From contig NZ_JAOWPT010000012.1 in NCBI RefSeq assembly GCF_025753855.1, forward strand, positions 124,001-188,000: 64,000 nt of DNA, given 5' to 3'. The translations under genes were made by a program, and so were the position numbers. Below are positions 1-64,000 of the stretch, in pieces (positions within the stretch are counted from its first letter, which is position 1; every line of letters begins with the position of its first letter). The notes under the pieces are model-generated. The model was not told where the DNA came from and searched no databases. It was given only the letters and a program-made list of their open reading frames with translations. This DNA comes from Mesorhizobium sp. ZC-5 (lineage in GTDB: Bacteria > Pseudomonadota > Alphaproteobacteria > Rhizobiales > Rhizobiaceae).

Positions 1-1
1 T

Positions 2-97
2 GCGCCCGAAACCACGATCGACGTGAATTTCGCGGATTATGCGGCCGGGCGGGATCCCGTGCTGGAAGCAGCGGTCGAACAAATGAAGAAAGACTGA
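2..97 (+). CDS. C-terminal end of a protein cut by the window edge
   Basis: Only the last 31 residues are present, ending in EAAVEQMKKD and a TGA stop at 95-97. The tail, with an acidic-hydrophobic stretch followed by YAAGRDPVLEAA, resembles the extreme C-terminus of S41-type (tail-specific/tricorn-like) peptidases, but 31 residues are too few for a firm call. The gene reads into the window from the left and is followed by about 500 bases of repeat-rich intergenic DNA. Confidence 0.5.
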   Translation, partial: APETTIDVNFADYAAGRDPVLEAAVEQMKKD

Positions 98-181
98 CGC
101 GGCGCGGACTGGTTCCGCTAGATCGCGGAGGACGGCACGTCTTGAACCGCCGGCTCTCGGCCGCATGGTTCGGCATGGATC

Positions 182-232
182 CTATGGTCTGCGCGACGTC
201 GCTTCGCTCCCGCTCCGCCATAGGATGACGAG
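182..232. repeat. Short dispersed repeat with inverted ends
   Basis: The stretch starts with CCTATGG (182-188 area) and ends with CCATAGGATGACG, so the ends can pair around a GC-rich centre (CGACGTCGCTTCGCTCCCG). It resembles the small mosaic repeats found between genes in rhizobial genomes. Its role is unknown. Confidence 0.45.
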
Positions 233-298
233 GGATGGATGTTCGCGCCAGTTGCAACGCTGGTGATTAGCCATGAACCCCTCCACTTCGTCATCCAT

Positions 299-346
299 GA
301 ACCCTCCACCTTCGTCATCCTCGGGCTTGACCCGGGGATCCATGCC
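299..346. repeat. Dispersed rhizobial repeat (CGTCATCCTCGGGCTTGACC type)
   Basis: CGGGCTTGACCCG forms a small hairpin inside a longer unit running from TTCGTCATCC to GGGGATCCATGCC. This unit is recalled as a common intergenic repeat in alphaproteobacterial genomes. A partial second copy of its left part (CTTCGTCATCCATGAACCC) lies directly upstream at 286-304, so the region is a small mosaic of repeats. Confidence 0.55.
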
Positions 347-621
347 GTAACCGCAAAGATACGCTGGGCGGTACAGATCGCGTCCTCTTGCCGGTGGAGC
401 CAACCCGCCACTCGCCAGTCTGTCCACGCCTGCTCCGCCCTGAAGAAGATTCTTTCGAGCGATTTCAATCGCTTGACGGATTCCCGAAAAATTTCGCTTT
501 CGTCTTTTCCACGTCCCTCCGGCCTCGCCTTATCCTTGTGCCTATTCTCATTTCGAGGCGAGGCGTGGTGGACAGGCAGGATCGGCAAGGGAGCGAGACG
601 CAGCGCCATCACACAACGTTG

Positions 622-1371
622 ATGCGCCTGCTCGCCTTCATCTTCGTCTATGCCGGGCTGGCCGACGACACGCATTCCGCCGCCGCCGACACAGGCCGCG
701 CCGGCCGCGCTTTTGATGCCAGCTGCGAGGCCTGGACATTGTCGCGCCGGGCCTGCCGCAGGCTGCTTCTGCTGCTGAGGCCCGTCGAGGCCGCGACGCG
801 CCGCCTGATCGTCGTTCTGGCGAGCGGCCTGCCCATCCTGAGCCCGCGCGCCGCAGGCTCCGAACACCCGGCCCAGCGGCCGGCGCCGGCCCGGTCCCCC
901 TCCCCCTTGTGGGGACGGGTTAGGGGTGGGGGTAGTTTCACAGCCGCTCCGCCCGGCGACGGCAAAACTTCCGATGCACGTCTGCCGCTTTTTTCGCTGG
1001 CCGACCGGCCCAAGCGCTACGAATGGTTCTTTTCGGGAAAACCGCATGGCGCGGGCTGGAAGGGTCCGTCACTGGCCTTGCCCGGCGACGACGAACTCGA
1101 CGCCGCCGGCATTTTGCGCCGCATCGCCGCGCTGGCGCGGGCGCTCGACGATTTGCCGGCACAGGCCCGCCGTTTGGTGCGCTGGCGGCTCCGGCGCATG
1201 GCTGCCCGCGCGGCGGGCAAGGCCAGAGCCCTGTCGCCGCTCCGGCCCGGCCGCCCGCCGGGTTCGCTGCCGCGCAGGGCGCCGAAACGGGAGCGCCGCG
1301 AAGAGCACGACCTTTTGTCCGAAACCCACGCGCTCGCCCGGGACGCTCTGGCGCGCCTCGACACGTCATGA
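622..1371 (+). CDS. Hypothetical protein with an in-frame palindromic repeat insert
   Basis: About 249 residues from ATG 622, with no domain I can name. The second half (about residues 115-249) has natural protein composition, with FSLADRPKRYEWFFSGKPHG, an Arg/Ala-rich helical stretch and the C-terminal end ALARDALARLDTS, a tail shape I recall from rhizobial hypothetical proteins. Residues about 92-104 (SPSPLWGRVRGGG) are encoded by a GC-rich palindromic repeat (895-933) that keeps the frame open. The first third is Ala/Arg rich and less certain, and the start is not supported by a clear ribosome site. It could also be a degraded gene. The call rests on composition only. Confidence 0.4.
   Translation: MRLLAFIFVYAGLADDTHSAAADTGRAGRAFDASCEAWTLSRRACRRLLLLLRPVEAATRRLIVVLASGLPILSPRAAGSEHPAQRPAPARSPSPLWGRVRGGGSFTAAPPGDGKTSDARLPLFSLADRPKRYEWFFSGKPHGAGWKGPSLALPGDDELDAAGILRRIAALARALDDLPAQARRLVRWRLRRMAARAAGKARALSPLRPGRPPGSLPRRAPKRERREEHDLLSETHALARDALARLDTS
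895..933. repeat. Palindromic repeat lying inside a reading frame
   Basis: A CCCCCTCCCCCTTGTGGGGACGG-type unit followed by TTAGGGGTGGGGGT. It is related in sequence to the repeats at 1391-1433 and 1497-1599. Here it sits inside the open frame of the hypothetical protein and adds about 13 residues without breaking it. Confidence 0.6.
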
Positions 1372-1390
1372 CCTGGCGCGCAGACTTCAC

Positions 1391-1433
1391 CTCCCCCTTG
1401 AGGGGAGGTCGTGCCGAAGGCACGGGCGGGGGT
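1391..1433. repeat. Dispersed GC-rich palindromic repeat
   Basis: CTCCCCCTTGAGGGGAGG forms a hairpin, followed by CGTGCCGAAGGCACG, a second perfect small hairpin, and then GGCGGGGGTG, which can pair back to the start. This is the common architecture of short rhizobial intergenic elements. It lies 20 bases downstream of the 622-1371 reading frame. Confidence 0.6.
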
Positions 1434-1496
1434 GATCAAGGCCAGACCGGCGAAAAATCCGGGGCGTGGCGATGATGAAGCGCGTCTTGAGAAATT

Positions 1497-1599
1497 GCCC
1501 CTCACCCTTACCCTCTCCCCGCAAGCGGGGAGAGGGAGTCGCCAGCGTTGACGCCCCCCTCTCCCCGTCCTTCACGGGGAGAGGGTAAGGGTGAGGGGC
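1497..1599. repeat. Pair of palindromic repeats in inverted orientation
   Basis: Bases 1497-1521 and 1575-1599 are perfect 25-base inverted repeats (GCCCCTCACCCTTACCCTCT... and its complement). Each arm also contains its own hairpin: CCCTCTCCCCGCAAGCGGGG at 1511-1530, and the CCCTCTCCCC/GGGGAGAGGG pair at 1557-1585. The unit is two related repeat copies facing each other. Its RNA would fold very strongly and probably ends transcription from the left. Confidence 0.65.
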
Positions 1600-1725
1600 A
1601 GCATCCTCCCCTCAAGGAGGAGGGGCGGGCGCCGGAAGCGATGGCATCGCCTTCGCAAATCTGGTAGGACCAGATTAAACAGATCAGGGCGAGCCTGCCG
1701 ACCCCACAAACCCAGGGAGAAAGAC

Positions 1726-2922
1726 GTGAACACCAACACCGCCGCACTGGCCGATGCCGCGATCCCCTTTGATCATCACCGCGTCGACCGGCTGATGGAG
1801 GACGCGGGCATCGACGTGCTTTTGGCGACGTCGAAGCACAACGTCCAGTACCTGCTCGGCGGCTACAAGTTCATCTTTTTCTCGGCGATGGACGCAATCG
1901 GCCACAGCCGCTACCTGCCAGTGGTGGTCTACGAAAAGGGCCGGCCGGAGCATGCCGCCTATGTCGCCAACAAGATGGAAGGCGGGGAGCACCACAACAA
2001 CCCGTTTTGGACGCCGACGCTGCACACGGCGACCTGGGGCAGCGTCGACGCGGCGAAACTGGCGGTCGAGCACCTGAAGAAGCTCAACCTCGCCGGCGTG
2101 CGGATCGGCTACGAGCCGAGCTTCCTGCCGGCGGATGCCTATGAGGTGCTGCGGGGCGGACTGGGCAATGCGGCGCTGGTCGACGCGACCGGCATGCTGG
2201 AGCGCATGCGGGCGATCAAGACGCCGCAAGAGCTGGAGAAGCTGCGCACCGCGTCCGAGCTGATCACCGATTCCATGCAGGCGGTTTTTTCGGCGATGGG
2301 CGAGGGCTCGACCAAGCAGGAGATCGTCGACGCGCTGCGGCGCGAGGAAACCAACCGTGGCCTGCAGTTCGAATATGCGCTGCTGACGCTGGGCTCCAGC
2401 CACAACCGCGCGGTGTCGCCGCAGAGCTGGCACAAAGGCGAGGTGATGTCTCTCGATTCCGGCGGCAATTATCACGGCTATATCGGCGACCTCTGCCGCA
2501 TGGCAGTGCTGGGCGAGCCGGATGCCGAGCTTGTCGATCTGCTGGCCGAGATCGAGAGCGTGCAGCAGGCGGCGATCTCCAGGGCGCATGCCGGAACGCT
2601 GGGCGGCGACCTGATCGCCCACGCCGAAAGCGTGCTGAAGGCAGGGCCGAGTGCAAAGTTCAACGATTTCTTCGCGCACGGCATGGGGCTGATCACCCAC
2701 GAGATGCCGTTCCTGATGACCAACCACCCGGTCGCCTACGAGGGCACCGACGCGGCTCGACCGCTGGAGGTGGGCATGGTGCTGTCGGTGGAGACGACGA
2801 TGCTGCATCCGACACGCGGCTTCATCAAGATCGAGGATACGGTGGCGATCCATGCCGACGGGCCGGAACTGATGGGCGATCGCGGCCGCGGCTGGAACCG
2901 GGGCGGCACGGCGAGGGGCTGA
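1726..2922 (+). CDS. M24 family metallopeptidase (Xaa-Pro dipeptidase/creatinase-like)
   Basis: 398 residues from GTG 1726, preceded by AGGGAGA at good spacing; no ATG fits better. The creatinase-type N-terminal half (to about residue 165) is followed by the pita-bread catalytic fold. The five metal ligands are visible: Asp in LDSGGNYHGY (about 244), Asp in IGDLCR (about 255), His in FAHGMGLITHE (about 318), Glu in LSVETTMLHP (about 355) and Glu in IKIEDTVA (about 368). Such enzymes hydrolyse X-Pro dipeptides or C-N bonds of creatine-like substrates in the cytoplasm; the substrate cannot be read from the sequence. The small membrane protein and the SDR follow closely on the same strand. Confidence 0.85.
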   Translation: MNTNTAALADAAIPFDHHRVDRLMEDAGIDVLLATSKHNVQYLLGGYKFIFFSAMDAIGHSRYLPVVVYEKGRPEHAAYVANKMEGGEHHNNPFWTPTLHTATWGSVDAAKLAVEHLKKLNLAGVRIGYEPSFLPADAYEVLRGGLGNAALVDATGMLERMRAIKTPQELEKLRTASELITDSMQAVFSAMGEGSTKQEIVDALRREETNRGLQFEYALLTLGSSHNRAVSPQSWHKGEVMSLDSGGNYHGYIGDLCRMAVLGEPDAELVDLLAEIESVQQAAISRAHAGTLGGDLIAHAESVLKAGPSAKFNDFFAHGMGLITHEMPFLMTNHPVAYEGTDAARPLEVGMVLSVETTMLHPTRGFIKIEDTVAIHADGPELMGDRGRGWNRGGTARG

Positions 2923-2964
2923 CGGCGCGAAGGCGATGCTGTTTCGGACCGGAGAAAGAGATTC

Positions 2965-3162
2965 ATGATTGCCGCCTACATCGATGAAATCATAATGTTT
3001 TGTGCCGGCGCCTGGATGACGGCGATCGGCTTCGGATGGATGCCAGCGCCGGGGCAGAACCCGGCAGGCGGCGCATCATGGCTGGAGCGATACGGCACGC
3101 TGTTCAAATGGGGCGGGCCGCTGCTGGTGATCATCTCGATCGTGCTGGCCATCGCGGGCTGA
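2965..3162 (+). CDS. Small membrane protein
   Basis: 65 residues from ATG 2965, with GGAGAAAGAG just upstream. One hydrophobic segment near the N-terminus (about 8-25, IIMFCAGAWMTAIGFGWM) and one at the C-terminus (about 46-64, WGGPLLVIISIVLAIAG) suggest two membrane passes. No family is recognised. It lies 42 bases after the M24 peptidase and 75 bases before the dehydrogenase, so it is probably co-transcribed with them. Confidence 0.6.
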   Translation: MIAAYIDEIIMFCAGAWMTAIGFGWMPAPGQNPAGGASWLERYGTLFKWGGPLLVIISIVLAIAG

Positions 3163-3236
3163 AGCCATAGCGGTGGCGATTGCGCATCGGCGGCGCGACG
3201 GCCAAGATGGGCGGATCAGTCAGGGAGGCCCGGAAA

Positions 3237-4106
3237 ATGTCGCTCAAGGGAAAGACGCTGTTCATCTCCGGCGGATCGCGGGGCATCGGGCTCGCCATCG
3301 CCATCCGCGCGGCGCGCGACGGCGCCAACGTCACCATCGCGGCCAAGACCGCCGAGCCGCATCCGAAGCTGCCCGGCACCATCTATACGGCTGCGGCGGA
3401 GATCGAAGCGGCGGGCGGCAAGGCGCTGCCGGTTCTGTGCGACATCCGCGAGGAGACCCAGGTCGCGGACGCGGTGGCAAAGACGGTGGAGCGGTTCGGC
3501 GGTATCGACATCTGCATCAACAATGCCAGCGCGATCCAGCTGACCGGAACGCTGCAGACCGACATGAAGCGCTACGACCTGATGCACCAGATCAACACGC
3601 GCGGCACGTTCCTGGTTTCGAAAATGTGCATACCGCACCTGAAGTTGGCGGAAAATCCTCATATTCTGAATCTGGCGCCGCCGCTCGACATGAACGCCAA
3701 ATGGTTCAAGAACCACGTCGCCTACACGATGGCCAAATTTGGCATGTCGATGTGCACGCTGGGCATGAGCGCCGAGTTCGCGCGGGACGGCATCGCGGTC
3801 AACTCGCTGTGGCCGATCACCGCCATCGACACGGCGGCGGTGCGCAATCTGCTTGGCGGCGACAGCGTCGCCTCGATGAGCCGCTCGCCGGAAATCATGG
3901 CGGATGCCGCCCACGCAATCCTGACCAGGCCGTCGCGCGAGACGACCGGCAATTTCTTCATCGACGAACTGGTGCTGCGCGAGGCCGGCATCACCGACTT
4001 CTCGCATTATGCGCCCGGCGCGAAAGGTCCGCTCGCCGGCGATTTCTTCGTGCCGGACGAGGTCTTCGCCAAGTCCGACACGAAGGTGGCGCGGCCGTTC
4101 GGCTGA
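3237..4106 (+). CDS. Short-chain dehydrogenase/reductase (HSDL2-like)
   Basis: 289 residues from ATG 3237; AGGGAGG lies 8 bases upstream. The N-terminal NAD(P) site is TLFISGGSRGIGLAIA (TGxxxGIG type, with SGGSRGIG), followed by NNAS at about residue 97, and the active-site Tyr/Lys in VAYTMAKFGMS. The segment ILNLAPPLDMNAKWFKNH and the following WPITAID resemble the hydroxysteroid-dehydrogenase-like 2 (HSDL2) branch. The serine position before the YxxxK is replaced by the NLAPPL pattern, as is usual in that branch. It probably acts on a lipid or acyl hydroxy/keto substrate, which is not determinable here. Confidence 0.85.
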   Translation: MSLKGKTLFISGGSRGIGLAIAIRAARDGANVTIAAKTAEPHPKLPGTIYTAAAEIEAAGGKALPVLCDIREETQVADAVAKTVERFGGIDICINNASAIQLTGTLQTDMKRYDLMHQINTRGTFLVSKMCIPHLKLAENPHILNLAPPLDMNAKWFKNHVAYTMAKFGMSMCTLGMSAEFARDGIAVNSLWPITAIDTAAVRNLLGGDSVASMSRSPEIMADAAHAILTRPSRETTGNFFIDELVLREAGITDFSHYAPGAKGPLAGDFFVPDEVFAKSDTKVARPFG

Positions 4107-4397
4107 TCAAAGGTGTCGCGGGAAATCCATGCGGCCGTGCAGGATACGCACGACGTCGATCGATTGGACGGTGGCGTGAAAATACAGGATGTGCGAGCCG
4201 ACGCGAAACTTCATCAGATTTGGCCGCCCGCTTTCGGAGTATCGCGCGAGACCCGGATTTTGCTGCAGGAGCTTGAATGCGGCCCTGATGGCTTCAATGT
4301 ATTCGGTGGCGCGTTGCTCGCCGAAATTGTCGAGGCTGTAGGACCAGATTTGCTCAATGTCCTGCCGCGCCCGAGGGCGTAAGCGCAGATGACGCAC
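4107..4397 (-). CDS. parE: ParE/RelE-superfamily toxin
   Basis: 96 residues from GTG 4397. It has the compact ParE form: LRPRARQDIEQIWSYS at the N-terminus, FGEQRATEYIEAI, then LARYSESGRPNLMKFRVGSH and a short C-terminal strand HILYFHATVQSIDVVRILH. ParE toxins usually poison DNA gyrase, but the biochemical target cannot be read from sequence. The start overlaps the antitoxin stop by one base (TAGTG), typical of translational coupling in toxin-antitoxin operons. Its stop abuts the SDR gene stop, so the two transcripts converge. Confidence 0.88.
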   Translation of the reverse strand: MRHLRLRPRARQDIEQIWSYSLDNFGEQRATEYIEAIRAAFKLLQQNPGLARYSESGRPNLMKFRVGSHILYFHATVQSIDVVRILHGRMDFPRHL

Positions 4398-4633
4398 TAT
4401 CCAGATTTTCTGGACGCCAGAAACTCATCGAAATCGAACGGCTCCGGTTCACCGGAATCGTAGCCCTCTTCCAACGCAAGTCGCAGGCGTTCCAGGCCGA
4501 TTTCCTGTTCCTCCAGCAAACGCAATCCTGCCCGGATAGCTTCGCTGGCCGACCCGAAGCGTCCGCTCGCTACCTGTTTTCTGATGAAGGCGTCATAGTC
4601 GTCGCCAAGCGTCACCGATGTGTTCTTCGGCAT
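4397..4633 (-). CDS. parD: ParD-family antitoxin
   Basis: 78 residues from ATG 4633 ([16 protein letters not shown]). The ribbon-helix-helix DNA-binding part fills about residues 1-45, with [20 protein letters not shown] matching the ParD/CopG pattern. The acidic C-terminal tail ([12 protein letters not shown]) would wrap the toxin. GGAGG on the minus strand is 6-10 bases upstream and decides this start over an in-frame one 6 codons upstream. The whole start region lies inside an inverted repeat (4632-4674) that is a likely operator for autoregulation. Confidence 0.88.
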
Positions 4634-4674
4634 GCAAACCTCCAATACCAATAGATGGTACCGGAGGTTTGCAT
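4632..4674. promoter_or_regulatory. 12-base inverted repeat over the parD start and ribosome site
   Basis: ATGCAAACCTCC at 4632-4643 is perfectly repeated in inverse at 4663-4674 (GGAGGTTTGCAT), with a 19-base spacer containing GGTACC. The left arm covers the parD start codon and its GGAGG, and the right arm presents the same ribosome site and start facing the other way. Ribbon-helix-helix antitoxins bind such repeats, so this is probably the autoregulatory operator. A paired mRNA could also hide the parD ribosome site. Confidence 0.6.
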
Positions 4675-4692
4675 TGCAAGCAACGTGATCGC

Positions 4693-6111
4693 TCAGTTCA
4701 CCGGGCCGCCCCTGCCGAGATCGGCAGAATCCGGCACCGACGGCGTTACACCTATCGAGCGGTTGATCATCACAGTGACGAGCCAGAGCACAACACCGAT
4801 GGCCAGCAAGACGCCGGCGATCTTGTACTGGTCGGGATTGCGGCCGGTCCAGGGGCCGGTGAGGAAACCGCAGGCGATCGCCCCGATGATCGGCAGGATG
4901 GTCGGCGCCTTGAAGTGCTCGTGGTCGACCTTGTCCTTGCGCAGCACGAGAACCGCCACGTTGACGACGGTGAACACACAGAGCAGCAACAGCGCGGTGG
5001 TGCCGCCAAGCTGCGGCACGCTGCCGACAAAGGTGATCAGGCCGAAGGCGAGCAGCGTGGTGAAGCCGATGGCGACATAGGGCGTGCGCCGCGTCGCATG
5101 AACGGTCCCCAGCACCGGCGGCAGCACGTGTTCACGGCTCATGCCGTAAACAAGGCGGCTCGCCATCAGCATGTTGATCAGGGCGCTGTTGGCCACCGCG
5201 AACATGGTGATGAAGGCGAAGATACCGATCGGGAAATTCGGTGCGCCGGCCTGCACGACCTTCAGCAGCGGCGCTTCGCCTTCGCTGAGTTCCTCCGGCG
5301 ATACCAGGGTAACCGCCGAGATCGAGACAAGCACGTAGATCAGACCGGTGAGCAGCAGGCCGATAAGCAGGATTTTCGGAAAGATCTTGCTCGGGTTCTG
5401 CGTCTCCTCGGCCATGTTGACGGAATCCTCGAAACCGACCATGGCGAAAAAGGCGAGCGTCGTTGCGGCGATCACCGGCCAGACCGCGCTGACGCCTTCC
5501 GGAGTCTGGAATTGCGTGATGCGGGAGACATCGCCCTGGCCTGCGCCGATGGCCCAGAACCCGATGAGAATGACGATCAGCAGACCGGTCAGTTCGATGC
5601 AGGTCAGCACCACGTTGGCTTTCACGCTTTCACCAACGCCGCGGAAGTTGATGATCGCCACGACCGCCATGAAGGCCAGCCCAAGCAGGATGATGCCGCT
5701 GCCCTGTTCCAGCCCCAGGCCGAAGGCGCTGGAGAAATTGACCGCGAAGGCGCGCGACGCCGTCGATGCCGAGGTGATGCCGGAGCACATGACGGCAAAA
5801 GCGACGATGAAGGTGATGAAATGGATGCCGAACGCCTTGTGCGTATAGAGTGCCGCGCCTGCTGCCTTCGGGTATTTGGTTACCAGTTCGAGATAGCTGA
5901 AGGCGGTGATCAGGGCCACCACGAACGCCACCAGGAACGGGAGCCAGACAACGCCACCAACTTCCTTGGCGACCTGGCCGGTCAACGCATAGATGCCTGT
6001 GCCCAGAATGTCGCCGACGATGAAGAGCAAAAGCAGCCAGGGACCCATCACACGATGGAGGCTTGGTTCGACTGCAGCCTTGCCGGCTGCGTCGGTGGGA
6101 ACAGCGGTCAT
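4693..6111 (-). CDS. APC-family amino acid permease
   Basis: 472 residues, about 12 hydrophobic segments. The first membrane segment carries the APC signature [16 protein letters not shown] (about residues 33-48), and [16 protein letters not shown] follows segment 2-3 in the cationic amino acid transporter/YfnA style. The protein should sit in the inner membrane and import an amino acid or related amine by proton or solute coupling. The substrate is not readable. It is a single gene on the minus strand, apart from the parDE operon. A long open frame on the opposite strand is only its shadow. Confidence 0.9.
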
Positions 6112-6238
6112 CGAAATGTCTCCTTCCCGAATGCACGGATTGGTTGCCCACCGAGAGGGAGTATGGAGCGACAGGCCGTGATGTCAAACGGACCAGGCCT
6201 CGATCGGCCGTTCGTCCACCGGAGATAATGCCGTCAAT

Positions 6239-6772
6239 CTAGAGGCCGAGATCGCCTTCCGCGGGCTTCTTGCCGCCCTTGGTCATCGCCGTGATGCGGT
6301 CGATGTAGGCCAGGATCAACGCGGAGACGACGAAGGCGAGATGCATGATGGTGAGCCACATCAACTGCTGCGGCGTGAAGCTCGAATGGTTGAGAAAGAT
6401 CAGCAGGAGATGGATGGAAGAGATAGCGACGATGGTTGAGGCGACCTTGATCTTCAGCGAACCGACGTCGATGGTGCCCAGCCAATGAACCTCGCTGCCG
6501 GTCTCGTCGAAGCGGCTGACGAAGTTCTCGTAGCCTGAAATGATCACCATCACGACCAGGCTGGCTACAAGAGCCGCATCGATGAGGCCCAGCATCTTCA
6601 GGATTGTGTCGGTGTCGTTCATGGCCATCGCCATGACGGCGAATTCATAAAGCTTCTTGCCGAAGGAAAGCGCGTAGATCGCCAGCGCCGCGGCCAGCCC
6701 CAGATAAAAAACCACAAGCAGCCAGCGCGAGGCCAGAATGATCGATTCGATGAAAAGTTCGAGGCGCTTCAT
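6239..6772 (-). CDS. UPF0114/YqhA family membrane protein
   Basis: 177 residues with four hydrophobic segments: near residues 10-35, 60-85 (LIDAALVASLVVMVIISGYENF), 108-130 and 138-160. The N-terminal ESIILASRWLLVVFYLGL and the stretch ISGYENFVSRFDE are characteristic of the YqhA (TIGR00645) family. Function is unknown; it is an inner-membrane protein. The start ATG at 6772 faces the next minus-strand gene's terminator, so it begins its own transcription unit. Confidence 0.85.
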   Translation of the reverse strand: MKRLELFIESIILASRWLLVVFYLGLAAALAIYALSFGKKLYEFAVMAMAMNDTDTILKMLGLIDAALVASLVVMVIISGYENFVSRFDETGSEVHWLGTIDVGSLKIKVASTIVAISSIHLLLIFLNHSSFTPQQLMWLTIMHLAFVVSALILAYIDRITAMTKGGKKPAEGDLGL

Positions 6773-6830
6773 GAGATGACTTCCGACGGAATGGCTCAGC
6801 CTCTATGCCAGCGACCGCCATGTTTGCAAC

Positions 6831-6877
6831 GGCAAAAAAGAAGAGCCCGGCCGAAAGGGGGAGACGCCCGGGCTTTC
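6831..6877 (-). terminator. Rho-independent terminator of the OmpA-domain gene
   Basis: On the minus strand AGCCCGG pairs with CCGGGCT (about 6867-6873 with 6844-6850), followed by CTTCTTTTTTG. It lies about 75 bases after the stop of the OmpA-domain gene. The stem and T-rich tail are in the correct orientation for that gene. Confidence 0.7.
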
Positions 6878-6952
6878 GCCATCGTCCCGATGAACGGGAC
6901 GGGGCAGGGAACCTGCTCCGCCGGCGCGCGCCGGCGGAGAGGGAGCGTCAGA

Positions 6953-8953
6953 TCAGTTGGCGCTTGCCACCGGAGCGACCAGCGAGGTGATCCGGCGGAT
7001 CGCGACGCGACGGTTCTGCGGCTCGCGGGCCTCCGTGTTGACCTTCAGGTACTGCTCGCCGTAGCCCTGCGGCGCAAGGTTTTCGGGCTGGATACCGAAA
7101 ACATTGGTCAACGCCTCGGCGACGGCTTCCGCGCGCTGGTCGGACAGCGCCAGATTGGCGTCGTCCGAGCCGACCGCGTCGGTGTGGCCTTCGATCAGGA
7201 AGGTTTCCGCCGGATTTTCCTTGAGCAGCTTCTCCATCGCGCCCGCGACACCTTCGAGCTTGGCGATTTCGCTTTCGGCGATCTCGGCAGAACCAAACGC
7301 GAAGTTGATGGTGTCGAGGTCGATGCGGCGGACCTTGTCGCGGATGCGCGCAGACCGCTTCACTTCGTCGATGGAATACAGGCGCTCAACCCGTTCCACC
7401 GGCGGTTGGTCGAGGAAGGTGTAATAGGCTTCCGGATCCTCGACACTTTCGGAATCCAGAATGTATTCCTCGACCGGGATGGTGAGTTGCATTGGCGGCA
7501 GATCGAGGCCGGGGTCGCGCCATTCGCCGTCGCGGTCGTATGTCTCCTCGTCGACATAGACGAGGATGATTTCGCGATCATCCGGGGCGATACGCGAGCG
7601 GCGGATGACGTCGCCATAACGGTTGCGGATGGTGATGACGCGCGTGCCGTCCTCACGCTCGATGACCTCGCGGGTCCTGCCGCGGGGCAGCTCCTCGTAA
7701 TAGACGTCACGGGCGCCGCGGGTCAGGCGCGGACGGTCGTTGCTCTGCACGATCACCTGATTGTTGATCTGGATGATGGTGCGGTCGCCGACCTCCTTGA
7801 CGATCTCGGCTTGTGCCGGCCGTTCGCGGACGAACTCTTCCGGCTTCACCTCGATGCGCTGGCCTTCTTCCGCCGTGACCGGCTGGATGTCAGCCGGCGT
7901 TAGGTCCTGCTGTGCTGCGCCGTCATCGGCAGGCGGCGCCGACGGTTCTGCCGGCTGGGCTGGCTGAGCCGGATCGGCCGGTTGCGCAGGGTCAGCCGGT
8001 TGTGCCGGCTGGGCGGGGTCAGCCGGTTGTGCCGGCTGGGCGGGGTCCGCCGGTTGTGCGGGATCCGCCGGAGCGGCGGGTTGAGCGGGCTGCTGGCCGT
8101 CCGCAGCCGGCGGCTGCTTCTGGCTGTCGAGCACGGGCGCCTGGCCCTCGGGAGCGGGTGTCGCGGGTGCTTCGCCCGTCGGCGCGGCCGGCTCCGCGCC
8201 GGGCTGCGCGGGTTCGGCACCAGGCTCGGCAGGCTGCGCGGGTTGCTCGCCCGACGGGTCGGGCGCCGCTTCAGCCGGTGGCTGTTCCGCCGGGGCCTCG
8301 GGGGTGGCCGGCGCCTGCTCGGCAGGTGCTTCCGGGGCAGGAGCCTGTTCAGCAGGTGCTTCGGGCGCCGGGGCAGGCTCGGCCTTCGGCTGTTCCGCAG
8401 GCGCTTCAGGATCAGGTGCCGGTGCCGGTTCAGCCTGGGCAGGCTCCTCCTTTGAAGCTTCAGGCTGCTTTTTCTTGCCGGGGGCGGGTTGTTCGGATTT
8501 CTGCTCCTTAGGTGCAGGTTCCTCCGCCGGCGCCTGTTCAGCCGGAGCTTCCGGAGCCGGTTCGGCCGGCTGCTCGGCTTGCGGCTCAGGCGCGGCTTCC
8601 GCCGGCGCTTCAGGTGCGGGTGCAGGCTCCGGTTCCGGTTCGGGTGCCGCCTCAGGTTCAGGCTCGGGCTGCGGCGCCGGTTCGGGCTCGGGCGCCGGTT
8701 CTTCGGCTGCCGGCGGCGCTTCCTCCGCAGGGGCCGCATTTTCCTTTTGAGGCTTTTTCTTCTTCAGCAGTTCTTCTTCAGAGCCTCCGCCTTCGGCGCC
8801 TCCTTCTTCAGCCTGGGCGAGTACATAAGGTTTTGCGATATCGGCCTGGTGCGCGGGCGATGCTGTCGCTCCAAATGCGAATGCCGCCAGCGGCGTTGAC
8901 GCCATCAGCAGGCCAAGTGCGGTGCCTGCCAGGATTCCGGGTTGGCGTTTCAT
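6953..8953 (-). CDS. OmpA-domain outer membrane/periplasmic protein with long Pro-Ala-Glu region
   Basis: 666 residues from ATG 8953, with AGGAGA upstream. A signal peptide (MKRQPGILAGTALGLLMAST..AFA) is followed from about residue 55 to 345 by very biased sequence, first Glu/Pro/Ala, then tandem QPADPAQPAQPA units. A middle domain (about 345-540, with RGARDVYYEELPRGRTREVI) is followed by an OmpA C-terminal domain (about 545-660) with FLIEGHTDAVGSDDANLALS, DQRAEAV and EPQNRRVAIRR, the residues that bind diaminopimelate in peptidoglycan. It probably anchors the envelope to the cell wall, with the low-complexity part spanning the periplasm. It is monocistronic with its own terminator. An in-frame extension to 9385 has no protein character. 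Confidence 0.85.
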   Translation of the reverse strand: MKRQPGILAGTALGLLMASTPLAAFAFGATASPAHQADIAKPYVLAQAEEGGAEGGGSEEELLKKKKPQKENAAPAEEAPPAAEEPAPEPEPAPQPEPEPEAAPEPEPEPAPAPEAPAEAAPEPQAEQPAEPAPEAPAEQAPAEEPAPKEQKSEQPAPGKKKQPEASKEEPAQAEPAPAPDPEAPAEQPKAEPAPAPEAPAEQAPAPEAPAEQAPATPEAPAEQPPAEAAPDPSGEQPAQPAEPGAEPAQPGAEPAAPTGEAPATPAPEGQAPVLDSQKQPPAADGQQPAQPAAPADPAQPADPAQPAQPADPAQPAQPADPAQPADPAQPAQPAEPSAPPADDGAAQQDLTPADIQPVTAEEGQRIEVKPEEFVRERPAQAEIVKEVGDRTIIQINNQVIVQSNDRPRLTRGARDVYYEELPRGRTREVIEREDGTRVITIRNRYGDVIRRSRIAPDDREIILVYVDEETYDRDGEWRDPGLDLPPMQLTIPVEEYILDSESVEDPEAYYTFLDQPPVERVERLYSIDEVKRSARIRDKVRRIDLDTINFAFGSAEIAESEIAKLEGVAGAMEKLLKENPAETFLIEGHTDAVGSDDANLALSDQRAEAVAEALTNVFGIQPENLAPQGYGEQYLKVNTEAREPQNRRVAIRRITSLVAPVASAN

Positions 8954-9156
8954 ATGAAATCTCTCCTGTCGTTCCGTCCCATCGCTGGCCAAACACCCAA
9001 CATGCCAATTGGTTCCTGTGCGGGCGGCATTCGGGTTTTTGCTGGGCGATTGACCGTCCGCGAGAAGGCGCCAACATGGCGAAACCAAGGTTTTGACGGC
9101 AGCCGGCGGACTTGACGGGACTTGACCTCGCCGGCGCGCCGGCTCACACCACCGCC

Positions 9157-9603
9157 ATGGAAAATCGGTTCTGGAAAACCAAGCCGCTGGAGGCGATGAG
9201 CCGGCCGGAGTGGGAATCGCTGTGTGACGGATGCGGCAAATGCTGCATGGCCAAGCTCGAGGACGAGGACACCGGCGAAATCTACTGGACGACGGTCGGC
9301 TGCCGGCTGTTCGATGCCGGCACCTGCCGTTGTAGCGACTACGCGCATCGGCTGGCCAAGGTGGCGGATTGCGTGAAACTGACACCGGCGAATGTGCGCA
9401 CCATCAGCTGGCTGCCGGCAAGTTGTGCCTACCGGCTGGTCGCCGAGGGAAAGGACCTCTACTGGTGGCATCCGCTGGTCTCGGGCAGCGCCGACACAGT
9501 GCATGAGGCCGGCATTTCCGTGCGTGGCCGCGTGACGGCCTCGGAAACCGACCTTTCAGCGCCCGAGGAATATTTCGATCACATGGTCGAAGAAGAGCTG
9601 TAG
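9157..9603 (+). CDS. YcgN/UPF0260 family cysteine-cluster protein
   Basis: 148 residues from ATG 9157. It starts [20 protein letters not shown] and carries the cysteine motif CDGCGKCC at about residues 23-30, then VGCRLFD and [11 protein letters not shown], then PASCAYR. This is the YcgN/UPF0260 arrangement, a member of the wider zinc- or iron-binding CxxCxxCC group. The role is unknown. It is transcribed divergently from the OmpA-domain gene. The in-frame upstream extension is not needed, because homologous proteins begin near this methionine. Confidence 0.85.
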
Positions 9604-9770
9604 TGGCCTTATCGATTGTTCTGATTCTTAGAAAAATCAATATATCTCAAAGTGTTGCCATGTGAATGCAGGATGAACGGGTAGTTCGCATCCGGTTCAG
9701 CTTGCCGCATGCATTCTCTCCCCATCGCTTCGGCGAACAGGTCGACAATCCTCGAACATTGGAGAGAATC

Positions 9771-10139
9771 ATGTTCAGCAAATTCAAAGCCGCAGCCGTT
9801 TCGGCTCTTATCGGCATTACGGCCCTCACCGCGGTTCCGGCCACCGCTCAGGAAAGCGGTATCTATCTCAAATTCGGCGGCCAGGGCGACGTTTACTCCG
9901 GCGGCTACAGCAGCGTCCAGTATCGCGAGGGTCGCCGTCACTACAACCGCGACCGCCATGACCGTTGGGATCGCCGCTGCACGCCGGGCCGTGCCCTCAA
10001 CAAGGCGGAACGCATGGGCGTGCGCCGCGCTCGCGTTGCCGACGTCAGCCGCCGCACCATCACCGTGGTCGGCCGCTCCTATCGTGGCCGCGCCGTGGTG
10101 ACCTTCGCGCGTGCGCCGCGCTGCCCGGTCATCGGCTGA
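9771..10139 (+). CDS. Small secreted basic protein
   Basis: 122 residues from ATG 9771, with GGAGAGAATC directly upstream. A signal peptide (about 1-28, MFSKFKAAAVSALIGITALT..AQE) precedes a short, His/Arg/Tyr-rich stretch (EGRRHYNRDRHDRWDRRC) and a C-terminal part with CTPGRALNKAERMGVRRARV and ARAPRCPVIG. Two cysteines could form a disulfide in the periplasm. I recall similar small envelope proteins in rhizobia, without a known function. A strong terminator follows. Confidence 0.75.
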   Translation: MFSKFKAAAVSALIGITALTAVPATAQESGIYLKFGGQGDVYSGGYSSVQYREGRRHYNRDRHDRWDRRCTPGRALNKAERMGVRRARVADVSRRTITVVGRSYRGRAVVTFARAPRCPVIG

Positions 10140-10171
10140 CATCGCGACTGGACATCGACATTCGCGATAGA

Positions 10172-10215
10172 AACAAAAGAAGCCCGGAGGGTCACCCTTC
10201 CGGGCTTCTTTTTGT
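10172..10215. terminator. Bidirectional rho-independent terminator
   Basis: AGAAGCCCGGA pairs with TTCCGGGCTTCT around the loop GGGTCACCC, flanked by AAACAAA on the left and TTTTTG on the right. It serves the + gene ending at 10139 and the - gene ending at 10231, which converge here. Confidence 0.85.
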
Positions 10216-10230
10216 GCGATCGACTGGTGG

Positions 10231-10941
10231 TCAGTTCAGTTCGAACGTGACGTTGACCTGAACACGGTAGGCATTCTCACCGGCCTGGATCGGAACCGAA
10301 TCGGCGGCAGCGCGGGCGGCGAATTTCTGCAGCATCGGTATCGGCGGCTGGACAGGAGAGGTTTCGGAGATCTCCAGTACCCTGCCGAGCTTGACGCCGG
10401 CGGCCTCGGTCAATGTCGTCGCCCTGGCAATGGCATCGGCGACCGCCTTCTTGCGCGCCTCGGTCATCACCTTGGACGGATCGTCATTGGTGAAGGTGAC
10501 TCCGCCACCCTGGTTGACCCCCAGGCTGACCGTCTTGTCGAGGATTTCGCCGGTCTTGGCTAGGTCGCGCACGCGCACCGACAGCGTGTTGGTGACCTGG
10601 TGGGCGACCAGTCTGCCTTCCTGTGTGCCGTCCGGCTTGGGCGTGAAGTCGTAGCGCGGGGAAATCTGCACGCCGGCGGTCTGCAGGTCGCGTTCGGCGA
10701 CGCCCAATGCCTGCAGCGCCGAGATGACGGCGGCCATGGCGTCGTTGTTGGCAGTCAGCGCCTCGCGCGCCGTGGCGGCCTCGCGCATAACGCTAAGCGA
10801 CAGAAGGGCCATGTCGGGCGCGATGGTGCTTTCGCCCTCCCCGGTCACGACGATGCGCGGCGGCGGCTGGTCCGCGGCGGCGGCAACCGCGGGGGTGGCG
10901 AGCGCCAGCGCCAGCGTCAAAGGCAGGAAATTTCGTCTCAT
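10231..10941 (-). CDS. SIMPL-domain (DUF541) periplasmic protein
   Basis: 236 residues with an N-terminal signal peptide (MRRNFLPLTLALALATPAVAAAA). The body begins PPRIVVTGEGESTIAPDMALLS, a hallmark of DUF541/SIMPL, and continues with VRDLAKTGEILDKTVSLGVN, ARKKAVADAIARA and the C-terminal YRVQVNVTFEL. The family is linked to oxidative stress and envelope functions in some bacteria, but no fixed activity is known. It is monocistronic and ends at a shared terminator. Confidence 0.85.
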   Translation of the reverse strand: MRRNFLPLTLALALATPAVAAAADQPPPRIVVTGEGESTIAPDMALLSLSVMREAATAREALTANNDAMAAVISALQALGVAERDLQTAGVQISPRYDFTPKPDGTQEGRLVAHQVTNTLSVRVRDLAKTGEILDKTVSLGVNQGGGVTFTNDDPSKVMTEARKKAVADAIARATTLTEAAGVKLGRVLEISETSPVQPPIPMLQKFAARAAADSVPIQAGENAYRVQVNVTFELN

Positions 10942-11055
10942 GTCATTCTCCGTTTCGGAAGGCCCTTACGGCATCGTCGTTACGGCGACATTATGTGGCG
11001 ATTGCGGCGCGGCGTCTTGTGCGGCATCAAAAAAGAAACTAATCCAGCCGGCGTG

Positions 11056-11131
11056 GGGCCTGTAGCTCAATGGTTAGAGCCGGCGGCTCATAACCGCTTG
11101 GTTGGGGGTTCGAGTCCCTCCGGGCCCACCA
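11056..11131 (+). tRNA. tRNA-Ile2 (anticodon CAU)
   Basis: 76 bases including encoded CCA. The acceptor stem GGGCCTG pairs with CGGGCCC. The anticodon arm GGCGG-CTCATAA-CCGCT carries CAT, and the T arm is GGGGG-TTCGAGT-CCCTC. The anticodon stem-loop CTCATAACCGCTTGGTT closely follows the minor isoleucine tRNA whose C34 is modified to lysidine, rather than methionine tRNAs. Its 3' end (11117-11131) plus one base forms the left end of a probable genomic island. Confidence 0.9.
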
Positions 11132-11132
11132 T
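11117..11132. repeat. Left attachment-site repeat (tRNA 3' end)
   Basis: CCTCCGGGCCCACCAT covers the end of the T arm, the acceptor strand and CCA. The same 16 bases occur at 39973-39988 in direct orientation. Tyrosine recombinases of islands commonly recombine at the 3' end of tRNA genes, restoring the gene and leaving such a direct repeat. Confidence 0.65.
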
Positions 11133-11579
11133 CCACATGCTTACCGTGAGTTGCCAAATTAATTTTGCCGCGCGCCACAATTCGATTTGACGCGGGTGCA
11201 AGTAGAGCATGCTCGAAGTCTCTGGTTTCTAAAGAAATTTCCGTGGGGCTCTCCCGCCATATTTCGTGTTAAGCCTCAATTTCGCTATATAAAAGACCGG
11301 ATCGCCGCCTGTTACAAATCACCTGAATCAAAGTGCACCTCGTACTGTTATAGAGACCGACAGATCTCTATTTTTTGAGTAGAATCTCAATTCAAATGCG
11401 TAAAAATTCGCCGCATCCAACGCACACTACGCATTTTCTGCGGCCATCGCCGGATGCCAACTGCCTGATACGAATCGCTAATATGAACTCCGGCTTAGAA
11501 CCGCAACTTTCCAGCTTAGCGTCGTCATTTCCCTAGGAGGCGTAACGCTTCGACTTGCCGGAACGACCAGAGCCGACGC
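11133..11579. other. AT-richer non-coding stretch inside the island
   Basis: No frame here reads like a protein. The base composition is visibly lower in GC than the chromosome to the left, as expected for transferred DNA just inside a tRNA-bound island. An integrase gene would be expected in this position but is not present. Confidence 0.5.
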
Positions 11580-11843
11580 TCAGAACCTCAAATTGCCCTG
11601 CTGAATGAGGTCCCTGCGGATCCGAAGCCCCGGACCTGATACTCCGTCATCCGGGGTGAAGGTAATGCCCTTCTTCTCGAAAAAGTCCTGTAGGCGCCGA
11701 CGCGTCTCGACGGTAACCGTCTCGTCGTTGCGTTCGATGCGCAGGATTGTCCGCTGGCCCACTCCGGAGAGCTTAGCCAGCTCCCGTTGACCGATGTTGA
11801 GCGCAACACGAGCAGCCCGCAAAAGTTCATTGGGAACATCCAT
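11580..11843 (-). CDS. XRE-family helix-turn-helix regulator
   Basis: 87 residues from ATG 11843. The helix-turn-helix lies at about residues 6-60: LLRAARVALNIGQRELAKLS, then GVGQRTILRIERNDETVTVE. The C-terminal FFEKKGITFTPDDG is typical of small phage- or island-borne repressors. It has no partner toxin next to it. Upstream repeats with the CTAGCGGT word (11852-11902) are candidate operators. Confidence 0.85.
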   Translation of the reverse strand: MDVPNELLRAARVALNIGQRELAKLSGVGQRTILRIERNDETVTVETRRRLQDFFEKKGITFTPDDGVSGPGLRIRRDLIQQGNLRF

Positions 11844-11851
11844 ATCCCATT

Positions 11852-11902
11852 CCTAGCGGTCACCTAGTCTGCACTCTAGATGGCTAGCGGTAATCCCTAG
11901 CC
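11852..11902. promoter_or_regulatory. Candidate operator upstream of the XRE regulator
   Basis: The word CCTAGCGGT (11852-11860) recurs as GGCTAGCGGT (11882-11891), and GGCTAG (11882-11887) forms an inverted repeat with CTAGCC (11897-11902). The repeats begin 9 bases upstream of the regulator start, a position fit for autorepression. This is inference from position and symmetry only. Confidence 0.4.
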
Positions 11903-12002
11903 AAATTCGTGACCATGTAGTGCCGTGAACCCTGCACAGCGATCATGCGTGGCGTCAGCGACGCCGTAATCGACGCCGTGGACGCCGACGCTGCGACGCC
12001 GT

Positions 12003-12419
12003 ATGTCTGTCCCGCTGATTCCAGCGAATCACAAGGATCCGAATGAAACGGATCCTTGGACAGACGGAGACTTGCTGATGCTGCTGTTCAACCAGCGTAA
12101 CGAACCCAGTGCCGAGCTCGCCCGCGAGATGGCGCGCCTAGCCGCGCTGTTCGCCGATATGGAAAGCATTCATCGCGGCCTGCCGCCGGAAGTCATGGCC
12201 GGCGACGATGCTCCGGTTCTCGATCGGTGGGTCCTCGCCAAGAGGGGGGTGCCCTGCCTCGCCGGACTGTCGACCGGCCATTCGACGCTTGTCGGTGAGA
12301 ACCGCCTGATCAGCACGTCGGAGCTGTGGCTGCTGTCGAAGGACCGTAGCTGGGCGCGAACGCTGTCGCGCTGGTATCGGCTCGGCCGCCTTGCCGAAAA
12401 CCCCGGCCTGAATGCCTGA
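12003..12419 (+). CDS. DUF6634-like small hypothetical protein
   Basis: 138 residues. The second half has the shape I recall for DUF6634 proteins of rhizobial mobile DNA: APVLDRWVLAKRGVPCLAGL, then TGHSTLVGENRLISTSELWL and SWARTLSRWYRLGR. The first half is acidic and helical. No catalytic motif is visible. It is followed 73 bases later by a gene that usually encodes a large ATPase in such pairs, here truncated. Function unknown. Confidence 0.6.
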   Translation: MSVPLIPANHKDPNETDPWTDGDLLMLLFNQRNEPSAELAREMARLAALFADMESIHRGLPPEVMAGDDAPVLDRWVLAKRGVPCLAGLSTGHSTLVGENRLISTSELWLLSKDRSWARTLSRWYRLGRLAENPGLNA

Positions 12420-12492
12420 GGGTTGGCCATGATCTCCAAGGATTCGCAAGAGCGTCATTTCAGCCGTCGCCTGAGAGGAGCTGCTGCGCGGC

Positions 12493-13299
12493 ATGAACTT
12501 CTTCCAGAACAATCTCGACGAGGACATCCGGGAATATGCCGAGCGCCTGTCACGGCGGATCAGGAAGCGCGGCGATCTCGCGCTTGCATCGCTCGCCGCC
12601 GCCCTGGAGGAACTGACCGTCGAGCAGAGCGAAGACGGCGTTCAGTCGCTGGTCCAGTGCCTCGATGGCGTGGAGGAGGTAAACGGTGTGCCCGTCGAGA
12701 CCTGCCGGCTGCGGTGCCAGTACTATTTCGCCTCCTTCGGCGATCCGGATGCTGCGGCATCGATCGCGGGCGAAGCTGCAACGGTCGCGCTGCGGGACAT
12801 CAACGAACGAGATGGCCTGCGCATGGTCGGGCGCGCGCTCGGTTTGGCGGTGATGTCGCGCACTCTCGAACACACGAGCAAGGTCGATGGCCTTTATACA
12901 CCGCGTCGATCGGTGTTCCGCATGCTGCATGGCTACGAACGCGATTTCGAGGCTGCAATCCAGCGCGCAGTGAGAAAGAGGGAACAGGAGGAGAAAGAAG
13001 CTTCCGCCGTCGATGACCCGGCAGTCGTGGAAGACAAGGCAGCGGGCGGCAGCGCCGATATGGATGGATCGGTGGTCGTGTTCACCTCCATTGGCAACAA
13101 CACCACCTCGGAAGGCAAGCGCGTCGAGAAAGAATTCGAGAAGATCGTGCAGCGCCGCCTGACGCTACCCATTGCGCCAGACCTTACACTTCCTTGGCCC
13201 GACAAGATACTACACCGCGGATACCCATTTTTCGCATGCGCGCATGCTGTCGCCGACAGCATGCAACCGCCCGTTTGCCGACATCCGCGACATGGATGA
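12493..13299 (+). pseudogene. N-terminal part of a large (AAA/Lon-like?) protein, truncated
   Basis: An open frame of 268 residues from ATG 12493. Residues about 1-230 have normal protein character, with MNFFQNNLDEDIREYAERLS, a charged linker (about 165-195) and VVVFTSIGNNTTSEGKRVEKEF, a stretch I recall in front of the ATPase domain of rhizobial AAA/Lon-like proteins. No Walker motif follows. From about 13190 the DNA instead encodes a metallophosphoesterase in another frame, so the last 35 or so residues are out-of-frame translation of that gene. I infer a deletion or recombination joint near 13185-13195. The family assignment is from memory and moderate. Confidence 0.5.
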
Positions 13300-13753
13300 A
13301 TTCCTGATCCGCGCCTGGAACGCCATCGTGAAACCGGATGACGTAGTTTATCATCTCGGGGATTTTTCCATGGGCCTGCACGACGGCGACCGCGTGCGCG
13401 GAATCTTCTCGCGCCTCATGGGCCGTAGGAACTTGATCCTCGGCAACCACGACTATCAGCGGCAGAACAGGATTCACCCGGTCATCACTTCGCTCGAGTG
13501 GGATCAGCCGCCGACGCAGCAGCTGGAAGTCACCGATGAGGGCGAGCGTATTTTCCTCTGTCACTACCCATGCCGGACGTGGCCTGGAATCCTGAAAGGG
13601 AGCTGGCATTTCTACGGCCATGCTCATGGTGAGATGCCCAACTATCACCGCTCCCGGGATGTCGGGGTCGACTGTCCGGACACAGGTTTCGGACCACGTA
13701 CGTTCAAGCAGCTGACGCGCCAGATGAAGACGGCAAAGGGTGCCTGTGAATAG
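13172..13753 (+). CDS. Metallophosphoesterase
   Basis: 193 residues from a possible TTG at 13172; the natural start may have been lost at the upstream joint, since family members begin close to YYTADTHFSHARML. Metal-binding blocks are clear: DTHFSH (about 17-22), HLGDF (about 63-67), GNHD (about 90-93) and the C-terminal YGHAHG. This is the calcineurin-like phosphoesterase fold used for nucleotide or nucleic-acid phosphates. It overlaps the broken gene before it. The downstream 430 bases lack a gene. Confidence 0.75.
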   Translation: MRQTLHFLGPTRYYTADTHFSHARMLSPTACNRPFADIRDMDEFLIRAWNAIVKPDDVVYHLGDFSMGLHDGDRVRGIFSRLMGRRNLILGNHDYQRQNRIHPVITSLEWDQPPTQQLEVTDEGERIFLCHYPCRTWPGILKGSWHFYGHAHGEMPNYHRSRDVGVDCPDTGFGPRTFKQLTRQMKTAKGACE

Positions 13754-14187
13754 CCCACTCGGGAATTGCGGGAATGAGTCCTTCGCCAAATGCGAAGTTT
13801 GACCCCATTCAAGACCTTCATTCTCGGCGTTGCGAATGGCAGCAACGCGCCCCCATCTCAGCTGTTTCGGTCAGCTTTGCCACCGCCGGAATGCGGACGT
13901 TAGCGGCGACCACGCTGGAGGCCTCGGTCGCGCTACAACCGGAGAGTCTTGAGCGCTTGAAGCGGGCATTCGAGCTATTGCCGAGTCGACGCTCGTGCGC
14001 ATTTTTTGCCTGAAGCGATGTGGGTGAACCACTTCGACAAAGAACACAGCCCCATGGAGTCGGTGTCGCCGGGCGACCCCAGGTTTATTCTCGGTGCTGA
14101 GCATCGCGATGTCATTTCGCTCGCGCCCCGCAACTGCTATCTTGAAGATGTGAATGGCAATCCGCGAAGTGCTCTGCACCTGAGGCT
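13754..14187. other. Non-coding stretch between island genes
   Basis: No convincing gene. Short frames exist on both strands, but none has a recognisable domain or a good ribosome site. The stretch may hold decayed sequence. Confidence 0.4.
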
Positions 14188-15987
14188 ATGACGGACGATC
14201 CCTCCAGGACGGTGTTGTTTGAGGTTTGGCTGGTTGGAGCCCTCCTCCTATTTTCGGCACTTGGAGCGAACGCGACGGATGCAAAGCGCGTCCTTTTGCT
14301 GCACTCGTTCGGCCGAGATTTTGCGCCCTTCAGCGAGATGACCAAGAGCTTTCATGCGGCGCTGGTGAAGCGCTCGCCGGAGCCGCTTGATTTTTATGAG
14401 GCGTCGATTTTTACAGCTCGGTTTCAGAAGCCCGAGAGCGACGATTCGCTGGTCAAATATCTGCAGGATCTCTTTTCCGGGCGCAGGCCGGATTTGATCG
14501 TCGCTCAAGGTGGGCCTGCCGCGGCCTTCGTCGAGAAATATCGGAAAGAGCTGTTTTCCGACACACCCGTGGTGATATCGGGGGTGGATTCGCGGCTCAT
14601 GCCCGATGCAGGCCTCACAGCCAACGACACCTACATCGGGGTCAAGCTCGATCTTCCGGCCTTCGTCGAGAACATTCTGCGCGTGCGGCCCGAGACGACA
14701 AACATAGCGGTCGTCGTCGGCAATTCTCCCAACGAGCAATTCTGGGCCCGTGAATTGCGCAGCGAGTTTCAACCGTTTGCCGATCGCGTGAAATTCGAAT
14801 GGCTTGATGAATTGTCGCTCGACGACATGCTGGGCCGGGTCGCCGACCTGCCGCCGCGATCCGCTGTCCTCTATTTCATGCTGGCGGTCGATGGAACGGG
14901 CGCCGTCCACCCGCTGGATGTCACCTTCAGCCGACTGCGCGAGGTCGCTACCGTTCCGGTTTTTGGCTATGCCGACTATCATCTGGGGCAAGGCGACGGC
15001 GAGACCCATCCCTTCCTGTCGCCGAATGACGAGTTCGCGAATTTCGAGAGGTGGGACAAGGGCAACCTCGACCTGACGGTATTGAAGACGCCCGATATGC
15101 TGGAGTTCGAATATGCGCGCTCGGCGTTGAAGAACGGCCTCAAGCTCGAGGCCAAGCTCGGCGTCAACCCCTACAAGTTCGGCATGGTCGGCTCGACCGA
15201 TGCGCACACCGGCCTGTCTGCCGTCGACGAGGACAACTTCTTCGGCAAGACATCAAGCAGCGAGCCGGGGCCGGACCGCGCCACGCACCCGTTCGTCAAG
15301 GCCGAGAAGGCAACCATCATGGGCTGGGAGCAGACCGCTTCCGGCTATGCCGGCGTCTGGGCGACGGAGAACACGCGCGAGGCGATCTTTGACGCAATGG
15401 AGCGCAAGGAAACCTATGCCACTACGGGCCGGCGAATGCTGGTCCGCTTCTTCGGCGGCTTCGACTTCACAGCAGACGACGCCAATTCGAGGAGCCCGGC
15501 CATAGCCGGCTACAGCAAAGGCGTGCCGATGGGCGGCGACCTGACCAATGCGCCCGCAGGCAAGGCGCCAACATTCCTCGTCGCCGCGCTGAAGGATCCG
15601 ATCGGCGCCAACCTCGACCGTTACCAGATCGTCAAGGGCTGGCTCGATGCTTCGGGCGAAGTGCACGAGCAGGTCTACGACGTTGCCTGGGCAGGCGACC
15701 GCAAACCCGGCGCCGATCGAAAGCTGCCGCCGGTCGGCGACACGGTCGATATCGCCAACGCTACATGGACTAATACAATCGGCGCTCCGGAACTGATCGC
15801 TGTCTGGACCGATCCCGAGTTCGACCCCGCGCAGCGAGCCTTCTACTATGGTCGCGTCATCGAGATTCCGACGCCACGCTGGACCGCCTACGATGCCAAG
15901 TATTTCGGCATCACGATGCCGCCGGAAGCCACAATGACAACCACGGAGCGCGCCTACACGTCGCCGATCTGGTACACGCCAAAGTGA
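14188..15987 (+). CDS. Chimeric protein: periplasmic sensor domain fused to DUF3604 C-terminal half
   Basis: 599 residues in one open frame. After a hydrophobic leader (about 8-30), residues 31-268 match the ABC-substrate-binding-like sensor part seen at the N-terminus of rhizobial hybrid histidine kinases: [54 protein letters not shown] and [14 protein letters not shown]. From about residue 269 (near base 14995) the sequence becomes the C-terminal half of DUF3604 proteins: [55 protein letters not shown] and [11 protein letters not shown]. The kinase and the DUF3604 N-terminus are both absent. It looks like a recombination joint that happens to preserve the frame. Activity is uncertain. Confidence 0.75.
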
Positions 15988-16042
15988 GGATGAGGAACAT
16001 GCGCAAATCACCGAGGCCGTATTTGGGCAAAAAGGTACAACA

Positions 16043-17371
16043 GTGAGCACCAGCGACCGCCTAGCGCGCGCGACGTCGCTCTCTTTTGCTGAAAGTATTC
16101 ACTGCATTTTGCTAGCCGCTATCCTGCTCACTGTCCTGTCTGGATGCGCGGAACGTCCGAAGAACGTGCTCATACCGGTGGCCGACACCTCCCCATCCTC
16201 GAGCAGGGTGGAAATGTTGGTTGCAACGACCCGCGGCCGCTCGGCCAATCCAGGTGAGATGTTTACAGGCGAACGTGGACTGTCTCCGGCATTTGCCGAC
16301 ATCACAGTTTCAATTCCACCAGACAATGTCCGCAAGGTTGGTGAGGTCGCATGGCCAAAAAAACTTCCGCCCAATCCCGCCACCGATTTCGCGGTCCTCA
16401 GAAGCGCGGATCTCACCGCGGAGGCGGCGAAGGGCTGGCTCAGCGCCTCTGTTAGGAAGAGTCCGGATCGCAGCGTCCTGGTGTTTATCCACGGTTTCAA
16501 CAACCGGTTCGAAGACTCGGTCTTTCGGTTTGCCCAAATTGCCAATGACGCCCGAACCGACAGCGTACCCATTTTGGTCACATGGCCTTCGCGTGGAAGC
16601 ACTTTTGCCTACGGATATGACCGGGAAAGCACCAACTACACGCGCAATGCGCTTGAGACGCTGTTTCAATATCTGGGGCGCGATCCAGAGATAGAGGAAG
16701 TGTCCATCCTCGCCCATTCAATGGGGAACTGGCTGGCGCTGGAGGCGCTTCGCCAGATGGCCATCCGAAACGACGGACTGCCGCCGAAATTCAAAAACAT
16801 CATGCTCGCTGCTCCTGACGTTGATGTCGACGTGTTCCGTTCCCAAATTGCCGACATGGGCAAACAGCACCCCCAATTCACGCTTTTCGTTTCGCAAGAT
16901 GACCGCGCACTGGCAGTTTCGCGGCGGGTCTGGGGCAGCGTCGCCCGGCTGGGATCTATCGACCCGGAAAAAGCTCCATACAAGGAGGAACTTGCAGCAA
17001 ACAACATCACGGTCATCGACCTGACAAAGGTCAAATCCGGAGACAAACTCAACCATGGCAAATTTGCTGAGTCGCCTGAGATCGTCCAACTCATTGGGGC
17101 GCGCATTTCCGATGGCCAGGCTCTTACGGACAGCCGGGTCGGCTTCGGCGACAGCATCGTAGCCGTCACCACAGGTGCGGCCGCAGTCGCGGGCACCGCA
17201 GCCGGGCTGGCGATTGCGGCTCCTGTCGCCGTTGTCGATCAAAATACCCGAGACAACTACACGAACCAGGTTGGCCAACTTGGGTTGCCAGCCGAAGGCG
17301 GCAAAGCAGGACGAAGCACGGTCGATTGCAATGCCCGGAAGGACGCCTCGGCGAACATATGCAATCGATAA
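16043..17371 (+). CDS. Lipoprotein alpha/beta hydrolase (DUF900 family)
   Basis: 442 residues from GTG 16043. A lipoprotein signal ends in LLTVLSGCAERP (Cys about 35). The hydrolase part has VLVFIHGFNNRFEDSVFRFA (oxyanion HG motif), the nucleophile elbow ILAHSMGNWLALEAL with Ser, and IMLAAPDVDVDVF, all typical of DUF900. The catalytic His is probably in KLNHGKFAES. A C-terminal Ala/Gly-rich hydrophobic segment (about 375-400) may insert in a membrane. Esterase activity at the outer envelope is likely, substrate unknown. It stands alone, 55 bases after the chimeric gene. Confidence 0.8.
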   Translation: MSTSDRLARATSLSFAESIHCILLAAILLTVLSGCAERPKNVLIPVADTSPSSSRVEMLVATTRGRSANPGEMFTGERGLSPAFADITVSIPPDNVRKVGEVAWPKKLPPNPATDFAVLRSADLTAEAAKGWLSASVRKSPDRSVLVFIHGFNNRFEDSVFRFAQIANDARTDSVPILVTWPSRGSTFAYGYDRESTNYTRNALETLFQYLGRDPEIEEVSILAHSMGNWLALEALRQMAIRNDGLPPKFKNIMLAAPDVDVDVFRSQIADMGKQHPQFTLFVSQDDRALAVSRRVWGSVARLGSIDPEKAPYKEELAANNITVIDLTKVKSGDKLNHGKFAESPEIVQLIGARISDGQALTDSRVGFGDSIVAVTTGAAAVAGTAAGLAIAAPVAVVDQNTRDNYTNQVGQLGLPAEGGKAGRSTVDCNARKDASANICNR

Positions 17372-17712
17372 TCCAAGGGAGACTGGACAAAGGTTCGTCC
17401 GCAACCGTGTCGTCGGAGACATTTGCGGGTTGATCGGCGCAGGAAGGCCCGGTCCCAGAAGAAAATCGGATCAGCCACGACATCGGCCCTTGCAGGTTGA
17501 CGGGCAGCTATCGATCTCCCTGCACCGCAAGCGGACCGACCGCTGCCGGCCCCCGTGCCGTCATTCCAGAACTCTCAGCCGGCCGACTGCTCCTCGGCGC
17601 AAGCGCGATCAGTACAACAACGCGCGACCGCCTTCCATGCGACCATCGCGCTTGTGATGAAAAGGGGTCTCCAACCGCGTATCGAGACCACGCATTCAAC
17701 GATCCCGTAGGC
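17372..17712. other. Non-coding or decayed stretch
   Basis: No recognisable gene on either strand. It separates the hydrolase from a frameshifted small gene and may contain remains of older genes. Confidence 0.4.
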
Positions 17713-18064
17713 CTAAAAGTTATGCATCGGAGATGCGCGTTTTGCAGCCGTCGGAAATGCAAACGCCAGGTTCTCCGGAGTCAGATCGGGAATTGCGGCG
17801 TAGGCCGCCTCGTGAACTGCCTTCAGCAGGCGGACCCAGTTTTGGTCAATGCGGAAATCCAGACCGTCCGGATGGTACATCGAGGCGTAAAGGCGTTCGG
17901 TCAGACCCAGGATCTTGGTGATGTCGTCTTGGAGCCGCGCCAGCTTCACCTCGGTTCATTCTGGCGCTTGCGCCGCGCTGCCTGCCGTTCAGCTGCCGAC
18001 ATCGGCCATCACCTATTTGCGGACGTCCGCGGCCTCGCTTTGACTTCTTCTCGGGGCCATTCAC
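17713..18064 (-). pseudogene. Small helical protein gene broken by two frameshifts
   Basis: Three minus-strand frames together give one plausible protein. It begins at ATG 18064 with EKKSKRGRGRPQIGD, continues from about 18002 in a second frame as MSAAERQAARRKRQNEPR, and from 17949 in a third frame as VKLARLQDDITKILGLTERL followed by DGLDFRIDQNWVRLLKAVHE. Basic GRP plus AERQxxxRxR starts are common in small proteins of rhizobial mobile DNA. Two single-base changes would restore one frame of about 115 residues. Family unnamed. Confidence 0.5.
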
Positions 18065-18098
18065 TCACCTGCTCCCTTCCAAACTAGGCAAGTCATCA

Positions 18099-18656
18099 GT
18101 GGAAGACTTGAGACGAAGCTGCGAAGACATGGCTTCTCGGACTCCTCCGCCCGCTACAGCAATGACAATTGCCAGGGCCGTCGGCAGGCTGCTCCCGAAA
18201 CTTGCGAATCCATGGCCCGAGATCTTCGTCAGAATTATCGGAGGTCAGCTCGAAGTCTGGTGCGTAGGAGGAAAGTCATTGATGGCCTCCCTTGCCGTCC
18301 GTGACGCGGCAGCTTTACAATTTCTCAATGACGCTGTTTCGAGCAGCCTGGATCCCGGTATTGTCTTTACACAGCAGGACGCGGCAGGAGTGCTCAAAAC
18401 AACACCTGTGATCGTGAACCAGCTCGTGCGTGAAGGTTTCCTTTCAAGGAAGCCGACGGTGACAGAGCTTGGTGCCTTTGAGAGAGAATTTATACTTACC
18501 TCCGAAATCACCGAGCGCTTCTCGGCTCTCGGACAAAAGCTGCGAGACGTACCTCGTATTCTGCGCGCTGCTGGTATCCAGCCCCATGTTCTGGAACCGA
18601 AGAAGACGCTGGTCTGGCAACGCAGAGAGATAAAACCGCTTCTTGCGGCAGCCTGA
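18099..18656 (+). CDS. Hypothetical protein of mobile DNA, possibly 5'-truncated
   Basis: 185 residues from GTG 18099; ATGs at 18129 and 18162 are alternatives. The middle (about 100-140) looks like a DNA-binding helix-turn-helix: VFTQQDAAGVLKTTPVIVNQ, then LVREGFLSRKPTV. The C-terminal part, RDVPRILRAAGIQPHVLEPK, has the look of the tail of transposition-associated or TniQ-like proteins, but I cannot confirm a family. A good terminator follows at 18697. It may be the C-terminal half of a larger protein. Confidence 0.5.
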   Translation: MEDLRRSCEDMASRTPPPATAMTIARAVGRLLPKLANPWPEIFVRIIGGQLEVWCVGGKSLMASLAVRDAAALQFLNDAVSSSLDPGIVFTQQDAAGVLKTTPVIVNQLVREGFLSRKPTVTELGAFEREFILTSEITERFSALGQKLRDVPRILRAAGIQPHVLEPKKTLVWQRREIKPLLAAA

Positions 18657-18696
18657 ACCTAGCCTTTTCCCAGTCCCGACATTGCTTAGAAGAAGG

Positions 18697-18722
18697 AGGT
18701 CGCCATTAGCGGCCTTTTTTGT
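18697..18722 (+). terminator. Rho-independent terminator
   Basis: AGGTCGC pairs with GCGGCCT (one G-T wobble) around the loop CATTA, directly followed by TTTTTT. It lies 40 bases after the stop at 18656 and fits termination of that gene. Confidence 0.75.
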
Positions 18723-18893
18723 TGCGCATCAGCCGAGCGTGAAACGCGTTGGAATGCCTGTCATAATCACCCTATGAATCAGGCAAGTTTGGCGGATCGC
18801 ATGGAGGGCAGAACCCCGCTTTGTGGAATTTCCAGGGGTTGGTTGAGTCAGTTTAGATTTGGCCACTCATTTTATTGAAAAAAATACGCCCTA

Positions 18894-18911
18894 GCCCAAA
18901 ACGTTTTGGGC
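18894..18911. repeat. Perfect 18-base palindrome
   Basis: GCCCAAAACGTTTTGGGC is completely self-complementary. It is immediately followed by GGGCCTATTATGGGCCC (overlapping by a few bases), so two palindromes stand side by side. It is 65 bases past the stop of the integrase fragment and may be its terminator or a recombination or protein-binding site. Confidence 0.55.
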
Positions 18912-18975
18912 CTATTATGGGCCCAAAGATAAGGGTAGCCGATATGCCACCCTTCGTATGTTCGGTTGATTTCAC

Positions 18976-19203
18976 TTACTTGACGACGTGCAGAGCCGCT
19001 CGCTGCTTCATCGCATCGCGTTTGGGCTCACGCTCGTTGATGGCGCGGGCCATGTCGACAGCCATTCGCTTCTTGTTGGCCTCTCGGACATATCCGTCTG
19101 TCACCGTCATTGAAGAATGCCCCATCGCTTCCATGATAGCGCGCGCTTGGATGTTGCATTCGGCGAGATAGGTGCCGAAGGTACGGCGTAGCCCTTGCTG
19201 GAT
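18976..19203 (-). pseudogene. C-terminal fragment of a tyrosine recombinase (integrase)
   Basis: Read on the minus strand from about 19203 to the TAA at 18976, the frame gives QQGLRRTFGTYLAECNIQAR, then IMEAMGHSSMTVTDGYVREA, KKRMAVDMARAINERE and LHVVK. The RR near the start is in the position of the catalytic HxxR region, MGHSSMTVTDGYV holds the conserved GHxxxxxTxxYxH/R block with the Tyr nucleophile, and a basic tail follows. About 75 residues remain; the N-terminal and central catalytic parts are missing. The break coincides with the start of the RTX remnant, so the two were joined by recombination. Confidence 0.75.
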
Positions 19204-19205
19204 CT

Positions 19206-20200
19206 GATATCTATCAGTGGGGCGCTGGTTATGACAATGATGCGATCAGCGAAACGACCGGCTCCGCCGACGTCGATTCAATTCGGTTGATAAACACGAA
19301 TCCAACTGACGTTACGTTCACGCGGGCCGGCAACGACCTTTTGATAAAGATGGTTGCCACAGGTGAAATCCTTTCGATCACCAACCATTTTGGCTCGACC
19401 AGCACAGGAATTGAACAGGTTCTTTTCGCGGATGGAACTATTTGGAATCGCGAACAGGTTCGTCAGGCGGCATGGTTCCGCGGCACAAGTGGAAATGATT
19501 CGATTACAGGCACCACGCTGGATGACACGATTGTCGGTGGGGCTGGTAACGACACCATGCTCGGCAAGGCGGGTAGCGACACGTACCACTACACATCAGA
19601 GGACGGCAGTGACATCATCAATGATGATTCCTCGTCGACTGCGAATGTCGATACGCTGTCGTTTAGCAATCTGAATGCTGATGATCTCGTATTCTCCCGC
19701 GCCGGTCAAAATTTGACGATCAACGTGGTTGCCACCGGAGAACGATCACGGTTCAACGTCAATTCTATTCAACAACCCAGAACTGGGGTGTCGAGAAGAT
19801 CGTATTCGCAGACGGCTCGGAATGGAACCTAGCGACGATCAATAGCAATGCCTGGATCAGGGGCACGGCGGCGAACGACACGATTGTCGGCACCACTTGG
19901 AATGACACGATCATCGGTAATTCGGGGAACGACAGCTTGACGGGTGGCGCTGGAAACGACGTGTTCGTCTTCGATCCTGGTTTTGGTAAGGACACAATCA
20001 CTGATTTTACGGCAGGTGTCGGGTCAGTCGATGCTATCGAGTTCGCAGACGATGTGTTTGCCGATTTTGCTGCGGTCTTGGCCGTGGCTAGCCAGGTTGG
20101 CGCCGACACGCTGATCACGGCTGATGTCAACAACACGATAACGCTGAAGAATATCGCGCTGGCAAACCTTCATCAAGAAGACTTCCAGTTCGTCGGTTGA
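19206..20200 (+). pseudogene. RTX calcium-binding repeat protein, truncated and frameshifted
   Basis: The frame from 19206 begins inside a repeat module (DIYQWGAGYDNDAISETTG) with no start codon or upstream protein. It has nonapeptide-type repeats TIVGGAGNDTMLGKAGSDTY and the linker LINTNPTDVTFTRAGNDLLI. At about 19740 an extra A shifts the frame: GENDH-type reading versus the expected GETITV. In the second frame it continues EKIVFADGSEWNLATI, LTGGAGNDVFVFDPGFGKDT and ends LHQEDFQFVG at 20200. The tail is the usual C-terminal secretion region of type I-exported RTX proteins. No type I transporter genes are near. Confidence 0.8.
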
Positions 20201-20597
20201 GATGAGAGGCTGACGTGCGCATGCAGGCGCCAGATACGCCGCTGCGCTTCACACTCGCTGCGGCTTTGGCCGCGTTCCGACGCGCGTCTGTCGGCATCGG
20301 GGTGATGAGCGGCGTCATCAACATCCTAGCGCTTGCGGGGTCGTTCTCGTGCTGCAGGTAAGCCTCCGCGAAGATCTTGCAGTCGCTGCGTCAGGCTCGC
20401 ATTCCAAGCTGAGCCCGTGAGGGGTTGGGGTGGGCTGCTCGTAAAGCATGCGCATCGAACAGCTCCGCCTCGGCAAACAACAAACAAATTTCGCGCGATG
20501 ATTCCTGTGGTTTTGCGGGGTATCTGCTTGTGCCAGCGTGAACTGCGTCGGAAGATTTGCTAGCATCGCGCTGATAGGCAACGGGTTGGGGATCGAG
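20201..20597. other. Intergenic stretch before the type II secretion cluster
   Basis: I see no gene here. It should contain the promoter of the + strand gsp operon. I could not assign convincing -35/-10 boxes. Confidence 0.4.
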
Positions 20598-21650
20598 ATG
20601 CGGATCGACATGATTATGCCGTTTGCAACCGACATCGCCGATTTCCGCGACTGGTGGCTTGATGAACTAGTCCGGATGCTGCCGGCCCGGCTGCGCAGTG
20701 ACCGGCGTCCGCACACCATCGTGGGCGTTGGCAAGTCGGTGGCCCGCATCCGGCAGCAAGCCGATGGTAATATCGCCGAGGTCTCCCTGCACGAACTGCC
20801 CGACGCCCTGGGCCGGCTGGTCCGCCTGGAAAAGCGCGCGGGAAGGCCGCTGGTGGAACTTGTGCTCGAGCCCGGATGCTATCTTGAGAGGCAGCTCAGT
20901 CCATTCCGGTTGGCAAAGCGCCGCGCCCGAAACATGGCCGCGCTCGACATCCAGCTGTCGACGCCACTCGAACCCGCCGGCGTCGTGCCGCTGTTCGCGC
21001 GAGGCGACAGAGATAGGCCCGGACATCGCTATTTCATCGTCAAGAGAAAGGTGCTCGTCCCGCTTGTCGCGGCGGTCGAAAGCGCGCCGGCCCGACTGGC
21101 CGCCGTAAAGGTTCGAAATGGCGACGAGACGATCGAACTCGATCCAGACGACTACCGGTTCCTGACACGGCGGACGCGACGCGACGCGACTGCCGGCACT
21201 CTGCTGAAAGCGGGCATCGTCGCGTGCATCGTCGGTGCAACGGCAACCTTTGCCCACGCGCAATGGCGCTACACCAGCGGGCTCAGCCAACTCGACCAGA
21301 CCATCGAAACGCTGAACGTCGAGGTGAAGGCCGTTCGGGCGCTGGCCGAGCAGCGCAAACAGCAGATTGAGCGTATCGAGAGCGTTCGTGCGCAAAAAGA
21401 GCAGGCGATACCGTTAGTCCGCATATGGGAGGAGATGACGCGCGTGATTCCCGACAATTCCTGGATCAGCGATCTGTCGGTCAACGGCGGCAAGGTCACC
21501 TTTACCGGCATTTCCAAATCGGCGGCCGGGCTGATTGCCCTTCTCGATGCCTCACCGCTGTTCGCCGGTCCGACCTTCACCGCCCCGGTCGCAAAGGCGA
21601 TCGGCACGGAAGGTGAGCGTTTCACTATCGAGATGGAATTGGAACGCTGA
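20598..21650 (+). CDS. gspL: Type II secretion protein GspL
   Basis: 350 residues from ATG 20598, with GGGGATCGAG upstream; a longer frame to 20538 is not supported. The cytoplasmic part (about 1-215) has the actin-like GspL/PilM-type fold features, then one membrane segment (about 216-235, AGIVACIVGATATFAHA) and a periplasmic part with a coiled stretch (LDQTIETLNVEVKAVRALAE) and a PilN-like domain (VIPDNSWISDLSVNGGKVTF). GspL anchors the GspE ATPase to the membrane platform. First gene of a tightly coupled operon (next start overlaps its stop). Confidence 0.8.
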   Translation: MRIDMIMPFATDIADFRDWWLDELVRMLPARLRSDRRPHTIVGVGKSVARIRQQADGNIAEVSLHELPDALGRLVRLEKRAGRPLVELVLEPGCYLERQLSPFRLAKRRARNMAALDIQLSTPLEPAGVVPLFARGDRDRPGHRYFIVKRKVLVPLVAAVESAPARLAAVKVRNGDETIELDPDDYRFLTRRTRRDATAGTLLKAGIVACIVGATATFAHAQWRYTSGLSQLDQTIETLNVEVKAVRALAEQRKQQIERIESVRAQKEQAIPLVRIWEEMTRVIPDNSWISDLSVNGGKVTFTGISKSAAGLIALLDASPLFAGPTFTAPVAKAIGTEGERFTIEMELER

Positions 21651-22258
21651 TGGCAGCGCCGATCTCCAGGGTGATCAATGCACCGTTGCGGACGCGGCGT
21701 CTAATAGCACTTCTGCTGTTTTTGGCCATTCTTGCGGCTGTTGCCACCTCCTCCTGGATCGCCGTGTCATCGCTGATCGGCCTTCGCGCCGACGTCCTTG
21801 AAAAGCGAGAGACCGTCGGTCGGCTGCAAGCGATCGCGGCTCTGAAGCCGCTTTTGGTCCAGGAAAGCAACACTGCCTTGCCGACCGAGCGCGAGGATTT
21901 TCTCGAAGGCGACAGCGAGGCCGTGGTGCGCGGCAACATGCAGACGAGGCTGACCGCAATGGTCGGCGAACGAAACGTCAATCTCCTGTCGGCCAGCAAC
22001 GTTCCCGACCTGAACATCGACGGTGCTCGGTATGTCGGAATCCGAGCTGATCTTTCAGGCACGGTGGATGCCGTGCACAACGCGATTTTTGCGATCGAAA
22101 CGTCGAAGCCGCTGATCATCCGCGAAGCGTCGATCTGGCTGAGTGGGCCGGATCAATTGCCGGGCGCAACGCAAGCGCCGCATATCTCCGTGCAAATTCG
22201 CCTTTATGGAGCCCTCAGGCAGGACTTCAAGGCGCCGGAAAAAAAGGCGGCGCCATGA
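21650..22258 (+). CDS. gspM: Type II secretion protein GspM
   Basis: 202 residues, starting in the TGATG overlap with gspL. One membrane helix at about 17-40 (RRLIALLLFLAILAAVATSS), a coiled stretch (VLEKRETVGRLQAIAALK) and a periplasmic ferredoxin-like GspM domain with LLSASNVPDLNIDGARYVGI. GspM pairs with GspL in the inner-membrane platform. The assignment rests on size, topology and position as much as on sequence. Confidence 0.75.
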   Translation: MAAPISRVINAPLRTRRLIALLLFLAILAAVATSSWIAVSSLIGLRADVLEKRETVGRLQAIAALKPLLVQESNTALPTEREDFLEGDSEAVVRGNMQTRLTAMVGERNVNLLSASNVPDLNIDGARYVGIRADLSGTVDAVHNAIFAIETSKPLIIREASIWLSGPDQLPGATQAPHISVQIRLYGALRQDFKAPEKKAAP

Positions 22259-22809
22259 GAAGGCTGCTTGTGCTCACAGGAATGGCCGCCATGCTCGGCG
22301 CGATGGGCTGGCTGAACCATCGCTGGATGGAACGACCGGTGGATGTATCGGCGGTCATCTCCGAAGCTGGCTCCCCGGCGCTGCAACCCGACAGTTCCTT
22401 GTTCAACGGCAGCGATAACCTGCCTCAACTGCAGGCAACCGAAACCCTGCTCCGCCCGTTGTTTCACGCCAACCGGCGTCCTTTCGTGGCGCCACCGCCC
22501 GAGGTGACTGCGGCACCTGTTGTCGGCGACGAGGTCGCGCTGCTTGCCGGGGCGGAGTCCGAACCTCCTACGCAACCGGAGCCAAAGCCGAATCTCATGC
22601 TTGTCGGTATCAGCATTTCCGGCGGAACAAAAAGCGCATTGCTCGGGCTCGTCGAGAACCCGGACGTTCGCTGGTATTCCGAGGGCGACAATCTCGATGG
22701 CTGGATCCTTGCCTCCATAAACAACCAGGCCGTGACGATGGCGCGCGACGAAGAGACCTTCATGGTGACGCTGTATCCCATCTCCGGCGGCCCAGGCGAC
22801 GGGCAATGA
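22255..22809 (+). CDS. GspC/GspN-like type II secretion component
   Basis: 184 residues starting in an ATGA overlap with gspM. A short N-terminal membrane helix is followed by a Pro-rich linker (about 100-113, ESEPPTQPEPKPN) and a small beta domain (about 114-180: LMLVGISISGGTKSALLGL, VRWYSEGDNLDGWILASI) that resembles the HR domain of GspC. GspC/N links the inner-membrane platform to the secretin. No other gspC exists in the cluster, so this is the probable equivalent. The name is uncertain. Confidence 0.65.
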   Translation: MRRLLVLTGMAAMLGAMGWLNHRWMERPVDVSAVISEAGSPALQPDSSLFNGSDNLPQLQATETLLRPLFHANRRPFVAPPPEVTAAPVVGDEVALLAGAESEPPTQPEPKPNLMLVGISISGGTKSALLGLVENPDVRWYSEGDNLDGWILASINNQAVTMARDEETFMVTLYPISGGPGDGQ

Positions 22810-23693
22810 CCGGTTCCGTACTGCCAGCCGCCAATGGTCCCGAATCTGGGTTCGCGCTGATAGCGGTGCTGGTGTTCCTGCTTTTGGTCGCGGCCGTGGT
22901 CGCGCCTTTCGCCGTGGCGGCGCGCACCACTTTCCTGATTGCCTTGAACACCCGCGATCAGTCCCGCCTCGATACAATGGCCGACGGTCTGTCGACGCTG
23001 GTCGCCCTGCGGGTCATCGGCAACGACGGCGCTGCATTGCTGGCCGAACTGCCGCCGAACTCCTCGCCTGTCTCATGCGCCGCCGGCAAATACACGATCG
23101 GCATAAGGCTCCAGGACCAGGCTGGGCTGATCGATCTCAACGTCGCCGACGAAGCGACGTTGGCCGTCGGCTTGCGATCGATCGGCATTGTGACGGGCGC
23201 CGCCACCGCCGCCGAGACCATCGTCAAGTACCGAAGCTATCAGCCCGAGGATTCCCGCCCGGCCATAGCGGTGACTGGCGGTCTGAAAAGCGGCCCCTTC
23301 GAATCCGTGATCGAACTGTCCGATCTGAAGCCTCTTGCAAGTCTGGAGCCTGCCGATCTCCACCGCGCGTTCACCGTGCACTCCGGCCAGAGTGCCGTGG
23401 CTGCATCGCGAGCACCGGCGGCACTCGCCGGCCTGTTGAGGTTACCCGCAGATGACGGCGCCGGCGGCAGCTCGATGCGAATTTTTGCGGTTGAAGTCGC
23501 GGTGCAAGACCAGGCCAGGGCGGCAAAGGGCTATGCCGGGTTCCTCGCCGAACCGTCTTCCTCGCCAAACCCGCCGTTCAGGCGCGTCGAACCTCTGTTC
23601 GAGACGAGTTTCGGCGGACGGCCGACCCAGGCTGCGCATCCTTGCCCACGCTCGTTGCAACGCGACATCGCTGAGTTGGTGGCTACCCGATGA
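22806..23693 (+). CDS. gspK: Minor pseudopilin GspK
   Basis: 295 residues, ATGA overlap with the preceding gene. A prepilin-like N-terminus with Gly before the hydrophobic stem (about 15-40: SGFALIAVLVFLLLVAAVV) is cut by prepilin peptidase. The periplasmic body has DQAGLIDLNVADEATLAVGL, the GspK helix-hairpin-helix style region with LIDLN. GspK caps the pseudopilus tip with GspI and GspJ. The usual Glu at position +5 of mature pseudopilins is absent, as is normal for GspK. Confidence 0.85.
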   Translation: MTGSVLPAANGPESGFALIAVLVFLLLVAAVVAPFAVAARTTFLIALNTRDQSRLDTMADGLSTLVALRVIGNDGAALLAELPPNSSPVSCAAGKYTIGIRLQDQAGLIDLNVADEATLAVGLRSIGIVTGAATAAETIVKYRSYQPEDSRPAIAVTGGLKSGPFESVIELSDLKPLASLEPADLHRAFTVHSGQSAVAASRAPAALAGLLRLPADDGAGGSSMRIFAVEVAVQDQARAAKGYAGFLAEPSSSPNPPFRRVEPLFETSFGGRPTQAAHPCPRSLQRDIAELVATR

Positions 23694-25342
23694 CCATCCA
23701 GGAAGCCCGCGCCAATATCGAAGAATTTCTACGGTATCTCGTCGCCGCGGATGTCTTGTCGTCGGAAGGCGCCGGCCGAGCCTCTCACGCACTCGCCTCC
23801 ACAACCCATCCGCTCGACACGGTGCTGACCGAACTTGGCCTGTTGCGCGAAGACGAGTTGGCCAGTCACTTAACCGTCTTCCTCAAGTTACCCGGCCCAG
23901 GAGATTTTGCTGACCTCGATCAGGCTTTGATCAACTCTGCCGGATTGCAGTTTTGCGAGGACAACGCCATCATTCCTCTGGCCCTCGAACCTGACACGCT
24001 TTTGCTCGCAACCTGCGATCCATTTTCCGGCGGGGTGATCGACGCCTTGGCTTTTCATTTCGACCGTACGCCGACGTTGCGCATTGCGACCCGCAGCCAG
24101 ATCACCGGGCAGTTCAAGATGCTGCAATTGCCGGCGGAAGCCGGCGGCGACGATCGGATCGGCGAGTTCGATGGCGAGGCCACCGCCCACGACATCGACC
24201 GGTTGCGCGATATCGCGCGCGAAGCACCGGTCGTCCGCTTGGTCACGAGAGTCATCAACGAGGCAGTGGAGCGCGGCGCCACCGATATCCATGTTGAACC
24301 GCAAGAAGACAATGTCCGCATCCGCATCCGGTTCGACGGAATGCTGACTCCGGTGGAAACGGCGCCGCGATCATTGCACGCCGGCATCGTTACCCGCATC
24401 AAGATAATGGCGCAGCTGAATATCGCCGAGCGGCGGATCCCGCAGGATGGCCGCATGCGCGTCGTGGTACGCGGCCAGAACATCGACCTGCGCGTTTCCG
24501 TGGTGCCCAGCGTCCACGGCGAGGCTATCGTGCTGCGCATCCTCGACCGCTCGCGCGTGAAACTGGAGCTTGCCGCGCTGGGCTTCGACCAGCAGGCGCG
24601 CGACCGTCTTTCGGCATGGTCGCATGCGGCGAACGGCATCTTGCTGATCACCGGCCCGACCGGCAGCGGCAAGACGACGACGCTCTATTCGCTGCTCAAG
24701 GAACGCAACTCGACCGACACCAAGATCTTCACCGTCGAGGACCCGATCGAATATCGATTGGCGGGGGTCACCCAGCTGCAGGTCGAGCCGGCGATCGATC
24801 TGGATTTCGCCACCGCGCTGCGTTCGGTGCTGCGCCAGGACCCGGACGTCATCCTGGTCGGCGAAATCCGTGACCGCGAGACGGCGGAAATCGCCATCCG
24901 CGCCGCGCTGACCGGCCACCTGGTGCTGTCGACGCTCCACACCAACAGCGCCGCCGGCGCCTTCACGCGGCTCACCGATATCGGCATCGACAGCTATCTG
25001 CTCGGCGCCACGATCCGCGGCGTCATCGGCCAGCGGCTGCTGCGGCGCACCTGCCCGCAATGCAAGGGCCGCTCTGCAAAACCGGCCGCGTCGCCGGCGC
25101 AGGCCGCCTGCCCCTCGTGCCGCAACACCGGTTATTCGGGGCGCGTCGTCGCCTACGAGATGCTGCCGGTGACCGAGAAGACGGCGGCGCTGATCAACAG
25201 CGGTGCGCGCGAGGAAGACATCCACGCCGCGGCCCGGCAGGAAGGCATGCTGTCGCTGCTCGACCATGCCCGCGGCCTGGTCCGCGACGGCGTGACGACG
25301 GAAGCGGAAGTGCGCCGCGTCATCGAACTCGGCGAGGCCTGA
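23690..25342 (+). CDS. gspE: Type II secretion ATPase GspE
   Basis: 550 residues, ATGA overlap with gspK. The N-terminal MshEN-type domain (about 1-160) is followed by the ATPase: Walker A GPTGSGKTTTLYSLL (about 321-335), Asp box TVEDPIEYRLAGVTQLQVE, Walker B PDVILVGEIRDRETAE (about 384-399) and His box TGHLVLSTLHTN. A zinc-binding tetracysteine CPQCKG...CPSC (about 454-478) is present, as in most GspE proteins. It powers pseudopilus assembly from the cytoplasm. Complete, all key residues in place. Confidence 0.95.
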   Translation: MTIQEARANIEEFLRYLVAADVLSSEGAGRASHALASTTHPLDTVLTELGLLREDELASHLTVFLKLPGPGDFADLDQALINSAGLQFCEDNAIIPLALEPDTLLLATCDPFSGGVIDALAFHFDRTPTLRIATRSQITGQFKMLQLPAEAGGDDRIGEFDGEATAHDIDRLRDIAREAPVVRLVTRVINEAVERGATDIHVEPQEDNVRIRIRFDGMLTPVETAPRSLHAGIVTRIKIMAQLNIAERRIPQDGRMRVVVRGQNIDLRVSVVPSVHGEAIVLRILDRSRVKLELAALGFDQQARDRLSAWSHAANGILLITGPTGSGKTTTLYSLLKERNSTDTKIFTVEDPIEYRLAGVTQLQVEPAIDLDFATALRSVLRQDPDVILVGEIRDRETAEIAIRAALTGHLVLSTLHTNSAAGAFTRLTDIGIDSYLLGATIRGVIGQRLLRRTCPQCKGRSAKPAASPAQAACPSCRNTGYSGRVVAYEMLPVTEKTAALINSGAREEDIHAAARQEGMLSLLDHARGLVRDGVTTEAEVRRVIELGEA

Positions 25343-25344
25343 CC

Positions 25345-26568
25345 GTGGCTTCCTTCGCCTACCGCGCCTATCTCGAGGACGGTTCGCCGGAAACCGGCGT
25401 GATCGAAGCGGCCGACCGCCGTGACGCTTCGCGCAAACTGGCGCAGTCGAACAAACGGCCGTTCGCGCTGGACGAAGTGAACGCCAAGGCCGCCGGCGGT
25501 ACGGCCACGACGGCATCGTCGTCCTGGTGGATGTTCCGGCGCAAGACCGACCTGACCAAGCTGCTCGCCGAACTCTCCGTGCTGCTCGACGCGGGTTTCA
25601 ACATTGCGGCGGCGCTGCGCGTCGTCGCGTCGGCGGAAGCTTCGCCCAGCAACCGCACCCGCCTGCTCGCCATTTCCGACCAGATCGCCAACGGAAAGTC
25701 CTTCTCCGAAGCGTTTGCGACGCTGCCGGAACTGCCGGCAGAGATGACCGCGATGATCGCCAGCGGTGAATCAAGCGGCAGGATCGCTCAGGTGATCGCG
25801 CGCATGACGGAAGGCTATCGTTACCGCGCCGAGCGCCGCTCCGCGATCATCGAGGCGCTGGTCTATCCGGCCTTCCTAGTGCTGATGGTGATCGGCGCCT
25901 TCCTCTTCCTGTCGCTGTTCCTGATGCCGGCGATCGAGCCGGTGTTCGAGTCGGGGGCCGTAGAGAAGCCGCTTGTGGTGAAGCTGTTGGCCGGGTTCGG
26001 CAGGCTTTTGACCGAGAACGGATCGGCGGTGCTGGCCTCGCTTGTGGCCGTGATCGGTGGCATCTTCCTGTTGCTGAGGCGACCTGCCGGCCGGGTCTTG
26101 CTTTCGAGAGCCGGATTGGCGCTGCCGGTCATCGGACGCGTGCGGCGGGAAAGCGCGGTCGTGCGCTATCTCGATACGCTGTCGCTACTCACCGAAAACG
26201 GCGTCGCGATGATCGAATCGCTCAGGCTTTCCGCGCTGACCTGCACGGTGCCGGACATGCGGCAGCGCCTGGAAAGCGTCAGGGATAATGTGGCGAACGG
26301 TGAGCGCCTGCAGGCGGCATTCGCCAAAACCGGCATATTCGACGGCCCGACGCTCACCCTCGTCGGCATCGGCGAGGAATCGAACAGCCTGCCGCTGCTC
26401 CTGAAGCGCTCTTCGGTGCTGGTCGAAACACGGCTGAAACGCTCGATCGACCGCATGGTGACCTTCCTGACGCCGGCGATCACCATCGGCCTCGGGCTGA
26501 TGATCGGCGGCCTCGTCGTGTCGGTGATGACGGCGCTGCTCAGCATCAACGAGATCGCCGTCCAATGA
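25345..26568 (+). CDS. gspF: Type II secretion platform protein GspF
   Basis: 407 residues from GTG 25345, 2 bases after the gspE stop. The start gives VASFAYRAYLEDGSPETGVI, the usual N-terminus (F-Y-x-A-x-x-x-G). Two T2SSF domains are visible, each with DLTKLLAELSVLLDAGFNIA and DTLSLLTENGVAMIESLRLS patterns. Three membrane segments lie near residues 170-195, 220-240 and 370-395. GspF is the inner-membrane platform protein that GspE drives. Frames starting further upstream are shadows of gspE. Confidence 0.93.
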   Translation: MASFAYRAYLEDGSPETGVIEAADRRDASRKLAQSNKRPFALDEVNAKAAGGTATTASSSWWMFRRKTDLTKLLAELSVLLDAGFNIAAALRVVASAEASPSNRTRLLAISDQIANGKSFSEAFATLPELPAEMTAMIASGESSGRIAQVIARMTEGYRYRAERRSAIIEALVYPAFLVLMVIGAFLFLSLFLMPAIEPVFESGAVEKPLVVKLLAGFGRLLTENGSAVLASLVAVIGGIFLLLRRPAGRVLLSRAGLALPVIGRVRRESAVVRYLDTLSLLTENGVAMIESLRLSALTCTVPDMRQRLESVRDNVANGERLQAAFAKTGIFDGPTLTLVGIGEESNSLPLLLKRSSVLVETRLKRSIDRMVTFLTPAITIGLGLMIGGLVVSVMTALLSINEIAVQ

Positions 26569-27044
26569 GGTGTGACGCGACCGGCTTCGCCGACCGAACC
26601 GGAGAGCAAGGCTTCTCCCTGCTCGAAATGATGGTGGTGCTGGTGATCCTGGCGACGGTTGCCGCACTTGCCGTGCCGACGCTGCGCCGCGGCGGCCGCG
26701 ACAAGGACCCGGAGGCTGTCGCCTACGAACTTCAATCGGTATTTCTGAAGGCCCGCACCAACGCGATTTCGCGTGGAACGGTCGAAACCATGAACCTCGA
26801 CATGGAGAAGCGGGAAGTCTCCTATGCGGTCGCCAGGCAGACCGTCGCCATCCCGAACAATTTGACGCCATTGCTGCTGATCGGACAGGAACTCATCGCC
26901 GCCGACGGCACGGCGACGCTGCTGTTTTTCCCGGATGGCGGTTCGAGCGGCGCCAGGATTGTTCTCGCCGACCGGCGCAACAACACCGCCGGCGTCGTCG
27001 TGCCGTGGCTCACCGGCGTGCCGACCATGCTCAAGGACCGATGA
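26565..27044 (+). CDS. gspH: Minor pseudopilin GspH
   Basis: 159 residues, ATGA overlap with gspF. The prepilin cleavage motif is QG|FSLLEMMVVLVILATV (Gly about 16, Glu at +5), followed by a periplasmic domain with LQSVFLKARTNAISRGTVET, the GspH pattern. It forms part of the pseudopilus tip. Order H-I-J in the operon supports the naming. Confidence 0.85.
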   Translation: MRCDATGFADRTGEQGFSLLEMMVVLVILATVAALAVPTLRRGGRDKDPEAVAYELQSVFLKARTNAISRGTVETMNLDMEKREVSYAVARQTVAIPNNLTPLLLIGQELIAADGTATLLFFPDGGSSGARIVLADRRNNTAGVVVPWLTGVPTMLKDR

Positions 27045-27460
27045 TCATGGACGGCGGCGGGAAGGACGGCGGTTTCTCGACGATCGAAATGCTGGTGGCC
27101 TTCGTCATCCTGTCGCTTGGACTGGGGTTGGCGGTGCAGTCTGTGTCGCAGGCCGGAATAAGCCTGAGCCGCGCCAAAAACAACGCGGTGGAAACGGTGC
27201 TGGTCAAGCGCGTGATGAGCGAAGAGCTGCCGCGCCTTCTCAAGGCCTACAAGGGCCAGCCTTTGCTCGCCAGCGGCCCTTCCTGGCAGGCCGGCATCCG
27301 CCCGCTTTCGAGCGGCGAGGTTGCCGGACCTGTCGAGGTCATCATCGAAGTCGCGCCGCGGAACGGGGCGAAGTCTGCCACCTATGTCAGCGTCCTGCCG
27401 GCTCCCGACGGCATGCTGGCGGTGGAACCCGAACCGTTGCCGGCGGGCAATCCGGAATGA
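27041..27460 (+). CDS. gspI: Minor pseudopilin GspI
   Basis: 139 residues from ATG 27041, overlapping the gspH stop (ATGA). Cleavage site GG|FSTIEMLVAFVILSLGLGL, then a small periplasmic domain with AGISLSRAKNNAVETVLVKR. The short size fits GspI, which initiates the pseudopilus tip complex with GspJ and GspK. Confidence 0.85.
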   Translation: MIMDGGGKDGGFSTIEMLVAFVILSLGLGLAVQSVSQAGISLSRAKNNAVETVLVKRVMSEELPRLLKAYKGQPLLASGPSWQAGIRPLSSGEVAGPVEVIIEVAPRNGAKSATYVSVLPAPDGMLAVEPEPLPAGNPE

Positions 27461-28134
27461 CGACCAGCGATGCCAGGCCGCTTCCCCCACCAGCCGACCG
27501 GGACGCCGGCTTCACCTTGATCGACATGCTGGTGGCGCTGATCCTGCTTGCCGTGATGTCGGGTCTTATGGTTGCCTTCATCGGCCAGTTCCGCACCATG
27601 AAGCGGATCCAGACCGATCTTTCGGCGCAGATGGAACTGGATGCCTTGGCTGGTTACCTGGAAACATCGATCGGCAACGCCATGCCACTGACATTCGTGG
27701 AGGATTATGTCGAGCAGCGGATTTCGTTCAAAGGCGACGCGTCGGAACTCCGGTTCGTGACCATTGCGCGGCAAGGAACCCTGTCGTTCGGCCTGCGGGA
27801 GACCAGGATTTCGCTGCAAGGCGGCGAGCCGCTGAAGACGCTTGTCCAGGATTTTGTCCCGCGCCGGGTCGACGAAACGGCCCGCACCGCAGCGACCGGT
27901 TCGGTCGATCTGGCAGGCAACCTTTCGGCTCTCAAATTCCAGTATCTCAGCTACGATATGGCGACACATTCCCCGTTGTGGAGCGAAACCTGGAACAATC
28001 GCGCGGGGTTGCCGGCTGCCGTGCGGATCACGCTTGTCGCGGAACGGAACGGCAAGACAATGACGGCGACAGGTCAGGCTATTCTCAAACTGGCTGCCGG
28101 CACGCCGCCGGTTGAGCGGCCTGTGGAGTACTGA
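27457..28134 (+). CDS. gspJ: Minor pseudopilin GspJ
   Basis: 225 residues from ATG 27457, overlapping the gspI stop. Cleavage site AG|FTLIDMLVALILLAVMSGL; note Asp instead of the usual Glu at +5. The periplasmic part holds ISFKGDASELRFVTIARQGT and LKFQYLSYDMATHSPLWSET, as in GspJ. Last gene of the + strand operon. It converges on gspG across a repeat element. Confidence 0.85.
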   Translation: MTTSDARPLPPPADRDAGFTLIDMLVALILLAVMSGLMVAFIGQFRTMKRIQTDLSAQMELDALAGYLETSIGNAMPLTFVEDYVEQRISFKGDASELRFVTIARQGTLSFGLRETRISLQGGEPLKTLVQDFVPRRVDETARTAATGSVDLAGNLSALKFQYLSYDMATHSPLWSETWNNRAGLPAAVRITLVAERNGKTMTATGQAILKLAAGTPPVERPVEY

Positions 28135-28139
28135 GCCTC

Positions 28140-28240
28140 AAGCGCGTCGCGCCGAATTGGATTTGGCGGCCGCGCTTTAGATTCCTCGATTTGATGCATG
28201 TCGTTGTCCCGAAACCGAGGGACACTTTCGGGCGATGCAT
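28140..28240. repeat. Rhizobial dispersed palindromic element between gspJ and gspG
   Basis: Two hairpins in tandem: AAGCGCG (28140-28146) with CGCGCTT (28171-28177), and GATGCAT plus CCCGAAA (28193-28214) with TTTCGGG plus GATGCAT (28226-28240). The unit GCATGTCGTTGTCCCGAAAC ending in TTTCGGGCGATGCAT is recalled as a highly repeated rhizobial intergenic element. It fills the gap between the convergent operons and touches the gspG stop, so it probably ends both transcripts. Confidence 0.7.
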
Positions 28241-28686
28241 TAGTTGGTGAGATCCTTGTCGAGGCCCTCGCCGCCCTCCTTGCCGTCGCGTCCGAAAGAG
28301 CGGACGACAAAGGCGGTGCCGCTGTTGTCGTAGAGGTATGGGTGACCCCACGGGTCGGCCAGCTTGTCGATGCCTTTCATATAGGGACCGTTCCAGCGCG
28401 TCGCGGAGCCGGGCGCCGCCGCCAGCGCCTGCAGGCCTTCCTCCTCGGTCGGATATCCGCCATTGTCGATGTAGTAGAGCTCCAGGGCGCTGGAAATGTT
28501 GCGGATTTGCGCCTGCGCGGCATCGACGCGCGCAGAACCGAGGTAGCGCAGGATCTGCGGAGCGACCAGCGTGGTGATGAGCGCGATGATCGCCAGCACG
28601 ACCAGCATCTCCACCAGCGTGAATCCGGCCTGGGGATGATGGCCCTCTCGGATGGCGCGATTGCCGGTTTTGCAAGGCATGTTCAT
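28240..28686 (-). CDS. gspG: Major pseudopilin GspG
   Basis: 148 residues from ATG 28686; a GTG at 28704 is an alternative, but the ATG follows the gspO stop by 8 bases with a GAG upstream. Cleavage site AG|FTLVEMLVVLAIIALITTL with Glu at +5. The body has the GspG pattern IRNISSALELYYIDNGGYPT, EEGLQALAAAPG, WNGPYMKG and DPWGHPYLYDN, with a calcium-site-like loop SFGRDGKEGGEGLDKDL. It forms the main shaft of the pseudopilus. Confidence 0.95.
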   Translation of the reverse strand: MNMPCKTGNRAIREGHHPQAGFTLVEMLVVLAIIALITTLVAPQILRYLGSARVDAAQAQIRNISSALELYYIDNGGYPTEEEGLQALAAAPGSATRWNGPYMKGIDKLADPWGHPYLYDNSGTAFVVRSFGRDGKEGGEGLDKDLTN

Positions 28687-28693
28687 CGTCGTC

Positions 28694-29182
28694 TCACAAT
28701 CCACGAAGATACGGAATTTGCTGCTCCCCGATCCACGTCAGGAAAAGACCGGCGGCGAGGAACGGACCGAACGGCTGACGCGCGGCTGCGGGCCGTCCGT
28801 TCAGCATATACCGGCCGATTGCGAAGACCAGCCCGCAGAAGCTCGCCACGAAAACAAAGAGCGGCAGGTTCCAGGGGCTGATCCAGATGGCCGAGGCTCC
28901 GGCCATCTTCACATCGCCGAGGCCGAGGCCGATGCGGCCCGTCAGAACGGCATGGACACGGCGGATGAGCCAGAAGGCGGCGAACACGACGAGGCCCGAA
29001 AGCGCCTGGAGCCAAAGTGTTTCCGGAAAGATGGCCCACTGATAGGCAAGCCCGCCGGCCGCAAGAAGTGCGCTCAGGACATCGGGAACGATCATCTTGT
29101 GGAAGTCGATCCAGGCGATTGCGCCGAGGATTGCTGCCAGCACGATGCCGAAAAGGAGCGTGACACCCATTCTCGTCCTCAA
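28694..29182 (-). CDS. gspO: Prepilin peptidase GspO (A24, short form)
   Basis: 162 residues with several membrane segments. The two catalytic aspartates are present: IDFHKMIVPDVLS and the GLGDVKM (GxGD) motif. The N-terminal methyltransferase domain of long GspO/PilD enzymes is absent; this is the short A24 form as in CpaA-type peptidases. It cleaves the leader of the pseudopilins encoded here. It overlaps gspD by 4 bases. Confidence 0.88.
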   Translation of the reverse strand: MRTRMGVTLLFGIVLAAILGAIAWIDFHKMIVPDVLSALLAAGGLAYQWAIFPETLWLQALSGLVVFAAFWLIRRVHAVLTGRIGLGLGDVKMAGASAIWISPWNLPLFVFVASFCGLVFAIGRYMLNGRPAAARQPFGPFLAAGLFLTWIGEQQIPYLRGL

Positions 29183-31341
29183 TAGGCCAGCCGTTTGAAG
29201 TCTTGTTCGGTGCGGTTGGCGCCGCCGCGCCGCTTTTTAAGCGGCGTCTCAAAGGTGAGCTTTTCGCGAAATTCGGCGGTGACATCGCGCGCTTCATGAA
29301 TATCGCGCACCACCCGCGGCCGGATGAAGATGATGAGCTCGGTGCGGTTGATGCTATCGGTCTTGTTCTTGAAGGCATTGCCGAGGATCGGGATATCGCC
29401 GAGGATCGGCACCTGTCCGCGCGTCAGGTTGTTCTTCTCCTGGATGAGGCCGCCAAGCGCCAGGCTTTCGCCATCGTTCACCAGCACCCGGGTCGTTATC
29501 TTGCGCTGCTGGATGGTCGGCGAATCGATACCGGACGAGGTGGTGCGCACCACCGCACTGACTTCCTGCTCGATGTCCAGCATGACGCGGCCGGAGCTGT
29601 TGACGCGCGGCGTGACGTTCAGGATGACACCGGTGTCGCGCATGGTGATCGAGTTGATGACCGGCGCGTCGGCCGAGCCCGTGCCAGTCGACTGCTGGGT
29701 GACGATCGGCACCTCGTCGCCCACCTGCAGCGTCGCCTTCTGGTTGTTCAGCGCCATCAGCGTCGGCGACGAAACCACATTCACGTCGGTGACGCTGGAA
29801 AGCGCGTTGAGCGTCACCTTGACGTCGTTGGTCGCATAGGTCCAGGCAAAGCCCGGGAACGACGCGCCGACAAAACCGCTCGCCACATCGGAGAGTGACC
29901 ACTGAAAATCGCCGCTCTCGAAGAACCAGCGCAGCCCGAATTTGAGGTCATCGGTCAGGGTCACCTCCGCGATGATGGCTTCCAGCAGAACCTGCGTCGG
30001 CAGCACGTCGAGCTGCTTCAGGATGCGCTCGATGCGTTCATATTCCCTGGCCGTCGTCTGGATCAGTAGCGCGTTGTTCTCGACGTCCGCCGTGACGGCC
30101 AGATTGGAGGCGACGGAGGCAAAGGATGTGGCGGCCGACGCCTGCTCTATCCCCATGCGCGCGGCGAGCGACGGATCGTCGGTGCCGCCGGTCGTGGTCC
30201 CGTCGGTCGACACCATCGTCGGGGAAAGGTCGGGCGCGACGGCTGGCGGCTCGGCGGCAGCCGGGTTCGCGCCCGAAGAACCGCCGGCTAGAACCGCCTT
30301 CAAAACGTCGGCCAGTTCCTTCGCCGGGCGGTTCTGGATCTGGTAGACGAACATCTGGTCGTCATTGGTGCGGGCGATCCTGTCGAGCTTGGCAATCCAG
30401 CCTGCCGCACGCTGCAGATAGGCGGGCCGCGAGGTGATGACGAGCACGGCGTTGAGGCGGGCGTTGGGTACGAAACGGATCAGCTTGGCGCCCGGCCCTT
30501 CCTTGGTGGCGAAGATGGTGTCGAGTTCCTGGGCGACGGCGGCCGGCTCGGAGGTGGTGAGCGGGTGGATGGCGACCGACATGCCGCGCATCCAGTCGAC
30601 GTCGAACACCGAGATCGCCTCGCGCATGGCCGACAGGTCGTTGGAATTGCCGGCGATCACGATCAGGTTGCGGTTGGGGTCGGTCTTGAGGATTGCGCCT
30701 TGGCGGCTGATCGGCTCGAGCAGCGTCTTCATCTCGTCGGCGGCGATGTATTGGAGCTGGATGACCTGCGCCTTGACCCCCGGCCCCGAGGGAGTGACGG
30801 AAGGCACGCTGACCGAAGGCGTCGAGGAAAGCACTTCGCCGATCGGCACGATCTGGTAGCTGCCGCCGCGCCGCACGATGCCCGCGCCGTTGACGATGAG
30901 CGCCGATTCCAGGATGTCGGAAAGCGCCTCGCGCGATACGGGCAAGGATGTCTGGAGCGTCACAGTGCCGGTGACGCGCGGATCGACGACATAGCTCACC
31001 TTGAGGGCGTCGCCGAGCACCACCTTCGCGGCTTCGACGACCGGTGCGTTGACCAGGTTCAGCTCGAACCCCTGGCCGCCGTCGGGCGTGGTCACCGAGG
31101 CCAGCGTCGGCGCGTTGCTCGAAACAAAGCTGCCGGACCCCATGTGCTCGGCGCCGGAAAAGCCCGCGGCCGCCTGTCGGGCCGTGCTGACGCGCTGCGT
31201 TCCGCCCCTGCCGGAACGCAGCGGCGAGTTTTTGGCATGCAGCCCGTCGACGAGATCGGAGAAGGAGTCCTTGACGGGCGAGGTGTTACAGCCAGCCACC
31301 GCCAGCAGCAGAAACGCCAGACCCCCTACCCAAATCCGCAT
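29179..31341 (-). CDS. gspD: Type II secretin GspD
   Basis: 720 residues. A lipoprotein signal with LLAVAGCNTSP (Cys about 18) suggests it inserts in the outer membrane without a separate pilotin. N0 domain about 88-165 (GFELNLVNAPVVEAAKVVL), then N1-N2 modules with VIQLQYIAADEMKTLLEPIS and VYQIQNRPAKELADVLKAVL. The C-terminal secretin domain includes VLLEAIIAEVTLTDDLKFGL, SPTLMALNNQKATLQVGDEV and the late LALGGLIQEKNNLTRGQVPI. It forms the outer-membrane channel. Complete, first gene of the - strand gspD-O-G operon. Confidence 0.93.
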   Translation of the reverse strand: MRIWVGGLAFLLLAVAGCNTSPVKDSFSDLVDGLHAKNSPLRSGRGGTQRVSTARQAAAGFSGAEHMGSGSFVSSNAPTLASVTTPDGGQGFELNLVNAPVVEAAKVVLGDALKVSYVVDPRVTGTVTLQTSLPVSREALSDILESALIVNGAGIVRRGGSYQIVPIGEVLSSTPSVSVPSVTPSGPGVKAQVIQLQYIAADEMKTLLEPISRQGAILKTDPNRNLIVIAGNSNDLSAMREAISVFDVDWMRGMSVAIHPLTTSEPAAVAQELDTIFATKEGPGAKLIRFVPNARLNAVLVITSRPAYLQRAAGWIAKLDRIARTNDDQMFVYQIQNRPAKELADVLKAVLAGGSSGANPAAAEPPAVAPDLSPTMVSTDGTTTGGTDDPSLAARMGIEQASAATSFASVASNLAVTADVENNALLIQTTAREYERIERILKQLDVLPTQVLLEAIIAEVTLTDDLKFGLRWFFESGDFQWSLSDVASGFVGASFPGFAWTYATNDVKVTLNALSSVTDVNVVSSPTLMALNNQKATLQVGDEVPIVTQQSTGTGSADAPVINSITMRDTGVILNVTPRVNSSGRVMLDIEQEVSAVVRTTSSGIDSPTIQQRKITTRVLVNDGESLALGGLIQEKNNLTRGQVPILGDIPILGNAFKNKTDSINRTELIIFIRPRVVRDIHEARDVTAEFREKLTFETPLKKRRGGANRTEQDFKRLAY

Positions 31342-31724
31342 CCCGACAGACTTTCCAACCCGGTATGCCAGTGTAGCGGCGCACGGGTCCGGTAGACACG
31401 CGCCGGTGGCGTTTCATTTGCGCTATTCACAGGAATTGTGGGGAGATGGACTGTTGGCGGCAGTCAGAGGGGACGCGGAGGCAATCCTTGTTGCGGCTAC
31501 GTGCGTTTTCGCTCCGGACGATCTTGGTCCACGCTTTCGCAATTCTGGGGGCGCTGTCTACTCTTGCCTCTCCGCAGAAAAGCTGTTGCGTATTTCATGG
31601 TAAGACTGATGGAACGCCACTCCGGTGGCCTAGTTCCGACCTAACTCTGCAATCCTCCGCTGAACCAGGGTAGGTAGCCGTGGCGGTCTATTTGCCTCAA
31701 GCTGCCAGTCCTTTGGTTCCGCGC
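31342..31724. other. Intergenic stretch upstream of gspD and downstream of the immunity gene
   Basis: Short open frames here have no recognisable features. The promoter of the gspD operon should lie at the left end. Confidence 0.4.
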
Positions 31725-32246
31725 TCAATTTTGCCAGTAGTTGCTGGCCGAGAGCAACGTGCGCTGCATCAGGCCTTTCTCTCGGAATTTTCGAGTCTCA
31801 TTGAAATACCGCCAGTCAAAGAACTTCACCGGAATATTTTCTTTCATTGGGTCGAGTAACTCACTGCCGAACAAAAAATTGCGGAAGCGAGTATAGACCG
31901 ACGAGCCGGGGCATCTCCGAAAGTCAAAGCACAGTTCGGCGCATTCGAGACTTAATGCGCCGAACATGAGTAGGCCGAACGGAATCCAGGTGTCGAAAAA
32001 CTTGAACTTTGTCCAAGCATCGTCGAACCATTCGTCAGCGTCCAAACCATAGAAAACATTAAACTGAGCTGGAAAATCGTCTTCGGGCGGCATGTCAATA
32101 AAATCGGGCGCTGGGTGACCGCCATTGTGCTTCAGCAGGAAGTCCCGATAAGAACCAGGCAAAGGAAGCCTGGTCTGGCGTTCAAACTCATCCACAAGTT
32201 CCTCAGAAGCAGGTCGTGCGACTGGGTCGTCAATGACAAGGACCAC
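31725..32246 (-). CDS. SMI1/KNR4 (SUKH) immunity protein
   Basis: 173 residues from GTG 32246. The SUKH fold start is visible: LVDEFERQTRLPLPGSYRDF with FLLKHNGGHP, then FNVFYGLDADEWFDDAWTKF and WIPFGLLMFG, and SVYTRFRNFLFGSEL. SUKH proteins neutralise nuclease toxins delivered by contact or secreted systems and are the classic partner of WHH nucleases. It lies 17 bases downstream of the RHS toxin end, in the same direction, so it is the cognate immunity gene. It appears intact although the toxin is broken. Confidence 0.85.
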   Translation of the reverse strand: MVLVIDDPVARPASEELVDEFERQTRLPLPGSYRDFLLKHNGGHPAPDFIDMPPEDDFPAQFNVFYGLDADEWFDDAWTKFKFFDTWIPFGLLMFGALSLECAELCFDFRRCPGSSVYTRFRNFLFGSELLDPMKENIPVKFFDWRYFNETRKFREKGLMQRTLLSASNYWQN

Positions 32247-32263
32247 AACTCTTACCTTTCAGT

Positions 32264-32950
32264 TCAAAATCCAAAGGCTGATTTGATCGCCCCCCACAAT
32301 CCGCCGCCACCTGAATAGCCGCCCTTCTGCGAGATCGAGAACCCACCTGAATGGCTCGTATTTTTGTGGGGTTGGCTCTTAACCAACTGCATGGTCTTGC
32401 CGTCTTGGTGATGATGCGATGTATAACCACGAGGCTTTCGCTCGATCCCCAAGGCTCTATTGGCAGCAATTTCATCAAGCCTCCGGCTCCGGAATTTGCC
32501 GATCTTGACCGTCTGGCCATCAAAGATCGGAAATCCAAGCCCGTCGTAGCGTATCCCTGTTACGGGATGAACCTTTCCTGCCAGCGATTTGTTGATGATC
32601 GCCACACCAGATCGATCAACAGCGCGTGCTATTCCTGCATCTTTACAGCTTGGGTCGCAAGACCGGCAACAAAACCCGCGCCCTTGCCGATGGGCACTGC
32701 GGTTGCCACCCCAACACATCCAGGCCTTCTCTGACAGCGGTTCCGGTCGTTGATGAACCCACCTTGTCGCGGAGCCCGTCGGCTAACGCGCGGTGCTCAT
32801 TGGCTAAGTCGGCTTGACCTTGCTCCTCAAATTGATCGGCAAGCTCGTCATGAACTTCAGCGTTCGCAGCGTTTAGTTCGTCGCGTGCATCCTGCGACAT
32901 AAAGGCTTCCGGCCATGCATGCCCGTTTGGATCGCTCTTGTTGATGGATC
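32264..32950 (-). pseudogene. C-terminal WHH-type nuclease region of the RHS toxin, frameshifted
   Basis: This continues the RHS protein past its core. A base appears missing near 32944, since DDPSTR reads DDP-NKSDPNGHAWPEAFMS in the next frame. Two more shifts near 32710 and 32644 switch frames again, linking VREGLDVLG with ATAVPIGKGAGFVAGLATQA and then DAGIARAVDRSGVAIINKSL. The last part, VTGIRYDGLGFPIFDGQTVK and GYTSHHHQDGKTMQLV, matches WHH nucleases of the HNH/endonuclease VII group, with the Trp replaced by Ser (SHHH for WHHH). Such domains degrade DNA of rival cells. As written, the toxin cannot be made as one piece. Confidence 0.7.
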
Positions 32951-35900
32951 ATCCAGCGCATAGGCATACCGGTTCGTCCCGACGCCGGGCAGCGCCGGGT
33001 CCCAGTCGTCGGGCGAGATGAAGCGGCCGAAGTGAGGATCCATGTAGCGGGCGTTGAGATATTGCAGCCCGGTCTCGGGATCGTAGCGCTCGCCGATATA
33101 GCCCTTCTTGCGGGCGATGGCGTCGGCTTCGGCTAGGCCGTCGGTTTTGAGCCGTTCGCCATAGGCGGCGTAGATGGCCTTCTCCGTCGCCGCGCCCGAT
33201 TCGTTGGTGACCAGACGCACCGAGGCCAGATGATCGCGGTGCAGCCAGAATTTCTGCGTGCCGACGACCCTGATGTCCGGATGCGGATAGCGGGTGATGT
33301 CGTTGGGTCCGATCGCCGCGGCGCCTCCCGTCGCGTCGATCTCGATATCGGCGGAAGGGTAAAGCGTGACGGCGCCAAGTGAATGCGCCTTCTTCACCCG
33401 CGCGCCGTCGGGCCCGTAGAAGAAGCTTGTGTCGGCGCTGCCGATGTTCACCCTGGACAGCCGGTTGGCGGCATCCCAGGTGAAGGTGCGCGTGCCTGGC
33501 GTATAGGAAGGATCGGACGTCAGATTGCCGTTGGAGTCATAGACGAAGGTCGCGGCGCCGAGTTTCGTCGGCGCGTGCGGCCCGGGGAGGCCACCCACCG
33601 GTTTGGCTGAGGTCATCGCCGGATAGGTGAAGTCGCCCTTGCCGAAATCTGTCAGCCGGTCCCTGGAGAGCAGATTGCCGTTGGCCGAATAGGAAAAAAC
33701 CTCGTCGAGCGCATTGTTGCCGGCATTGTTCGCCGACAACAGCCAGTCGCGATGGTTGTAGGTGTAGGTCCAGTCATCGACGGCGGCTGCGCCGTTGATG
33801 GCGGTGATGCGGCCGGCGGCGTCGCGGGTATAAACTGTGTTGAAGAGAACCGAGCCGTTTCCACTCTTTGTCGCAATGGCGGTCAGCCAGCGGCGAGTGG
33901 GGGAGTAATAGAATTCAGTGGTCACACCATTGGCGTAGGTAATCTTTCTGGTCTGGCCGTCGGCTTCGTACTCGGTCGAGGTGATGTAGCCTGGAATGGA
34001 ATCGAGCTGCCCGTTGGCGGTGTAGGTCCATTTGGCGTTGCTGGAGCCGATGTCGACGTAAGGCGCCGGACCGTATCTCTGCCAGATCGGCTTGTGGCCG
34101 TCATCGAAGAAATAGGCGAATCCGCTGACGACCCCGTCGATCTCGACCTCGCGATGCGTCACGGCGCCGCTCGGGTGATAGTCGATGATATGCGTGACTG
34201 CTGCGTTTTTTGTGGTGGTGAGTTGGCCTATATTGGCAAAGGTGCTGCGCGGTTCGTCATAGGTGTTTTCCGCCAGCACCTCGCCGGTCGAGACAACCCA
34301 GCGTTTCAGCAGCCGACCGAGCTGGTCGTAGCTCATCATCGTCACCCGGCCGCGGGCATCCTGCTGCTCGATCAGCCGGTTGGCGAGATCGTATTTATAG
34401 GTCCACAATCCGAGATCAGGATCCGATGCGTACAGCCGGTTGCCCAGCATGTCGTAGGCATAGGCCCAGGCCGCGCCACCATTGTCCCGCACCCTGATCA
34501 GTTGATGAAACTGGTCGTAAGTATGCAGTTCGACCTGCTCACTGCCGTCAGCCATCATCCAGGTCGTGCGGATCAGGTCGCCCCAGCTGTTGAAATAGCT
34601 GTAGGTGCCGCGGCCGAGCTCATCGACGAGATAAACCGCGTTAAGCGGCACGTTGGCGATGTTGGGCAACATCGCGGGATAGAGGAAATAATCGTACTCT
34701 CGATCCGAGCCGTCCGGATTTACGACCCTCAACGGCCGGTCGGCCCAGTCGTAGGTGGTCGTCGTGAATTGCGGCGACTTGGTGGGGTCGGGAGGATAGA
34801 AATAGGGATGGCTTTTCTTCGCGACATTGCCGCGGAGATCATACTGGGTTTCGATGAGGCGCACGGGATTGACGGAGGCGACGTCGCCGCGCGCAAACTC
34901 ACGCCATATCCTGCCAAGACCGTCGTAATAAATCGCGGTGCTGGCTTCTATGCCACTGTTAGGCAGCGGTTCGTTGACATACCGGCTCTGGCTCGCGGGA
35001 TTGCCTTCGTTGTAGTACGTGATCTTCCGGTAGTTGCCGGTCGTCATGTTCTTGTATTCCGCCAACCGGCAGAACGGGTCGTAGGTGTAGGTGTGTCGGA
35101 CAAGATTCAGATCGATTCGCTCGGAAGGCAGGCCACAGGCGGGATTGTAGAGCGCCGTGGTCTTGTGCCTGACGTCGGCCGGCAGGCTGCCATTGGCGAA
35201 ATAGCGCGGGCTGCGCACCAAGGTCGGATAAAGATTGTAGGTAGGATCATAGTTTGTCGCGGTGACGTTGTTGGCGCCGTCGATCGCCGTCAGTTGGTTG
35301 CCGTCGTCGTCGTAAGTGAACTTCTCGAAAACGTCGACCTGTGAGCTATTCACATGCTGGATTTTGGTGACGTTGCCTTTGATTGGCGATGCGAGATAGG
35401 TGACTGCACCATCATAATAAAAATAGTCAGAACGGACCGCATCAGCGCCACTGTCGAAGGTATTGAATATCGCCTCGCTTCTTGGCAATGACGTGATGAA
35501 AGCCGTTGTGTTGGGGATATAGAAGCGATAAGTTCGGCGTTCGTCGCCTGACAAATCCGTCCGGCCATGATCCTTTTCATCATAGAGATTGCCCCACTGA
35601 TCGAAAGCGCGCTCCACCCTGAGGGGCAGCGTAACCTGCTCCGTCAACCTCGTGTCTGTTTTCGTGTTTTTAGACCAATAAGGTTTTGACGCCGCGTTGA
35701 CGCTCCAGGTCTCGTCGACCTGCTTTCTCACCACGCCAGCGCCGTCCTTGAAGACCGTGAGTTCCGGTAGGCCGTAGCTTGCAACATCCTGCCGGTAGGT
35801 CGTCTCGACGGTCGGAGCGGCGGTCTCGCCATTGGCGAGCGGCTTGGTCTCGACGATCTTCTGGTAGCCGAAGAACTTTCGTGACTTTGGATCGTATTTT

Positions 35901-38680
35901 CCACCGAAGTAGGTGTAGCTCGTGTCTGCAATTTGATCGCGGCCGTCGCTAACCGATAGCTTGGTCACGGGGTGCATCACGTCAGGCATGTAGCCGTTGG
36001 ACCAGTAGGATGACGGCGAATAGTATGCAGAAATGATTGCACCTAGTTCGTTGACGATCGTTCGCAACATGTTCGGTCGTCCCGAACTGGGTGCCGATAG
36101 CTTAAGTGCCCATTCCACGCCTTGGACGCCGTTTGGTGTTGCTCGCAGGAAATCCGGCAGACCGTCGCCATTGTAATCGTGTATTTGATCGCCACTCATC
36201 GAGGTGAGCGGTGCGTACTGAACGAGCAGGTTCGACGCGCCGAACTGCAGTGCATAGACCTTTTGTTGGTAAAGCGTATTTCCTGCAGCGAAATTTTCCG
36301 GCCCAAAAATGATGTCTGTTTTGCCGTCTGCGTCGTAGTCGGTAAATTTCGGCGGCCCAGAAATGGTGAAGTATCCTTGGCTGCCCGATGCGAGCGCCTT
36401 GAACGAATTTCCCGTTGAAAGATAAACGTACGCCCGCCTGTCAGCCGGCTCGTGACGCTTGCCGTCGATGGTTTGCACGAAGCTGACATAGTAACGAACG
36501 ACGTCTGTTGCTCCGTCGCCATTAATGTCGACCAAAGCGCAGGAATGCAGCGTGATTGTTCCCTGGCTTTGAGGAAACGGTACAGGTTTTGCGCAATCGG
36601 CTACCGGCGCAGCCATCCCGAATTTCCAGGCGCTGCCATTGGGCTCGGCAGTCCCATCCGACGTGAGCATCCGCTGGCGGCCGTTGGCTTCGAAATCGCC
36701 AACGCCCAAAAATCGCGTCAGATAGCTTGATCCGCGCGGATCGACCCAGCGATAAATGCTGTCGATACCGTCGCCCTCCATATCAGCAACAAAGACCGGA
36801 ACCGGCGAGCCGAGGCTGCTCGCATCGTTAATCTCAGGTGGCAGCTTTGCGCAGACAGGAGAATAGATGGCTGGTGCTGTAGCACAGGGATAACCGATGC
36901 CGTCGAGGTCGGCATCAGTTTTGGAGATGGCATTTCTCCGCCTGAAGGTAGTCGGCCCTGGTGTTCCATTGCTGCCTTCAGGAGCAACCGTTTTTGTCGT
37001 GGTTGAAATGGCGTAGTCCTTGAACACCCTCGCAGCATCAAAGCGCCCCAGATAGCGGTTGCTCCCCGCTAAGCTTGTTGTTCCATCTGGATAAGTTGCG
37101 TCAAACGGCACGCCAGTTAGAGGGACATTCAAGCTGGAGGGACTTCGCTTCGTTATCGTGCCGCTGGCATTGAAGATCAGATGGAACTGGGAAGCAGCAC
37201 CATTTGAAGTCCAGTATCCCCCTCCACCCCCGCCGGGAATAACCTGCCACTTTTGCGGTGAGACGGTGGCGACGAGTTCATCCTTGCCATCGAAGTTCAA
37301 ATCGCTTGCTGTTTGCAGCCCACCCGTCACCCGTGTCGAACCCTGGACAGGGTTTGGTGGTGTCGCCGTATAAGGCAGCAAGCCATCGAGAGGTGCGTCG
37401 ACGTAACTGGCTGTCGTGTCCAGGTAGTCAAAACTGGCAATGCGCTTCTTGACGGCGCCGGAAACCACGCCTGCCGACGAAACCGTCGCATCGGCATCGC
37501 CGTGCAAGCCGTGCAACTCGACCAGCATCAGCCGTGAGGCGTTGGAAAATGGTGCTTGGTCGTACGTCATCGTGTAGGCAGAGCGCAAAACCCCGCCGGA
37601 TCTGATGCTGATCGTCTTGAGGCGCTGCTTGGTCGCCGCGATATCGTAGCCATTGGCCATCAAAATCACGTCGGCCCGGGCCTCCCGGTAGAAGGTGATG
37701 ACGGCGCCAGTGTAACTGATGGTATTCGGGTAGCAGACTGCGGTAAGTGGCGATGCCGCCATATCGGGACATGCGTAAGCAAACGAGACCGTATTGCCGT
37801 GCGTGTCCGTCACCGCCGCCAGCAGCCAACGGTTGACTGCCAAGTTGTAAGCGGGTGTGCCGGACGTCGGCGTCACCCCCGACAATGCAGCAATTGTCTT
37901 GAAGGTCGAAACCGTTCCGTCGAGATCCGTCACTTTCCATAAGCTTGACGGACCGGAGCCGGTGAGGGCGATGCGACGATAGCTCTCGACTTCAGTTACA
38001 TGCGTCCCACCCACACCAGCGGCACAAGAGGGTGCGCCGGCTGCAGCTTGTGCGCAAGGCACAAGTTCCGCACCGTTGAGAAGATAAATATCAGACGCGT
38101 CGAAATCGGGAAGTCCATAACCCGGGCTTGCTCGCTCGATGACGTCGAAACCGTCGAGCCCCCAGCCATAGCCCAGCCAGCCTTGGTAGAGCCCACCGGT
38201 TTTGGTCTTGCGGGAAGAATTAAAGTTCAGGGCAATGGAGGGCTCGAGACCTCGGAACGCCGGCACTTCAATGGGAATGTCGTAAGTGAGGTTGCCAGTG
38301 CTATCCATCTCGCCAGGCATTGATGGCTTTTCGATTGTGCCTTCCAGTTTGTCGGGAATGATCGGGCCCGACACCGCTGCGGCGGCAGCCGACGCCTGTG
38401 CCTCGGCGGCATCCGGGGCTGGCATTTCGGCAAGGCCGTCGTCAACGTTGGGCTCCTCAACCGCGGGTTTGTCATCGCTCGCCGTACTCGACGGGTCGTT
38501 CGGTGCCTGTTCGTTAAAGCCGCCACCGCTATTGCCGTATCCGGGGGCCGGCTGAGGTAATGCTGGGGACTGTTCGGGTTCGGTGTTGAGCTCTTGGGCG
38601 TATAATTGGCCGGATAGGCTCCAACCAACAACGAAAAGCCCGAGCGTCAGAACGCCCGCGCGCAAAAGCCCAGCAGCCAT
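32873..38680 (-). CDS. Secreted SpvB/RHS-repeat toxin carrier protein
   Basis: 1935 residues from ATG 38680, with GGGGG upstream. A Sec signal peptide (about 1-29, MAAGLLRAGVLTLGLFVVGW..YAQE) and a Pro/Glu/Asn linker precede an SpvB-type domain (about 100-330: PSMPGEMDSTGNLTYDIPIE). VCBS/FG-GAP repeats follow (LVDINGDGATDVVRYY, IHDYNGDGLPDFLRA), then many YD repeats (YDELGRL, YDQLGRLLKRW) and the RHS core end GERYDPETGLQYLNARYMDP, HFGRFISPDDWDPALPG. The shell encapsulates a C-terminal toxin, here the frameshifted WHH nuclease. The last about 25 residues of this frame (TRAIQTGMHGRK) are out-of-frame. It sits next to gspD on the same strand. Confidence 0.85.
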   Translation of the reverse strand: MAAGLLRAGVLTLGLFVVGWSLSGQLYAQELNTEPEQSPALPQPAPGYGNSGGGFNEQAPNDPSSTASDDKPAVEEPNVDDGLAEMPAPDAAEAQASAAAAAVSGPIIPDKLEGTIEKPSMPGEMDSTGNLTYDIPIEVPAFRGLEPSIALNFNSSRKTKTGGLYQGWLGYGWGLDGFDVIERASPGYGLPDFDASDIYLLNGAELVPCAQAAAGAPSCAAGVGGTHVTEVESYRRIALTGSGPSSLWKVTDLDGTVSTFKTIAALSGVTPTSGTPAYNLAVNRWLLAAVTDTHGNTVSFAYACPDMAASPLTAVCYPNTISYTGAVITFYREARADVILMANGYDIAATKQRLKTISIRSGGVLRSAYTMTYDQAPFSNASRLMLVELHGLHGDADATVSSAGVVSGAVKKRIASFDYLDTTASYVDAPLDGLLPYTATPPNPVQGSTRVTGGLQTASDLNFDGKDELVATVSPQKWQVIPGGGGGGYWTSNGAASQFHLIFNASGTITKRSPSSLNVPLTGVPFDATYPDGTTSLAGSNRYLGRFDAARVFKDYAISTTTKTVAPEGSNGTPGPTTFRRRNAISKTDADLDGIGYPCATAPAIYSPVCAKLPPEINDASSLGSPVPVFVADMEGDGIDSIYRWVDPRGSSYLTRFLGVGDFEANGRQRMLTSDGTAEPNGSAWKFGMAAPVADCAKPVPFPQSQGTITLHSCALVDINGDGATDVVRYYVSFVQTIDGKRHEPADRRAYVYLSTGNSFKALASGSQGYFTISGPPKFTDYDADGKTDIIFGPENFAAGNTLYQQKVYALQFGASNLLVQYAPLTSMSGDQIHDYNGDGLPDFLRATPNGVQGVEWALKLSAPSSGRPNMLRTIVNELGAIISAYYSPSSYWSNGYMPDVMHPVTKLSVSDGRDQIADTSYTYFGGKYDPKSRKFFGYQKIVETKPLANGETAAPTVETTYRQDVASYGLPELTVFKDGAGVVRKQVDETWSVNAASKPYWSKNTKTDTRLTEQVTLPLRVERAFDQWGNLYDEKDHGRTDLSGDERRTYRFYIPNTTAFITSLPRSEAIFNTFDSGADAVRSDYFYYDGAVTYLASPIKGNVTKIQHVNSSQVDVFEKFTYDDDGNQLTAIDGANNVTATNYDPTYNLYPTLVRSPRYFANGSLPADVRHKTTALYNPACGLPSERIDLNLVRHTYTYDPFCRLAEYKNMTTGNYRKITYYNEGNPASQSRYVNEPLPNSGIEASTAIYYDGLGRIWREFARGDVASVNPVRLIETQYDLRGNVAKKSHPYFYPPDPTKSPQFTTTTYDWADRPLRVVNPDGSDREYDYFLYPAMLPNIANVPLNAVYLVDELGRGTYSYFNSWGDLIRTTWMMADGSEQVELHTYDQFHQLIRVRDNGGAAWAYAYDMLGNRLYASDPDLGLWTYKYDLANRLIEQQDARGRVTMMSYDQLGRLLKRWVVSTGEVLAENTYDEPRSTFANIGQLTTTKNAAVTHIIDYHPSGAVTHREVEIDGVVSGFAYFFDDGHKPIWQRYGPAPYVDIGSSNAKWTYTANGQLDSIPGYITSTEYEADGQTRKITYANGVTTEFYYSPTRRWLTAIATKSGNGSVLFNTVYTRDAAGRITAINGAAAVDDWTYTYNHRDWLLSANNAGNNALDEVFSYSANGNLLSRDRLTDFGKGDFTYPAMTSAKPVGGLPGPHAPTKLGAATFVYDSNGNLTSDPSYTPGTRTFTWDAANRLSRVNIGSADTSFFYGPDGARVKKAHSLGAVTLYPSADIEIDATGGAAAIGPNDITRYPHPDIRVVGTQKFWLHRDHLASVRLVTNESGAATEKAIYAAYGERLKTDGLAEADAIARKKGYIGERYDPETGLQYLNARYMDPHFGRFISPDDWDPALPGVGTNRYAYALDDPSTRAIQTGMHGRKPLCRRMHATN

Positions 38681-39480
38681 GATGGCACCCCCAATATGTC
38701 GCCTGCGCAAACACACGCATTGCGAACAATCGAGTCAAGCTACCAACCAGTAGTGTCCGACCGGTTATCAACAATATGGTTTCTGGCTTATGCACGAGCG
38801 CTTGCCATCAGAGATCGCTGGAACCCAGACGTAGCACCCTATCACGATCGCCAGATGCTGCGGCGTGAGCGACGCATGGCCTAGTTCAATATGACCTGCT
38901 CAGAACACATACTACTTCGGCCGTTGCCGACCGGTGCCTTCACCGTCTCGCGCATAGACACCGAAACGGCGCAGGTGGCATCGCCTTCTGAAATCCTGAA
39001 ATCCTGAAATCCTGAAATCCTGAAACCCGGAATTCCGTGTTTGCGATGGGCCGTTCTTAGGCCGGCCTCTGCGCTCAGGATCGGAACGCGCCATCGATCT
39101 TGTCCTGACCAAAAAATTCCATGGATGGAATCCTGAACGGCACCCTTCGCCGGGGACGGTAGGCCCCGCATCCCGCCTGACGGCGGCTCTATGCTGATGC
39201 TCCTACGGCCGCCCCGTTAACCGGTCTCAGGGCCACGAACTTTCTCCCGCACCGAACTGACTTGATCCCGCTGACGGGCATCTCGGTGCTTCTGCCTTAT
39301 ACGCCCTTCTTTGATGCGGACGCTCACGCGGCACGGCTGCACCGAGACGGATGTGCCTAGCGGCACGTTTCTTGTTTGACCGGAAATAGGCGCGCGGCCC
39401 TCTCTCCCAGCAAGCCGCCGCTGGCGGTTTCCCTCATCTCCTCCACTTCGCTCCGTGCAGATCCGGGGGGAGGCCATGCA
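38681..39480. other. Non-coding stretch upstream of the RHS gene
   Basis: No convincing gene. It holds the RHS gene promoter, an 8-base tandem repeat (38988-39027) and sequence joining the island to the ParB-like remnant. Confidence 0.45.
38988..39027. repeat. Tandem repeat of an 8-base unit
   Basis: CTGAAATC is repeated four times without change, followed by a fifth, altered copy (CTGAAACC). The unit length is not a multiple of 3 and lies outside genes, so copy-number change by slippage would not affect a protein. It is not a CRISPR array. Confidence 0.8.
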
Positions 39481-39835
39481 CCCGGTGGACACGTCATTGC
39501 TTACCGCGACCTTGTGGAACAGGGCATGGCCGCCGAGGACATCGCCTCGCGCTTCGGTAACTCCGTTGTCACGGTGCGCCAGCGGCTCAAACTGGCGACC
39601 CTGTCGCCGCGCATCCTCGATGATATGCAGGCCGATGACCCTTAAGAAGGCCAGGGCCAGCGTGGTGAGCGACGACCACATGGCACAAGAGGCGGCGTGG
39701 TTCGAGTAGGATGTATGGAGCCGTAACCCGGGCAGTATCCGCTCGTTCCTTACCAACGCCCATGTGCGCGGCAATGACCGGCTGGTCCGATTTGTCGGCC
39801 GTGAGGCCTATAAGGCAGGCGGCGGCGTTGCCGAT
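39480..39835 (+). pseudogene. ParB-like protein gene, broken
   Basis: The frame around 39500-39645 gives VIAYRDLVEQGMAAEDIASR, FGNSVVTVRQRLKLATLSPR and ILDDMQADD, the helix-turn-helix part of ParB/RepB-like proteins. At about 39635 the reading moves to another frame: MTLKKARASVVSDDHMAQEA, then AWFE followed by an in-frame TAG, then NPGSIRSFLTNAHVRGNDRL and VRFVGREAYKAGGGVA. Such genes are common in rhizobial plasmids and integrative elements. The N-terminal nuclease/ATPase part is absent. It lies 140 bases from the right attachment repeat. Confidence 0.7.
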
Positions 39836-39972
39836 CCGCCATGGCGGGAGCCTATCAGGCGGTTTAGGGGCGGCAGCTTGCATGCCTGCGGCAGAACCAT
39901 ACGGAATTATACGGGAAGGTTCGTCGATATGTGCCCACGAAAAATATAATGAAATCAACAGTCTGAACACGT

Positions 39973-39988
39973 CCTCCGGGCCCACCAT
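39973..39988. repeat. Right attachment-site repeat
   Basis: CCTCCGGGCCCACCAT, identical to 11117-11132 at the tRNA 3' end, in direct orientation. It marks the right border of a 28.9-kb region. Confidence 0.65.
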
Positions 39989-40433
39989 ATTATAAATATC
40001 AATAGCTTACACCAAAATCTTCAAAAATTTTGGTGTGGCTTTTCAAGCAGTTGGTTCATAACTGACTTAATCGCTGTTGCTTTTCCTTCTCTGCAGCGGA
40101 CCAGTCACGCTTATCGCAGAACCGATGGCTCGCAAAGTGCCTTGAGCGATACATGCGGCTGCGTGCAGACTGGCTGTGACATAGGAAAACGCTGCGCTGC
40201 TGCGAGAACGGATCGTCGGCGCGTGGGAAGTCAGCGAACGGTAAGGACGTCGGCTTGGTCGGAGTTGTTAGCACCATGCGTGTGCCTGCGCAGGCGACCG
40301 GCCCCAGGCGACGGGGTCGCCAGCGCCAGGGTCTGCTGTAAGTATTTCTCCGCCGTTCGGCCGTTCAAACTCGTACGTCGCACCGATTTCAGCTTAGGGC
40401 AGGAAAGCTATGAGCGGCTCGGGGCGGGCTGGT
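39989..40433. other. Intergenic stretch right of the island
   Basis: AT-rich at first, then normal GC. Apart from the hairpin at 40009-40036 I see nothing; short frames do not look real. Confidence 0.45.
40009..40036. terminator. Hairpin, possibly the displaced terminator of the tRNA gene
   Basis: ACACCAAAAT (40009-40018) pairs perfectly with ATTTTGGTGT (40027-40036) around an 8-base loop, followed by GGCTTTTC. It lies 20 bases after the right attachment repeat. If the island was inserted at the tRNA, this would originally have stood just after the tRNA and ended its transcript. Confidence 0.55.
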
Positions 40434-41957
40434 TCAGTCGTCTTTTGTGCTCGTGGCCTTATCGAGGACCTCCGTAACGTGGTTCGGCCGCAACAGGGAC
40501 CAAGCCGTCCGCAACACCACAATTGTCGCGATAGTGAGCAGCACCGCTGAGATCGGGCGGGTGACGAACACCGACAGATCGCCATTGGCGATAACGAGGG
40601 ATTGCCGCAGGGAAGCTTCAATCGGCCTGCCGAGCACAAATGCAAGGATCGCCGGTGCGAGCGGAAAGTCGGCAAGCTTGAGACCGACGCCGATGACCGA
40701 GAAGACGACCAGCATGTAGATGTCATTGGCGCTGTTGTTGACGCTGAAGATACCGATCACGGCAAACAGCACGATGATGCCCGCCAGAAGGTCGCGCGGC
40801 ACATACAGGATCGATATCCAGATGCGGATAAGTGGCAGGCTGAGCAGTAACAGAATAGCGTTGCCGACGATCATCGAGGCGATCAGCCCCCAGACGACGT
40901 CGGCGTGTTCGACGAACAGCAGCGGCCCTACGGTGATCCCCTGGATGAGGAAGGCGCCGACCAGGATCGAAAGGGCGGCGGAGCCGGGAATACCGAGTGT
41001 CAGCAGCGGCAGAAAGCTGGCATTGGCGAAGGCGTTGTTGGCGGTTTCCGGTCCGGCGACGCCCGCCAGCGCACCCTTGCCGAACATTTCCGGGGTGCGG
41101 CTGACGCGGCGTTCGATCAAATAGGAAAAGAAAGTCGAGACCGCGCCGGCCATGCCTGGCAGCAAGCCGAGCAGGAAGCCGACGAGGCTGCCGCGTGCGA
41201 TCGGCCCCACGCTTTCCCTGAGATCGGCGCGGGTCGGTAGGATGCGGCCGACGGAGGCAAGCCCTTGCTCACGCGGCGGCGGCTTCAACACCTGTAGCAA
41301 TACGTCGGCGAGGCCGAAAAAGCCCATGATCAGGGCCAGAAGCGGAATGCCGCTGTAGAGGGTCGGCAGCCCGAAGGTCAGCCGCGCCACGCCCAGATCC
41401 GGGTCTGGCCCGACCTGGGTCAGAATAAGCCCGAAGACCACCATGATAAGGCCCTTGACCACCGAGCGTCCGAGCAGGCCGGCCGCCAGGCAGAGACTGA
41501 GCACCATCAGTGAAAAATACTCCGGCGGACCCAGTCGCAGCGCTAGGCGGCTGATCGCGGCGGCCGAAAGGGCCAGGATAAGCGTGGCGAAGCAACCGCC
41601 GACAAACGATCCGATCGCGGCGATGGACAGCGCTGGTCCGCCCCGCCCCTGTTTGGCAAGCGGATGGCCGTCGAACGTTGTGACCACGGTTTCGGATTCG
41701 CCAGGCACATTCATCAGCACGCTGGTGATGGTGCCGCCATAGGCCGCGCCATAGAAGATGCTGGACAGCATGACGATCGCGTCGACCGCTTCCATGTGAT
41801 AGGTCAGCGGGATGAGCAGCGCCATGCCGGTGCTCTGGCCGACACCCGGCAGCACGCCGACCAACATGCCGACAATGCAGCCCAGAAGGGCGAACAGCAG
41901 AGTTTCCGGGGTCAAGACAACGGCAAAGCCGTGAAGCAATCCCTCTAGGCCGGCCAT
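40434..41957 (-). CDS. tctA: Tripartite tricarboxylate transporter large permease (set 1)
   Basis: 507 residues, about 10-12 membrane segments. Family blocks are clear: LVGVLPGVGQSTGMALLIPL, FYGAAYGGTITSVLMNVPGE and KGALAGVAGPETANNAFANA. TctA forms the transport pore in the inner membrane and imports a carboxylate with ions. It follows tctB by 18 bases on the minus strand, while the binding-protein gene lies beyond a divergent aldolase gene. Confidence 0.93.
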   Translation of the reverse strand: MAGLEGLLHGFAVVLTPETLLFALLGCIVGMLVGVLPGVGQSTGMALLIPLTYHMEAVDAIVMLSSIFYGAAYGGTITSVLMNVPGESETVVTTFDGHPLAKQGRGGPALSIAAIGSFVGGCFATLILALSAAAISRLALRLGPPEYFSLMVLSLCLAAGLLGRSVVKGLIMVVFGLILTQVGPDPDLGVARLTFGLPTLYSGIPLLALIMGFFGLADVLLQVLKPPPREQGLASVGRILPTRADLRESVGPIARGSLVGFLLGLLPGMAGAVSTFFSYLIERRVSRTPEMFGKGALAGVAGPETANNAFANASFLPLLTLGIPGSAALSILVGAFLIQGITVGPLLFVEHADVVWGLIASMIVGNAILLLLSLPLIRIWISILYVPRDLLAGIIVLFAVIGIFSVNNSANDIYMLVVFSVIGVGLKLADFPLAPAILAFVLGRPIEASLRQSLVIANGDLSVFVTRPISAVLLTIATIVVLRTAWSLLRPNHVTEVLDKATSTKDD

Positions 41958-41975
41958 GATGATCAGTCCTGAACT

Positions 41976-42515
41976 CTAGAAGCCGAGGCCGCGCAGCAGC
42001 GTGAACTGCGCCCCCGGCAAAGGCACGCCGAGACCGTGCGTGAAGCAGAAGAACACGAAGAAGGAGGCTATTGCCGCTTCGGCGAGCGAGCGCAGCGGAT
42101 GACGCCCTGCCAGCATCAGGGTGGCCCAGCACAAGGCTGCGGTAGCCAGCAGGAAACCTATCTTGGGCAACAGATAGGCGTACAGAGCGAGGGCGGCGAC
42201 AAGCGCTGCAAACCTGGCGATATTGGCGGTCTCGAACCGCTCCTGCGCTGGATCAACGTCGTCCACGCTCGATGCTGCGTCGCCGTGGAGCGCTTCCCTC
42301 ACGAGCGCCACCAGCCTCATCATGGCGAGGAAAAGCAGCAGGGCCGCGAGACCCTTGAGGAAAAAACCCGGTCCGGGTCCGCCACGGCGGCTGAACATGG
42401 CGAGATGCCAGCCGAAATAGAAAATGGCTCCGCCAAATGCAATCCACAGCATTGCGGCGGTCGCCTGCATGCGATCGATCCGCCGTATGATGATTCCTTG
42501 CGTGCCTCCGATCAC
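41976..42515 (-). CDS. tctB: Tripartite tricarboxylate transporter small subunit (set 1)
   Basis: 179 residues from GTG 42515; an ATG at 42470 (MQATAAMLW) is a reasonable alternative since the GTG has little spacing to its AGGAG. Four membrane segments and the TctB pattern FSRRGGPGPGFFLKGLAALL are present. It partners with tctA. It is transcribed divergently from the aldolase gene at 42648, across a region with a GGATACAATGCCATACAG motif. Confidence 0.85.
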   Translation of the reverse strand: MIGGTQGIIIRRIDRMQATAAMLWIAFGGAIFYFGWHLAMFSRRGGPGPGFFLKGLAALLLFLAMMRLVALVREALHGDAASSVDDVDPAQERFETANIARFAALVAALALYAYLLPKIGFLLATAALCWATLMLAGRHPLRSLAEAAIASFFVFFCFTHGLGVPLPGAQFTLLRGLGF

Positions 42516-42647
42516 TCCTGCTCCGATGCGATGAATGGTGGTCGGCTTCTTACGGGCCCGCTCCCGCTACCCGCTTGAGTCATACCGTTGAATCCGTGCG
42601 GATACAATGCCATACAGCCTATCGCATCAATCCAGGGAGAACCGGAC

Positions 42648-43511
42648 ATGAGTGAAATCCCGCGGCTCAACGGCGCGATCCGCGCGCTCGAACAAGGCAA
42701 ACCCGCCTTTGTCACCTTTTCGGGAGCGGACTACGGCACATCAGTGTCGATGGCAGGCTCGAAATACGATGGCGTGGTGTTCGAGATGGAGCACACGCCA
42801 TTCGATGTCCGTCTGCTGCGCGAATGTCTCTACTACATGTTGGATCGCAGGCAGATCGCCGGCTCCGCGAGCCTCGCAACGAACACCACACCGATGGTGC
42901 GGATCCCGGTCAACGGCATCGAGATGAATCAGTGGATCGCCAAGCAGGTACTCGATGTCGGAGTTTATGGGGTGATCTGGCCGCACGTCAGCACAGTCGA
43001 TGAGGCTCGGAACGCTGTCGCGGCCTGCCGCTATCCGCGTCCGCCGTCGCGTGACTACTACCATCCGGCTGGTATGCGCGGCGACGCGCCGCGTCACGCG
43101 GCCCGTTACTGGGGGCTGACCCAGCAGGAATACTACGAGCGTGCCGATGTCTGGCCGCTCAACCCGCGCGGCGAAATCATCTGTGGAATCATGTGCGAGG
43201 AGGTTCGCGCCATCAAGAACCTGCCGTCGATGCTGAAGGAAGTGCCGGGCATCGGAGTCGTCATCATCGGCGAGGGGGATCTGTCGCAGGATATGGGCTT
43301 CCCCCGCCAATACGACCATCCCGAGGTCGCCAAGGCGATCGACGAAATATTGGCGATCTGCAAGGAGCACAATGTCGTCTGCGGCCATCCGCATGTCGAT
43401 GCCGCAAATGTCGAACAACTGCTGGAGAAAGGTTTTCGCTGGCTGATGCCCGCGCCGGAGCAGTCATTCACCGGGCTCGATCTCGGCCGCAAGGCTAGCG
43501 GCCGCTCTTGA
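42648..43511 (+). CDS. HpcH/HpaI-family aldolase
   Basis: 287 residues from ATG 42648 (MSEIPRLNG), with CAGGGAGA upstream. Conserved pieces include YDGVVFEMEHTPFDVRLLRE, TPMVRIPVNGIEMNQWIAKQ, LDVGVYGVIWPHVSTVDEAR and IGEGDLSQDMGFP. The Glu/Asp residues binding the divalent metal are in the CEEVRAIKNL and GEGDLSQD blocks. Such enzymes cleave 2-oxo-hydroxy acids to pyruvate (or oxaloacetate-type acids) and an aldehyde, or cleave malyl/citramalyl substrates. It is probably part of the catabolic set fed by transporter set 1. Confidence 0.85.
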   Translation: MSEIPRLNGAIRALEQGKPAFVTFSGADYGTSVSMAGSKYDGVVFEMEHTPFDVRLLRECLYYMLDRRQIAGSASLATNTTPMVRIPVNGIEMNQWIAKQVLDVGVYGVIWPHVSTVDEARNAVAACRYPRPPSRDYYHPAGMRGDAPRHAARYWGLTQQEYYERADVWPLNPRGEIICGIMCEEVRAIKNLPSMLKEVPGIGVVIIGEGDLSQDMGFPRQYDHPEVAKAIDEILAICKEHNVVCGHPHVDAANVEQLLEKGFRWLMPAPEQSFTGLDLGRKASGRS

Positions 43512-43516
43512 CGGAG

Positions 43517-43550
43517 ACTAGGGGCGGCCGCCGATGTGGCCGCCCCTAGT
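43517..43550. terminator. Strong hairpin between the aldolase gene and tctC
   Basis: ACTAGGGGCGGCC (43517-43529) pairs perfectly with GGCCGCCCCTAGT (43538-43550) around the loop GCCGATGT. It lies between convergent genes, 6 bases after the aldolase stop and 36 bases after the tctC stop. There is no T-run, so it may stop transcription weakly or protect the 3' ends of both mRNAs. Confidence 0.65.
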
Positions 43551-43585
43551 GTTGATGAGCATAAGAAGCGCGGAGACTCAGCGTC

Positions 43586-44557
43586 TCAGTTGTTCTCGCG
43601 GAATTCCTTCACGATCGGACCGAAGTTCGTATCGATGTCTTCCCAGACCTTGGCCGCATCCGCGGACGCCCGGAAACGAATATTGACCGAACGTTCCTTG
43701 GCCTGGGCCTGGTAGTCGGGGTCGTTGATCAGTTCCTGGATCGCTGTTTCAATCGTCTTGACCACCGGCTCCGGCGTATCCTTCGGAGCAATAACGAGAC
43801 GCGTCGTCGTCATCACCACGTCGAAGCCTTGCTCCTGCGCGGTCGGCACGTCCGGCAGGCTGGGCTGGCGCTCCGTGTCGAATACGGCCAGCAGACGGAT
43901 ATCGCCGCTCTTGGCATGCGGATAGAGTTCCGAATAGGTGTCGGTAATAATGTCGAGATGGCCGCCGAGAAGCGATGCCAGCGCGGTGCCGGCCTGTTCC
44001 ATCGCGGTCCAGTTGAGCTCGATGCCGGCAACCTTGTTCAGTCGCAGCAGCGACAGATGGCCGGTGGAAAGGACGGTGCTCGATGCCGAAGTGATCGTGC
44101 CGGGCGAAGCCTTGGCGGCATCGACCACGTCCTGCAGCTTCTGGAACTTGCTGTCCTTGGCGACGGCTATCGCCAGTGCGCCGTAGTCGTGTTGGGCGAT
44201 GACAACGGTGTTTTCGCGTTTGAAATCGCCGCCGCGCTCCGGATCGAGATAATACATGCTGACCTGCGGCACCGGCACCAGCGCAATGGTGTACCCGTCC
44301 GGAGCGGCGCTCTGCAACCTGGTGGCACCTTCGATGCCGCCGGCGCCTGAGAGATTCTCGACAATGACGGCCAAGCCGAGCTTCTGCTTCAGCCCTTCGG
44401 CCAGCATACGTCCGGCAATGTCGGTGCCGCCGCCGGCACTGTTGGGGATGATCATGGTCATCGTCTTGGACTTGTCGGGGAAGGACGCATCCTGGGCGTG
44501 GGCATGTGCAGCAGCCAGAAGTGCCGTTGCAGTGAGCGCAATCGAGAAAAAGCGCAT
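43586..44557 (-). CDS. tctC: Tripartite tricarboxylate transporter binding protein (set 1)
   Basis: 323 residues with a signal peptide (MRFFSIALTATALLAAAHAH). TctC landmarks: MIIPNSAGGGTDIAGRMLAE, VENLSGAGGIEGATRLQSAA, PDGYTIALVPVP and LGGHLDIITDTYSELYPHA. It captures a carboxylate in the periplasm and hands it to TctAB. It reads toward the aldolase gene. The upstream region (44558-44727) holds a GTGTAC motif at 44652-44657. Confidence 0.92.
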   Translation of the reverse strand: MRFFSIALTATALLAAAHAHAQDASFPDKSKTMTMIIPNSAGGGTDIAGRMLAEGLKQKLGLAVIVENLSGAGGIEGATRLQSAAPDGYTIALVPVPQVSMYYLDPERGGDFKRENTVVIAQHDYGALAIAVAKDSKFQKLQDVVDAAKASPGTITSASSTVLSTGHLSLLRLNKVAGIELNWTAMEQAGTALASLLGGHLDIITDTYSELYPHAKSGDIRLLAVFDTERQPSLPDVPTAQEQGFDVVMTTTRLVIAPKDTPEPVVKTIETAIQELINDPDYQAQAKERSVNIRFRASADAAKVWEDIDTNFGPIVKEFRENN

Positions 44558-44650
44558 TTCAGTTCCTCCCGTAGTGTTCTTGCAAATCTGCTTGGTCAGC
44601 CATGTCCGACGGCAAGGTATGGAGCTTTACCGACTATTATCTGGGTGACT

Positions 44651-44709
44651 TGTGTACGATTGTATCCAGCCGTGCTTTTGTCAATGCGCTCGGATGCATA
44701 ACAGTATGC
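44651..44709. promoter_or_regulatory. Candidate operator upstream of tctC set 1
   Basis: TGTGTACGATTGTATCC (44651-44667) contains GTGTAC, matching the TNGTNNACNA form of FadR/GntR-type sites. Thirty bases on, GCATA and TATGC (44696-44709) form another inverted pair. It lies 95-150 bases upstream of tctC. The same core appears in three other intergenic regions of the cluster. Confidence 0.4.
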
Positions 44710-44727
44710 AAGGTACGTGGTGGGACT

Positions 44728-45807
44728 TCAGCCGGGGAGGACGTTTTCGATCCTGGCCGGCGCATCGCCGCGCTCGACACGCTTCACCGCTTCCGTGAGC
44801 AAGGCATTGGCGGGCGCGTCGATGCCGATCTCCGCGCCTTTCTTCACGATGAAGCCGTTGATGTAGTCGATCTCGGTGCGGCGGCCCTTGATCATGTCCT
44901 GGCCCATGGAAGGCCGCTGCAGCGCCCCGCGGGCGCCGGATGTGGTCTGCGCCAGCATTACGGCGTCGACCCTGGCGAACGCATCCCTGTCTCCGTTGTG
45001 GGCCTTGAGCAGTTCCTGCGGATCGAGTTTGCCGACCTTTTCCAGTTCATAGCCCAGGGCATAGCCGATGCGCACTGCTTCGCCGGCCAGCTTCATCGAA
45101 AAATGCCGGATCGGTTCGATTTCGTCCATTTCACGGCCGCTCAATCCCGCTGCGGCCGACAGGCCGTTGCGCATGGCGTTCTGCGAAAGCTTCGACCAGC
45201 GCTCGCCCCACAGGTTGGTGGTTGCCTTGGTACCGTCGACATGACGCATCATGGCGGCAAGTTCCTCTAGCCGCTGGGTGATGCGACCGTGCACCTCGCC
45301 AACGCGAAATATCGTGGTATCACCCGTCGCCTTGGGCGCCTGGCGGCGGATGCGTCCGGGTTCATAAAGCTCGACCGAGATCGCCGAGGCGATGCAGCCG
45401 ATGGTCTTGCCCCAGCCGACGATACCGGCGATCGTTTCCTCGTTGATGCAGTTCTGCAGGGAGACGACATAACCGGCCGGCGACAGGTAGGGCTTGATCA
45501 TGGTGGTGATCCAGTCCGTGTCGTAGGATTTCATCGATACGAAAGCGATGTCGACAGGCGCCTGCCTGGCGAGATTCGAAACTTCGTGCGGGTGCATCGT
45601 CTCGACTGGCGCGGAGAAAGTCTCCTCGGGCGTCAGGCCGGAAAGCTGCAGGCCGGACCTGCGGATGGCCTCGATGTTGTCGTGCCAGAAATCCAGGATG
45701 GTGACGTCGTGTCCGACCTGCGCCAGATGCGCACCGACATATCCGCCAAGCGCGCCGCCGCCCATCATGACGATACGCGGTCCCGCCGCCTTTCCCGTGC
45801 TGCTCAT
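44728..45807 (-). CDS. Ketopantoate reductase/ApbA-family oxidoreductase
   Basis: 359 residues. The N-terminal dinucleotide fold has IVMMGGGALGGYVGAHLAQV (GxGxxG type), followed by VDIAFVSMKSYDTDWI, and YVVSLQNCINEETIAGIVGW (LQNG-like, here LQNC). The C-terminal half has LWGERWSKLSQNAMRNGLSA with the Lys of this family and a SMGQDMIKGRRTEIDYINGF helical block. The usual substrate is ketopantoate, but in this catabolic setting it probably reduces or oxidises another 2-oxo/hydroxy acid. LQNC in place of LQNG is unusual. Confidence 0.85.
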   Translation of the reverse strand: MSSTGKAAGPRIVMMGGGALGGYVGAHLAQVGHDVTILDFWHDNIEAIRRSGLQLSGLTPEETFSAPVETMHPHEVSNLARQAPVDIAFVSMKSYDTDWITTMIKPYLSPAGYVVSLQNCINEETIAGIVGWGKTIGCIASAISVELYEPGRIRRQAPKATGDTTIFRVGEVHGRITQRLEELAAMMRHVDGTKATTNLWGERWSKLSQNAMRNGLSAAAGLSGREMDEIEPIRHFSMKLAGEAVRIGYALGYELEKVGKLDPQELLKAHNGDRDAFARVDAVMLAQTTSGARGALQRPSMGQDMIKGRRTEIDYINGFIVKKGAEIGIDAPANALLTEAVKRVERGDAPARIENVLPG

Positions 45808-45850
45808 TCAGATCTCCAACTGCTAAGGGCCGCCGCTTGCCCGGCAGCTC

Positions 45851-45867
45851 GTATTCGTTAGTATACA
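45851..45867. promoter_or_regulatory. Candidate operator between two divergent enzyme genes
   Basis: GTATTCGTTAGTATACA lies between the ApbA-family gene (start 45807, minus) and the lyase gene (start 45931, plus). Its core GTATAC (45861-45866) is a perfect palindrome. Twelve of 17 bases match the motif at 46859-46875 (GTATGCGAATGTGTACA). Confidence 0.42.
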
Positions 45868-45930
45868 GCCGTCGACTGCCTGTCCATACGGTCAGGCTCT
45901 CTCCACGCAGTCGCATTTCATGGAGAAAGA

Positions 45931-46812
45931 ATGGAAACCCGCAAGAAATTCCGAAGGATGCTCTCCGAGCCCGGCATCGAGATCCAGCCCGCGGTTTACG
46001 ACCCGCTTTCGGCAAAGCTTGCGGAGAAGTGCGGTTTCAATCTGCTTGCGCTTGGCGGATATGCAATGGGCGCCCACACCGCGATCACCGAACCGTTGAT
46101 GTCACTGGAAGAGGTGGCGCAGATCACTCGGCAGGTCAGCCTCGTCTCCAATCTGCCGCTGATGGTGGACGCCGGGGCCGGCTGGGGCGACCCGTTGCAT
46201 GTGATGCACACGACCAAGGTCCTGGAGCGGGCCGGCGCTGCCTCGATCCATATCGAGGATCAGTTCTATCCCAAACGAGCCCGCTACCATCAAGGGGTCG
46301 AGGAGGTCATCCCGGTCGAGGAAATGCTGCTGAAGATCAAGGCAGCCTTGAGTGCGCGCGACGATCCGGACTTTGCCATCGTGGTGCGCACCGATTCCAT
46401 GCGCACGCACGGCTATGACGAAGGCATTCGCCGCATCCGCGAATATGTGAAAGCCGGGGCCGACGTCATCAAACTTTTCCCTAACAATGAGGCGGAGACG
46501 ATCCGAGCTCCCAAGGAAGTGCCTCCGATCCCGCTGGTCTACGTTAACAGCACCGGCAACAAGTTCGGTCGCGGCGTTTTCACAGCCACGCAGCTCGAAG
46601 GCTGGGGCTACAAAATACTCTACGACGCCATCAGCACTGTTAACGTCGCCGCCCAAGCCTTGATCCGGTATTACACGCATCTGCGGAAAACAGGCGAACA
46701 CGGGCTGGACGACGAGGAAATCGGCAAGGTCCGCCTGCAGGTCGAACAGGCCATCGGGCTGGAGGAGATGTACCGCATAGAAGAGCAGACGCTTGACCCG
46801 CTCGGCCGTTGA
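45931..46812 (+). CDS. Isocitrate lyase/PEP mutase family enzyme (1)
   Basis: 293 residues, with a GGAGAAAG ribosome site. Key blocks: IEIQPAVYDPLSAKLAEKCG, VDAGAGWGDPLHVMHTTKVL (metal-binding Asp in DAGAGWGD), IHIEDQFYPKRARYH (the lyase signature KKCGH is replaced by PKRARYH) and AIVVRTDSMRTHGYDEGI. The missing Cys suggests a non-ICL member such as an oxaloacetate decarboxylase, carboxy-PEP mutase or 2,3-dimethylmalate lyase relative. It should cleave a C-C or rearrange a C-P bond of an acid substrate. First of three paralogues here. Confidence 0.82.
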   Translation: METRKKFRRMLSEPGIEIQPAVYDPLSAKLAEKCGFNLLALGGYAMGAHTAITEPLMSLEEVAQITRQVSLVSNLPLMVDAGAGWGDPLHVMHTTKVLERAGAASIHIEDQFYPKRARYHQGVEEVIPVEEMLLKIKAALSARDDPDFAIVVRTDSMRTHGYDEGIRRIREYVKAGADVIKLFPNNEAETIRAPKEVPPIPLVYVNSTGNKFGRGVFTATQLEGWGYKILYDAISTVNVAAQALIRYYTHLRKTGEHGLDDEEIGKVRLQVEQAIGLEEMYRIEEQTLDPLGR

Positions 46813-46858
46813 CGTCGCGGCGATGAAGGAATTGCATAACGTCATTCGCTTGCGCCGT

Positions 46859-46875
46859 GTATGCGAATGTGTACA
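46859..46875. promoter_or_regulatory. Candidate operator upstream of the IPMDH-family gene
   Basis: GTATGCGAATGTGTACA lies 37-53 bases upstream of the start at 46912. It holds GTGTAC (46869-46874) inside ATGTGTACAT, nearly self-complementary. The same core occurs at 44652, 45861 and 49655. Confidence 0.42.
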
Positions 46876-46911
46876 TTCCCGCTCAATTTAAGGATGCGTG
46901 GAGTCTAGGCC

Positions 46912-47973
46912 ATGAAGGTGGCGCTTTTGCCCGGGGACGGCATAGGCAAGGAAATCATTCCTGAAGCAGTGAAGGTGCTGAAGGCGCTGCGAGGCGTGTC
47001 CATCGAGTTCGAGGAGGCGCCGATTGCCGGCGCCGGCGTCGACGCGTTCGACGATCCGCTGCCGCCCAGCACCCTGGATCTGTGCCTGAAGGCCGATGCG
47101 GTGCTTTTCGGTGCCGCCGGCGCCCCGCAATACGAACACCTGCCCCGCGTCAAGCGTCCCGGTCTTGGCCTGCTGAAATTGCGCAAGGCGATGCAATGCT
47201 ACGCCAATCTCCGGCCGGTCAAACTGTTTCCGGAACTGGCAAATGCGTCGACATTGAAGCCGGATGTGATCAACGGTCTCGACCTGCTGATCGTTCGCGA
47301 GTTGAACAGCGACATCTATTTCGGCGAGCCGCGCGGCCGCATCAACGACACGCCCGGACAACGCGAGGCGATCAACACGATGCGCTACACCGAAAGCGAG
47401 ATCGCGCGCGTGGCGCATGTCGCCTTCAAGGCCGCGCGCGGTCGCCGCAAGAAGCTGTGCTCGATCGACAAGCAGAACGTGCTTGAGACAATGGTGCTGT
47501 GGCGCGAAGTGGTGAGCGAGGTCGGGCGTGAGTATCCTGATGTCGAACTGACGCATCAACTTGTCGATTCCGGCGCCATGATGCTGGTACGCACGCCGAC
47601 CAAGTTCGACGTCATCGTGACCGGAAACATGTTCGGTGACATATTGTCGGACCAGGCTGCGATGCTGACCGGCTCGCTTGGCATGCTGCCTTCGGCGGCG
47701 CTGGGCGACGGGACGCGCGGGCTGTACGAGCCGATCCACGGTTCGGCGCCGGACATCGCCGGCAAGGATATCGCCAACCCGCTCGCGACCATTCTCTCGG
47801 CCGCGCTGATGCTGCGCTACAGCCTCGGTCTGCCCGAACAGGCCGAGCGCGTCGAGGCCGCGGTGCGCAAGGCACTGGCCTCAGGGCTGAGGACCGCCGA
47901 CATCCAGGAGCCGGGCACCAGAGTTGTCGGTACGCGCGCCATGGGCGATGCGGTGGTTGCCGCGCTGCAATAG
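46912..47973 (+). CDS. Isopropylmalate dehydrogenase-family enzyme
   Basis: 353 residues. It starts [20 protein letters not shown] and has the beta-decarboxylating dehydrogenase residues: [20 protein letters not shown], the Tyr/Lys region [15 protein letters not shown] with [40 protein letters not shown] (metal-binding Asp residues) and [20 protein letters not shown]. The family oxidises and decarboxylates 3-isopropylmalate, tartrate, D-malate or homoisocitrate. LeuB is the nearest by pattern, but its place among uptake and lyase genes suggests a catabolic beta-hydroxy acid. No leuCD are near. Confidence 0.85.
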
Positions 47974-47982
47974 GAGAACGGC

Positions 47983-48685
47983 ATGGTCGAGATATCCGCA
48001 ATCGACACGGCCACGCTCGCCTTCTTCAAGCAGGCCTCATCGAGCCTTGTAACGGACGCGCTCGGGCGTGTCGGACTCGGCGCCTGGATGGACGACGTCC
48101 TGCCCATTCAATCCGATTTCAAGCTCGCCGGACGGGTGCGCACCGTGCATTTGGCCCCTCGGTCGGGTATCAGGCACTCGGCTCACTCGTTCTACACGGC
48201 CGCCGAACTGTTCGATGACGATGATGTTATGGTGATCGCCACCAACCGTGGCCGCGGCTGGCTGCTTGGGTGAGAACATCGTGCATTTCTGCCAGTACCA
48301 GCGGCTTGGCGGCATCGTGACCGATGGCAAGATCCGCGATGTCGCCGAAATACGCGGCATGTCCTTCCCGGTCTTCGCCCGTGGCGTGACAGCGCGCCCG
48401 TTCCAGAGCGAACTGGAAATCGTTGCGGTTGATGTTTCGGTCGAGTGCGGTGGCGGCTATCTGCGGTCCGGCGACCTGATCGTTGGGGATGCGGACGGCA
48501 TCGTCATAGCTCCAGCGGAAACAGCGCAGCCGCTGATAGCAGAAGTCGAGGAACTGATCGAACTCGAGACGCGGCAGGAGAAACTGATCCGCGAGCGCGC
48601 ACCACTTGCCGAGGTGCAGGAGGTAAGCCGGCTCAAAAAGATTCGAAAAGGCCCGGCACTGAATATCGGCGTTCAGGCGACGTGA
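47983..48685 (+). pseudogene. RraA-like aldolase/regulator family gene with a frameshift
   Basis: The first frame (from ATG 47983) gives TLAFFKQASSSLVTDALGRV, AGRVRTVHLAPRSG and DDVMVIATNRGRGWLLG, then a stop at 48271-48273. The next frame continues ENIVHFCQYQRLGGIVTDGK, IRDVAEIRGMSFPVFARG, EIVAVDVSVECGGGYLRSGD and LIVGDADGIVIAPAE. Dropping one T near 48271 restores one frame of about 233 residues, the normal length. The metal-site motif VTDGKIRD is present. The family includes 4-hydroxy-4-methyl-2-oxoglutarate aldolases. Either a recent mutation or a sequencing error. Confidence 0.8.
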
Positions 48686-48737
48686 TGCCGTGAAGCAGCG
48701 TCCCGATACGGCTGGGCAAGAGAAAAGTGGAGACCGC

Positions 48738-49595
48738 ATGGAACATCGTCAGCGCCGGGAGAATTTTCGCAAGGTGCTTGCATCCGGGAAATGCGTCTTC
48801 CCCGCTTCGGTTTTTGATCCGATCTCGGCGCGGATCGCAGAGGATCTCGGCTACGAAGTCGGCATGCTCGGTGGATCGATCGCGTCGATGGTCGTGCTGG
48901 GAGCGCCCGATCTGTTCGTACTGACGTTGACGGAGTTCGCCGAGCAGGCGCGCCGCACCTGCCGCGCCGGATCGCTGCCGGTGGCGGTCGACGCCGACCA
49001 TGGCTACGGCAACGCGCTGAGTGTCATGCGGACGGTCGAGGAACTGGAAGCGGCGGGTGTGGCGGCGCTTACAATCGAGGATACCGACCTGCCGCCGCGT
49101 TTTGGCCAGGCCAGGAAGGAAACGCTGATCTCCATCGACGAAGGTGTCGGAAAGATGCGCGCGGCTCTGGCTGCACGGCGGGACGCGTCTCTGGTGATCG
49201 TCGGCAGGACCTCGGCGCCGGGGCTGACTGGGGTGGATGACGCGATCGCACGCTGCCGCGCTTACGAGGCGGCTGGCGTCGACGCGCTGTTCGTCAAGGG
49301 TGTGAAGGACCGGGTCGACCTCGAAAAGATCTGCGCTGCGGTCAAGCTGCCGGTGATGCTCGACAGCCCGAGCAAGGAACTGCGCGACCTCGACCATCTC
49401 GGTCGGACGGGCGTGCGCATTGCGCTGCAGGGGCACACTCCATACCTGGCTGCCGTCGAGGCGATCTACCAGACCGCCAAGGCGTTGCGCTCGGGTGCCA
49501 TGCCGGAAGACCTGGGGCAGCTTGCCTCGGCAGCCCGGGTCAAGGAACTGACGCGCGGGGCCGATTACGACGAAGCCGTCTCGTCCTTCCTTTGA
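48738..49595 (+). CDS. Isocitrate lyase/PEP mutase family enzyme (2), oxaloacetate decarboxylase-like
   Basis: 285 residues from ATG 48738 (MEHRQRRENF), with GTGGAGA upstream; the in-frame start at 48690 is less likely. Landmarks: CVFPASVFDPISARIAEDLG, GGSIASMVVLGAPDL, VDADHGYGNALSVMRTVEEL (metal-binding DADHGYG), LTIEDTDLPPRFG and VIVGRTSAPGLTGVDDAI. The GY in place of other loops and the lack of the KKCGH signature point to the oxaloacetate-decarboxylase-type subgroup. It follows the RraA-like gene by 50 bases, probably the same operon. Confidence 0.85.
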   Translation: MEHRQRRENFRKVLASGKCVFPASVFDPISARIAEDLGYEVGMLGGSIASMVVLGAPDLFVLTLTEFAEQARRTCRAGSLPVAVDADHGYGNALSVMRTVEELEAAGVAALTIEDTDLPPRFGQARKETLISIDEGVGKMRAALAARRDASLVIVGRTSAPGLTGVDDAIARCRAYEAAGVDALFVKGVKDRVDLEKICAAVKLPVMLDSPSKELRDLDHLGRTGVRIALQGHTPYLAAVEAIYQTAKALRSGAMPEDLGQLASAARVKELTRGADYDEAVSSFL

Positions 49596-49654
49596 GCCCT
49601 ACTTCCCGACGCTAATGCCGAAAAAGCATTGAGTCATGCGTGACTTTCGCTTTT

Positions 49655-49670
49655 GTGTACAGATGCATAC
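49655..49670. promoter_or_regulatory. Candidate operator upstream of transporter set 2
   Basis: GTGTACAGATGCATAC, whose complement GTATGCATCTGTACAC matches 46859-46874 at 11 of 16 positions including the leading GTATGC. It lies 39-54 bases upstream of tctB of set 2. It suggests co-regulation with the other sites of the cluster. Confidence 0.42.
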
Positions 49671-49708
49671 CATTGACTCCAAGGGCATGCTGATTTCCAA
49701 TCATTTGG

Positions 49709-50284
49709 ATGGTGGCAGGGTTGTCCCGCGGAACGCTGGAGTCTCTCGCGTTGAACGTTCCTAATCCTTCGAAGGACCCAAGGAGTTCCACGAATACAGC
49801 CGCGGACGACGGCGTGCCGGGTCATGCATATCGCGTGCTGGTTCTTGCGTTCCTTGTCGGTGGCCTTCTGGTCTGCCGCACTGCGATCGGACTGACCTAC
49901 TACACCCAAATGGGGCCAGGTCCCGGTTTCTTCCCGTTCTGGGCCGGAGCCCTGCTCAGCCTGTTTTGCCTCATGCTGCTGATACAGTCGTTTCGTGCGC
50001 AAATCCCGGCATTCGACATCCCCGAAAAGGGGCCGATGCTGAAGATCGTCGTGACGATCGCGGCAATCGCCGGCTTTGGCCTGTTCATCGAGCGGCTGGG
50101 CTTCGTTCTGACCATGTTCGGCGTTCTGCTCGCGCTGCTCTACGTCCATGGCTGCCGCATGCTTCCAACCGGGCTGGTGGTCGCATTGACCGGAAGCCTT
50201 GGCGTGGGTTTCGCCTTCAGCAGGTGGCTGGGTGTGTTCCTGCCACCTGCTCCCGGCGCCGTGCTCCAGTTCATCGGGCTCTAG
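49709..50284 (+). CDS. tctB: Tripartite tricarboxylate transporter small subunit (set 2)
   Basis: 191 residues from ATG 49709; the first 40 residues are not hydrophobic and the true start could be later. Four membrane segments follow, with the TctB pattern TYYTQMGPGPGFFPFWAGAL and LFIERLGFVLTMFGVLLALL. Gene order in this set is tctB-tctA-tctC, each separated by less than 50 bases. Confidence 0.82.
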   Translation: MVAGLSRGTLESLALNVPNPSKDPRSSTNTAADDGVPGHAYRVLVLAFLVGGLLVCRTAIGLTYYTQMGPGPGFFPFWAGALLSLFCLMLLIQSFRAQIPAFDIPEKGPMLKIVVTIAAIAGFGLFIERLGFVLTMFGVLLALLYVHGCRMLPTGLVVALTGSLGVGFAFSRWLGVFLPPAPGAVLQFIGL

Positions 50285-50287
50285 GAC

Positions 50288-51796
50288 GTGGAACTGTTCG
50301 GCGACTTCATAGCCGGCTTCGGCATCGCGCTCACTCCGGAGCACCTGTTCTATGCGTTGGTCGGCTGTCTGATCGGCACGCTGGTCGGCGTGCTGCCCGG
50401 CATCGGTTCGGCGGGCGGCATGGTGATCCTGCTGCCGTTGACCTTCCAGATGGAACCGACCGGCGCGATCATCATGCTCGCCGCGATTTTCTACGGCAGC
50501 TATTACGGCGGCACGATCACAACGATCCTGATGAATGTTCCGGGCGAAGTCGCCTCGGTTGCGACGATGCAGGACGGCCATGCCATGGCTAGGCAGGGCA
50601 GGGCGGGCGTCGCGCTGTCGATTGCCGCCATCGGCTCCTTCATCGGCGGTACGCTCGCCACGCTGGCATTGGTGCTGATGGCGCCGGCGCTTTCGGAAAT
50701 GGCGTTGGCATTCGGCCCTCCCGAATTTTTCGCGCTTATGGTGCTCGGCCTGGCGACACTGGCTTTCCTGGCCGGTTCCTCCATGCCGCGCGCGCTGGCG
50801 ATGGCAGTTTTCGGTCTGATCCTCGGGTCGATCGGCACCGACCCGACCATGGGCTCTCCGCGGCTGACCATGGGCTTCGTGCCGCTGCTGGGCGGACTCG
50901 ACTTCGTTCCGGTGGTGATGGGCCTGTTCGGGCTGAGCGAAGTCCTGATCAATGCCGAGAACCCGACGCCGGTCCTGACCAAGAAGGACATCAAGGGCCT
51001 TTATCCGAGCGTGAGGGACTTCCGGCAGTCGGCGGGCTCCATCGTGCGCGGCACTGGGCTCGGCATCTTGCTGGGCCTCATTCCCGGCACCAGTCAGGCA
51101 CTCGCCTCCTTCGTATCCTATGGCGTCGAAAAGGCCGTGGCGAAGCGGCCGGAAGAGTTCGGCAACGGCGCCATCCAAGGCGTCGCTGGCCCGGAAACCG
51201 CCAACAATGCGCATGCGAATGCGGCGCTCATTCCACTTTTCACGCTCGGCATTCCGGGCTCGCCCAGCGTGGCGATCCTGCTCGGCGCCTTCATCATAAA
51301 CGGCCTGGCTCCCGGCCCGCTGCTGTTCGAACAGCATCCGGAAATCGTCTGGCCGATCATCTGTTCGATGATCGTCGGCAACCTGATGCTGCTGATCCTC
51401 AACGTGCCGCTGATCGGCATGTGGGTGAAAATCCTGCAAGTCCCGACCAGCATACTGTCGCCCGTCATCGTGCTGTTCATCTGCCTCGGCACGTACCTCG
51501 TCAACAACAGCGTCTTCGACGTGTGGGTGATGATCCTGTTCGGCCTGCTTGGCTACACGTTGCGCAAGCTGGACTTCCCGCTGTCGCCGATCGCGCTGAC
51601 GCTGATCGTCGGGCCGCTGATGGAGAATGCCGTCCGCCAGGCGCTCAGCATCTCGCGTGGTGACGTGTCGATCCTTTTCCGCAGTTGGCTGGCCTGCGGT
51701 CTGCTGGCGATGGCCGTGTTCGTGCTGACGCTGCCTCTGTGGCGGCTGCGCGCCATCCAGACCCGCGGCGCACTTGGCCGCGACGTCGAGGACTAA
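50288..51796 (+). CDS. tctA: Tripartite tricarboxylate transporter large permease (set 2)
   Basis: 502 residues from GTG 50288, 3 bases after tctB. Blocks typical of TctA: LVGVLPGIGSAGGMVILLPL, FYGSYYGGTITTILMNVPGE, NGAIQGVAGPETANNAHANA and LFTLGIPGSPSVAILLGAFI. Forms the inner-membrane transport unit with TctB. Long open frames on the opposite strand are shadows. Confidence 0.93.
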   Translation: MELFGDFIAGFGIALTPEHLFYALVGCLIGTLVGVLPGIGSAGGMVILLPLTFQMEPTGAIIMLAAIFYGSYYGGTITTILMNVPGEVASVATMQDGHAMARQGRAGVALSIAAIGSFIGGTLATLALVLMAPALSEMALAFGPPEFFALMVLGLATLAFLAGSSMPRALAMAVFGLILGSIGTDPTMGSPRLTMGFVPLLGGLDFVPVVMGLFGLSEVLINAENPTPVLTKKDIKGLYPSVRDFRQSAGSIVRGTGLGILLGLIPGTSQALASFVSYGVEKAVAKRPEEFGNGAIQGVAGPETANNAHANAALIPLFTLGIPGSPSVAILLGAFIINGLAPGPLLFEQHPEIVWPIICSMIVGNLMLLILNVPLIGMWVKILQVPTSILSPVIVLFICLGTYLVNNSVFDVWVMILFGLLGYTLRKLDFPLSPIALTLIVGPLMENAVRQALSISRGDVSILFRSWLACGLLAMAVFVLTLPLWRLRAIQTRGALGRDVED

Positions 51797-51824
51797 TTTC
51801 ACTCGCTCAATGGGAGGAACTGCA

Positions 51825-52799
51825 ATGATCAATTTGAAATGTCTGACGATTGCCACCGCAGTAGCGTTGGCCGGATTCGCCGGCAACGCGTTCGCGCAGA
51901 CGGCATGGCCGGAACCCGGAAAAGTCGTCACCGTGTACAATGGCGGCTCGCCGGGCAGCGGCCAGGATCTGACCGCGCGGCTGGTCGCGGAAGCCCTGCA
52001 GAAGATTCATCCGGGCTCCAACTTCCAGGTGGTCGCCAAGCCCGGCGCCGGCACGCAGCTGGCCTACCAGACGATCGCCGATTCGCCGAAGGACGGCTAC
52101 AGCTTCGGCATCATGTCGCTGCCGACCTTTGCCACGCTCTATCTCGATCCGTCGCGACAGGCAGGCTTCAACCGCGATAGCTTCGCCCCTGCGGCTAACT
52201 TCATCTTCGATCCGGGCGCGATCGCTGTGCCGGCCGAAAGCCCCTACAAGACCCTGAAGGACCTGCTCGACGCCGCCAAGGCCAAGCCGGGCGAGGTTAC
52301 CGTCGCCGTCGTCGGCCCGAAGAGCCGCGAGCACCTTGACGTGACGGCGATGGAGCAGGCTGCCGGAGTCAAGTTCAATCCGATCTTCCACAACGATTCC
52401 GGCACCGGGTTGAACAACCTGCTTGGCGGCAATGTCGAGGCTCAACAAGGCAGTGTAGGCGATTTCCTGGCGCAGATCGCAGCCGGCCGTATCCGTTTGC
52501 TGGCCGTCTTCGCCAAAGCGCCGAGCGCCTTTGCTCCAGACGTACCGACCGCCGAGGCGTCGGGCGTTCCTGTGTTCTCCGGGGTGACGCGCGGCTTCAC
52601 TTTCCCGGCAGGCGTCGATCCCGCAATAGTGAAGCAGCTCAGCGACGACATCGGCGCGATCGTCAACTCGCCCGAGCAGCAGGAAAACATCAAGAACCTC
52701 GGCTTCGAGGCCAACTACATGGATATGGAGCAGTTCACGGCATACGCCAAGAGCGAGGAGGACCGTATCAAGGACATCCTCAGCAAGATTCCGAACTGA
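51825..52799 (+). CDS. tctC: Tripartite tricarboxylate transporter binding protein (set 2)
   Basis: 324 residues from ATG 51825, with GGGAGGA upstream. Signal peptide about 1-24 (MINLKCLTIATAVALAGFAG). Body: VTVYNGGSPGSGQDLTARLV, VVAKPGAGTQLAYQTIADSP, KDGYSFGIMSLP and LLGGNVEAQQGSVGDFL. Periplasmic receptor for a carboxylate. A GC-rich hairpin follows before the lyase gene. Confidence 0.92.
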   Translation: MINLKCLTIATAVALAGFAGNAFAQTAWPEPGKVVTVYNGGSPGSGQDLTARLVAEALQKIHPGSNFQVVAKPGAGTQLAYQTIADSPKDGYSFGIMSLPTFATLYLDPSRQAGFNRDSFAPAANFIFDPGAIAVPAESPYKTLKDLLDAAKAKPGEVTVAVVGPKSREHLDVTAMEQAAGVKFNPIFHNDSGTGLNNLLGGNVEAQQGSVGDFLAQIAAGRIRLLAVFAKAPSAFAPDVPTAEASGVPVFSGVTRGFTFPAGVDPAIVKQLSDDIGAIVNSPEQQENIKNLGFEANYMDMEQFTAYAKSEEDRIKDILSKIPN

Positions 52800-52816
52800 T
52801 CTCGCTGCGACATAAG

Positions 52817-52843
52817 GCTCCTCCGCGCTGGTGCGGAGGGGCT
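52817..52843 (+). terminator. Hairpin after tctC set 2
   Basis: GCTCCTCCGC pairs with GCGGAGGGGCT (with a G-T wobble) around the loop GCTGGT, 18 bases after the tctC stop. No T-run follows. It may shield the tctC mRNA or partly end transcription before the lyase gene. Confidence 0.5.
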
Positions 52844-52872
52844 CTGGACAACGACCTGCCCGGAGATGACCG

Positions 52873-53766
52873 ATGAACAGGCTGAAAGCTATCCTTGACG
52901 AAAAGAAGCTGCTGCTGGCGCCGGGCGTTTATGACGCGCTGTCGGCATTGATCGCCGAACAATGCGGCGCCCGCGCTGTCTACCTCTCCGGTGCGGGCGT
53001 CGCCTACACCCGCTTCGGACGGTCCGATCTGGGCCTGGTCGACATGACGGAAATGGCGCAGATCATCACCGCGATCCGCGAACGCGTTTCGGTACCGATC
53101 ATCGCCGATGGCGACAATGGCTTCGGCAATGCGCTCAACATGCAGCGGACGGTCCGCACCTATGAGCGGGCGGGAGCCAACGCCATCCAGATCGAGGACC
53201 AGACGCTGCCGAAACGCTGCGGCCATCTGACCGGCAAGTCGGTCATCCCGGCGGCTGAAATGGCCGGCAAGATCAAGGCCGCCGTCGATTCCCGCAACGA
53301 GATGCTGATCATCGCGCGCACCGATGCGATTGCGATCGAAGGGTTCGAGAAGGCCCTTGAGCGAGCGCATCTCTATGCCGATGCCGGCGCCGACGTCATT
53401 TTCGTCGAAGCGCTTCAGGATATCGGCCAGATGCGCGCAGTGGTAAAGAGCCTCGGCCACCGCAAGCCGTTGTTCGTCAATCTGATCGAGGGTGGACGAA
53501 CGCCGGTGCTGCCGCTGCATGAATTGGAAGCCATGGGCTACTCCATCGCGATCTATCCCGCGAGCGGCGTCAGGGCCGTCGCAAAGCATATGACGGATTT
53601 CTACACCACTATCGTGCGTGATGGCGGCACGGACGCGTTCCGCGACCGCATGTTGGATTTTAATGGCCTCAACAAGCTGATCGGAACGCCAGAACTGCTG
53701 GCGCATGCCGAGACGTACAAGGCGGAAAATTTCGAGCCGGGGCGGACGCGGTCGACGGCTGCGTAG
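52873..53766 (+). CDS. Isocitrate lyase/PEP mutase family enzyme (3), PrpB/dimethylmalate lyase-like
   Basis: 297 residues. It has LLLAPGVYDALSALIAEQCG, RAVYLSGAGVAYTRFGRSDL, IIADGDNGFGNALNMQRTVR (metal-binding DGDNGFG), and IQIEDQTLPKRCGHLTGKSV. The KRCGH block carries the catalytic Cys of isocitrate and methylisocitrate lyases, and IIARTDAIAIEGFEKALERA also fits. The most likely activity is cleavage of 2-methylisocitrate or 2,3-dimethylmalate-type acids. It is downstream of transporter set 2 and may act on what that set imports. Confidence 0.87.
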   Translation: MNRLKAILDEKKLLLAPGVYDALSALIAEQCGARAVYLSGAGVAYTRFGRSDLGLVDMTEMAQIITAIRERVSVPIIADGDNGFGNALNMQRTVRTYERAGANAIQIEDQTLPKRCGHLTGKSVIPAAEMAGKIKAAVDSRNEMLIIARTDAIAIEGFEKALERAHLYADAGADVIFVEALQDIGQMRAVVKSLGHRKPLFVNLIEGGRTPVLPLHELEAMGYSIAIYPASGVRAVAKHMTDFYTTIVRDGGTDAFRDRMLDFNGLNKLIGTPELLAHAETYKAENFEPGRTRSTAA

Positions 53767-53840
53767 GGCAAGGAACCGGGTACGGCGGTCAGGAGCGCAT
53801 GCGAGCCCAGCGACGCCTGGCCCAGAATTGGACTGCTCGT

Positions 53841-54833
53841 TCAGACGATGCGCGACTTGATCGCCCGACCTTCATGGCAGGCTACAAGGTTGTTCAAGGC
53901 GAATTCGGCCTTCTCCTCCTGGACGTCCACTCCGCCGGTCGCGCAATGGGGCGTGATGATCACGTTGGGCGCGGTGAAGAGGTCGAGATCTGTCGGCGGC
54001 GGCTCGATATCGAGTACGTCGAGCGCGGCGCCGCCGAGACGCCCTTCGCGCAAAGCCGCGGTCAATTCGACCTGATCGACAATGCCACCGCGGGCAGTAT
54101 TCACCAGCGTGCCTTTCGGGCCGAGCAGGTCTAACTGGCGGCGGCTGATGAGGCCGCGGGTGCCGTCGTTCAGCGCGACGTAGAGCGATGCGAGCGTGGC
54201 CTGCTCAAAAGCCGCGTCGAGATCGGAGGTGAAACTGACGCGGCTTGAAGCGCCTAGCGCCTCCGCCCAGGCTTCGCCATCCTCCGGCCGGGTGCGGCTG
54301 TAGACGATGAGCGTGCAGCCCAGGCCTAGGAAGAGCTTGGCCGCGTGTCGGGCGATGCGCCCGAAGCCGATGATAGCCACGACCTGCTTGCCGATCTGGC
54401 GAATGCGGCGCCGCGGCTCCCAGCGTGGCCATTCGTGTTGGCGTCGCACGGCGTCGTCCAGATAGGGAATGCGCTTGAGCGCAGAGACGGCGAGGGCGAC
54501 CGAATGTTCGGCGACTGCCAGGGAGGCGCTGTCGACCGGGCAGTTGGCAAGCGCGATCCCGCGCTGCTTCAGCCTGTCGAGATCGATGCCGTCATAGCCG
54601 ACGCCGAGTTTCTGGATCATCCTCAGCTTGGGCGAAGCGTCGATCGCCTCGGTCGGCATCCAGCCGCCCGCCATCAGGATGTAGTCGGCCTCCTTGAGCA
54701 TCGCGCGCTGGGCCTCGTCGAAATCGGTGCCCGCGGTCAGCAGCGACCAATTCGAAGGCATCATTTCCAGGACGATGTCCTTCAGCAGCCCGTTTTCCGT
54801 GGCGATGAGGCCAAGCTTGATCGCGGCAACCAT
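53841..54833 (-). CDS. D-2-hydroxyacid dehydrogenase (1)
   Basis: 330 residues. NAD-binding GKQVVAIIGFGRIARHAAKL (GxGxxxx17), substrate-binding and catalytic groups in LVNTARGGIVDQVELTAALR (Arg), LDVLDIEPPPTDLDLF (Glu) and VIITPHCATGGVDVQE (His). The N-terminal domain contains QKLGVGYDGIDLDRLKQRGI. This is a SerA/hydroxypyruvate reductase-type oxidoreductase. It points against the lyase gene, and upstream is an RraA-like gene in the same direction. Confidence 0.87.
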   Translation of the reverse strand: MVAAIKLGLIATENGLLKDIVLEMMPSNWSLLTAGTDFDEAQRAMLKEADYILMAGGWMPTEAIDASPKLRMIQKLGVGYDGIDLDRLKQRGIALANCPVDSASLAVAEHSVALAVSALKRIPYLDDAVRRQHEWPRWEPRRRIRQIGKQVVAIIGFGRIARHAAKLFLGLGCTLIVYSRTRPEDGEAWAEALGASSRVSFTSDLDAAFEQATLASLYVALNDGTRGLISRRQLDLLGPKGTLVNTARGGIVDQVELTAALREGRLGGAALDVLDIEPPPTDLDLFTAPNVIITPHCATGGVDVQEEKAEFALNNLVACHEGRAIKSRIV

Positions 54834-54858
54834 TGAGCGTTCCTGATTTGTCGGTGTT

Positions 54859-55557
54859 TCAGACAGGGCAGCCCTTGGCGCGCAGGATGGAATTGAAACG
54901 CTCCGGATCGCCGGTGCCTTCCTGGGCGGCCTTGCGAAGCTTCTCTTCCTTGCTCGTCTGTTCTTCGACGTGCGGCCAAAGCGTGTCGAGGTCGCCGGGA
55001 GCGACGGCGACGATGCCGTCCGCGTCAGCGAGCACCAGGTCGCCTGGATTGACGGCCATGCCGCCGACGGTGACGGGAACGTTGATCTCGCCCGGCCCGT
55101 CTTTGCTTGGCCCGCGATGGGTAGCGCTGCGTGCCCAGACCGGCATGCCCATGATCGCGAGCTCGGCGATATCGCGGACGGCGCCGTCGATCACGAAGCC
55201 GCTGATCTTGCGGAAGATCGCCGTGGCGACGATGTTCCCGCCGATCAGCGCCTGGGTCCCGTCGCCGCCACCGTCGATGACCAGCATGTCGCCGGGCTCG
55301 ACCAGCATCAGTGCCTTGTGGATCATCAGATTGTCACCTGGGCGAACACGAACGGTGAAGGCGCGGCCGACCGCGATGAGGTTGAGGTCACCATGGAACG
55401 CGCGCAGCCCTATGGTGCCGACCGAACGGCCCATGCTGTCGCTGACATAGGCGACTGGCGTGCCGGCGAAGCGCCGTACCCACTCGTCGGAGACGAGCTC
55501 CGCTCGTGGGTTGATGCGGAATCCGATCGGCCATTGCGCCGGGGCCTGAGTGTTCAT
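54859..55557 (-). CDS. RraA-like family protein (4-hydroxy-4-methyl-2-oxoglutarate aldolase type)
   Basis: 232 residues from ATG 55557 (MNTQAPAQWP), with GGGAGGA upstream on the minus strand. Family blocks: VAYVSDSMGRSVGTIGLRAF, DMLVIDGGGDGTQALIGGNI, FVIDGAVRDIAELAIMGMPV (substrate/metal DGAVRD) and LVLADADGIVAVAPGDLDTL. Enzymes of this type split branched hydroxy-oxo acids to pyruvate or oxaloacetate. It overlaps in function with the frameshifted copy at 47983. Probably one operon with the dehydrogenase at 53841. Confidence 0.87.
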   Translation of the reverse strand: MNTQAPAQWPIGFRINPRAELVSDEWVRRFAGTPVAYVSDSMGRSVGTIGLRAFHGDLNLIAVGRAFTVRVRPGDNLMIHKALMLVEPGDMLVIDGGGDGTQALIGGNIVATAIFRKISGFVIDGAVRDIAELAIMGMPVWARSATHRGPSKDGPGEINVPVTVGGMAVNPGDLVLADADGIVAVAPGDLDTLWPHVEEQTSKEEKLRKAAQEGTGDPERFNSILRAKGCPV

Positions 55558-55750
55558 GATGATGTTCCTCCCTTCAGCGACGATTTGCCCGTAGCGTCGT
55601 GCAACCAAAAATCCGCTCCAATCGCAAATGCCTTTTGCTTATGGCGCCATGCCGAAGCGGGCGGGCATCATGCGATTGAAAATCGGCATTGGAGGGAAAA
55701 GCCGGCCTGGGGCATGGATGTCGGCAAGATCACAATCAGCAGAGCCTACG

Positions 55751-56830
55751 ATGTCCAACCAGAAGAAACCATTTCGTATTGCGGTCATCCCCGGCGATGG
55801 CATTGGAAAAGAGGTGGTGCCCGAAGGCATCCGCGTCCTCGAGGCGGCGGCGGCAAAATACGGGATCGATCTTGCCTTCGACCACTTCGATTTCGCGTCC
55901 TGCGACTACTACCTGCAGCACGGCAAGATGATGCCGGACGACTGGAAGGCTCGAATCGGCGGCCACGATGCGATCTTTTTCGGCGCTGTCGGGTGGCCCG
56001 AGGCAGTTCCCGACCACATCTCGCTCTGGGGATCGCTGATCCAGTTCCGCCGCGAATTCGACCAGTATGTGAACCTGCGCCCCGTCCGCCTGATGCCTGG
56101 GGTCCAATCGCCGCTGGCAGGCCGCAAAGCCGGCGATATCGATTTTTATGTCGTGCGCGAGAACACCGAAGGCGAGTATTCGTCGATCGGCGGGCGCATG
56201 TTCCCCGGAACCGAACGCGAGATCGTGCTGCAGGAAACCGTGATGAGCCGCGTCGGCGTCGACCGGATTCTTCGTTTCGCCTTCGACCTGGCGCGGCGGC
56301 GGGAGCGCAAGAGCCTCACCTCCGCGACGAAGTCGAACGGCATATCGATCACCATGCCTTACTGGGACGAGCGGGTGGAGGCGATGGCGCAGGCCTATCC
56401 CGATATCCGCTGGGACAAGTACCACATCGATATCCTCTGCGCGCACTTCGTGCTCAATCCGGATCGCTTCGACGTTGTGGTGGCATCGAACCTGTTCGGA
56501 GACATCCTCTCCGATCTCGGTCCGGCCTGCACCGGCACAATTGGGATCGCGCCCTCTGGCAACATCAATCCGGAACGCCGGTTTCCCTCACTGTTCGAGC
56601 CTGTTCATGGCTCTGCGCCTGATATCGCCGGCAAAGGCATCGCCAACCCGGTGGGGCAGATATGGGCGGGTGCAATGATGCTGGACCACTTCGGCCATCA
56701 GGATGCAGCGAACGCAATTGTGGCTGCGGTCGAAAAGGTGATGGTGGAATCTTCGCTCCGCACGCGCGATCTCGGTGGCACGGCCGACACCGTCACCTGC
56801 GGAAAGGCGATCGCGCAGGCATTGCTTTAG
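55751..56830 (+). CDS. Tartrate dehydrogenase/D-malate dehydrogenase-family enzyme
   Basis: 359 residues from ATG 55751. [20 protein letters not shown] opens the fold. Family features: SLIQFRREFDQYVNLRPVRL, FYVVRENTEGEYSSIGGRMF (Tyr), SLTSATKSNGISITMPYWDE (Lys), VVASNLFGDILSDLGPACTG and [39 protein letters not shown] is characteristic of tartrate dehydrogenase/decarboxylase (TtuC/DmlA). It oxidises D-malate, tartrate or 3-isopropylmalate with NAD and Mn. A LysR gene converges on it with 2 bases between the stops. Confidence 0.88.
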   Translation: MSNQKKPFRIAVIPGDGIGKEVVPEGIRVLEAAAAKYGIDLAFDHFDFASCDYYLQHGKMMPDDWKARIGGHDAIFFGAVGWPEAVPDHISLWGSLIQFRREFDQYVNLRPVRLMPGVQSPLAGRKAGDIDFYVVRENTEGEYSSIGGRMFPGTEREIVLQETVMSRVGVDRILRFAFDLARRRERKSLTSATKSNGISITMPYWDERVEAMAQAYPDIRWDKYHIDILCAHFVLNPDRFDVVVASNLFGDILSDLGPACTGTIGIAPSGNINPERRFPSLFEPVHGSAPDIAGKGIANPVGQIWAGAMMLDHFGHQDAANAIVAAVEKVMVESSLRTRDLGGTADTVTCGKAIAQALL

Positions 56831-56832
56831 GA

Positions 56833-57753
56833 TCAGGTCTCGGCGCCGTTCGCCACGCGTTTGACGCAGGCCCAGAATTTTTCGGCCGCCGGGCTCTGCC
56901 GGGCGCGCGGCCGGACGATGCAGATCTCGATCGGAACATCGAAATTCTCGGAGCCTGCACGCACCAGGGTCCCGGCTGCGAGATCGTTCACTACCAGGCT
57001 GCGCGGCAGCCAGGCCATGCCGCGGCCGTCGCGCGTCATGGCCGCCAGAACGGTCGCCACATGCGAGGCGAACACGGATGCGAGCCAGGTCGGCGGCATG
57101 TCGAGAGCCTGGGTGGCTGCCAGGATGCGCCCCATGCCCGAGGTGGAGCTATATTTGAGATGAGGGACCGGCTCGGTCACGGAACCGGGCAAGGCATAGC
57201 GAGGCTTGCCGTCCTCGGTCGGGATGCTGAGAGGCATCAACACATCCTCGCCCACCACGAGCGATTGAAATGCCTCCGGCCGCAGCGAGGTGGCCGCCGA
57301 TTTGTGTCGATGACAGAGGAGGAAATGCGCCTCTCCCTGCTTCATCACCCCTTCGCAGCCGGTCATGTTGTTGGTCACCAGGCTGACGGTGGACGTGAGA
57401 CTCTCGACCTTCTCGATGCGGCTCAGGAACTGTGGGAAGAACGTCATCGAGAGGGCATGCGTGCTGGCGAATCGTACCGTAGTGGCGGAGCCGGTCGCTG
57501 CCGCGCGCGTTTGTTCGCGGCCGAGATAGATACGCCGCGTGACCTCTTCCGCCATCGGCTTGAAGGCCTCGCCGGCGGCGGTGAGCTCGACGCGATGCGT
57601 GTCGCGGTCGAACAGGGGCGCGCCGACCCAATCCTCCAGGGTTTTCACCCGCCGGCTGAATGCGGGTTGCGTGATGTGGCGCTTTTCGGCTGCCCGGCTG
57701 AAATGGCCGCACTCCACAAGCGCAAGGAAATCTTCGAGCCAGGCGAGTTCCAT
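56833..57753 (-). CDS. LysR-family transcriptional regulator
   Basis: 306 residues. N-terminal helix-turn-helix: MELAWLEDFLALVECGHFSR, AAEKRHITQPAFSRRVKTLE and PLFDRDTHRVELTAAGE. The rest is the effector-binding domain. It probably senses an acid of the cluster and controls the operon starting at 57977, to which it is divergent, or the tartrate-type dehydrogenase beside it. An 11-base inverted repeat at 57794-57825 sits in the divergent region. Confidence 0.9.
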   Translation of the reverse strand: MELAWLEDFLALVECGHFSRAAEKRHITQPAFSRRVKTLEDWVGAPLFDRDTHRVELTAAGEAFKPMAEEVTRRIYLGREQTRAAATGSATTVRFASTHALSMTFFPQFLSRIEKVESLTSTVSLVTNNMTGCEGVMKQGEAHFLLCHRHKSAATSLRPEAFQSLVVGEDVLMPLSIPTEDGKPRYALPGSVTEPVPHLKYSSTSGMGRILAATQALDMPPTWLASVFASHVATVLAAMTRDGRGMAWLPRSLVVNDLAAGTLVRAGSENFDVPIEICIVRPRARQSPAAEKFWACVKRVANGAET

Positions 57754-57793
57754 CCAGAGGAAGCCTTCTCCATTTGGTTCCGTTGGCCGGTCG

Positions 57794-57825
57794 CTAGAGC
57801 AATGGCCGATCGCACATTGCTCTAG
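57794..57825. repeat. Inverted repeat between the LysR gene and the divergent operon
   Basis: CTAGAGCAATG (57794-57804) and CATTGCTCTAG (57815-57825) are perfect inverted repeats with a 10-base spacer. It is 41 bases upstream of the LysR start and could be its operator, though CTAGAGCAAT-type palindromes also occur as dispersed repeats in rhizobia. Confidence 0.5.
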
Positions 57826-57976
57826 TGGCCCGACGCTTCGAGGTCAAACCGAACGCACCTTCAAGTATCAGATCATGAGGATTCGGCATTTGAGGCGCTT
57901 GCCCCGCAATGATAGGCGGGCTTTGCGGAGAGCTTTTTAGAAACAGCTCACGCAAGGAATGAGGAAGCATCCGGGA

Positions 57977-58999
57977 ATGTCGAACCGCAAGGTCGTCATC
58001 ACACAGCAGTTCTTCGACGAGGAATCCGTCGCCTATCTCAAGGCGAACGGCTGCGACGTGACCGTTGCGAAGCTGCCCGGCGGCAAGCCCGACGGCAGCC
58101 TGTCGCATGACGAGTTGGTCGGCCTGCTCAGCGGCGCCCACGGATGGATTGTCGGCCATGCACCCGTCACCAGGGAGCTTCTCGCGGCGCTACCAGACCT
58201 GACGGTCATCTCACGGCGCGGTGTTGGCTACGATCGCGTCGACGTTGACGCGGCCAGGGATCTCGGCCGCGTCGTCGCGATTGCGGTAGGCGGCAACGAG
58301 GCCGCGGTGGCGGACCTTGCCATCGGGCTGATGCTCGGCGTCGGCCGCCGCGTCGGTGAATCGCAGGAGGCGATGAAGGCCGGCAAATGGTCGATCCTGA
58401 TGGGGACCGATCTCACTCGGAAGACCGTAGGCCTGGTCGGGCTCGGACGGATCGGCCGCCAGGTGGTCCAGAGGTTGAAAGCGTTCGACGCGCGTATCCT
58501 CATCTCGGCACCTCGTCCGGACGAAGAATACGCGCAGACGATGGGCCTGACCTATGTCCCGCTCGAAACGCTTTTTGCCGAGAGCGACTACATCAGCCTC
58601 CATGCGCCGCTGACTTCCGAGACGCGCTTCCTCGTCAGCGACAAGACGATACCGCTGATGAAGTCCGATGCAATCATCATCAATACGGCGCGCGGCGGTC
58701 TGGTGGAGGACGCGCATCTGCTCGCCGCCCTCAGGGAAAAGAGGCTCGGCGGCGCCGGGCTGGACGTTTTTGTGAGTGAGGCGGATTCTTCCTATAAACC
58801 GGTGACCGAAGAGCTGATCCGGCTTCCCAACGTCGCGGCGACACCCCACGCGGCGGCATCGACGCGAGAGGCGCTTGCCCTCACCAACATGATCGCTTCG
58901 CAATCGGTCGTCGCCGTATTCGACGGGTCCTCACCACAGGCGAACCGGATTGTCGTCGACGGTCGGCCTGACGGTGGAGATCCAGGATCGCGGCGCTGA
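57977..58999 (+). CDS. D-2-hydroxyacid dehydrogenase (2)
   Basis: 340 residues from ATG 57977 (MSNRKVVITQ), with GAGGA about 12 bases upstream; the ATG at 57959 is too close to its AAGGA. NAD-binding TVGLVGLGRIGRQVVQRLKA, catalytic IINTARGGLVEDAHLLAALR (Arg), GLDVFVSEADSSYKPV (Glu) and NVAATPHAAASTREALALTN (His). The SerA-type fold fits a dehydrogenase of a C3-C5 2-hydroxyacid. First gene of a run ending at 63998. Confidence 0.87.
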   Translation: MSNRKVVITQQFFDEESVAYLKANGCDVTVAKLPGGKPDGSLSHDELVGLLSGAHGWIVGHAPVTRELLAALPDLTVISRRGVGYDRVDVDAARDLGRVVAIAVGGNEAAVADLAIGLMLGVGRRVGESQEAMKAGKWSILMGTDLTRKTVGLVGLGRIGRQVVQRLKAFDARILISAPRPDEEYAQTMGLTYVPLETLFAESDYISLHAPLTSETRFLVSDKTIPLMKSDAIIINTARGGLVEDAHLLAALREKRLGGAGLDVFVSEADSSYKPVTEELIRLPNVAATPHAAASTREALALTNMIASQSVVAVFDGSSPQANRIVVDGRPDGGDPGSRR

Positions 59000-59099
59000 G
59001 GAGGCGCGAGAATACAGAATTCCATGCAGCAGACGGGCATGCCGCATAGAAGAACTGGCGAGTGTTCAAATTTCCAGAATTGCCCATGGGAGGATACGA

Positions 59100-60065
59100 A
59101 TGAACTTTCTCAAACGCACAATGGTGGCGCTTGCAGCGACCATGACGATCGGAGCGGCTCACGCGCAGGACGCGGCCAACTTCCCTGATCATCCATTGCG
59201 GCTGGTGGTGCCTTTCGGGGCCGGTGGCGGCTCGGACACCCTGGCACGCACGCTCGCCGGATCCGCATCGCCCTATCTCGGCCAGCCGATCAGCATCGAC
59301 ATGCAGCCTGGCGCATCGGGCGTGATCGGCACGACCGAGTTCGTCCGCTCGGCCAAGCCGGACGGCTATGATCTGATTATAACCGGTACCGGCGCGACGA
59401 CGACGATTCCGCACTCGCAGAAGCTCACCTACGATCCGCTGAACGATTTCGAGTTCGTCATCGGCGTGGTCGGGCTGACCGAAGTTCTCGCCGTCCGCAA
59501 GGATTTCCCGGCGAAGGACGCCAAGGAGTTCATCGAATACATCAAGGCCAATCCCGGCAAGGTTTCGCTCGGCCACAGCGGCACCGGCGGCGAGGATTGG
59601 GCGCTGATCCGCCTGCTCGCCAATGCGACGGAATCCGACCTGACCGACGTACCGTTCGATGGCGGCGGGCCTGCCGCGACCGCCGCTGCCGGCGGCCATA
59701 TCGATGGCGTGATCTCCTCGCTCGTGGCGGTGACGCCGTTCATGGAGTCGGGCGACCTGCGCGTCCTGGCGGTCATCGCGACCACGCCGTCGGATGCCCT
59801 GCCGGACGTCCCGACCATGCCTTCGCTGGGCTACAAGGATGTCGTGCTCGACAGCCGCCTGGGCATCGCCGCACCGAAGGGCACCCCGAAGGAAATCGTT
59901 CAGAAGCTGCATGATGCCTTCAAGAAGACGATGGAAGACCCGTCCTTCCTCAGCTTCGCCAAGCGGCTGAACATGAACCTGCAGTATGTCGGCCTCGAAG
60001 ACTACAAGAAGGCCCTGCAGGGTGACTTCGACCGCATCGGCACGGTTTACGAGAAGACCAAGTAA
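59100..60065 (+). CDS. tctC: Tripartite tricarboxylate transporter binding protein (set 3)
   Basis: 321 residues from ATG 59100, with GGGAGGATACGA upstream. Signal peptide MNFLKRTMVALAATMTIGAA..HAQ. TctC features: LVVPFGAGGGSDTLARTLAG, MQPGASGVIGTTEFVRSAKP and DGYDLIITGTGATTTIPHSQ, then GGHIDGVISSLVAV. Periplasmic receptor of set 3; order here is tctC-tctB-tctA. A long frame from 58950 has no earlier good start. Confidence 0.92.
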   Translation: MNFLKRTMVALAATMTIGAAHAQDAANFPDHPLRLVVPFGAGGGSDTLARTLAGSASPYLGQPISIDMQPGASGVIGTTEFVRSAKPDGYDLIITGTGATTTIPHSQKLTYDPLNDFEFVIGVVGLTEVLAVRKDFPAKDAKEFIEYIKANPGKVSLGHSGTGGEDWALIRLLANATESDLTDVPFDGGGPAATAAAGGHIDGVISSLVAVTPFMESGDLRVLAVIATTPSDALPDVPTMPSLGYKDVVLDSRLGIAAPKGTPKEIVQKLHDAFKKTMEDPSFLSFAKRLNMNLQYVGLEDYKKALQGDFDRIGTVYEKTK

Positions 60066-60076
60066 GGCAAAAGCGG

Positions 60077-60107
60077 GCGGCCGGGACACCCTGTCTACCG
60101 GCCGCCT
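60077..60107 (+). terminator. Hairpin between tctC and tctB of set 3
   Basis: GGCGGCCGG (60077-60085) pairs perfectly with CCGGCCGCC (60099-60107) around a 13-base loop, in the 60-base gap between the two genes. Lacking a T-run, it probably stabilises the tctC message so that more binding protein than permease is made. Confidence 0.55.
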
Positions 60108-60125
60108 CAAAGCGGGAAAACTGAC

Positions 60126-60650
60126 ATGACTGAAGAATCAGGCGCGATCGACACGCCGCCGGAGCAGAGCGCGCGGGACGCGCGCATCCATCGCAGGCTG
60201 GACCTGGCGGTCGCTCTTTTCTTCCTGGTTCTCGGGCTGATCGTGCTCCAGCAGGTGTGGACCGAACTGCCGCTGATGCGCATGCGCCAGGTTGGGCCGG
60301 GCATGCTTCCCTTCGGCGTCGGGTGCATTCTGGTGGCGATGAGCTCCATGCTTGTCTGGCAGAATCTGCGCGGCGAGGCTCCGGCCGGCGATCCATCGAT
60401 TCCAACCTTGTTGGAAGGCAGCCGTGTCGTGGCCGTGGTGGTCATGCTGGTCGCCGCGATCGGGCTTGCGCCCGTTCTCGGTACGCTGGTCACGCTTGGA
60501 CTCTTCATCTTTCTGGAGTTGCGAATGGTCGAGCGTCGCAGTCCGCTGCTCAGCGTTGCCACCGCCGTTCTCATTACGCTCTTCATCTACATCACGTTCG
60601 AAGCCCTGCTGGGTGTTGCCCTGCCTGCTGGCGTGCTTGGGCTTCGATAG
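60126..60650 (+). CDS. tctB: Tripartite tricarboxylate transporter small subunit (set 3)
   Basis: 174 residues. Membrane segments begin at about residue 25 (LDLAVALFFLVLGLIVLQQV); the TctB pattern RMRQVGPGMLPFGVGCILVA is present, followed by a cytoplasmic loop and two more hydrophobic helices. It stands 9 bases before tctA. Confidence 0.85.
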   Translation: MTEESGAIDTPPEQSARDARIHRRLDLAVALFFLVLGLIVLQQVWTELPLMRMRQVGPGMLPFGVGCILVAMSSMLVWQNLRGEAPAGDPSIPTLLEGSRVVAVVVMLVAAIGLAPVLGTLVTLGLFIFLELRMVERRSPLLSVATAVLITLFIYITFEALLGVALPAGVLGLR

Positions 60651-60659
60651 GTCAGGATC

Positions 60660-62195
60660 ATGGAAACTCTGAGCCTGCTCGGCGATGGCTTCATCATCGC
60701 GCTCAGCTGGGAAAACCTGGTCTGGGTGATCTTCGGCACGATCATGGGCACGCTTGTCGGCGCGCTCCCCGGTCTCGGGCCTACGGCCGGCATGGCTGTC
60801 CTGTTGCCATTCGCCTTCACGCTGAACCCGACATCGGCCCTGATCATGCTCGGCGGCATCTACTATGGAGCCATGTATGGAGGGACGATCACCTCGGTCC
60901 TCCTCAACATTCCGGGCGAGTCCGATTCCATCTGGACAGCGCTGGAGGGACACAAGCTCGCACAGAAGGGTCGCGGCGGCGCGGTGCTGATCATCGCCGC
61001 CGTCATGTCTTTCGCAGCCGGCACGGCAAGCCTTGTCCTGCTCGTGGCGCTAGCTCCCCAGCTTGCCCGCTGGGCGCTGAGTTTCGGGCCGGCCGAGCAG
61101 TTCGGCGTTCTTCTCATCGGGCTTGCGATGATCTCGGGACTGTCGTCGAAGCAGCCGGTCAGGGGCTGGATGATGCTCGCCTTCGGCCTCGGCATCGGCA
61201 TGGTCGGCCTCGACATCGTCACCGGCACGCCGCGTTTCACCTTCGGTGTCGACAGGCTGCTCGACGGGCTGGATTTCCTGCCTGTGACCGTCGGCATGTT
61301 CGGCGTGGCCGAAGTGCTGGCCAATGTCGAACGGAACATGCGCGTCACGGCCGACACCAGCCTCGGTTTTCGCGACATGCTTCCGACCAGGGAGGAATGG
61401 CGCAAAAGCCGCTTTCCGGCGCTGCGTGGCACCCTGATAGGCTTCTTCATCGGCATCATCCCGGGCTCAGGCACGACCATGGCGGCGACGGCCTCGTATG
61501 CGGTCGAGCAGCGTGTCTCAAGGCGCCCGGAAGAGTTCGGCAACGGCGCGATCGAGGGCGTCGCCGGTCCCGAATCCGCCAACAACGCCGCGACCAGCGG
61601 CGCCATGGTGCCGATCCTGTCGCTTGGCGTTCCAAGCTCGCCGGCGACGGCTGTGCTTTTCGGCGCCATGCTGATGCAGGGCCTGCGTCCGGGTCCGTTG
61701 CTGTTTCAGACGAATCCGACGGTGATCTGGGGATTCCTTGCCAGCATGTATGTCGGCAACGTCATCCTCCTGATCCTCAACACGCTTTTCATCCCGGCCT
61801 TCACCAAGATGACGGTCAAGGCCGTGCCGATCCTGAACGCCTTCGTTCTGGTACTGTGCTTCGTCGGCGTCTATGCCTTCCGCAACAGCCTGTTCGATGT
61901 CGGCGTCATGCTGACCTTCGGTGTCATCGGATATCTGCTGAACAAGCTGAGCTATCCGACCATGCCGTTGATCCTCGGTATCGTGCTCGGTGATGTGGCG
62001 GAACTGACGCTTAGGCAGTCGTTGATCATCTCGCGGGGCGATCCGATGATCTTCTTCTCCAGCCCGATCGCGGCAACGCTGATGACGGTCGCCATCCTCG
62101 TGATCGTTTTGCCCTTTGTCGCAAGGCTTCGTCGCCGGTTCGCCGCTGTTAAGCCCACACCGAAGCCAAATCCAACAGCAAACCAGGATGTTTGA
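60660..62195 (+). CDS. tctA: Tripartite tricarboxylate transporter large permease (set 3)
   Basis: 511 residues. LVGALPGLGPTAGMAVLLPF, YYGAMYGGTITSVLLNIPGE, IPGSGTTMAATASYAVEQRV and NGAIEGVAGPESANNAATSG are the standard TctA blocks. Inner-membrane pore of set 3. The stop lies 1 base before the start of the next gene, so the two are coupled. Confidence 0.93.
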   Translation: METLSLLGDGFIIALSWENLVWVIFGTIMGTLVGALPGLGPTAGMAVLLPFAFTLNPTSALIMLGGIYYGAMYGGTITSVLLNIPGESDSIWTALEGHKLAQKGRGGAVLIIAAVMSFAAGTASLVLLVALAPQLARWALSFGPAEQFGVLLIGLAMISGLSSKQPVRGWMMLAFGLGIGMVGLDIVTGTPRFTFGVDRLLDGLDFLPVTVGMFGVAEVLANVERNMRVTADTSLGFRDMLPTREEWRKSRFPALRGTLIGFFIGIIPGSGTTMAATASYAVEQRVSRRPEEFGNGAIEGVAGPESANNAATSGAMVPILSLGVPSSPATAVLFGAMLMQGLRPGPLLFQTNPTVIWGFLASMYVGNVILLILNTLFIPAFTKMTVKAVPILNAFVLVLCFVGVYAFRNSLFDVGVMLTFGVIGYLLNKLSYPTMPLILGIVLGDVAELTLRQSLIISRGDPMIFFSSPIAATLMTVAILVIVLPFVARLRRRFAAVKPTPKPNPTANQDV

Positions 62196-62196
62196 A

Positions 62197-63246
62197 ATGC
62201 CACATGTCGTCGAGGCCGACATTCGCGAATTCGCGATAAAAACTCTGTCGGCAAGCGGTCTTGCCGGCCCGGACGCCGAAGCCGTGACAGACGGCCTGAT
62301 CCTCGCGACCAAGCGCGGGGTCACCACCCACGGCGTGTTCCGGCTCCCGCAATATTGCGAGGGCATCAAGAGCGGCAAGATCAACGGTCAACCGCAGGTG
62401 GGAATCTTGCAGCGTCGCGGCGTCACTGCGCTGGTTAATGCCGACGGCGGCTATGGCTTTCGCCCAGGGGCGATGGCCATGGACCTGGCGATCGAGATCG
62501 CCAGGGAGCATGGCGCCGCGGTCGTGGGCGTGCGCAACAGCCACCATTTCGGCGCGGCGGCGATCTATTCGGAGCGTGCCGCGCTGGCGGGGATGATCGG
62601 CCTGACAACGACCACCACGCGCTCCAACATCGCACCGACAGGCGCGATCGGCGCCGTCGTCGGCAACAATCCGATCGCCATCGCGATCCCCCGGCGGCAG
62701 CCGAAACGGCCGATGGTCCTGGACATGGCGCTCAGCCAGGTCGCGATGGGTCGCATCCGGGTTGCGGCGGCCAACGGGCAGAAGGTTCCGGAGGGTTGGG
62801 GCTACGATTCGCTCGGCCGCGCGACGACCGACCCGAATGCCATCCTCGCCAACGGCATCCTGGCCGCGATCGGCGAACACAAGGGCTACGGCCTCTCGGT
62901 CATGATCGAGGTGCTGGCCGGCGCGCTCACCGGGTCGCCCTTTGGCCTGGGATCGAACAACCACGATCACCCCAAGGGCGGCGTCGGCCATTTCTTCCTG
63001 GCGATTGCGCCGGATTTCATGCGCGAAACGGAGGCATTCTATGACGATGTGGAGGAACTGGTCCGGCAGATCAAGGCTAGCCCGCTCGCCGAGGGCAGCA
63101 AGGGCATCTTCCTGCCTGGCGAGATCGAAGACGTGAAGTCGACGCAGGCGGATCGGGATGGCCTCCCGATCTCGTCCGAGCTGGCAGGCCAGCTTGAGGA
63201 GCTTGCGGTCAAGACCGGCGTCGCGGCGCCTGCCTGGAAAAACTGA
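62197..63246 (+). CDS. Type-2 malate/L-lactate dehydrogenase family enzyme
   Basis: 349 residues from ATG 62197 (MPHVVEADIR); an ATG at 62188 overlaps the tctA end and has too little spacing to its AGGA. Features of the Ldh_2/YlbC fold: GVTTHGVFRLPQYCEGI, VGVRNSHHFGAAAIYSERAA (catalytic His), NIAPTGAIGAVVGNNPIAIA and GEHKGYGLSVMIEVLAGALT. The family oxidises 2-hydroxyacids such as malate, lactate, sulfolactate or ureidoglycolate with NAD(P). It follows the transporter, suggesting that it acts on its substrate. Confidence 0.88.
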   Translation: MPHVVEADIREFAIKTLSASGLAGPDAEAVTDGLILATKRGVTTHGVFRLPQYCEGIKSGKINGQPQVGILQRRGVTALVNADGGYGFRPGAMAMDLAIEIAREHGAAVVGVRNSHHFGAAAIYSERAALAGMIGLTTTTTRSNIAPTGAIGAVVGNNPIAIAIPRRQPKRPMVLDMALSQVAMGRIRVAAANGQKVPEGWGYDSLGRATTDPNAILANGILAAIGEHKGYGLSVMIEVLAGALTGSPFGLGSNNHDHPKGGVGHFFLAIAPDFMRETEAFYDDVEELVRQIKASPLAEGSKGIFLPGEIEDVKSTQADRDGLPISSELAGQLEELAVKTGVAAPAWKN

Positions 63247-63257
63247 TGGAGACCCCG

Positions 63258-63998
63258 ATGAACGTCGACCAGTCCGCCCTTATTCAAGAGCTTGCCCCGA
63301 CCGGGCGATTGCGCGCTGCGCTGAATTTCGGCAACCAGGTGCTCGTCCAGCGCGCCGACGACGGCTCCGCCAAGGGCATTACGCCGGCGCTTGCCATGGA
63401 ACTCGGCAGGCGTCTTGGTCTGGAAGTCGATTTCGTGCCTTACAAGCGCGCGGAAGACGTATTCGAAACACGCAACGACGGCGTGTGGGACGTGTGCTTC
63501 CTCGCCAACGAGCCGGTGCGTGCTGCCGAGATCGCGTTCACCGCGCCCTATGTGTCGATAGCCGGCGTCTATGCAGTGCCGCAGGTTTCTCCGTTCAGTG
63601 ATCTGGCCAGCGTCGACAAGCCAGGCGTGCGGATCGGTGTCGGCAAGGGCAGCGCCTACGACCTGTTCCTGACGCGCACCCTGAAGCAGGTTGAATTCGT
63701 CCGCATTGAGAGTGCCACGGGTATTCCAGCGCTGCTTATCGAGGGCAAGGCCGACGTCGCTGCCGGAATCCGGCAGCCGATGGAGGAGTTCATCGCGTCG
63801 ACGCCGGGCTACAGAATCCTCGCGGAGCCCTTCATGGAGATCAAGCAGGCGATGGCGTTGCCGAACGGGCGCCGGCTGGCTGCCGACTACCTGAAGCGTT
63901 TCGTTGAAGATGTGAAGGCGTCTGGCTTCGTCCGCGACGTTCTTGACCGCAACGGCCAGAAGGATGTCGCGGTGGCGCCGCCGGTGTCCGTCGCCTGA
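63258..63998 (+). CDS. Solute-binding-like (SBP_bac_3) protein without a signal peptide
   Basis: 246 residues from ATG 63258 (MNVDQSALIQ), with GGAG 6 bases upstream. The body has LAPTGRLRAALNFGNQVLVQ, AMELGRRLGLEVDFVPYKRA, VWDVCFLANEPVRAAEIAFT, VGKGSAYDLFLTRTL and MALPNGRRLAADYLKRFVED, as in amino-acid ABC binding proteins and cyclohexadienyl dehydratases. No signal peptide precedes it, so it is probably cytoplasmic or acts as an enzyme-like or sensor domain. No ABC permease genes are visible in the window. It ends 2 bases before the window edge. Confidence 0.75.
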   Translation: MNVDQSALIQELAPTGRLRAALNFGNQVLVQRADDGSAKGITPALAMELGRRLGLEVDFVPYKRAEDVFETRNDGVWDVCFLANEPVRAAEIAFTAPYVSIAGVYAVPQVSPFSDLASVDKPGVRIGVGKGSAYDLFLTRTLKQVEFVRIESATGIPALLIEGKADVAAGIRQPMEEFIASTPGYRILAEPFMEIKQAMALPNGRRLAADYLKRFVEDVKASGFVRDVLDRNGQKDVAVAPPVSVA

Positions 63999-64000
63999 CG

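Follow-up and report, generated by a model that had tools for sequence, protein, structure and literature searches.

A tRNA-Ile2-bounded segment of Mesorhizobium sp. ZC-5, probably an immobile genomic island, carries type II secretion genes next to an RHS toxin gene

In the analysed stretch of 64,000 nucleotides of Mesorhizobium sp. ZC-5, hereafter the window, the 16 bases CCTCCGGGCCCACCAT occur in exactly two copies, both on the + strand, one at the 3' end of a tRNA gene and one 28.9 kb further on, with a match in 0 of 100 shuffles. The neighbouring bases of the two copies differ, so that the full repeat comprises 16 bases. Although ARAGORN calls the tRNA Met(CAT), the E. coli gene that it matches best (83%) carries a tRNA-Ile annotation and the gene is therefore assigned to tRNA-Ile2; repeat and tRNA identity are as the original prediction had them. 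This direct repeat of the tRNA 3' end is present at both ends of a segment with the following features.

11056-11131, +, tRNA-Ile2 (CAT) gene, putative integration site, identity via E. coli annotation
11117-11132, +, left copy of the 16-bp direct repeat (attL core)
11147-11226, +, 80-bp element end, 90% shared with the same post-tRNA position in G105, a genome of another genus
11580-11843, -, HTH_3 regulator
12003-12419, +, DUF6634 protein
13172-13753, +, calcineurin-like phosphoesterase
14188-15987, +, DUF3604 protein, family match limited to residues 268-598
16043-17371, +, DUF900 alpha/beta hydrolase
18090-18869, +, block 93.8% identical to a G105 region
19075-19197, -, tyrosine integrase remnant, C-terminal
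19775-20008, +, RTX calcium-binding repeat remnant, absent from the original prediction
20538-21650, +, gspL (PilN domain), over Pfam cut-off
21650-22258, +, gspM, over Pfam cut-off
22255-22809, +, gspC-like gene, from position, sequence look and homologues at the same place in other loci
22806-23693, +, gspK-like minor pseudopilin gene, from homologues at the same place
23690-25342, +, gspE ATPase gene, over Pfam cut-off, under TIGR02533 cut-off
25339-26568, +, gspF, putative start, over Pfam cut-off in a longer open reading frame
26565-27044, +, gspH pseudopilin gene, family match below cut-off
27044-27460, +, gspI pseudopilin gene, weak family match, homologues
27460-28134, +, gspJ pseudopilin gene, family matches below cut-offs
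28240-28737, -, gspG major pseudopilin gene, over TIGR01710 cut-off
28694-29182, -, gspO prepilin peptidase gene, no family hit, homologues at the same place
29179-31341, -, gspD secretin gene, over TIGR02517 cut-off
31725-32246, -, SUKH (SMI1/KNR4) immunity protein
32264-32719, -, WHH nuclease tip, separate open reading frame, stops between tip and RHS frame
32873-38716, -, RHS shell: signal-like N-terminus, SpvB, FG-GAP propeller, TcdB_midN, RHS repeats, RHS core
39490-39642, +, weak ParB HTH-like remnant (HTH_ParB E 5.9e-4, below cut-off)
39973-39988, +, right copy of the 16-bp direct repeat (attR core)

The gsp genes form an L-M-C-K-E-F-H-I-J block followed by G-O-D on the other strand and include secretin, ATPase, platform, major pseudopilin and peptidase, the latter recognized through the annotated position of homologues alone, as plasmid records annotate a prepilin/A24 peptidase at the gspO position. 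The cluster resembles known type II secretion systems (T2SSs) in that GspD and GspG exceed NCBIfam cut-offs and E, F, L and M exceed Pfam cut-offs, but differs by its two-block gene order and by a GspE under the TIGR02533 cut-off, with C, K and O named by position and homologues. Adjacent to it lies an RHS shell of the TcdB/TcaC type, with a signal peptide predicted by eye and hydrophobicity script. Shortly past its core the RHS frame terminates; the WHH tip forms an open reading frame of its own beyond stop codons, directly followed by the SUKH immunity gene. As stop codons part shell from tip, the window copy is probably without nuclease delivery.

The segment had been described as decayed, with an integrase fragment and a ParB-like pseudogene. 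The integrase fragment is indeed found, as the C-terminal end alone (24.8 to 26.7 bits versus a cut-off of 27.1), and a ParB-like piece is present, although its HTH_ParB match is weak. Decay likewise fits the nuclease tip, but not the twelve secretion genes, which are all open frames. Pfam scans of 24 segment open reading frames yielded no relaxase or conjugation apparatus, and symbiosis genes were not seen among the window proteins scanned; with its mobility genes lost, the proposed loss of self-mobility is supported. The integrase remnant resembles (54% over 48 residues) a piece 0.2 kb beyond the second tRNA-end copy of G065, which is a remnant itself and has no Pfam hit. Its assignment as the tRNA site's own integrase is doubtful, as it is dissimilar to the tRNA-side integrases of the two congeners, G001 and G002. 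The suggested comparison of GC content and codon use revealed a mosaic rather than a uniformly foreign composition: GC in 2-kb windows is about 0.53-0.66 inside the segment and 0.60-0.67 outside, with the toxin tip and immunity gene low in GC and the gsp genes host-like in GC and GC3.

Among 151 family genomes, 57 have a match to the left flank, a SIMPL gene with the tRNA (E <= 1e-40), which continues without a break up to the tRNA end in 37 of them, and the gene preceding the tRNA remains its neighbour in many family members; G063 and G068 possess left-flank matches with the tRNA located elsewhere. The DNA after the tRNA was obtained for 20 of the 57 matches besides the two congeners and, with L082 dropped (wrong side), 21 relatives (19 plus two congeners) were compared by open reading frames of at least 90 aa at E <= 1e-15, L073 contributing just 9.1 kb. 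This DNA varies between most lineages, the site being occupied by different elements, and in both congeners an integrase adjoins the tRNA. A second copy of the tRNA end is present in two of the 21 relatives, 9.3 kb past the tRNA in G002 and 1.25 kb past it in G065, and hence at 3 of 22 loci with the window counted; the G065 second copy has 18 bases in common with the window's right repeat copy. The 80-bp stretch next to the tRNA is restricted to 2 of 395 genomes, the own genome and G105, the same pair that has the 94% block in common, whose open reading frame corresponds to the C-terminal ~187 residues of a 633-aa protein without family assignment; an exact second core was not found in 79.6 kb of G105. 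Varied post-tRNA DNA, second tRNA-end copies and the G105-shared stretch identify the tRNA site as an integration hotspot and make an immobile genomic island the best reading of the segment; the conserved left flank followed by differing DNA likewise supports the horizontal acquisition that had been claimed.

We consider it probable that 11133-39988 is a tRNA-Ile2-integrated, now immobile mosaic island which carries a T2SS together with an RHS/SpvB toxin as an export module. The anatomy is consistent with site-specific recombination between the 16-bp core of an element and the tRNA-Ile2 3' end, which would have preserved an intact tRNA and deposited a copy of the core at the distal boundary; the island would then have lost its own integrase and become a mosaic. 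The integrase evidence speaks against this reading, as the remnant sits 8 kb inside the segment and is unlike the congeners' tRNA-side enzymes. The host-like composition of the gsp genes, the lack of an exact second core in the G105 region and the lack of a tRNA-39989 junction in the genomes compared count against it as well.

The right boundary bears on an alternative according to which the 28.9 kb are one unit of a longer island array at the tRNA, with 39988 as an inner junction and the tricarboxylate-transporter region also acquired. Flank searches of the genus (3 genomes including the own) and the family (151 genomes) revealed no tRNA-39989 junction; the window's right flank follows the tRNA in 0 of 21 relatives, none of which was shown to be island-free, and both congeners carry other DNA there, with an integrase beside the tRNA. 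Close counterparts of 39973-42600 and 44100-64000 are missing from the two congeners, which show solely scattered matches of ~65-76% identity away from the tRNA locus, so that 39988 is possibly an inner boundary and the DNA of the right flank may likewise be accessory. A search of the 151 genomes with 39973-41957 (E <= 1e-40) gave, apart from the self-match, a single hit of 65% identity, and the contig ends 8.9 kb past the window. Host-like GC and GC3 right of 39988 and the lack of mobility genes among 10 right-flank proteins scanned, two of which belong to no family, argue against such an array, which we regard as a tentative possibility. A plasmid origin of the right flank is not supported, as among 26 megablast records the best 12 each cover at most ~4% of the query, matches being mostly at tartrate dehydrogenase. 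The hairpin right of 39988, proposed as the tRNA's old terminator, exists as a fold, but is unproven as a terminator, with none found in a scan of 39950-40200; folds after the tRNA in relatives are not alike. From ~53.8 kb on (window coordinates, partly past the window) the contig has weak protein matches (25-38%) in L077 and L078. That the repeats stem from an older small element, with gsp, RHS and the remaining genes arriving later by other routes and not by a single 28.9-kb insertion, would agree with the GC shifts along the segment, the G105 matches of the left end and of 18090-18869, the rhizobial plasmid matches of the DUF3604 and DUF900 genes (plasmid homologues of the DUF3604 protein span the same part) and the missing tRNA-side integrase; such a course is unlikely, however, given that the cores enclose every part and that T2SS and RHS genes travel as linked pairs elsewhere. 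Host-like GC3 of the gsp genes would fit a T2SS and RHS toxin already present in the ancestor of the genus, with later loss from both congeners, neither of which is among the genomes with a window-type GspE or RHS protein (151 family genomes). The patchy distribution makes this highly improbable: a GspE of the window kind (E <= 1e-130) occurs in 9 of 151 family genomes, own included, scattered over 8 of 109 genera, and such T2SSs are also on four rhizobial plasmids. The T2SS of M. ciceri WSM1271 was considered as another tRNA island and rejected, no tRNA being found in 79.6 kb.

Beyond the window, the neighbourhood of gsp and RHS genes recurs. With whole RHS open frames as queries, an RHS gene was found at most 2 kb from the gsp cluster in 7 of 16 T2SS loci, window included, and none in six, whose flanks could each be followed for 7.4 kb or more; the remaining three (G108, G150 and Palleronia) are cut by contig ends with too little flank. 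The 16 loci include the first three (M. ciceri WSM1271, Palleronia and Rhizobium sp. CF080) of at least 80 from a contig scan, in which an RHS match was present in two among the matches listed, most others being distant ATPases. Linked RHS genes differ between loci in side and strand; Rhizobium sp. CF080 has RHS within the gsp cluster, and Neorhizobium petrolearium has it at both ends of the cluster. Signal-like N-termini are present on the RHS of 6 of the 7 linked loci (hydrophobicity script and eye), the WSM1271 gene being without an N-terminus. With kinship ignored, the T2SS (9 of 151 family genomes) and the RHS protein (11 of 151 at E <= 1e-20, own included) co-occur in five genomes (Fisher p 8e-5; 6e-4 without the query genome). 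As six of 16 loci are without RHS and this T2SS is absent from 6 of 11 RHS-positive genomes, neither needs the other; G032 and G130, near copies (91%) within the six loci without RHS, possess both, yet not side by side (different contigs; 363 kb). The RHS-linked loci cluster on the GspE tree (22 of 500 shuffles reach as low a value), so that linkage is maybe partly shared by descent; monophyly of the RHS-linked T2SSs is not supported, the tree requiring three changes, but they may have a single origin.

Whether these genes are functionally coupled is thereby to be weighed against a neighbourhood through shared accessory regions, whereby RHS proteins exit otherwise and the T2SS serves enzymes. 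The T2SS locus of G122, with a CEMIP beta-helix protein in place of RHS, the DUF3604 and hydrolase genes beside the window T2SS, the six loci without RHS and the potential contribution of descent make this conceivable, though rather doubtful in view of distances below 2 kb, the arrangements in CF080 and N. petrolearium and a co-occurrence above chance. The recurrent pairing suggests instead that the secretion machine exports such toxins. The cargo, a full T2SS gene set with a Sec-signal RHS/SpvB toxin, nuclease tip and SUKH gene, would move among rhizobia as a module. In the intact module, the RHS shell would reach the periplasm via Sec and fold there around the toxin tip, and the adjacent T2SS would move the folded shell across the outer membrane; the exported toxin would presumably kill or inhibit competitors without the SUKH immunity protein. 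More broadly, this may be a mobile rhizobial killing module, in which giant SpvB/RHS toxins leave the cell through a dedicated T2SS and not just by the general Sec route, and gsp clusters are docking sites that gather RHS genes and short secreted orphan tips, spread by islands and plasmids; to this proposal we assign an even chance. If true, T2SSs without a known role, such as those on rhizobial symbiosis elements, would gain a job in interbacterial competition.

The island itself is ordinary in kind; it is the gsp-RHS linkage that is unusual. Rhizobial ICESyms use tRNA sites including tRNA-Met, with a T2SS cluster of no known role on all Cicer ICESyms (PMC8627217), and tRNA-Ile symICEs of Bradyrhizobium as well as a suggested tRNA-Ile remnant are described (PMC9239051). 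The segment resembles rhizobial tRNA islands, IMEs and ICEs in the tRNA-3'-end repeat, the recurrent site and foreign cargo, but differs from them by a fragmentary integrase, no conjugation or symbiosis gene among the scanned proteins and a T2SS-linked RHS. Signal peptide, SpvB, integrin-like propeller, RHS, WHH nuclease and SUKH pairing characterize TcdB/TcaC polymorphic toxins (PMC3482391, Zhang et al. 2012), for which Table 1 of that paper lists T2SS/Sec as a default route that lacks signature genes in the neighbourhood. The window toxin has the same listed parts and the WHH-SUKH toxin-immunity pairing; it differs in that a whole gsp cluster adjoins and that shell and tip are split. The recurrent gsp-RHS neighbourhood bears on this default route as well as on the role of the T2SS of the chickpea elements, and makes both toxin route and T2SS role testable via simple deletions in rhizobia that are not pathogens. 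No description of the linkage was recognized in the literature searched, with subscription journals and preprints outside its scope. In Yersinia entomophaga, a T2SS cluster and RHS regions are reported as separate regions (PMC4885058).

The repeat claimed by the original prediction is borne out: CCTCCGGGCCCACCAT occurs at 11117-11132, at the 3' end of the tRNA, and again at 39973-39988, with no other copy in the window and 0 matches in 100 shuffles. The Ile2 identity of this tRNA, labelled Met(CAT) by ARAGORN, is supported by its best E. coli match (83%), which is annotated tRNA-Ile. The island is real and of an ordinary kind, and has very probably integrated at this tRNA, with a putative right end. 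A short tandem repeat of the unit CTGAAATC was noticed by eye near that end (38988-39026).

The tRNA site is an integration hotspot. The SIMPL domain gene preceding the tRNA (10231-10941) and the tRNA find a match in 57 of 151 family genomes (E up to 1e-40), which runs unbroken through to the tRNA end in 37 genomes, counted among the matches listed; in G037 the match is split in two, gene and tRNA being near each other, and G063 and G068 have the tRNA elsewhere, away from the gene. When up to 20 kb of DNA past the tRNA was compared for 19 of the 57 relatives and both congeners (G001 and G002), it was unlike between most lineages, some lineages having genes in common, and in G030 versus G128, of one genus, the same downstream genes stand about 8.5-8.7 kb farther from the tRNA in one species. 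Directly 3' of the tRNA, G001 encodes a 414-aa tyrosine integrase and G002 has an integrase match. Second copies of the tRNA end are found 9.3 kb after the tRNA in G002 (L029, 8307) and at 1.25 kb in family genome G065 (L063, minus strand); CGTCCTCCGGGCCCACCA is common to the latter and the right copy of the window, and the tRNA itself differs there.

Among the relatives compared, of family and genus, no island-free genome was found. The window from 39989 on has no match after the tRNA in the 19 relatives and two congeners, apart from weak similarity at the protein level (25-38%) for regions at about 53.8 kb and further right. In the congeners, 39973-42600 and 44100-64000 have scattered matches only (about 65-76% identity), and 39973-41957 matches in one other of the 151 family genomes (E up to 1e-40). 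The true core could instead lie further right, past the end of the contig. The window covers 124001-188000 of a 196,867-base contig in a draft genome of 6.3 Mb; the right flank is host-like in GC, and its ten scanned proteins belong to transport and metabolic families, with no mobility gene among them. The hairpin after 39988, taken as a possible old tRNA terminator, is itself real, but did not pass a terminator scan. The flank from 40434 to 62195 carries repeated tripartite tricarboxylate transporter genes (three TctA genes, 40434-41957, 50288-51796 and 60660-62195; TctB at 41976; TctC at 43586) along with aldolase-like, PEP-mutase and ketopantoate-reductase genes and a tartrate-dehydrogenase match, and is without close counterparts in the congeners.

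A common mobile ancestor is supported by two stretches which the window's genome has in common with G105, a genome of another genus. Among 395 family genomes, 11147-11226 is present (90%) only in these two, about 15 bases past this tRNA in both, and five others match just 19-25 bases of it. The second, 18090-18869, is common to both at 94% and lies about 18 kb past the tRNA in G105, where the counterpart encodes a 633-aa protein without Pfam family, whose last part is matched by the 185-aa ORF of the window. No exact second core was found within 79.6 kb in G105.

The integrase fragment exists as described, being a C-terminal remnant (19075-19197) just under the family cut-off. It does not resemble the integrases found beside the tRNA in the congeners, but is 54% like a remnant in G065 (48 residues, E 6e-10), located 0.2 kb past the second copy of the tRNA end and oriented towards that copy; this likeness raises the chance, short of certainty, that the window remnant stems from an element of this tRNA site. 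RTX repeats at 19775-20008 are likewise a remnant, as is the supposed ParB-like pseudogene, of which a piece is present (39490-39642) but with a weak match. No conjugation genes were detected in the 24 ORFs scanned in the segment. The proposed comparison of GC content gave a mosaic, the WHH and SUKH genes being low (GC3 0.55-0.58) and the gsp genes host-like (GC3 0.70-0.86). In the DUF3604 gene (14188-15987), the first 267 residues lie outside the family match, and the second half is 76-79% identical to Rhizobium, Sinorhizobium and Ensifer plasmids among the matches listed.

The interesting part of the island is its cargo module, a type II secretion system (T2SS) and an RHS toxin:

20538 to 31341, T2SS, twelve open frames in two blocks
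block 1, + strand, gsp L, M, C-like, K-like, E, F, H, I, J
block 2, - strand, gsp G, O, D
adjoining the T2SS, - strand, 1947-aa RHS protein with SpvB, FG-GAP, TcdB_midN, RHS repeats and core
after the RHS gene, past stops, separate WHH nuclease ORF
next, SUKH immunity gene

GspD and GspG score above curated cut-offs and GspE, F, L and M above Pfam cut-offs, with H and J below; GspC-like, K-like and O were named from position and from equivalently placed homologues in other loci. The N-terminus of the RHS protein resembles a Sec signal peptide, and its open frame stops shortly past the RHS core. WHH, SUKH and RHS form a polymorphic-toxin combination listed in PMC3482391. As a shell without an in-frame tip, the window copy of the toxin may be inactive, though the T2SS genes look whole.

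GspE of the window kind is found in nine (E up to 1e-130), the RHS protein in 11 (E up to 1e-20) and both in five of the 151 family genomes (Fisher p 8e-5, or 6e-4 without the query genome, kinship ignored; 0.005 without the query genome and one of the two g31 genomes, kinship otherwise ignored). Among 16 T2SS loci (the window, eight other family genomes, three from named genomes and four plasmids), an RHS gene lies at most 2 kb from the gsp cluster in seven, or 6/15 without the window: the window, G060, G011, Mesorhizobium ciceri WSM1271, Rhizobium sp. CF080 and plasmids of Rhizobium sp. TAL182 and Neorhizobium petrolearium. No RHS gene is present in six, all with 7.4 kb or more visible on either flank (G051, G130, G032, G122, R. 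lusitanum and Pararhizobium qamdonense), and three were too short to judge (G108, G150 and Palleronia). Side and strand of the linked RHS gene vary between loci; CF080 has RHS genes within the gsp cluster, N. petrolearium one at each end, and in G060 the RHS protein belongs to another type, one that carries PKD and HINT domains. Linkage requires three changes on the GspE tree, where the linked loci cluster together (22 of 500 shuffles gave as low a count), and a single origin is conceivable. Six of the seven linked loci have RHS proteins with a signal-like N-terminus, which in TAL182 is on a separate upstream ORF; the linked RHS of WSM1271 is without its start.

Gene linkage and signal-like N-termini are most simply read as T2SS export, in which Sec would place the RHS shells in the periplasm and the adjacent T2SS would carry them out. 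Against this stand the six T2SS loci without RHS, the 6 of 11 RHS genomes without a T2SS of the window kind and two genomes which hold both, but apart. Judged from these sequence data, the chances that the T2SS serves the RHS toxins appear evenly balanced. PMC3482391 (Zhang et al., 2012) treats T2SS/Sec as a default route with no signature neighbours, so that T2SS export of such toxins has already been proposed in general, and defines a TcdB/TcaC kind by signal peptide, SpvB domain and propeller, a definition which the window RHS fits. A T2SS of unknown role is present on all Cicer ICESyms according to PMC8627217. New here is the gsp-RHS gene linkage, of which no description was found in the literature searched on T2SS or secretion with RHS.

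Further proteins were noted at these loci. In CF080, short proteins (L237, 11513-12730 and 15393-16397, minus; L238, 13914-15011, minus) begin with a signal-like sequence, continue into the final portion of an RHS core and finish in variable tips; by eye they resemble secreted orphan RHS tips, situated next to full RHS genes and gsp genes. In G122, whose T2SS locus has no nearby RHS gene, a 1484-aa secreted-looking CEMIP beta-helix protein (L122, 282-4733, minus) lies between gspJ and gspG. In both N. petrolearium (L245, 9144-10094, minus) and WSM1271 (L235, 14687-15712, minus), the linked RHS gene is immediately followed by one for a signal-like protein of about 320-340 aa; the protein of the former is annotated as transglutaminase family, and the two look alike by eye.
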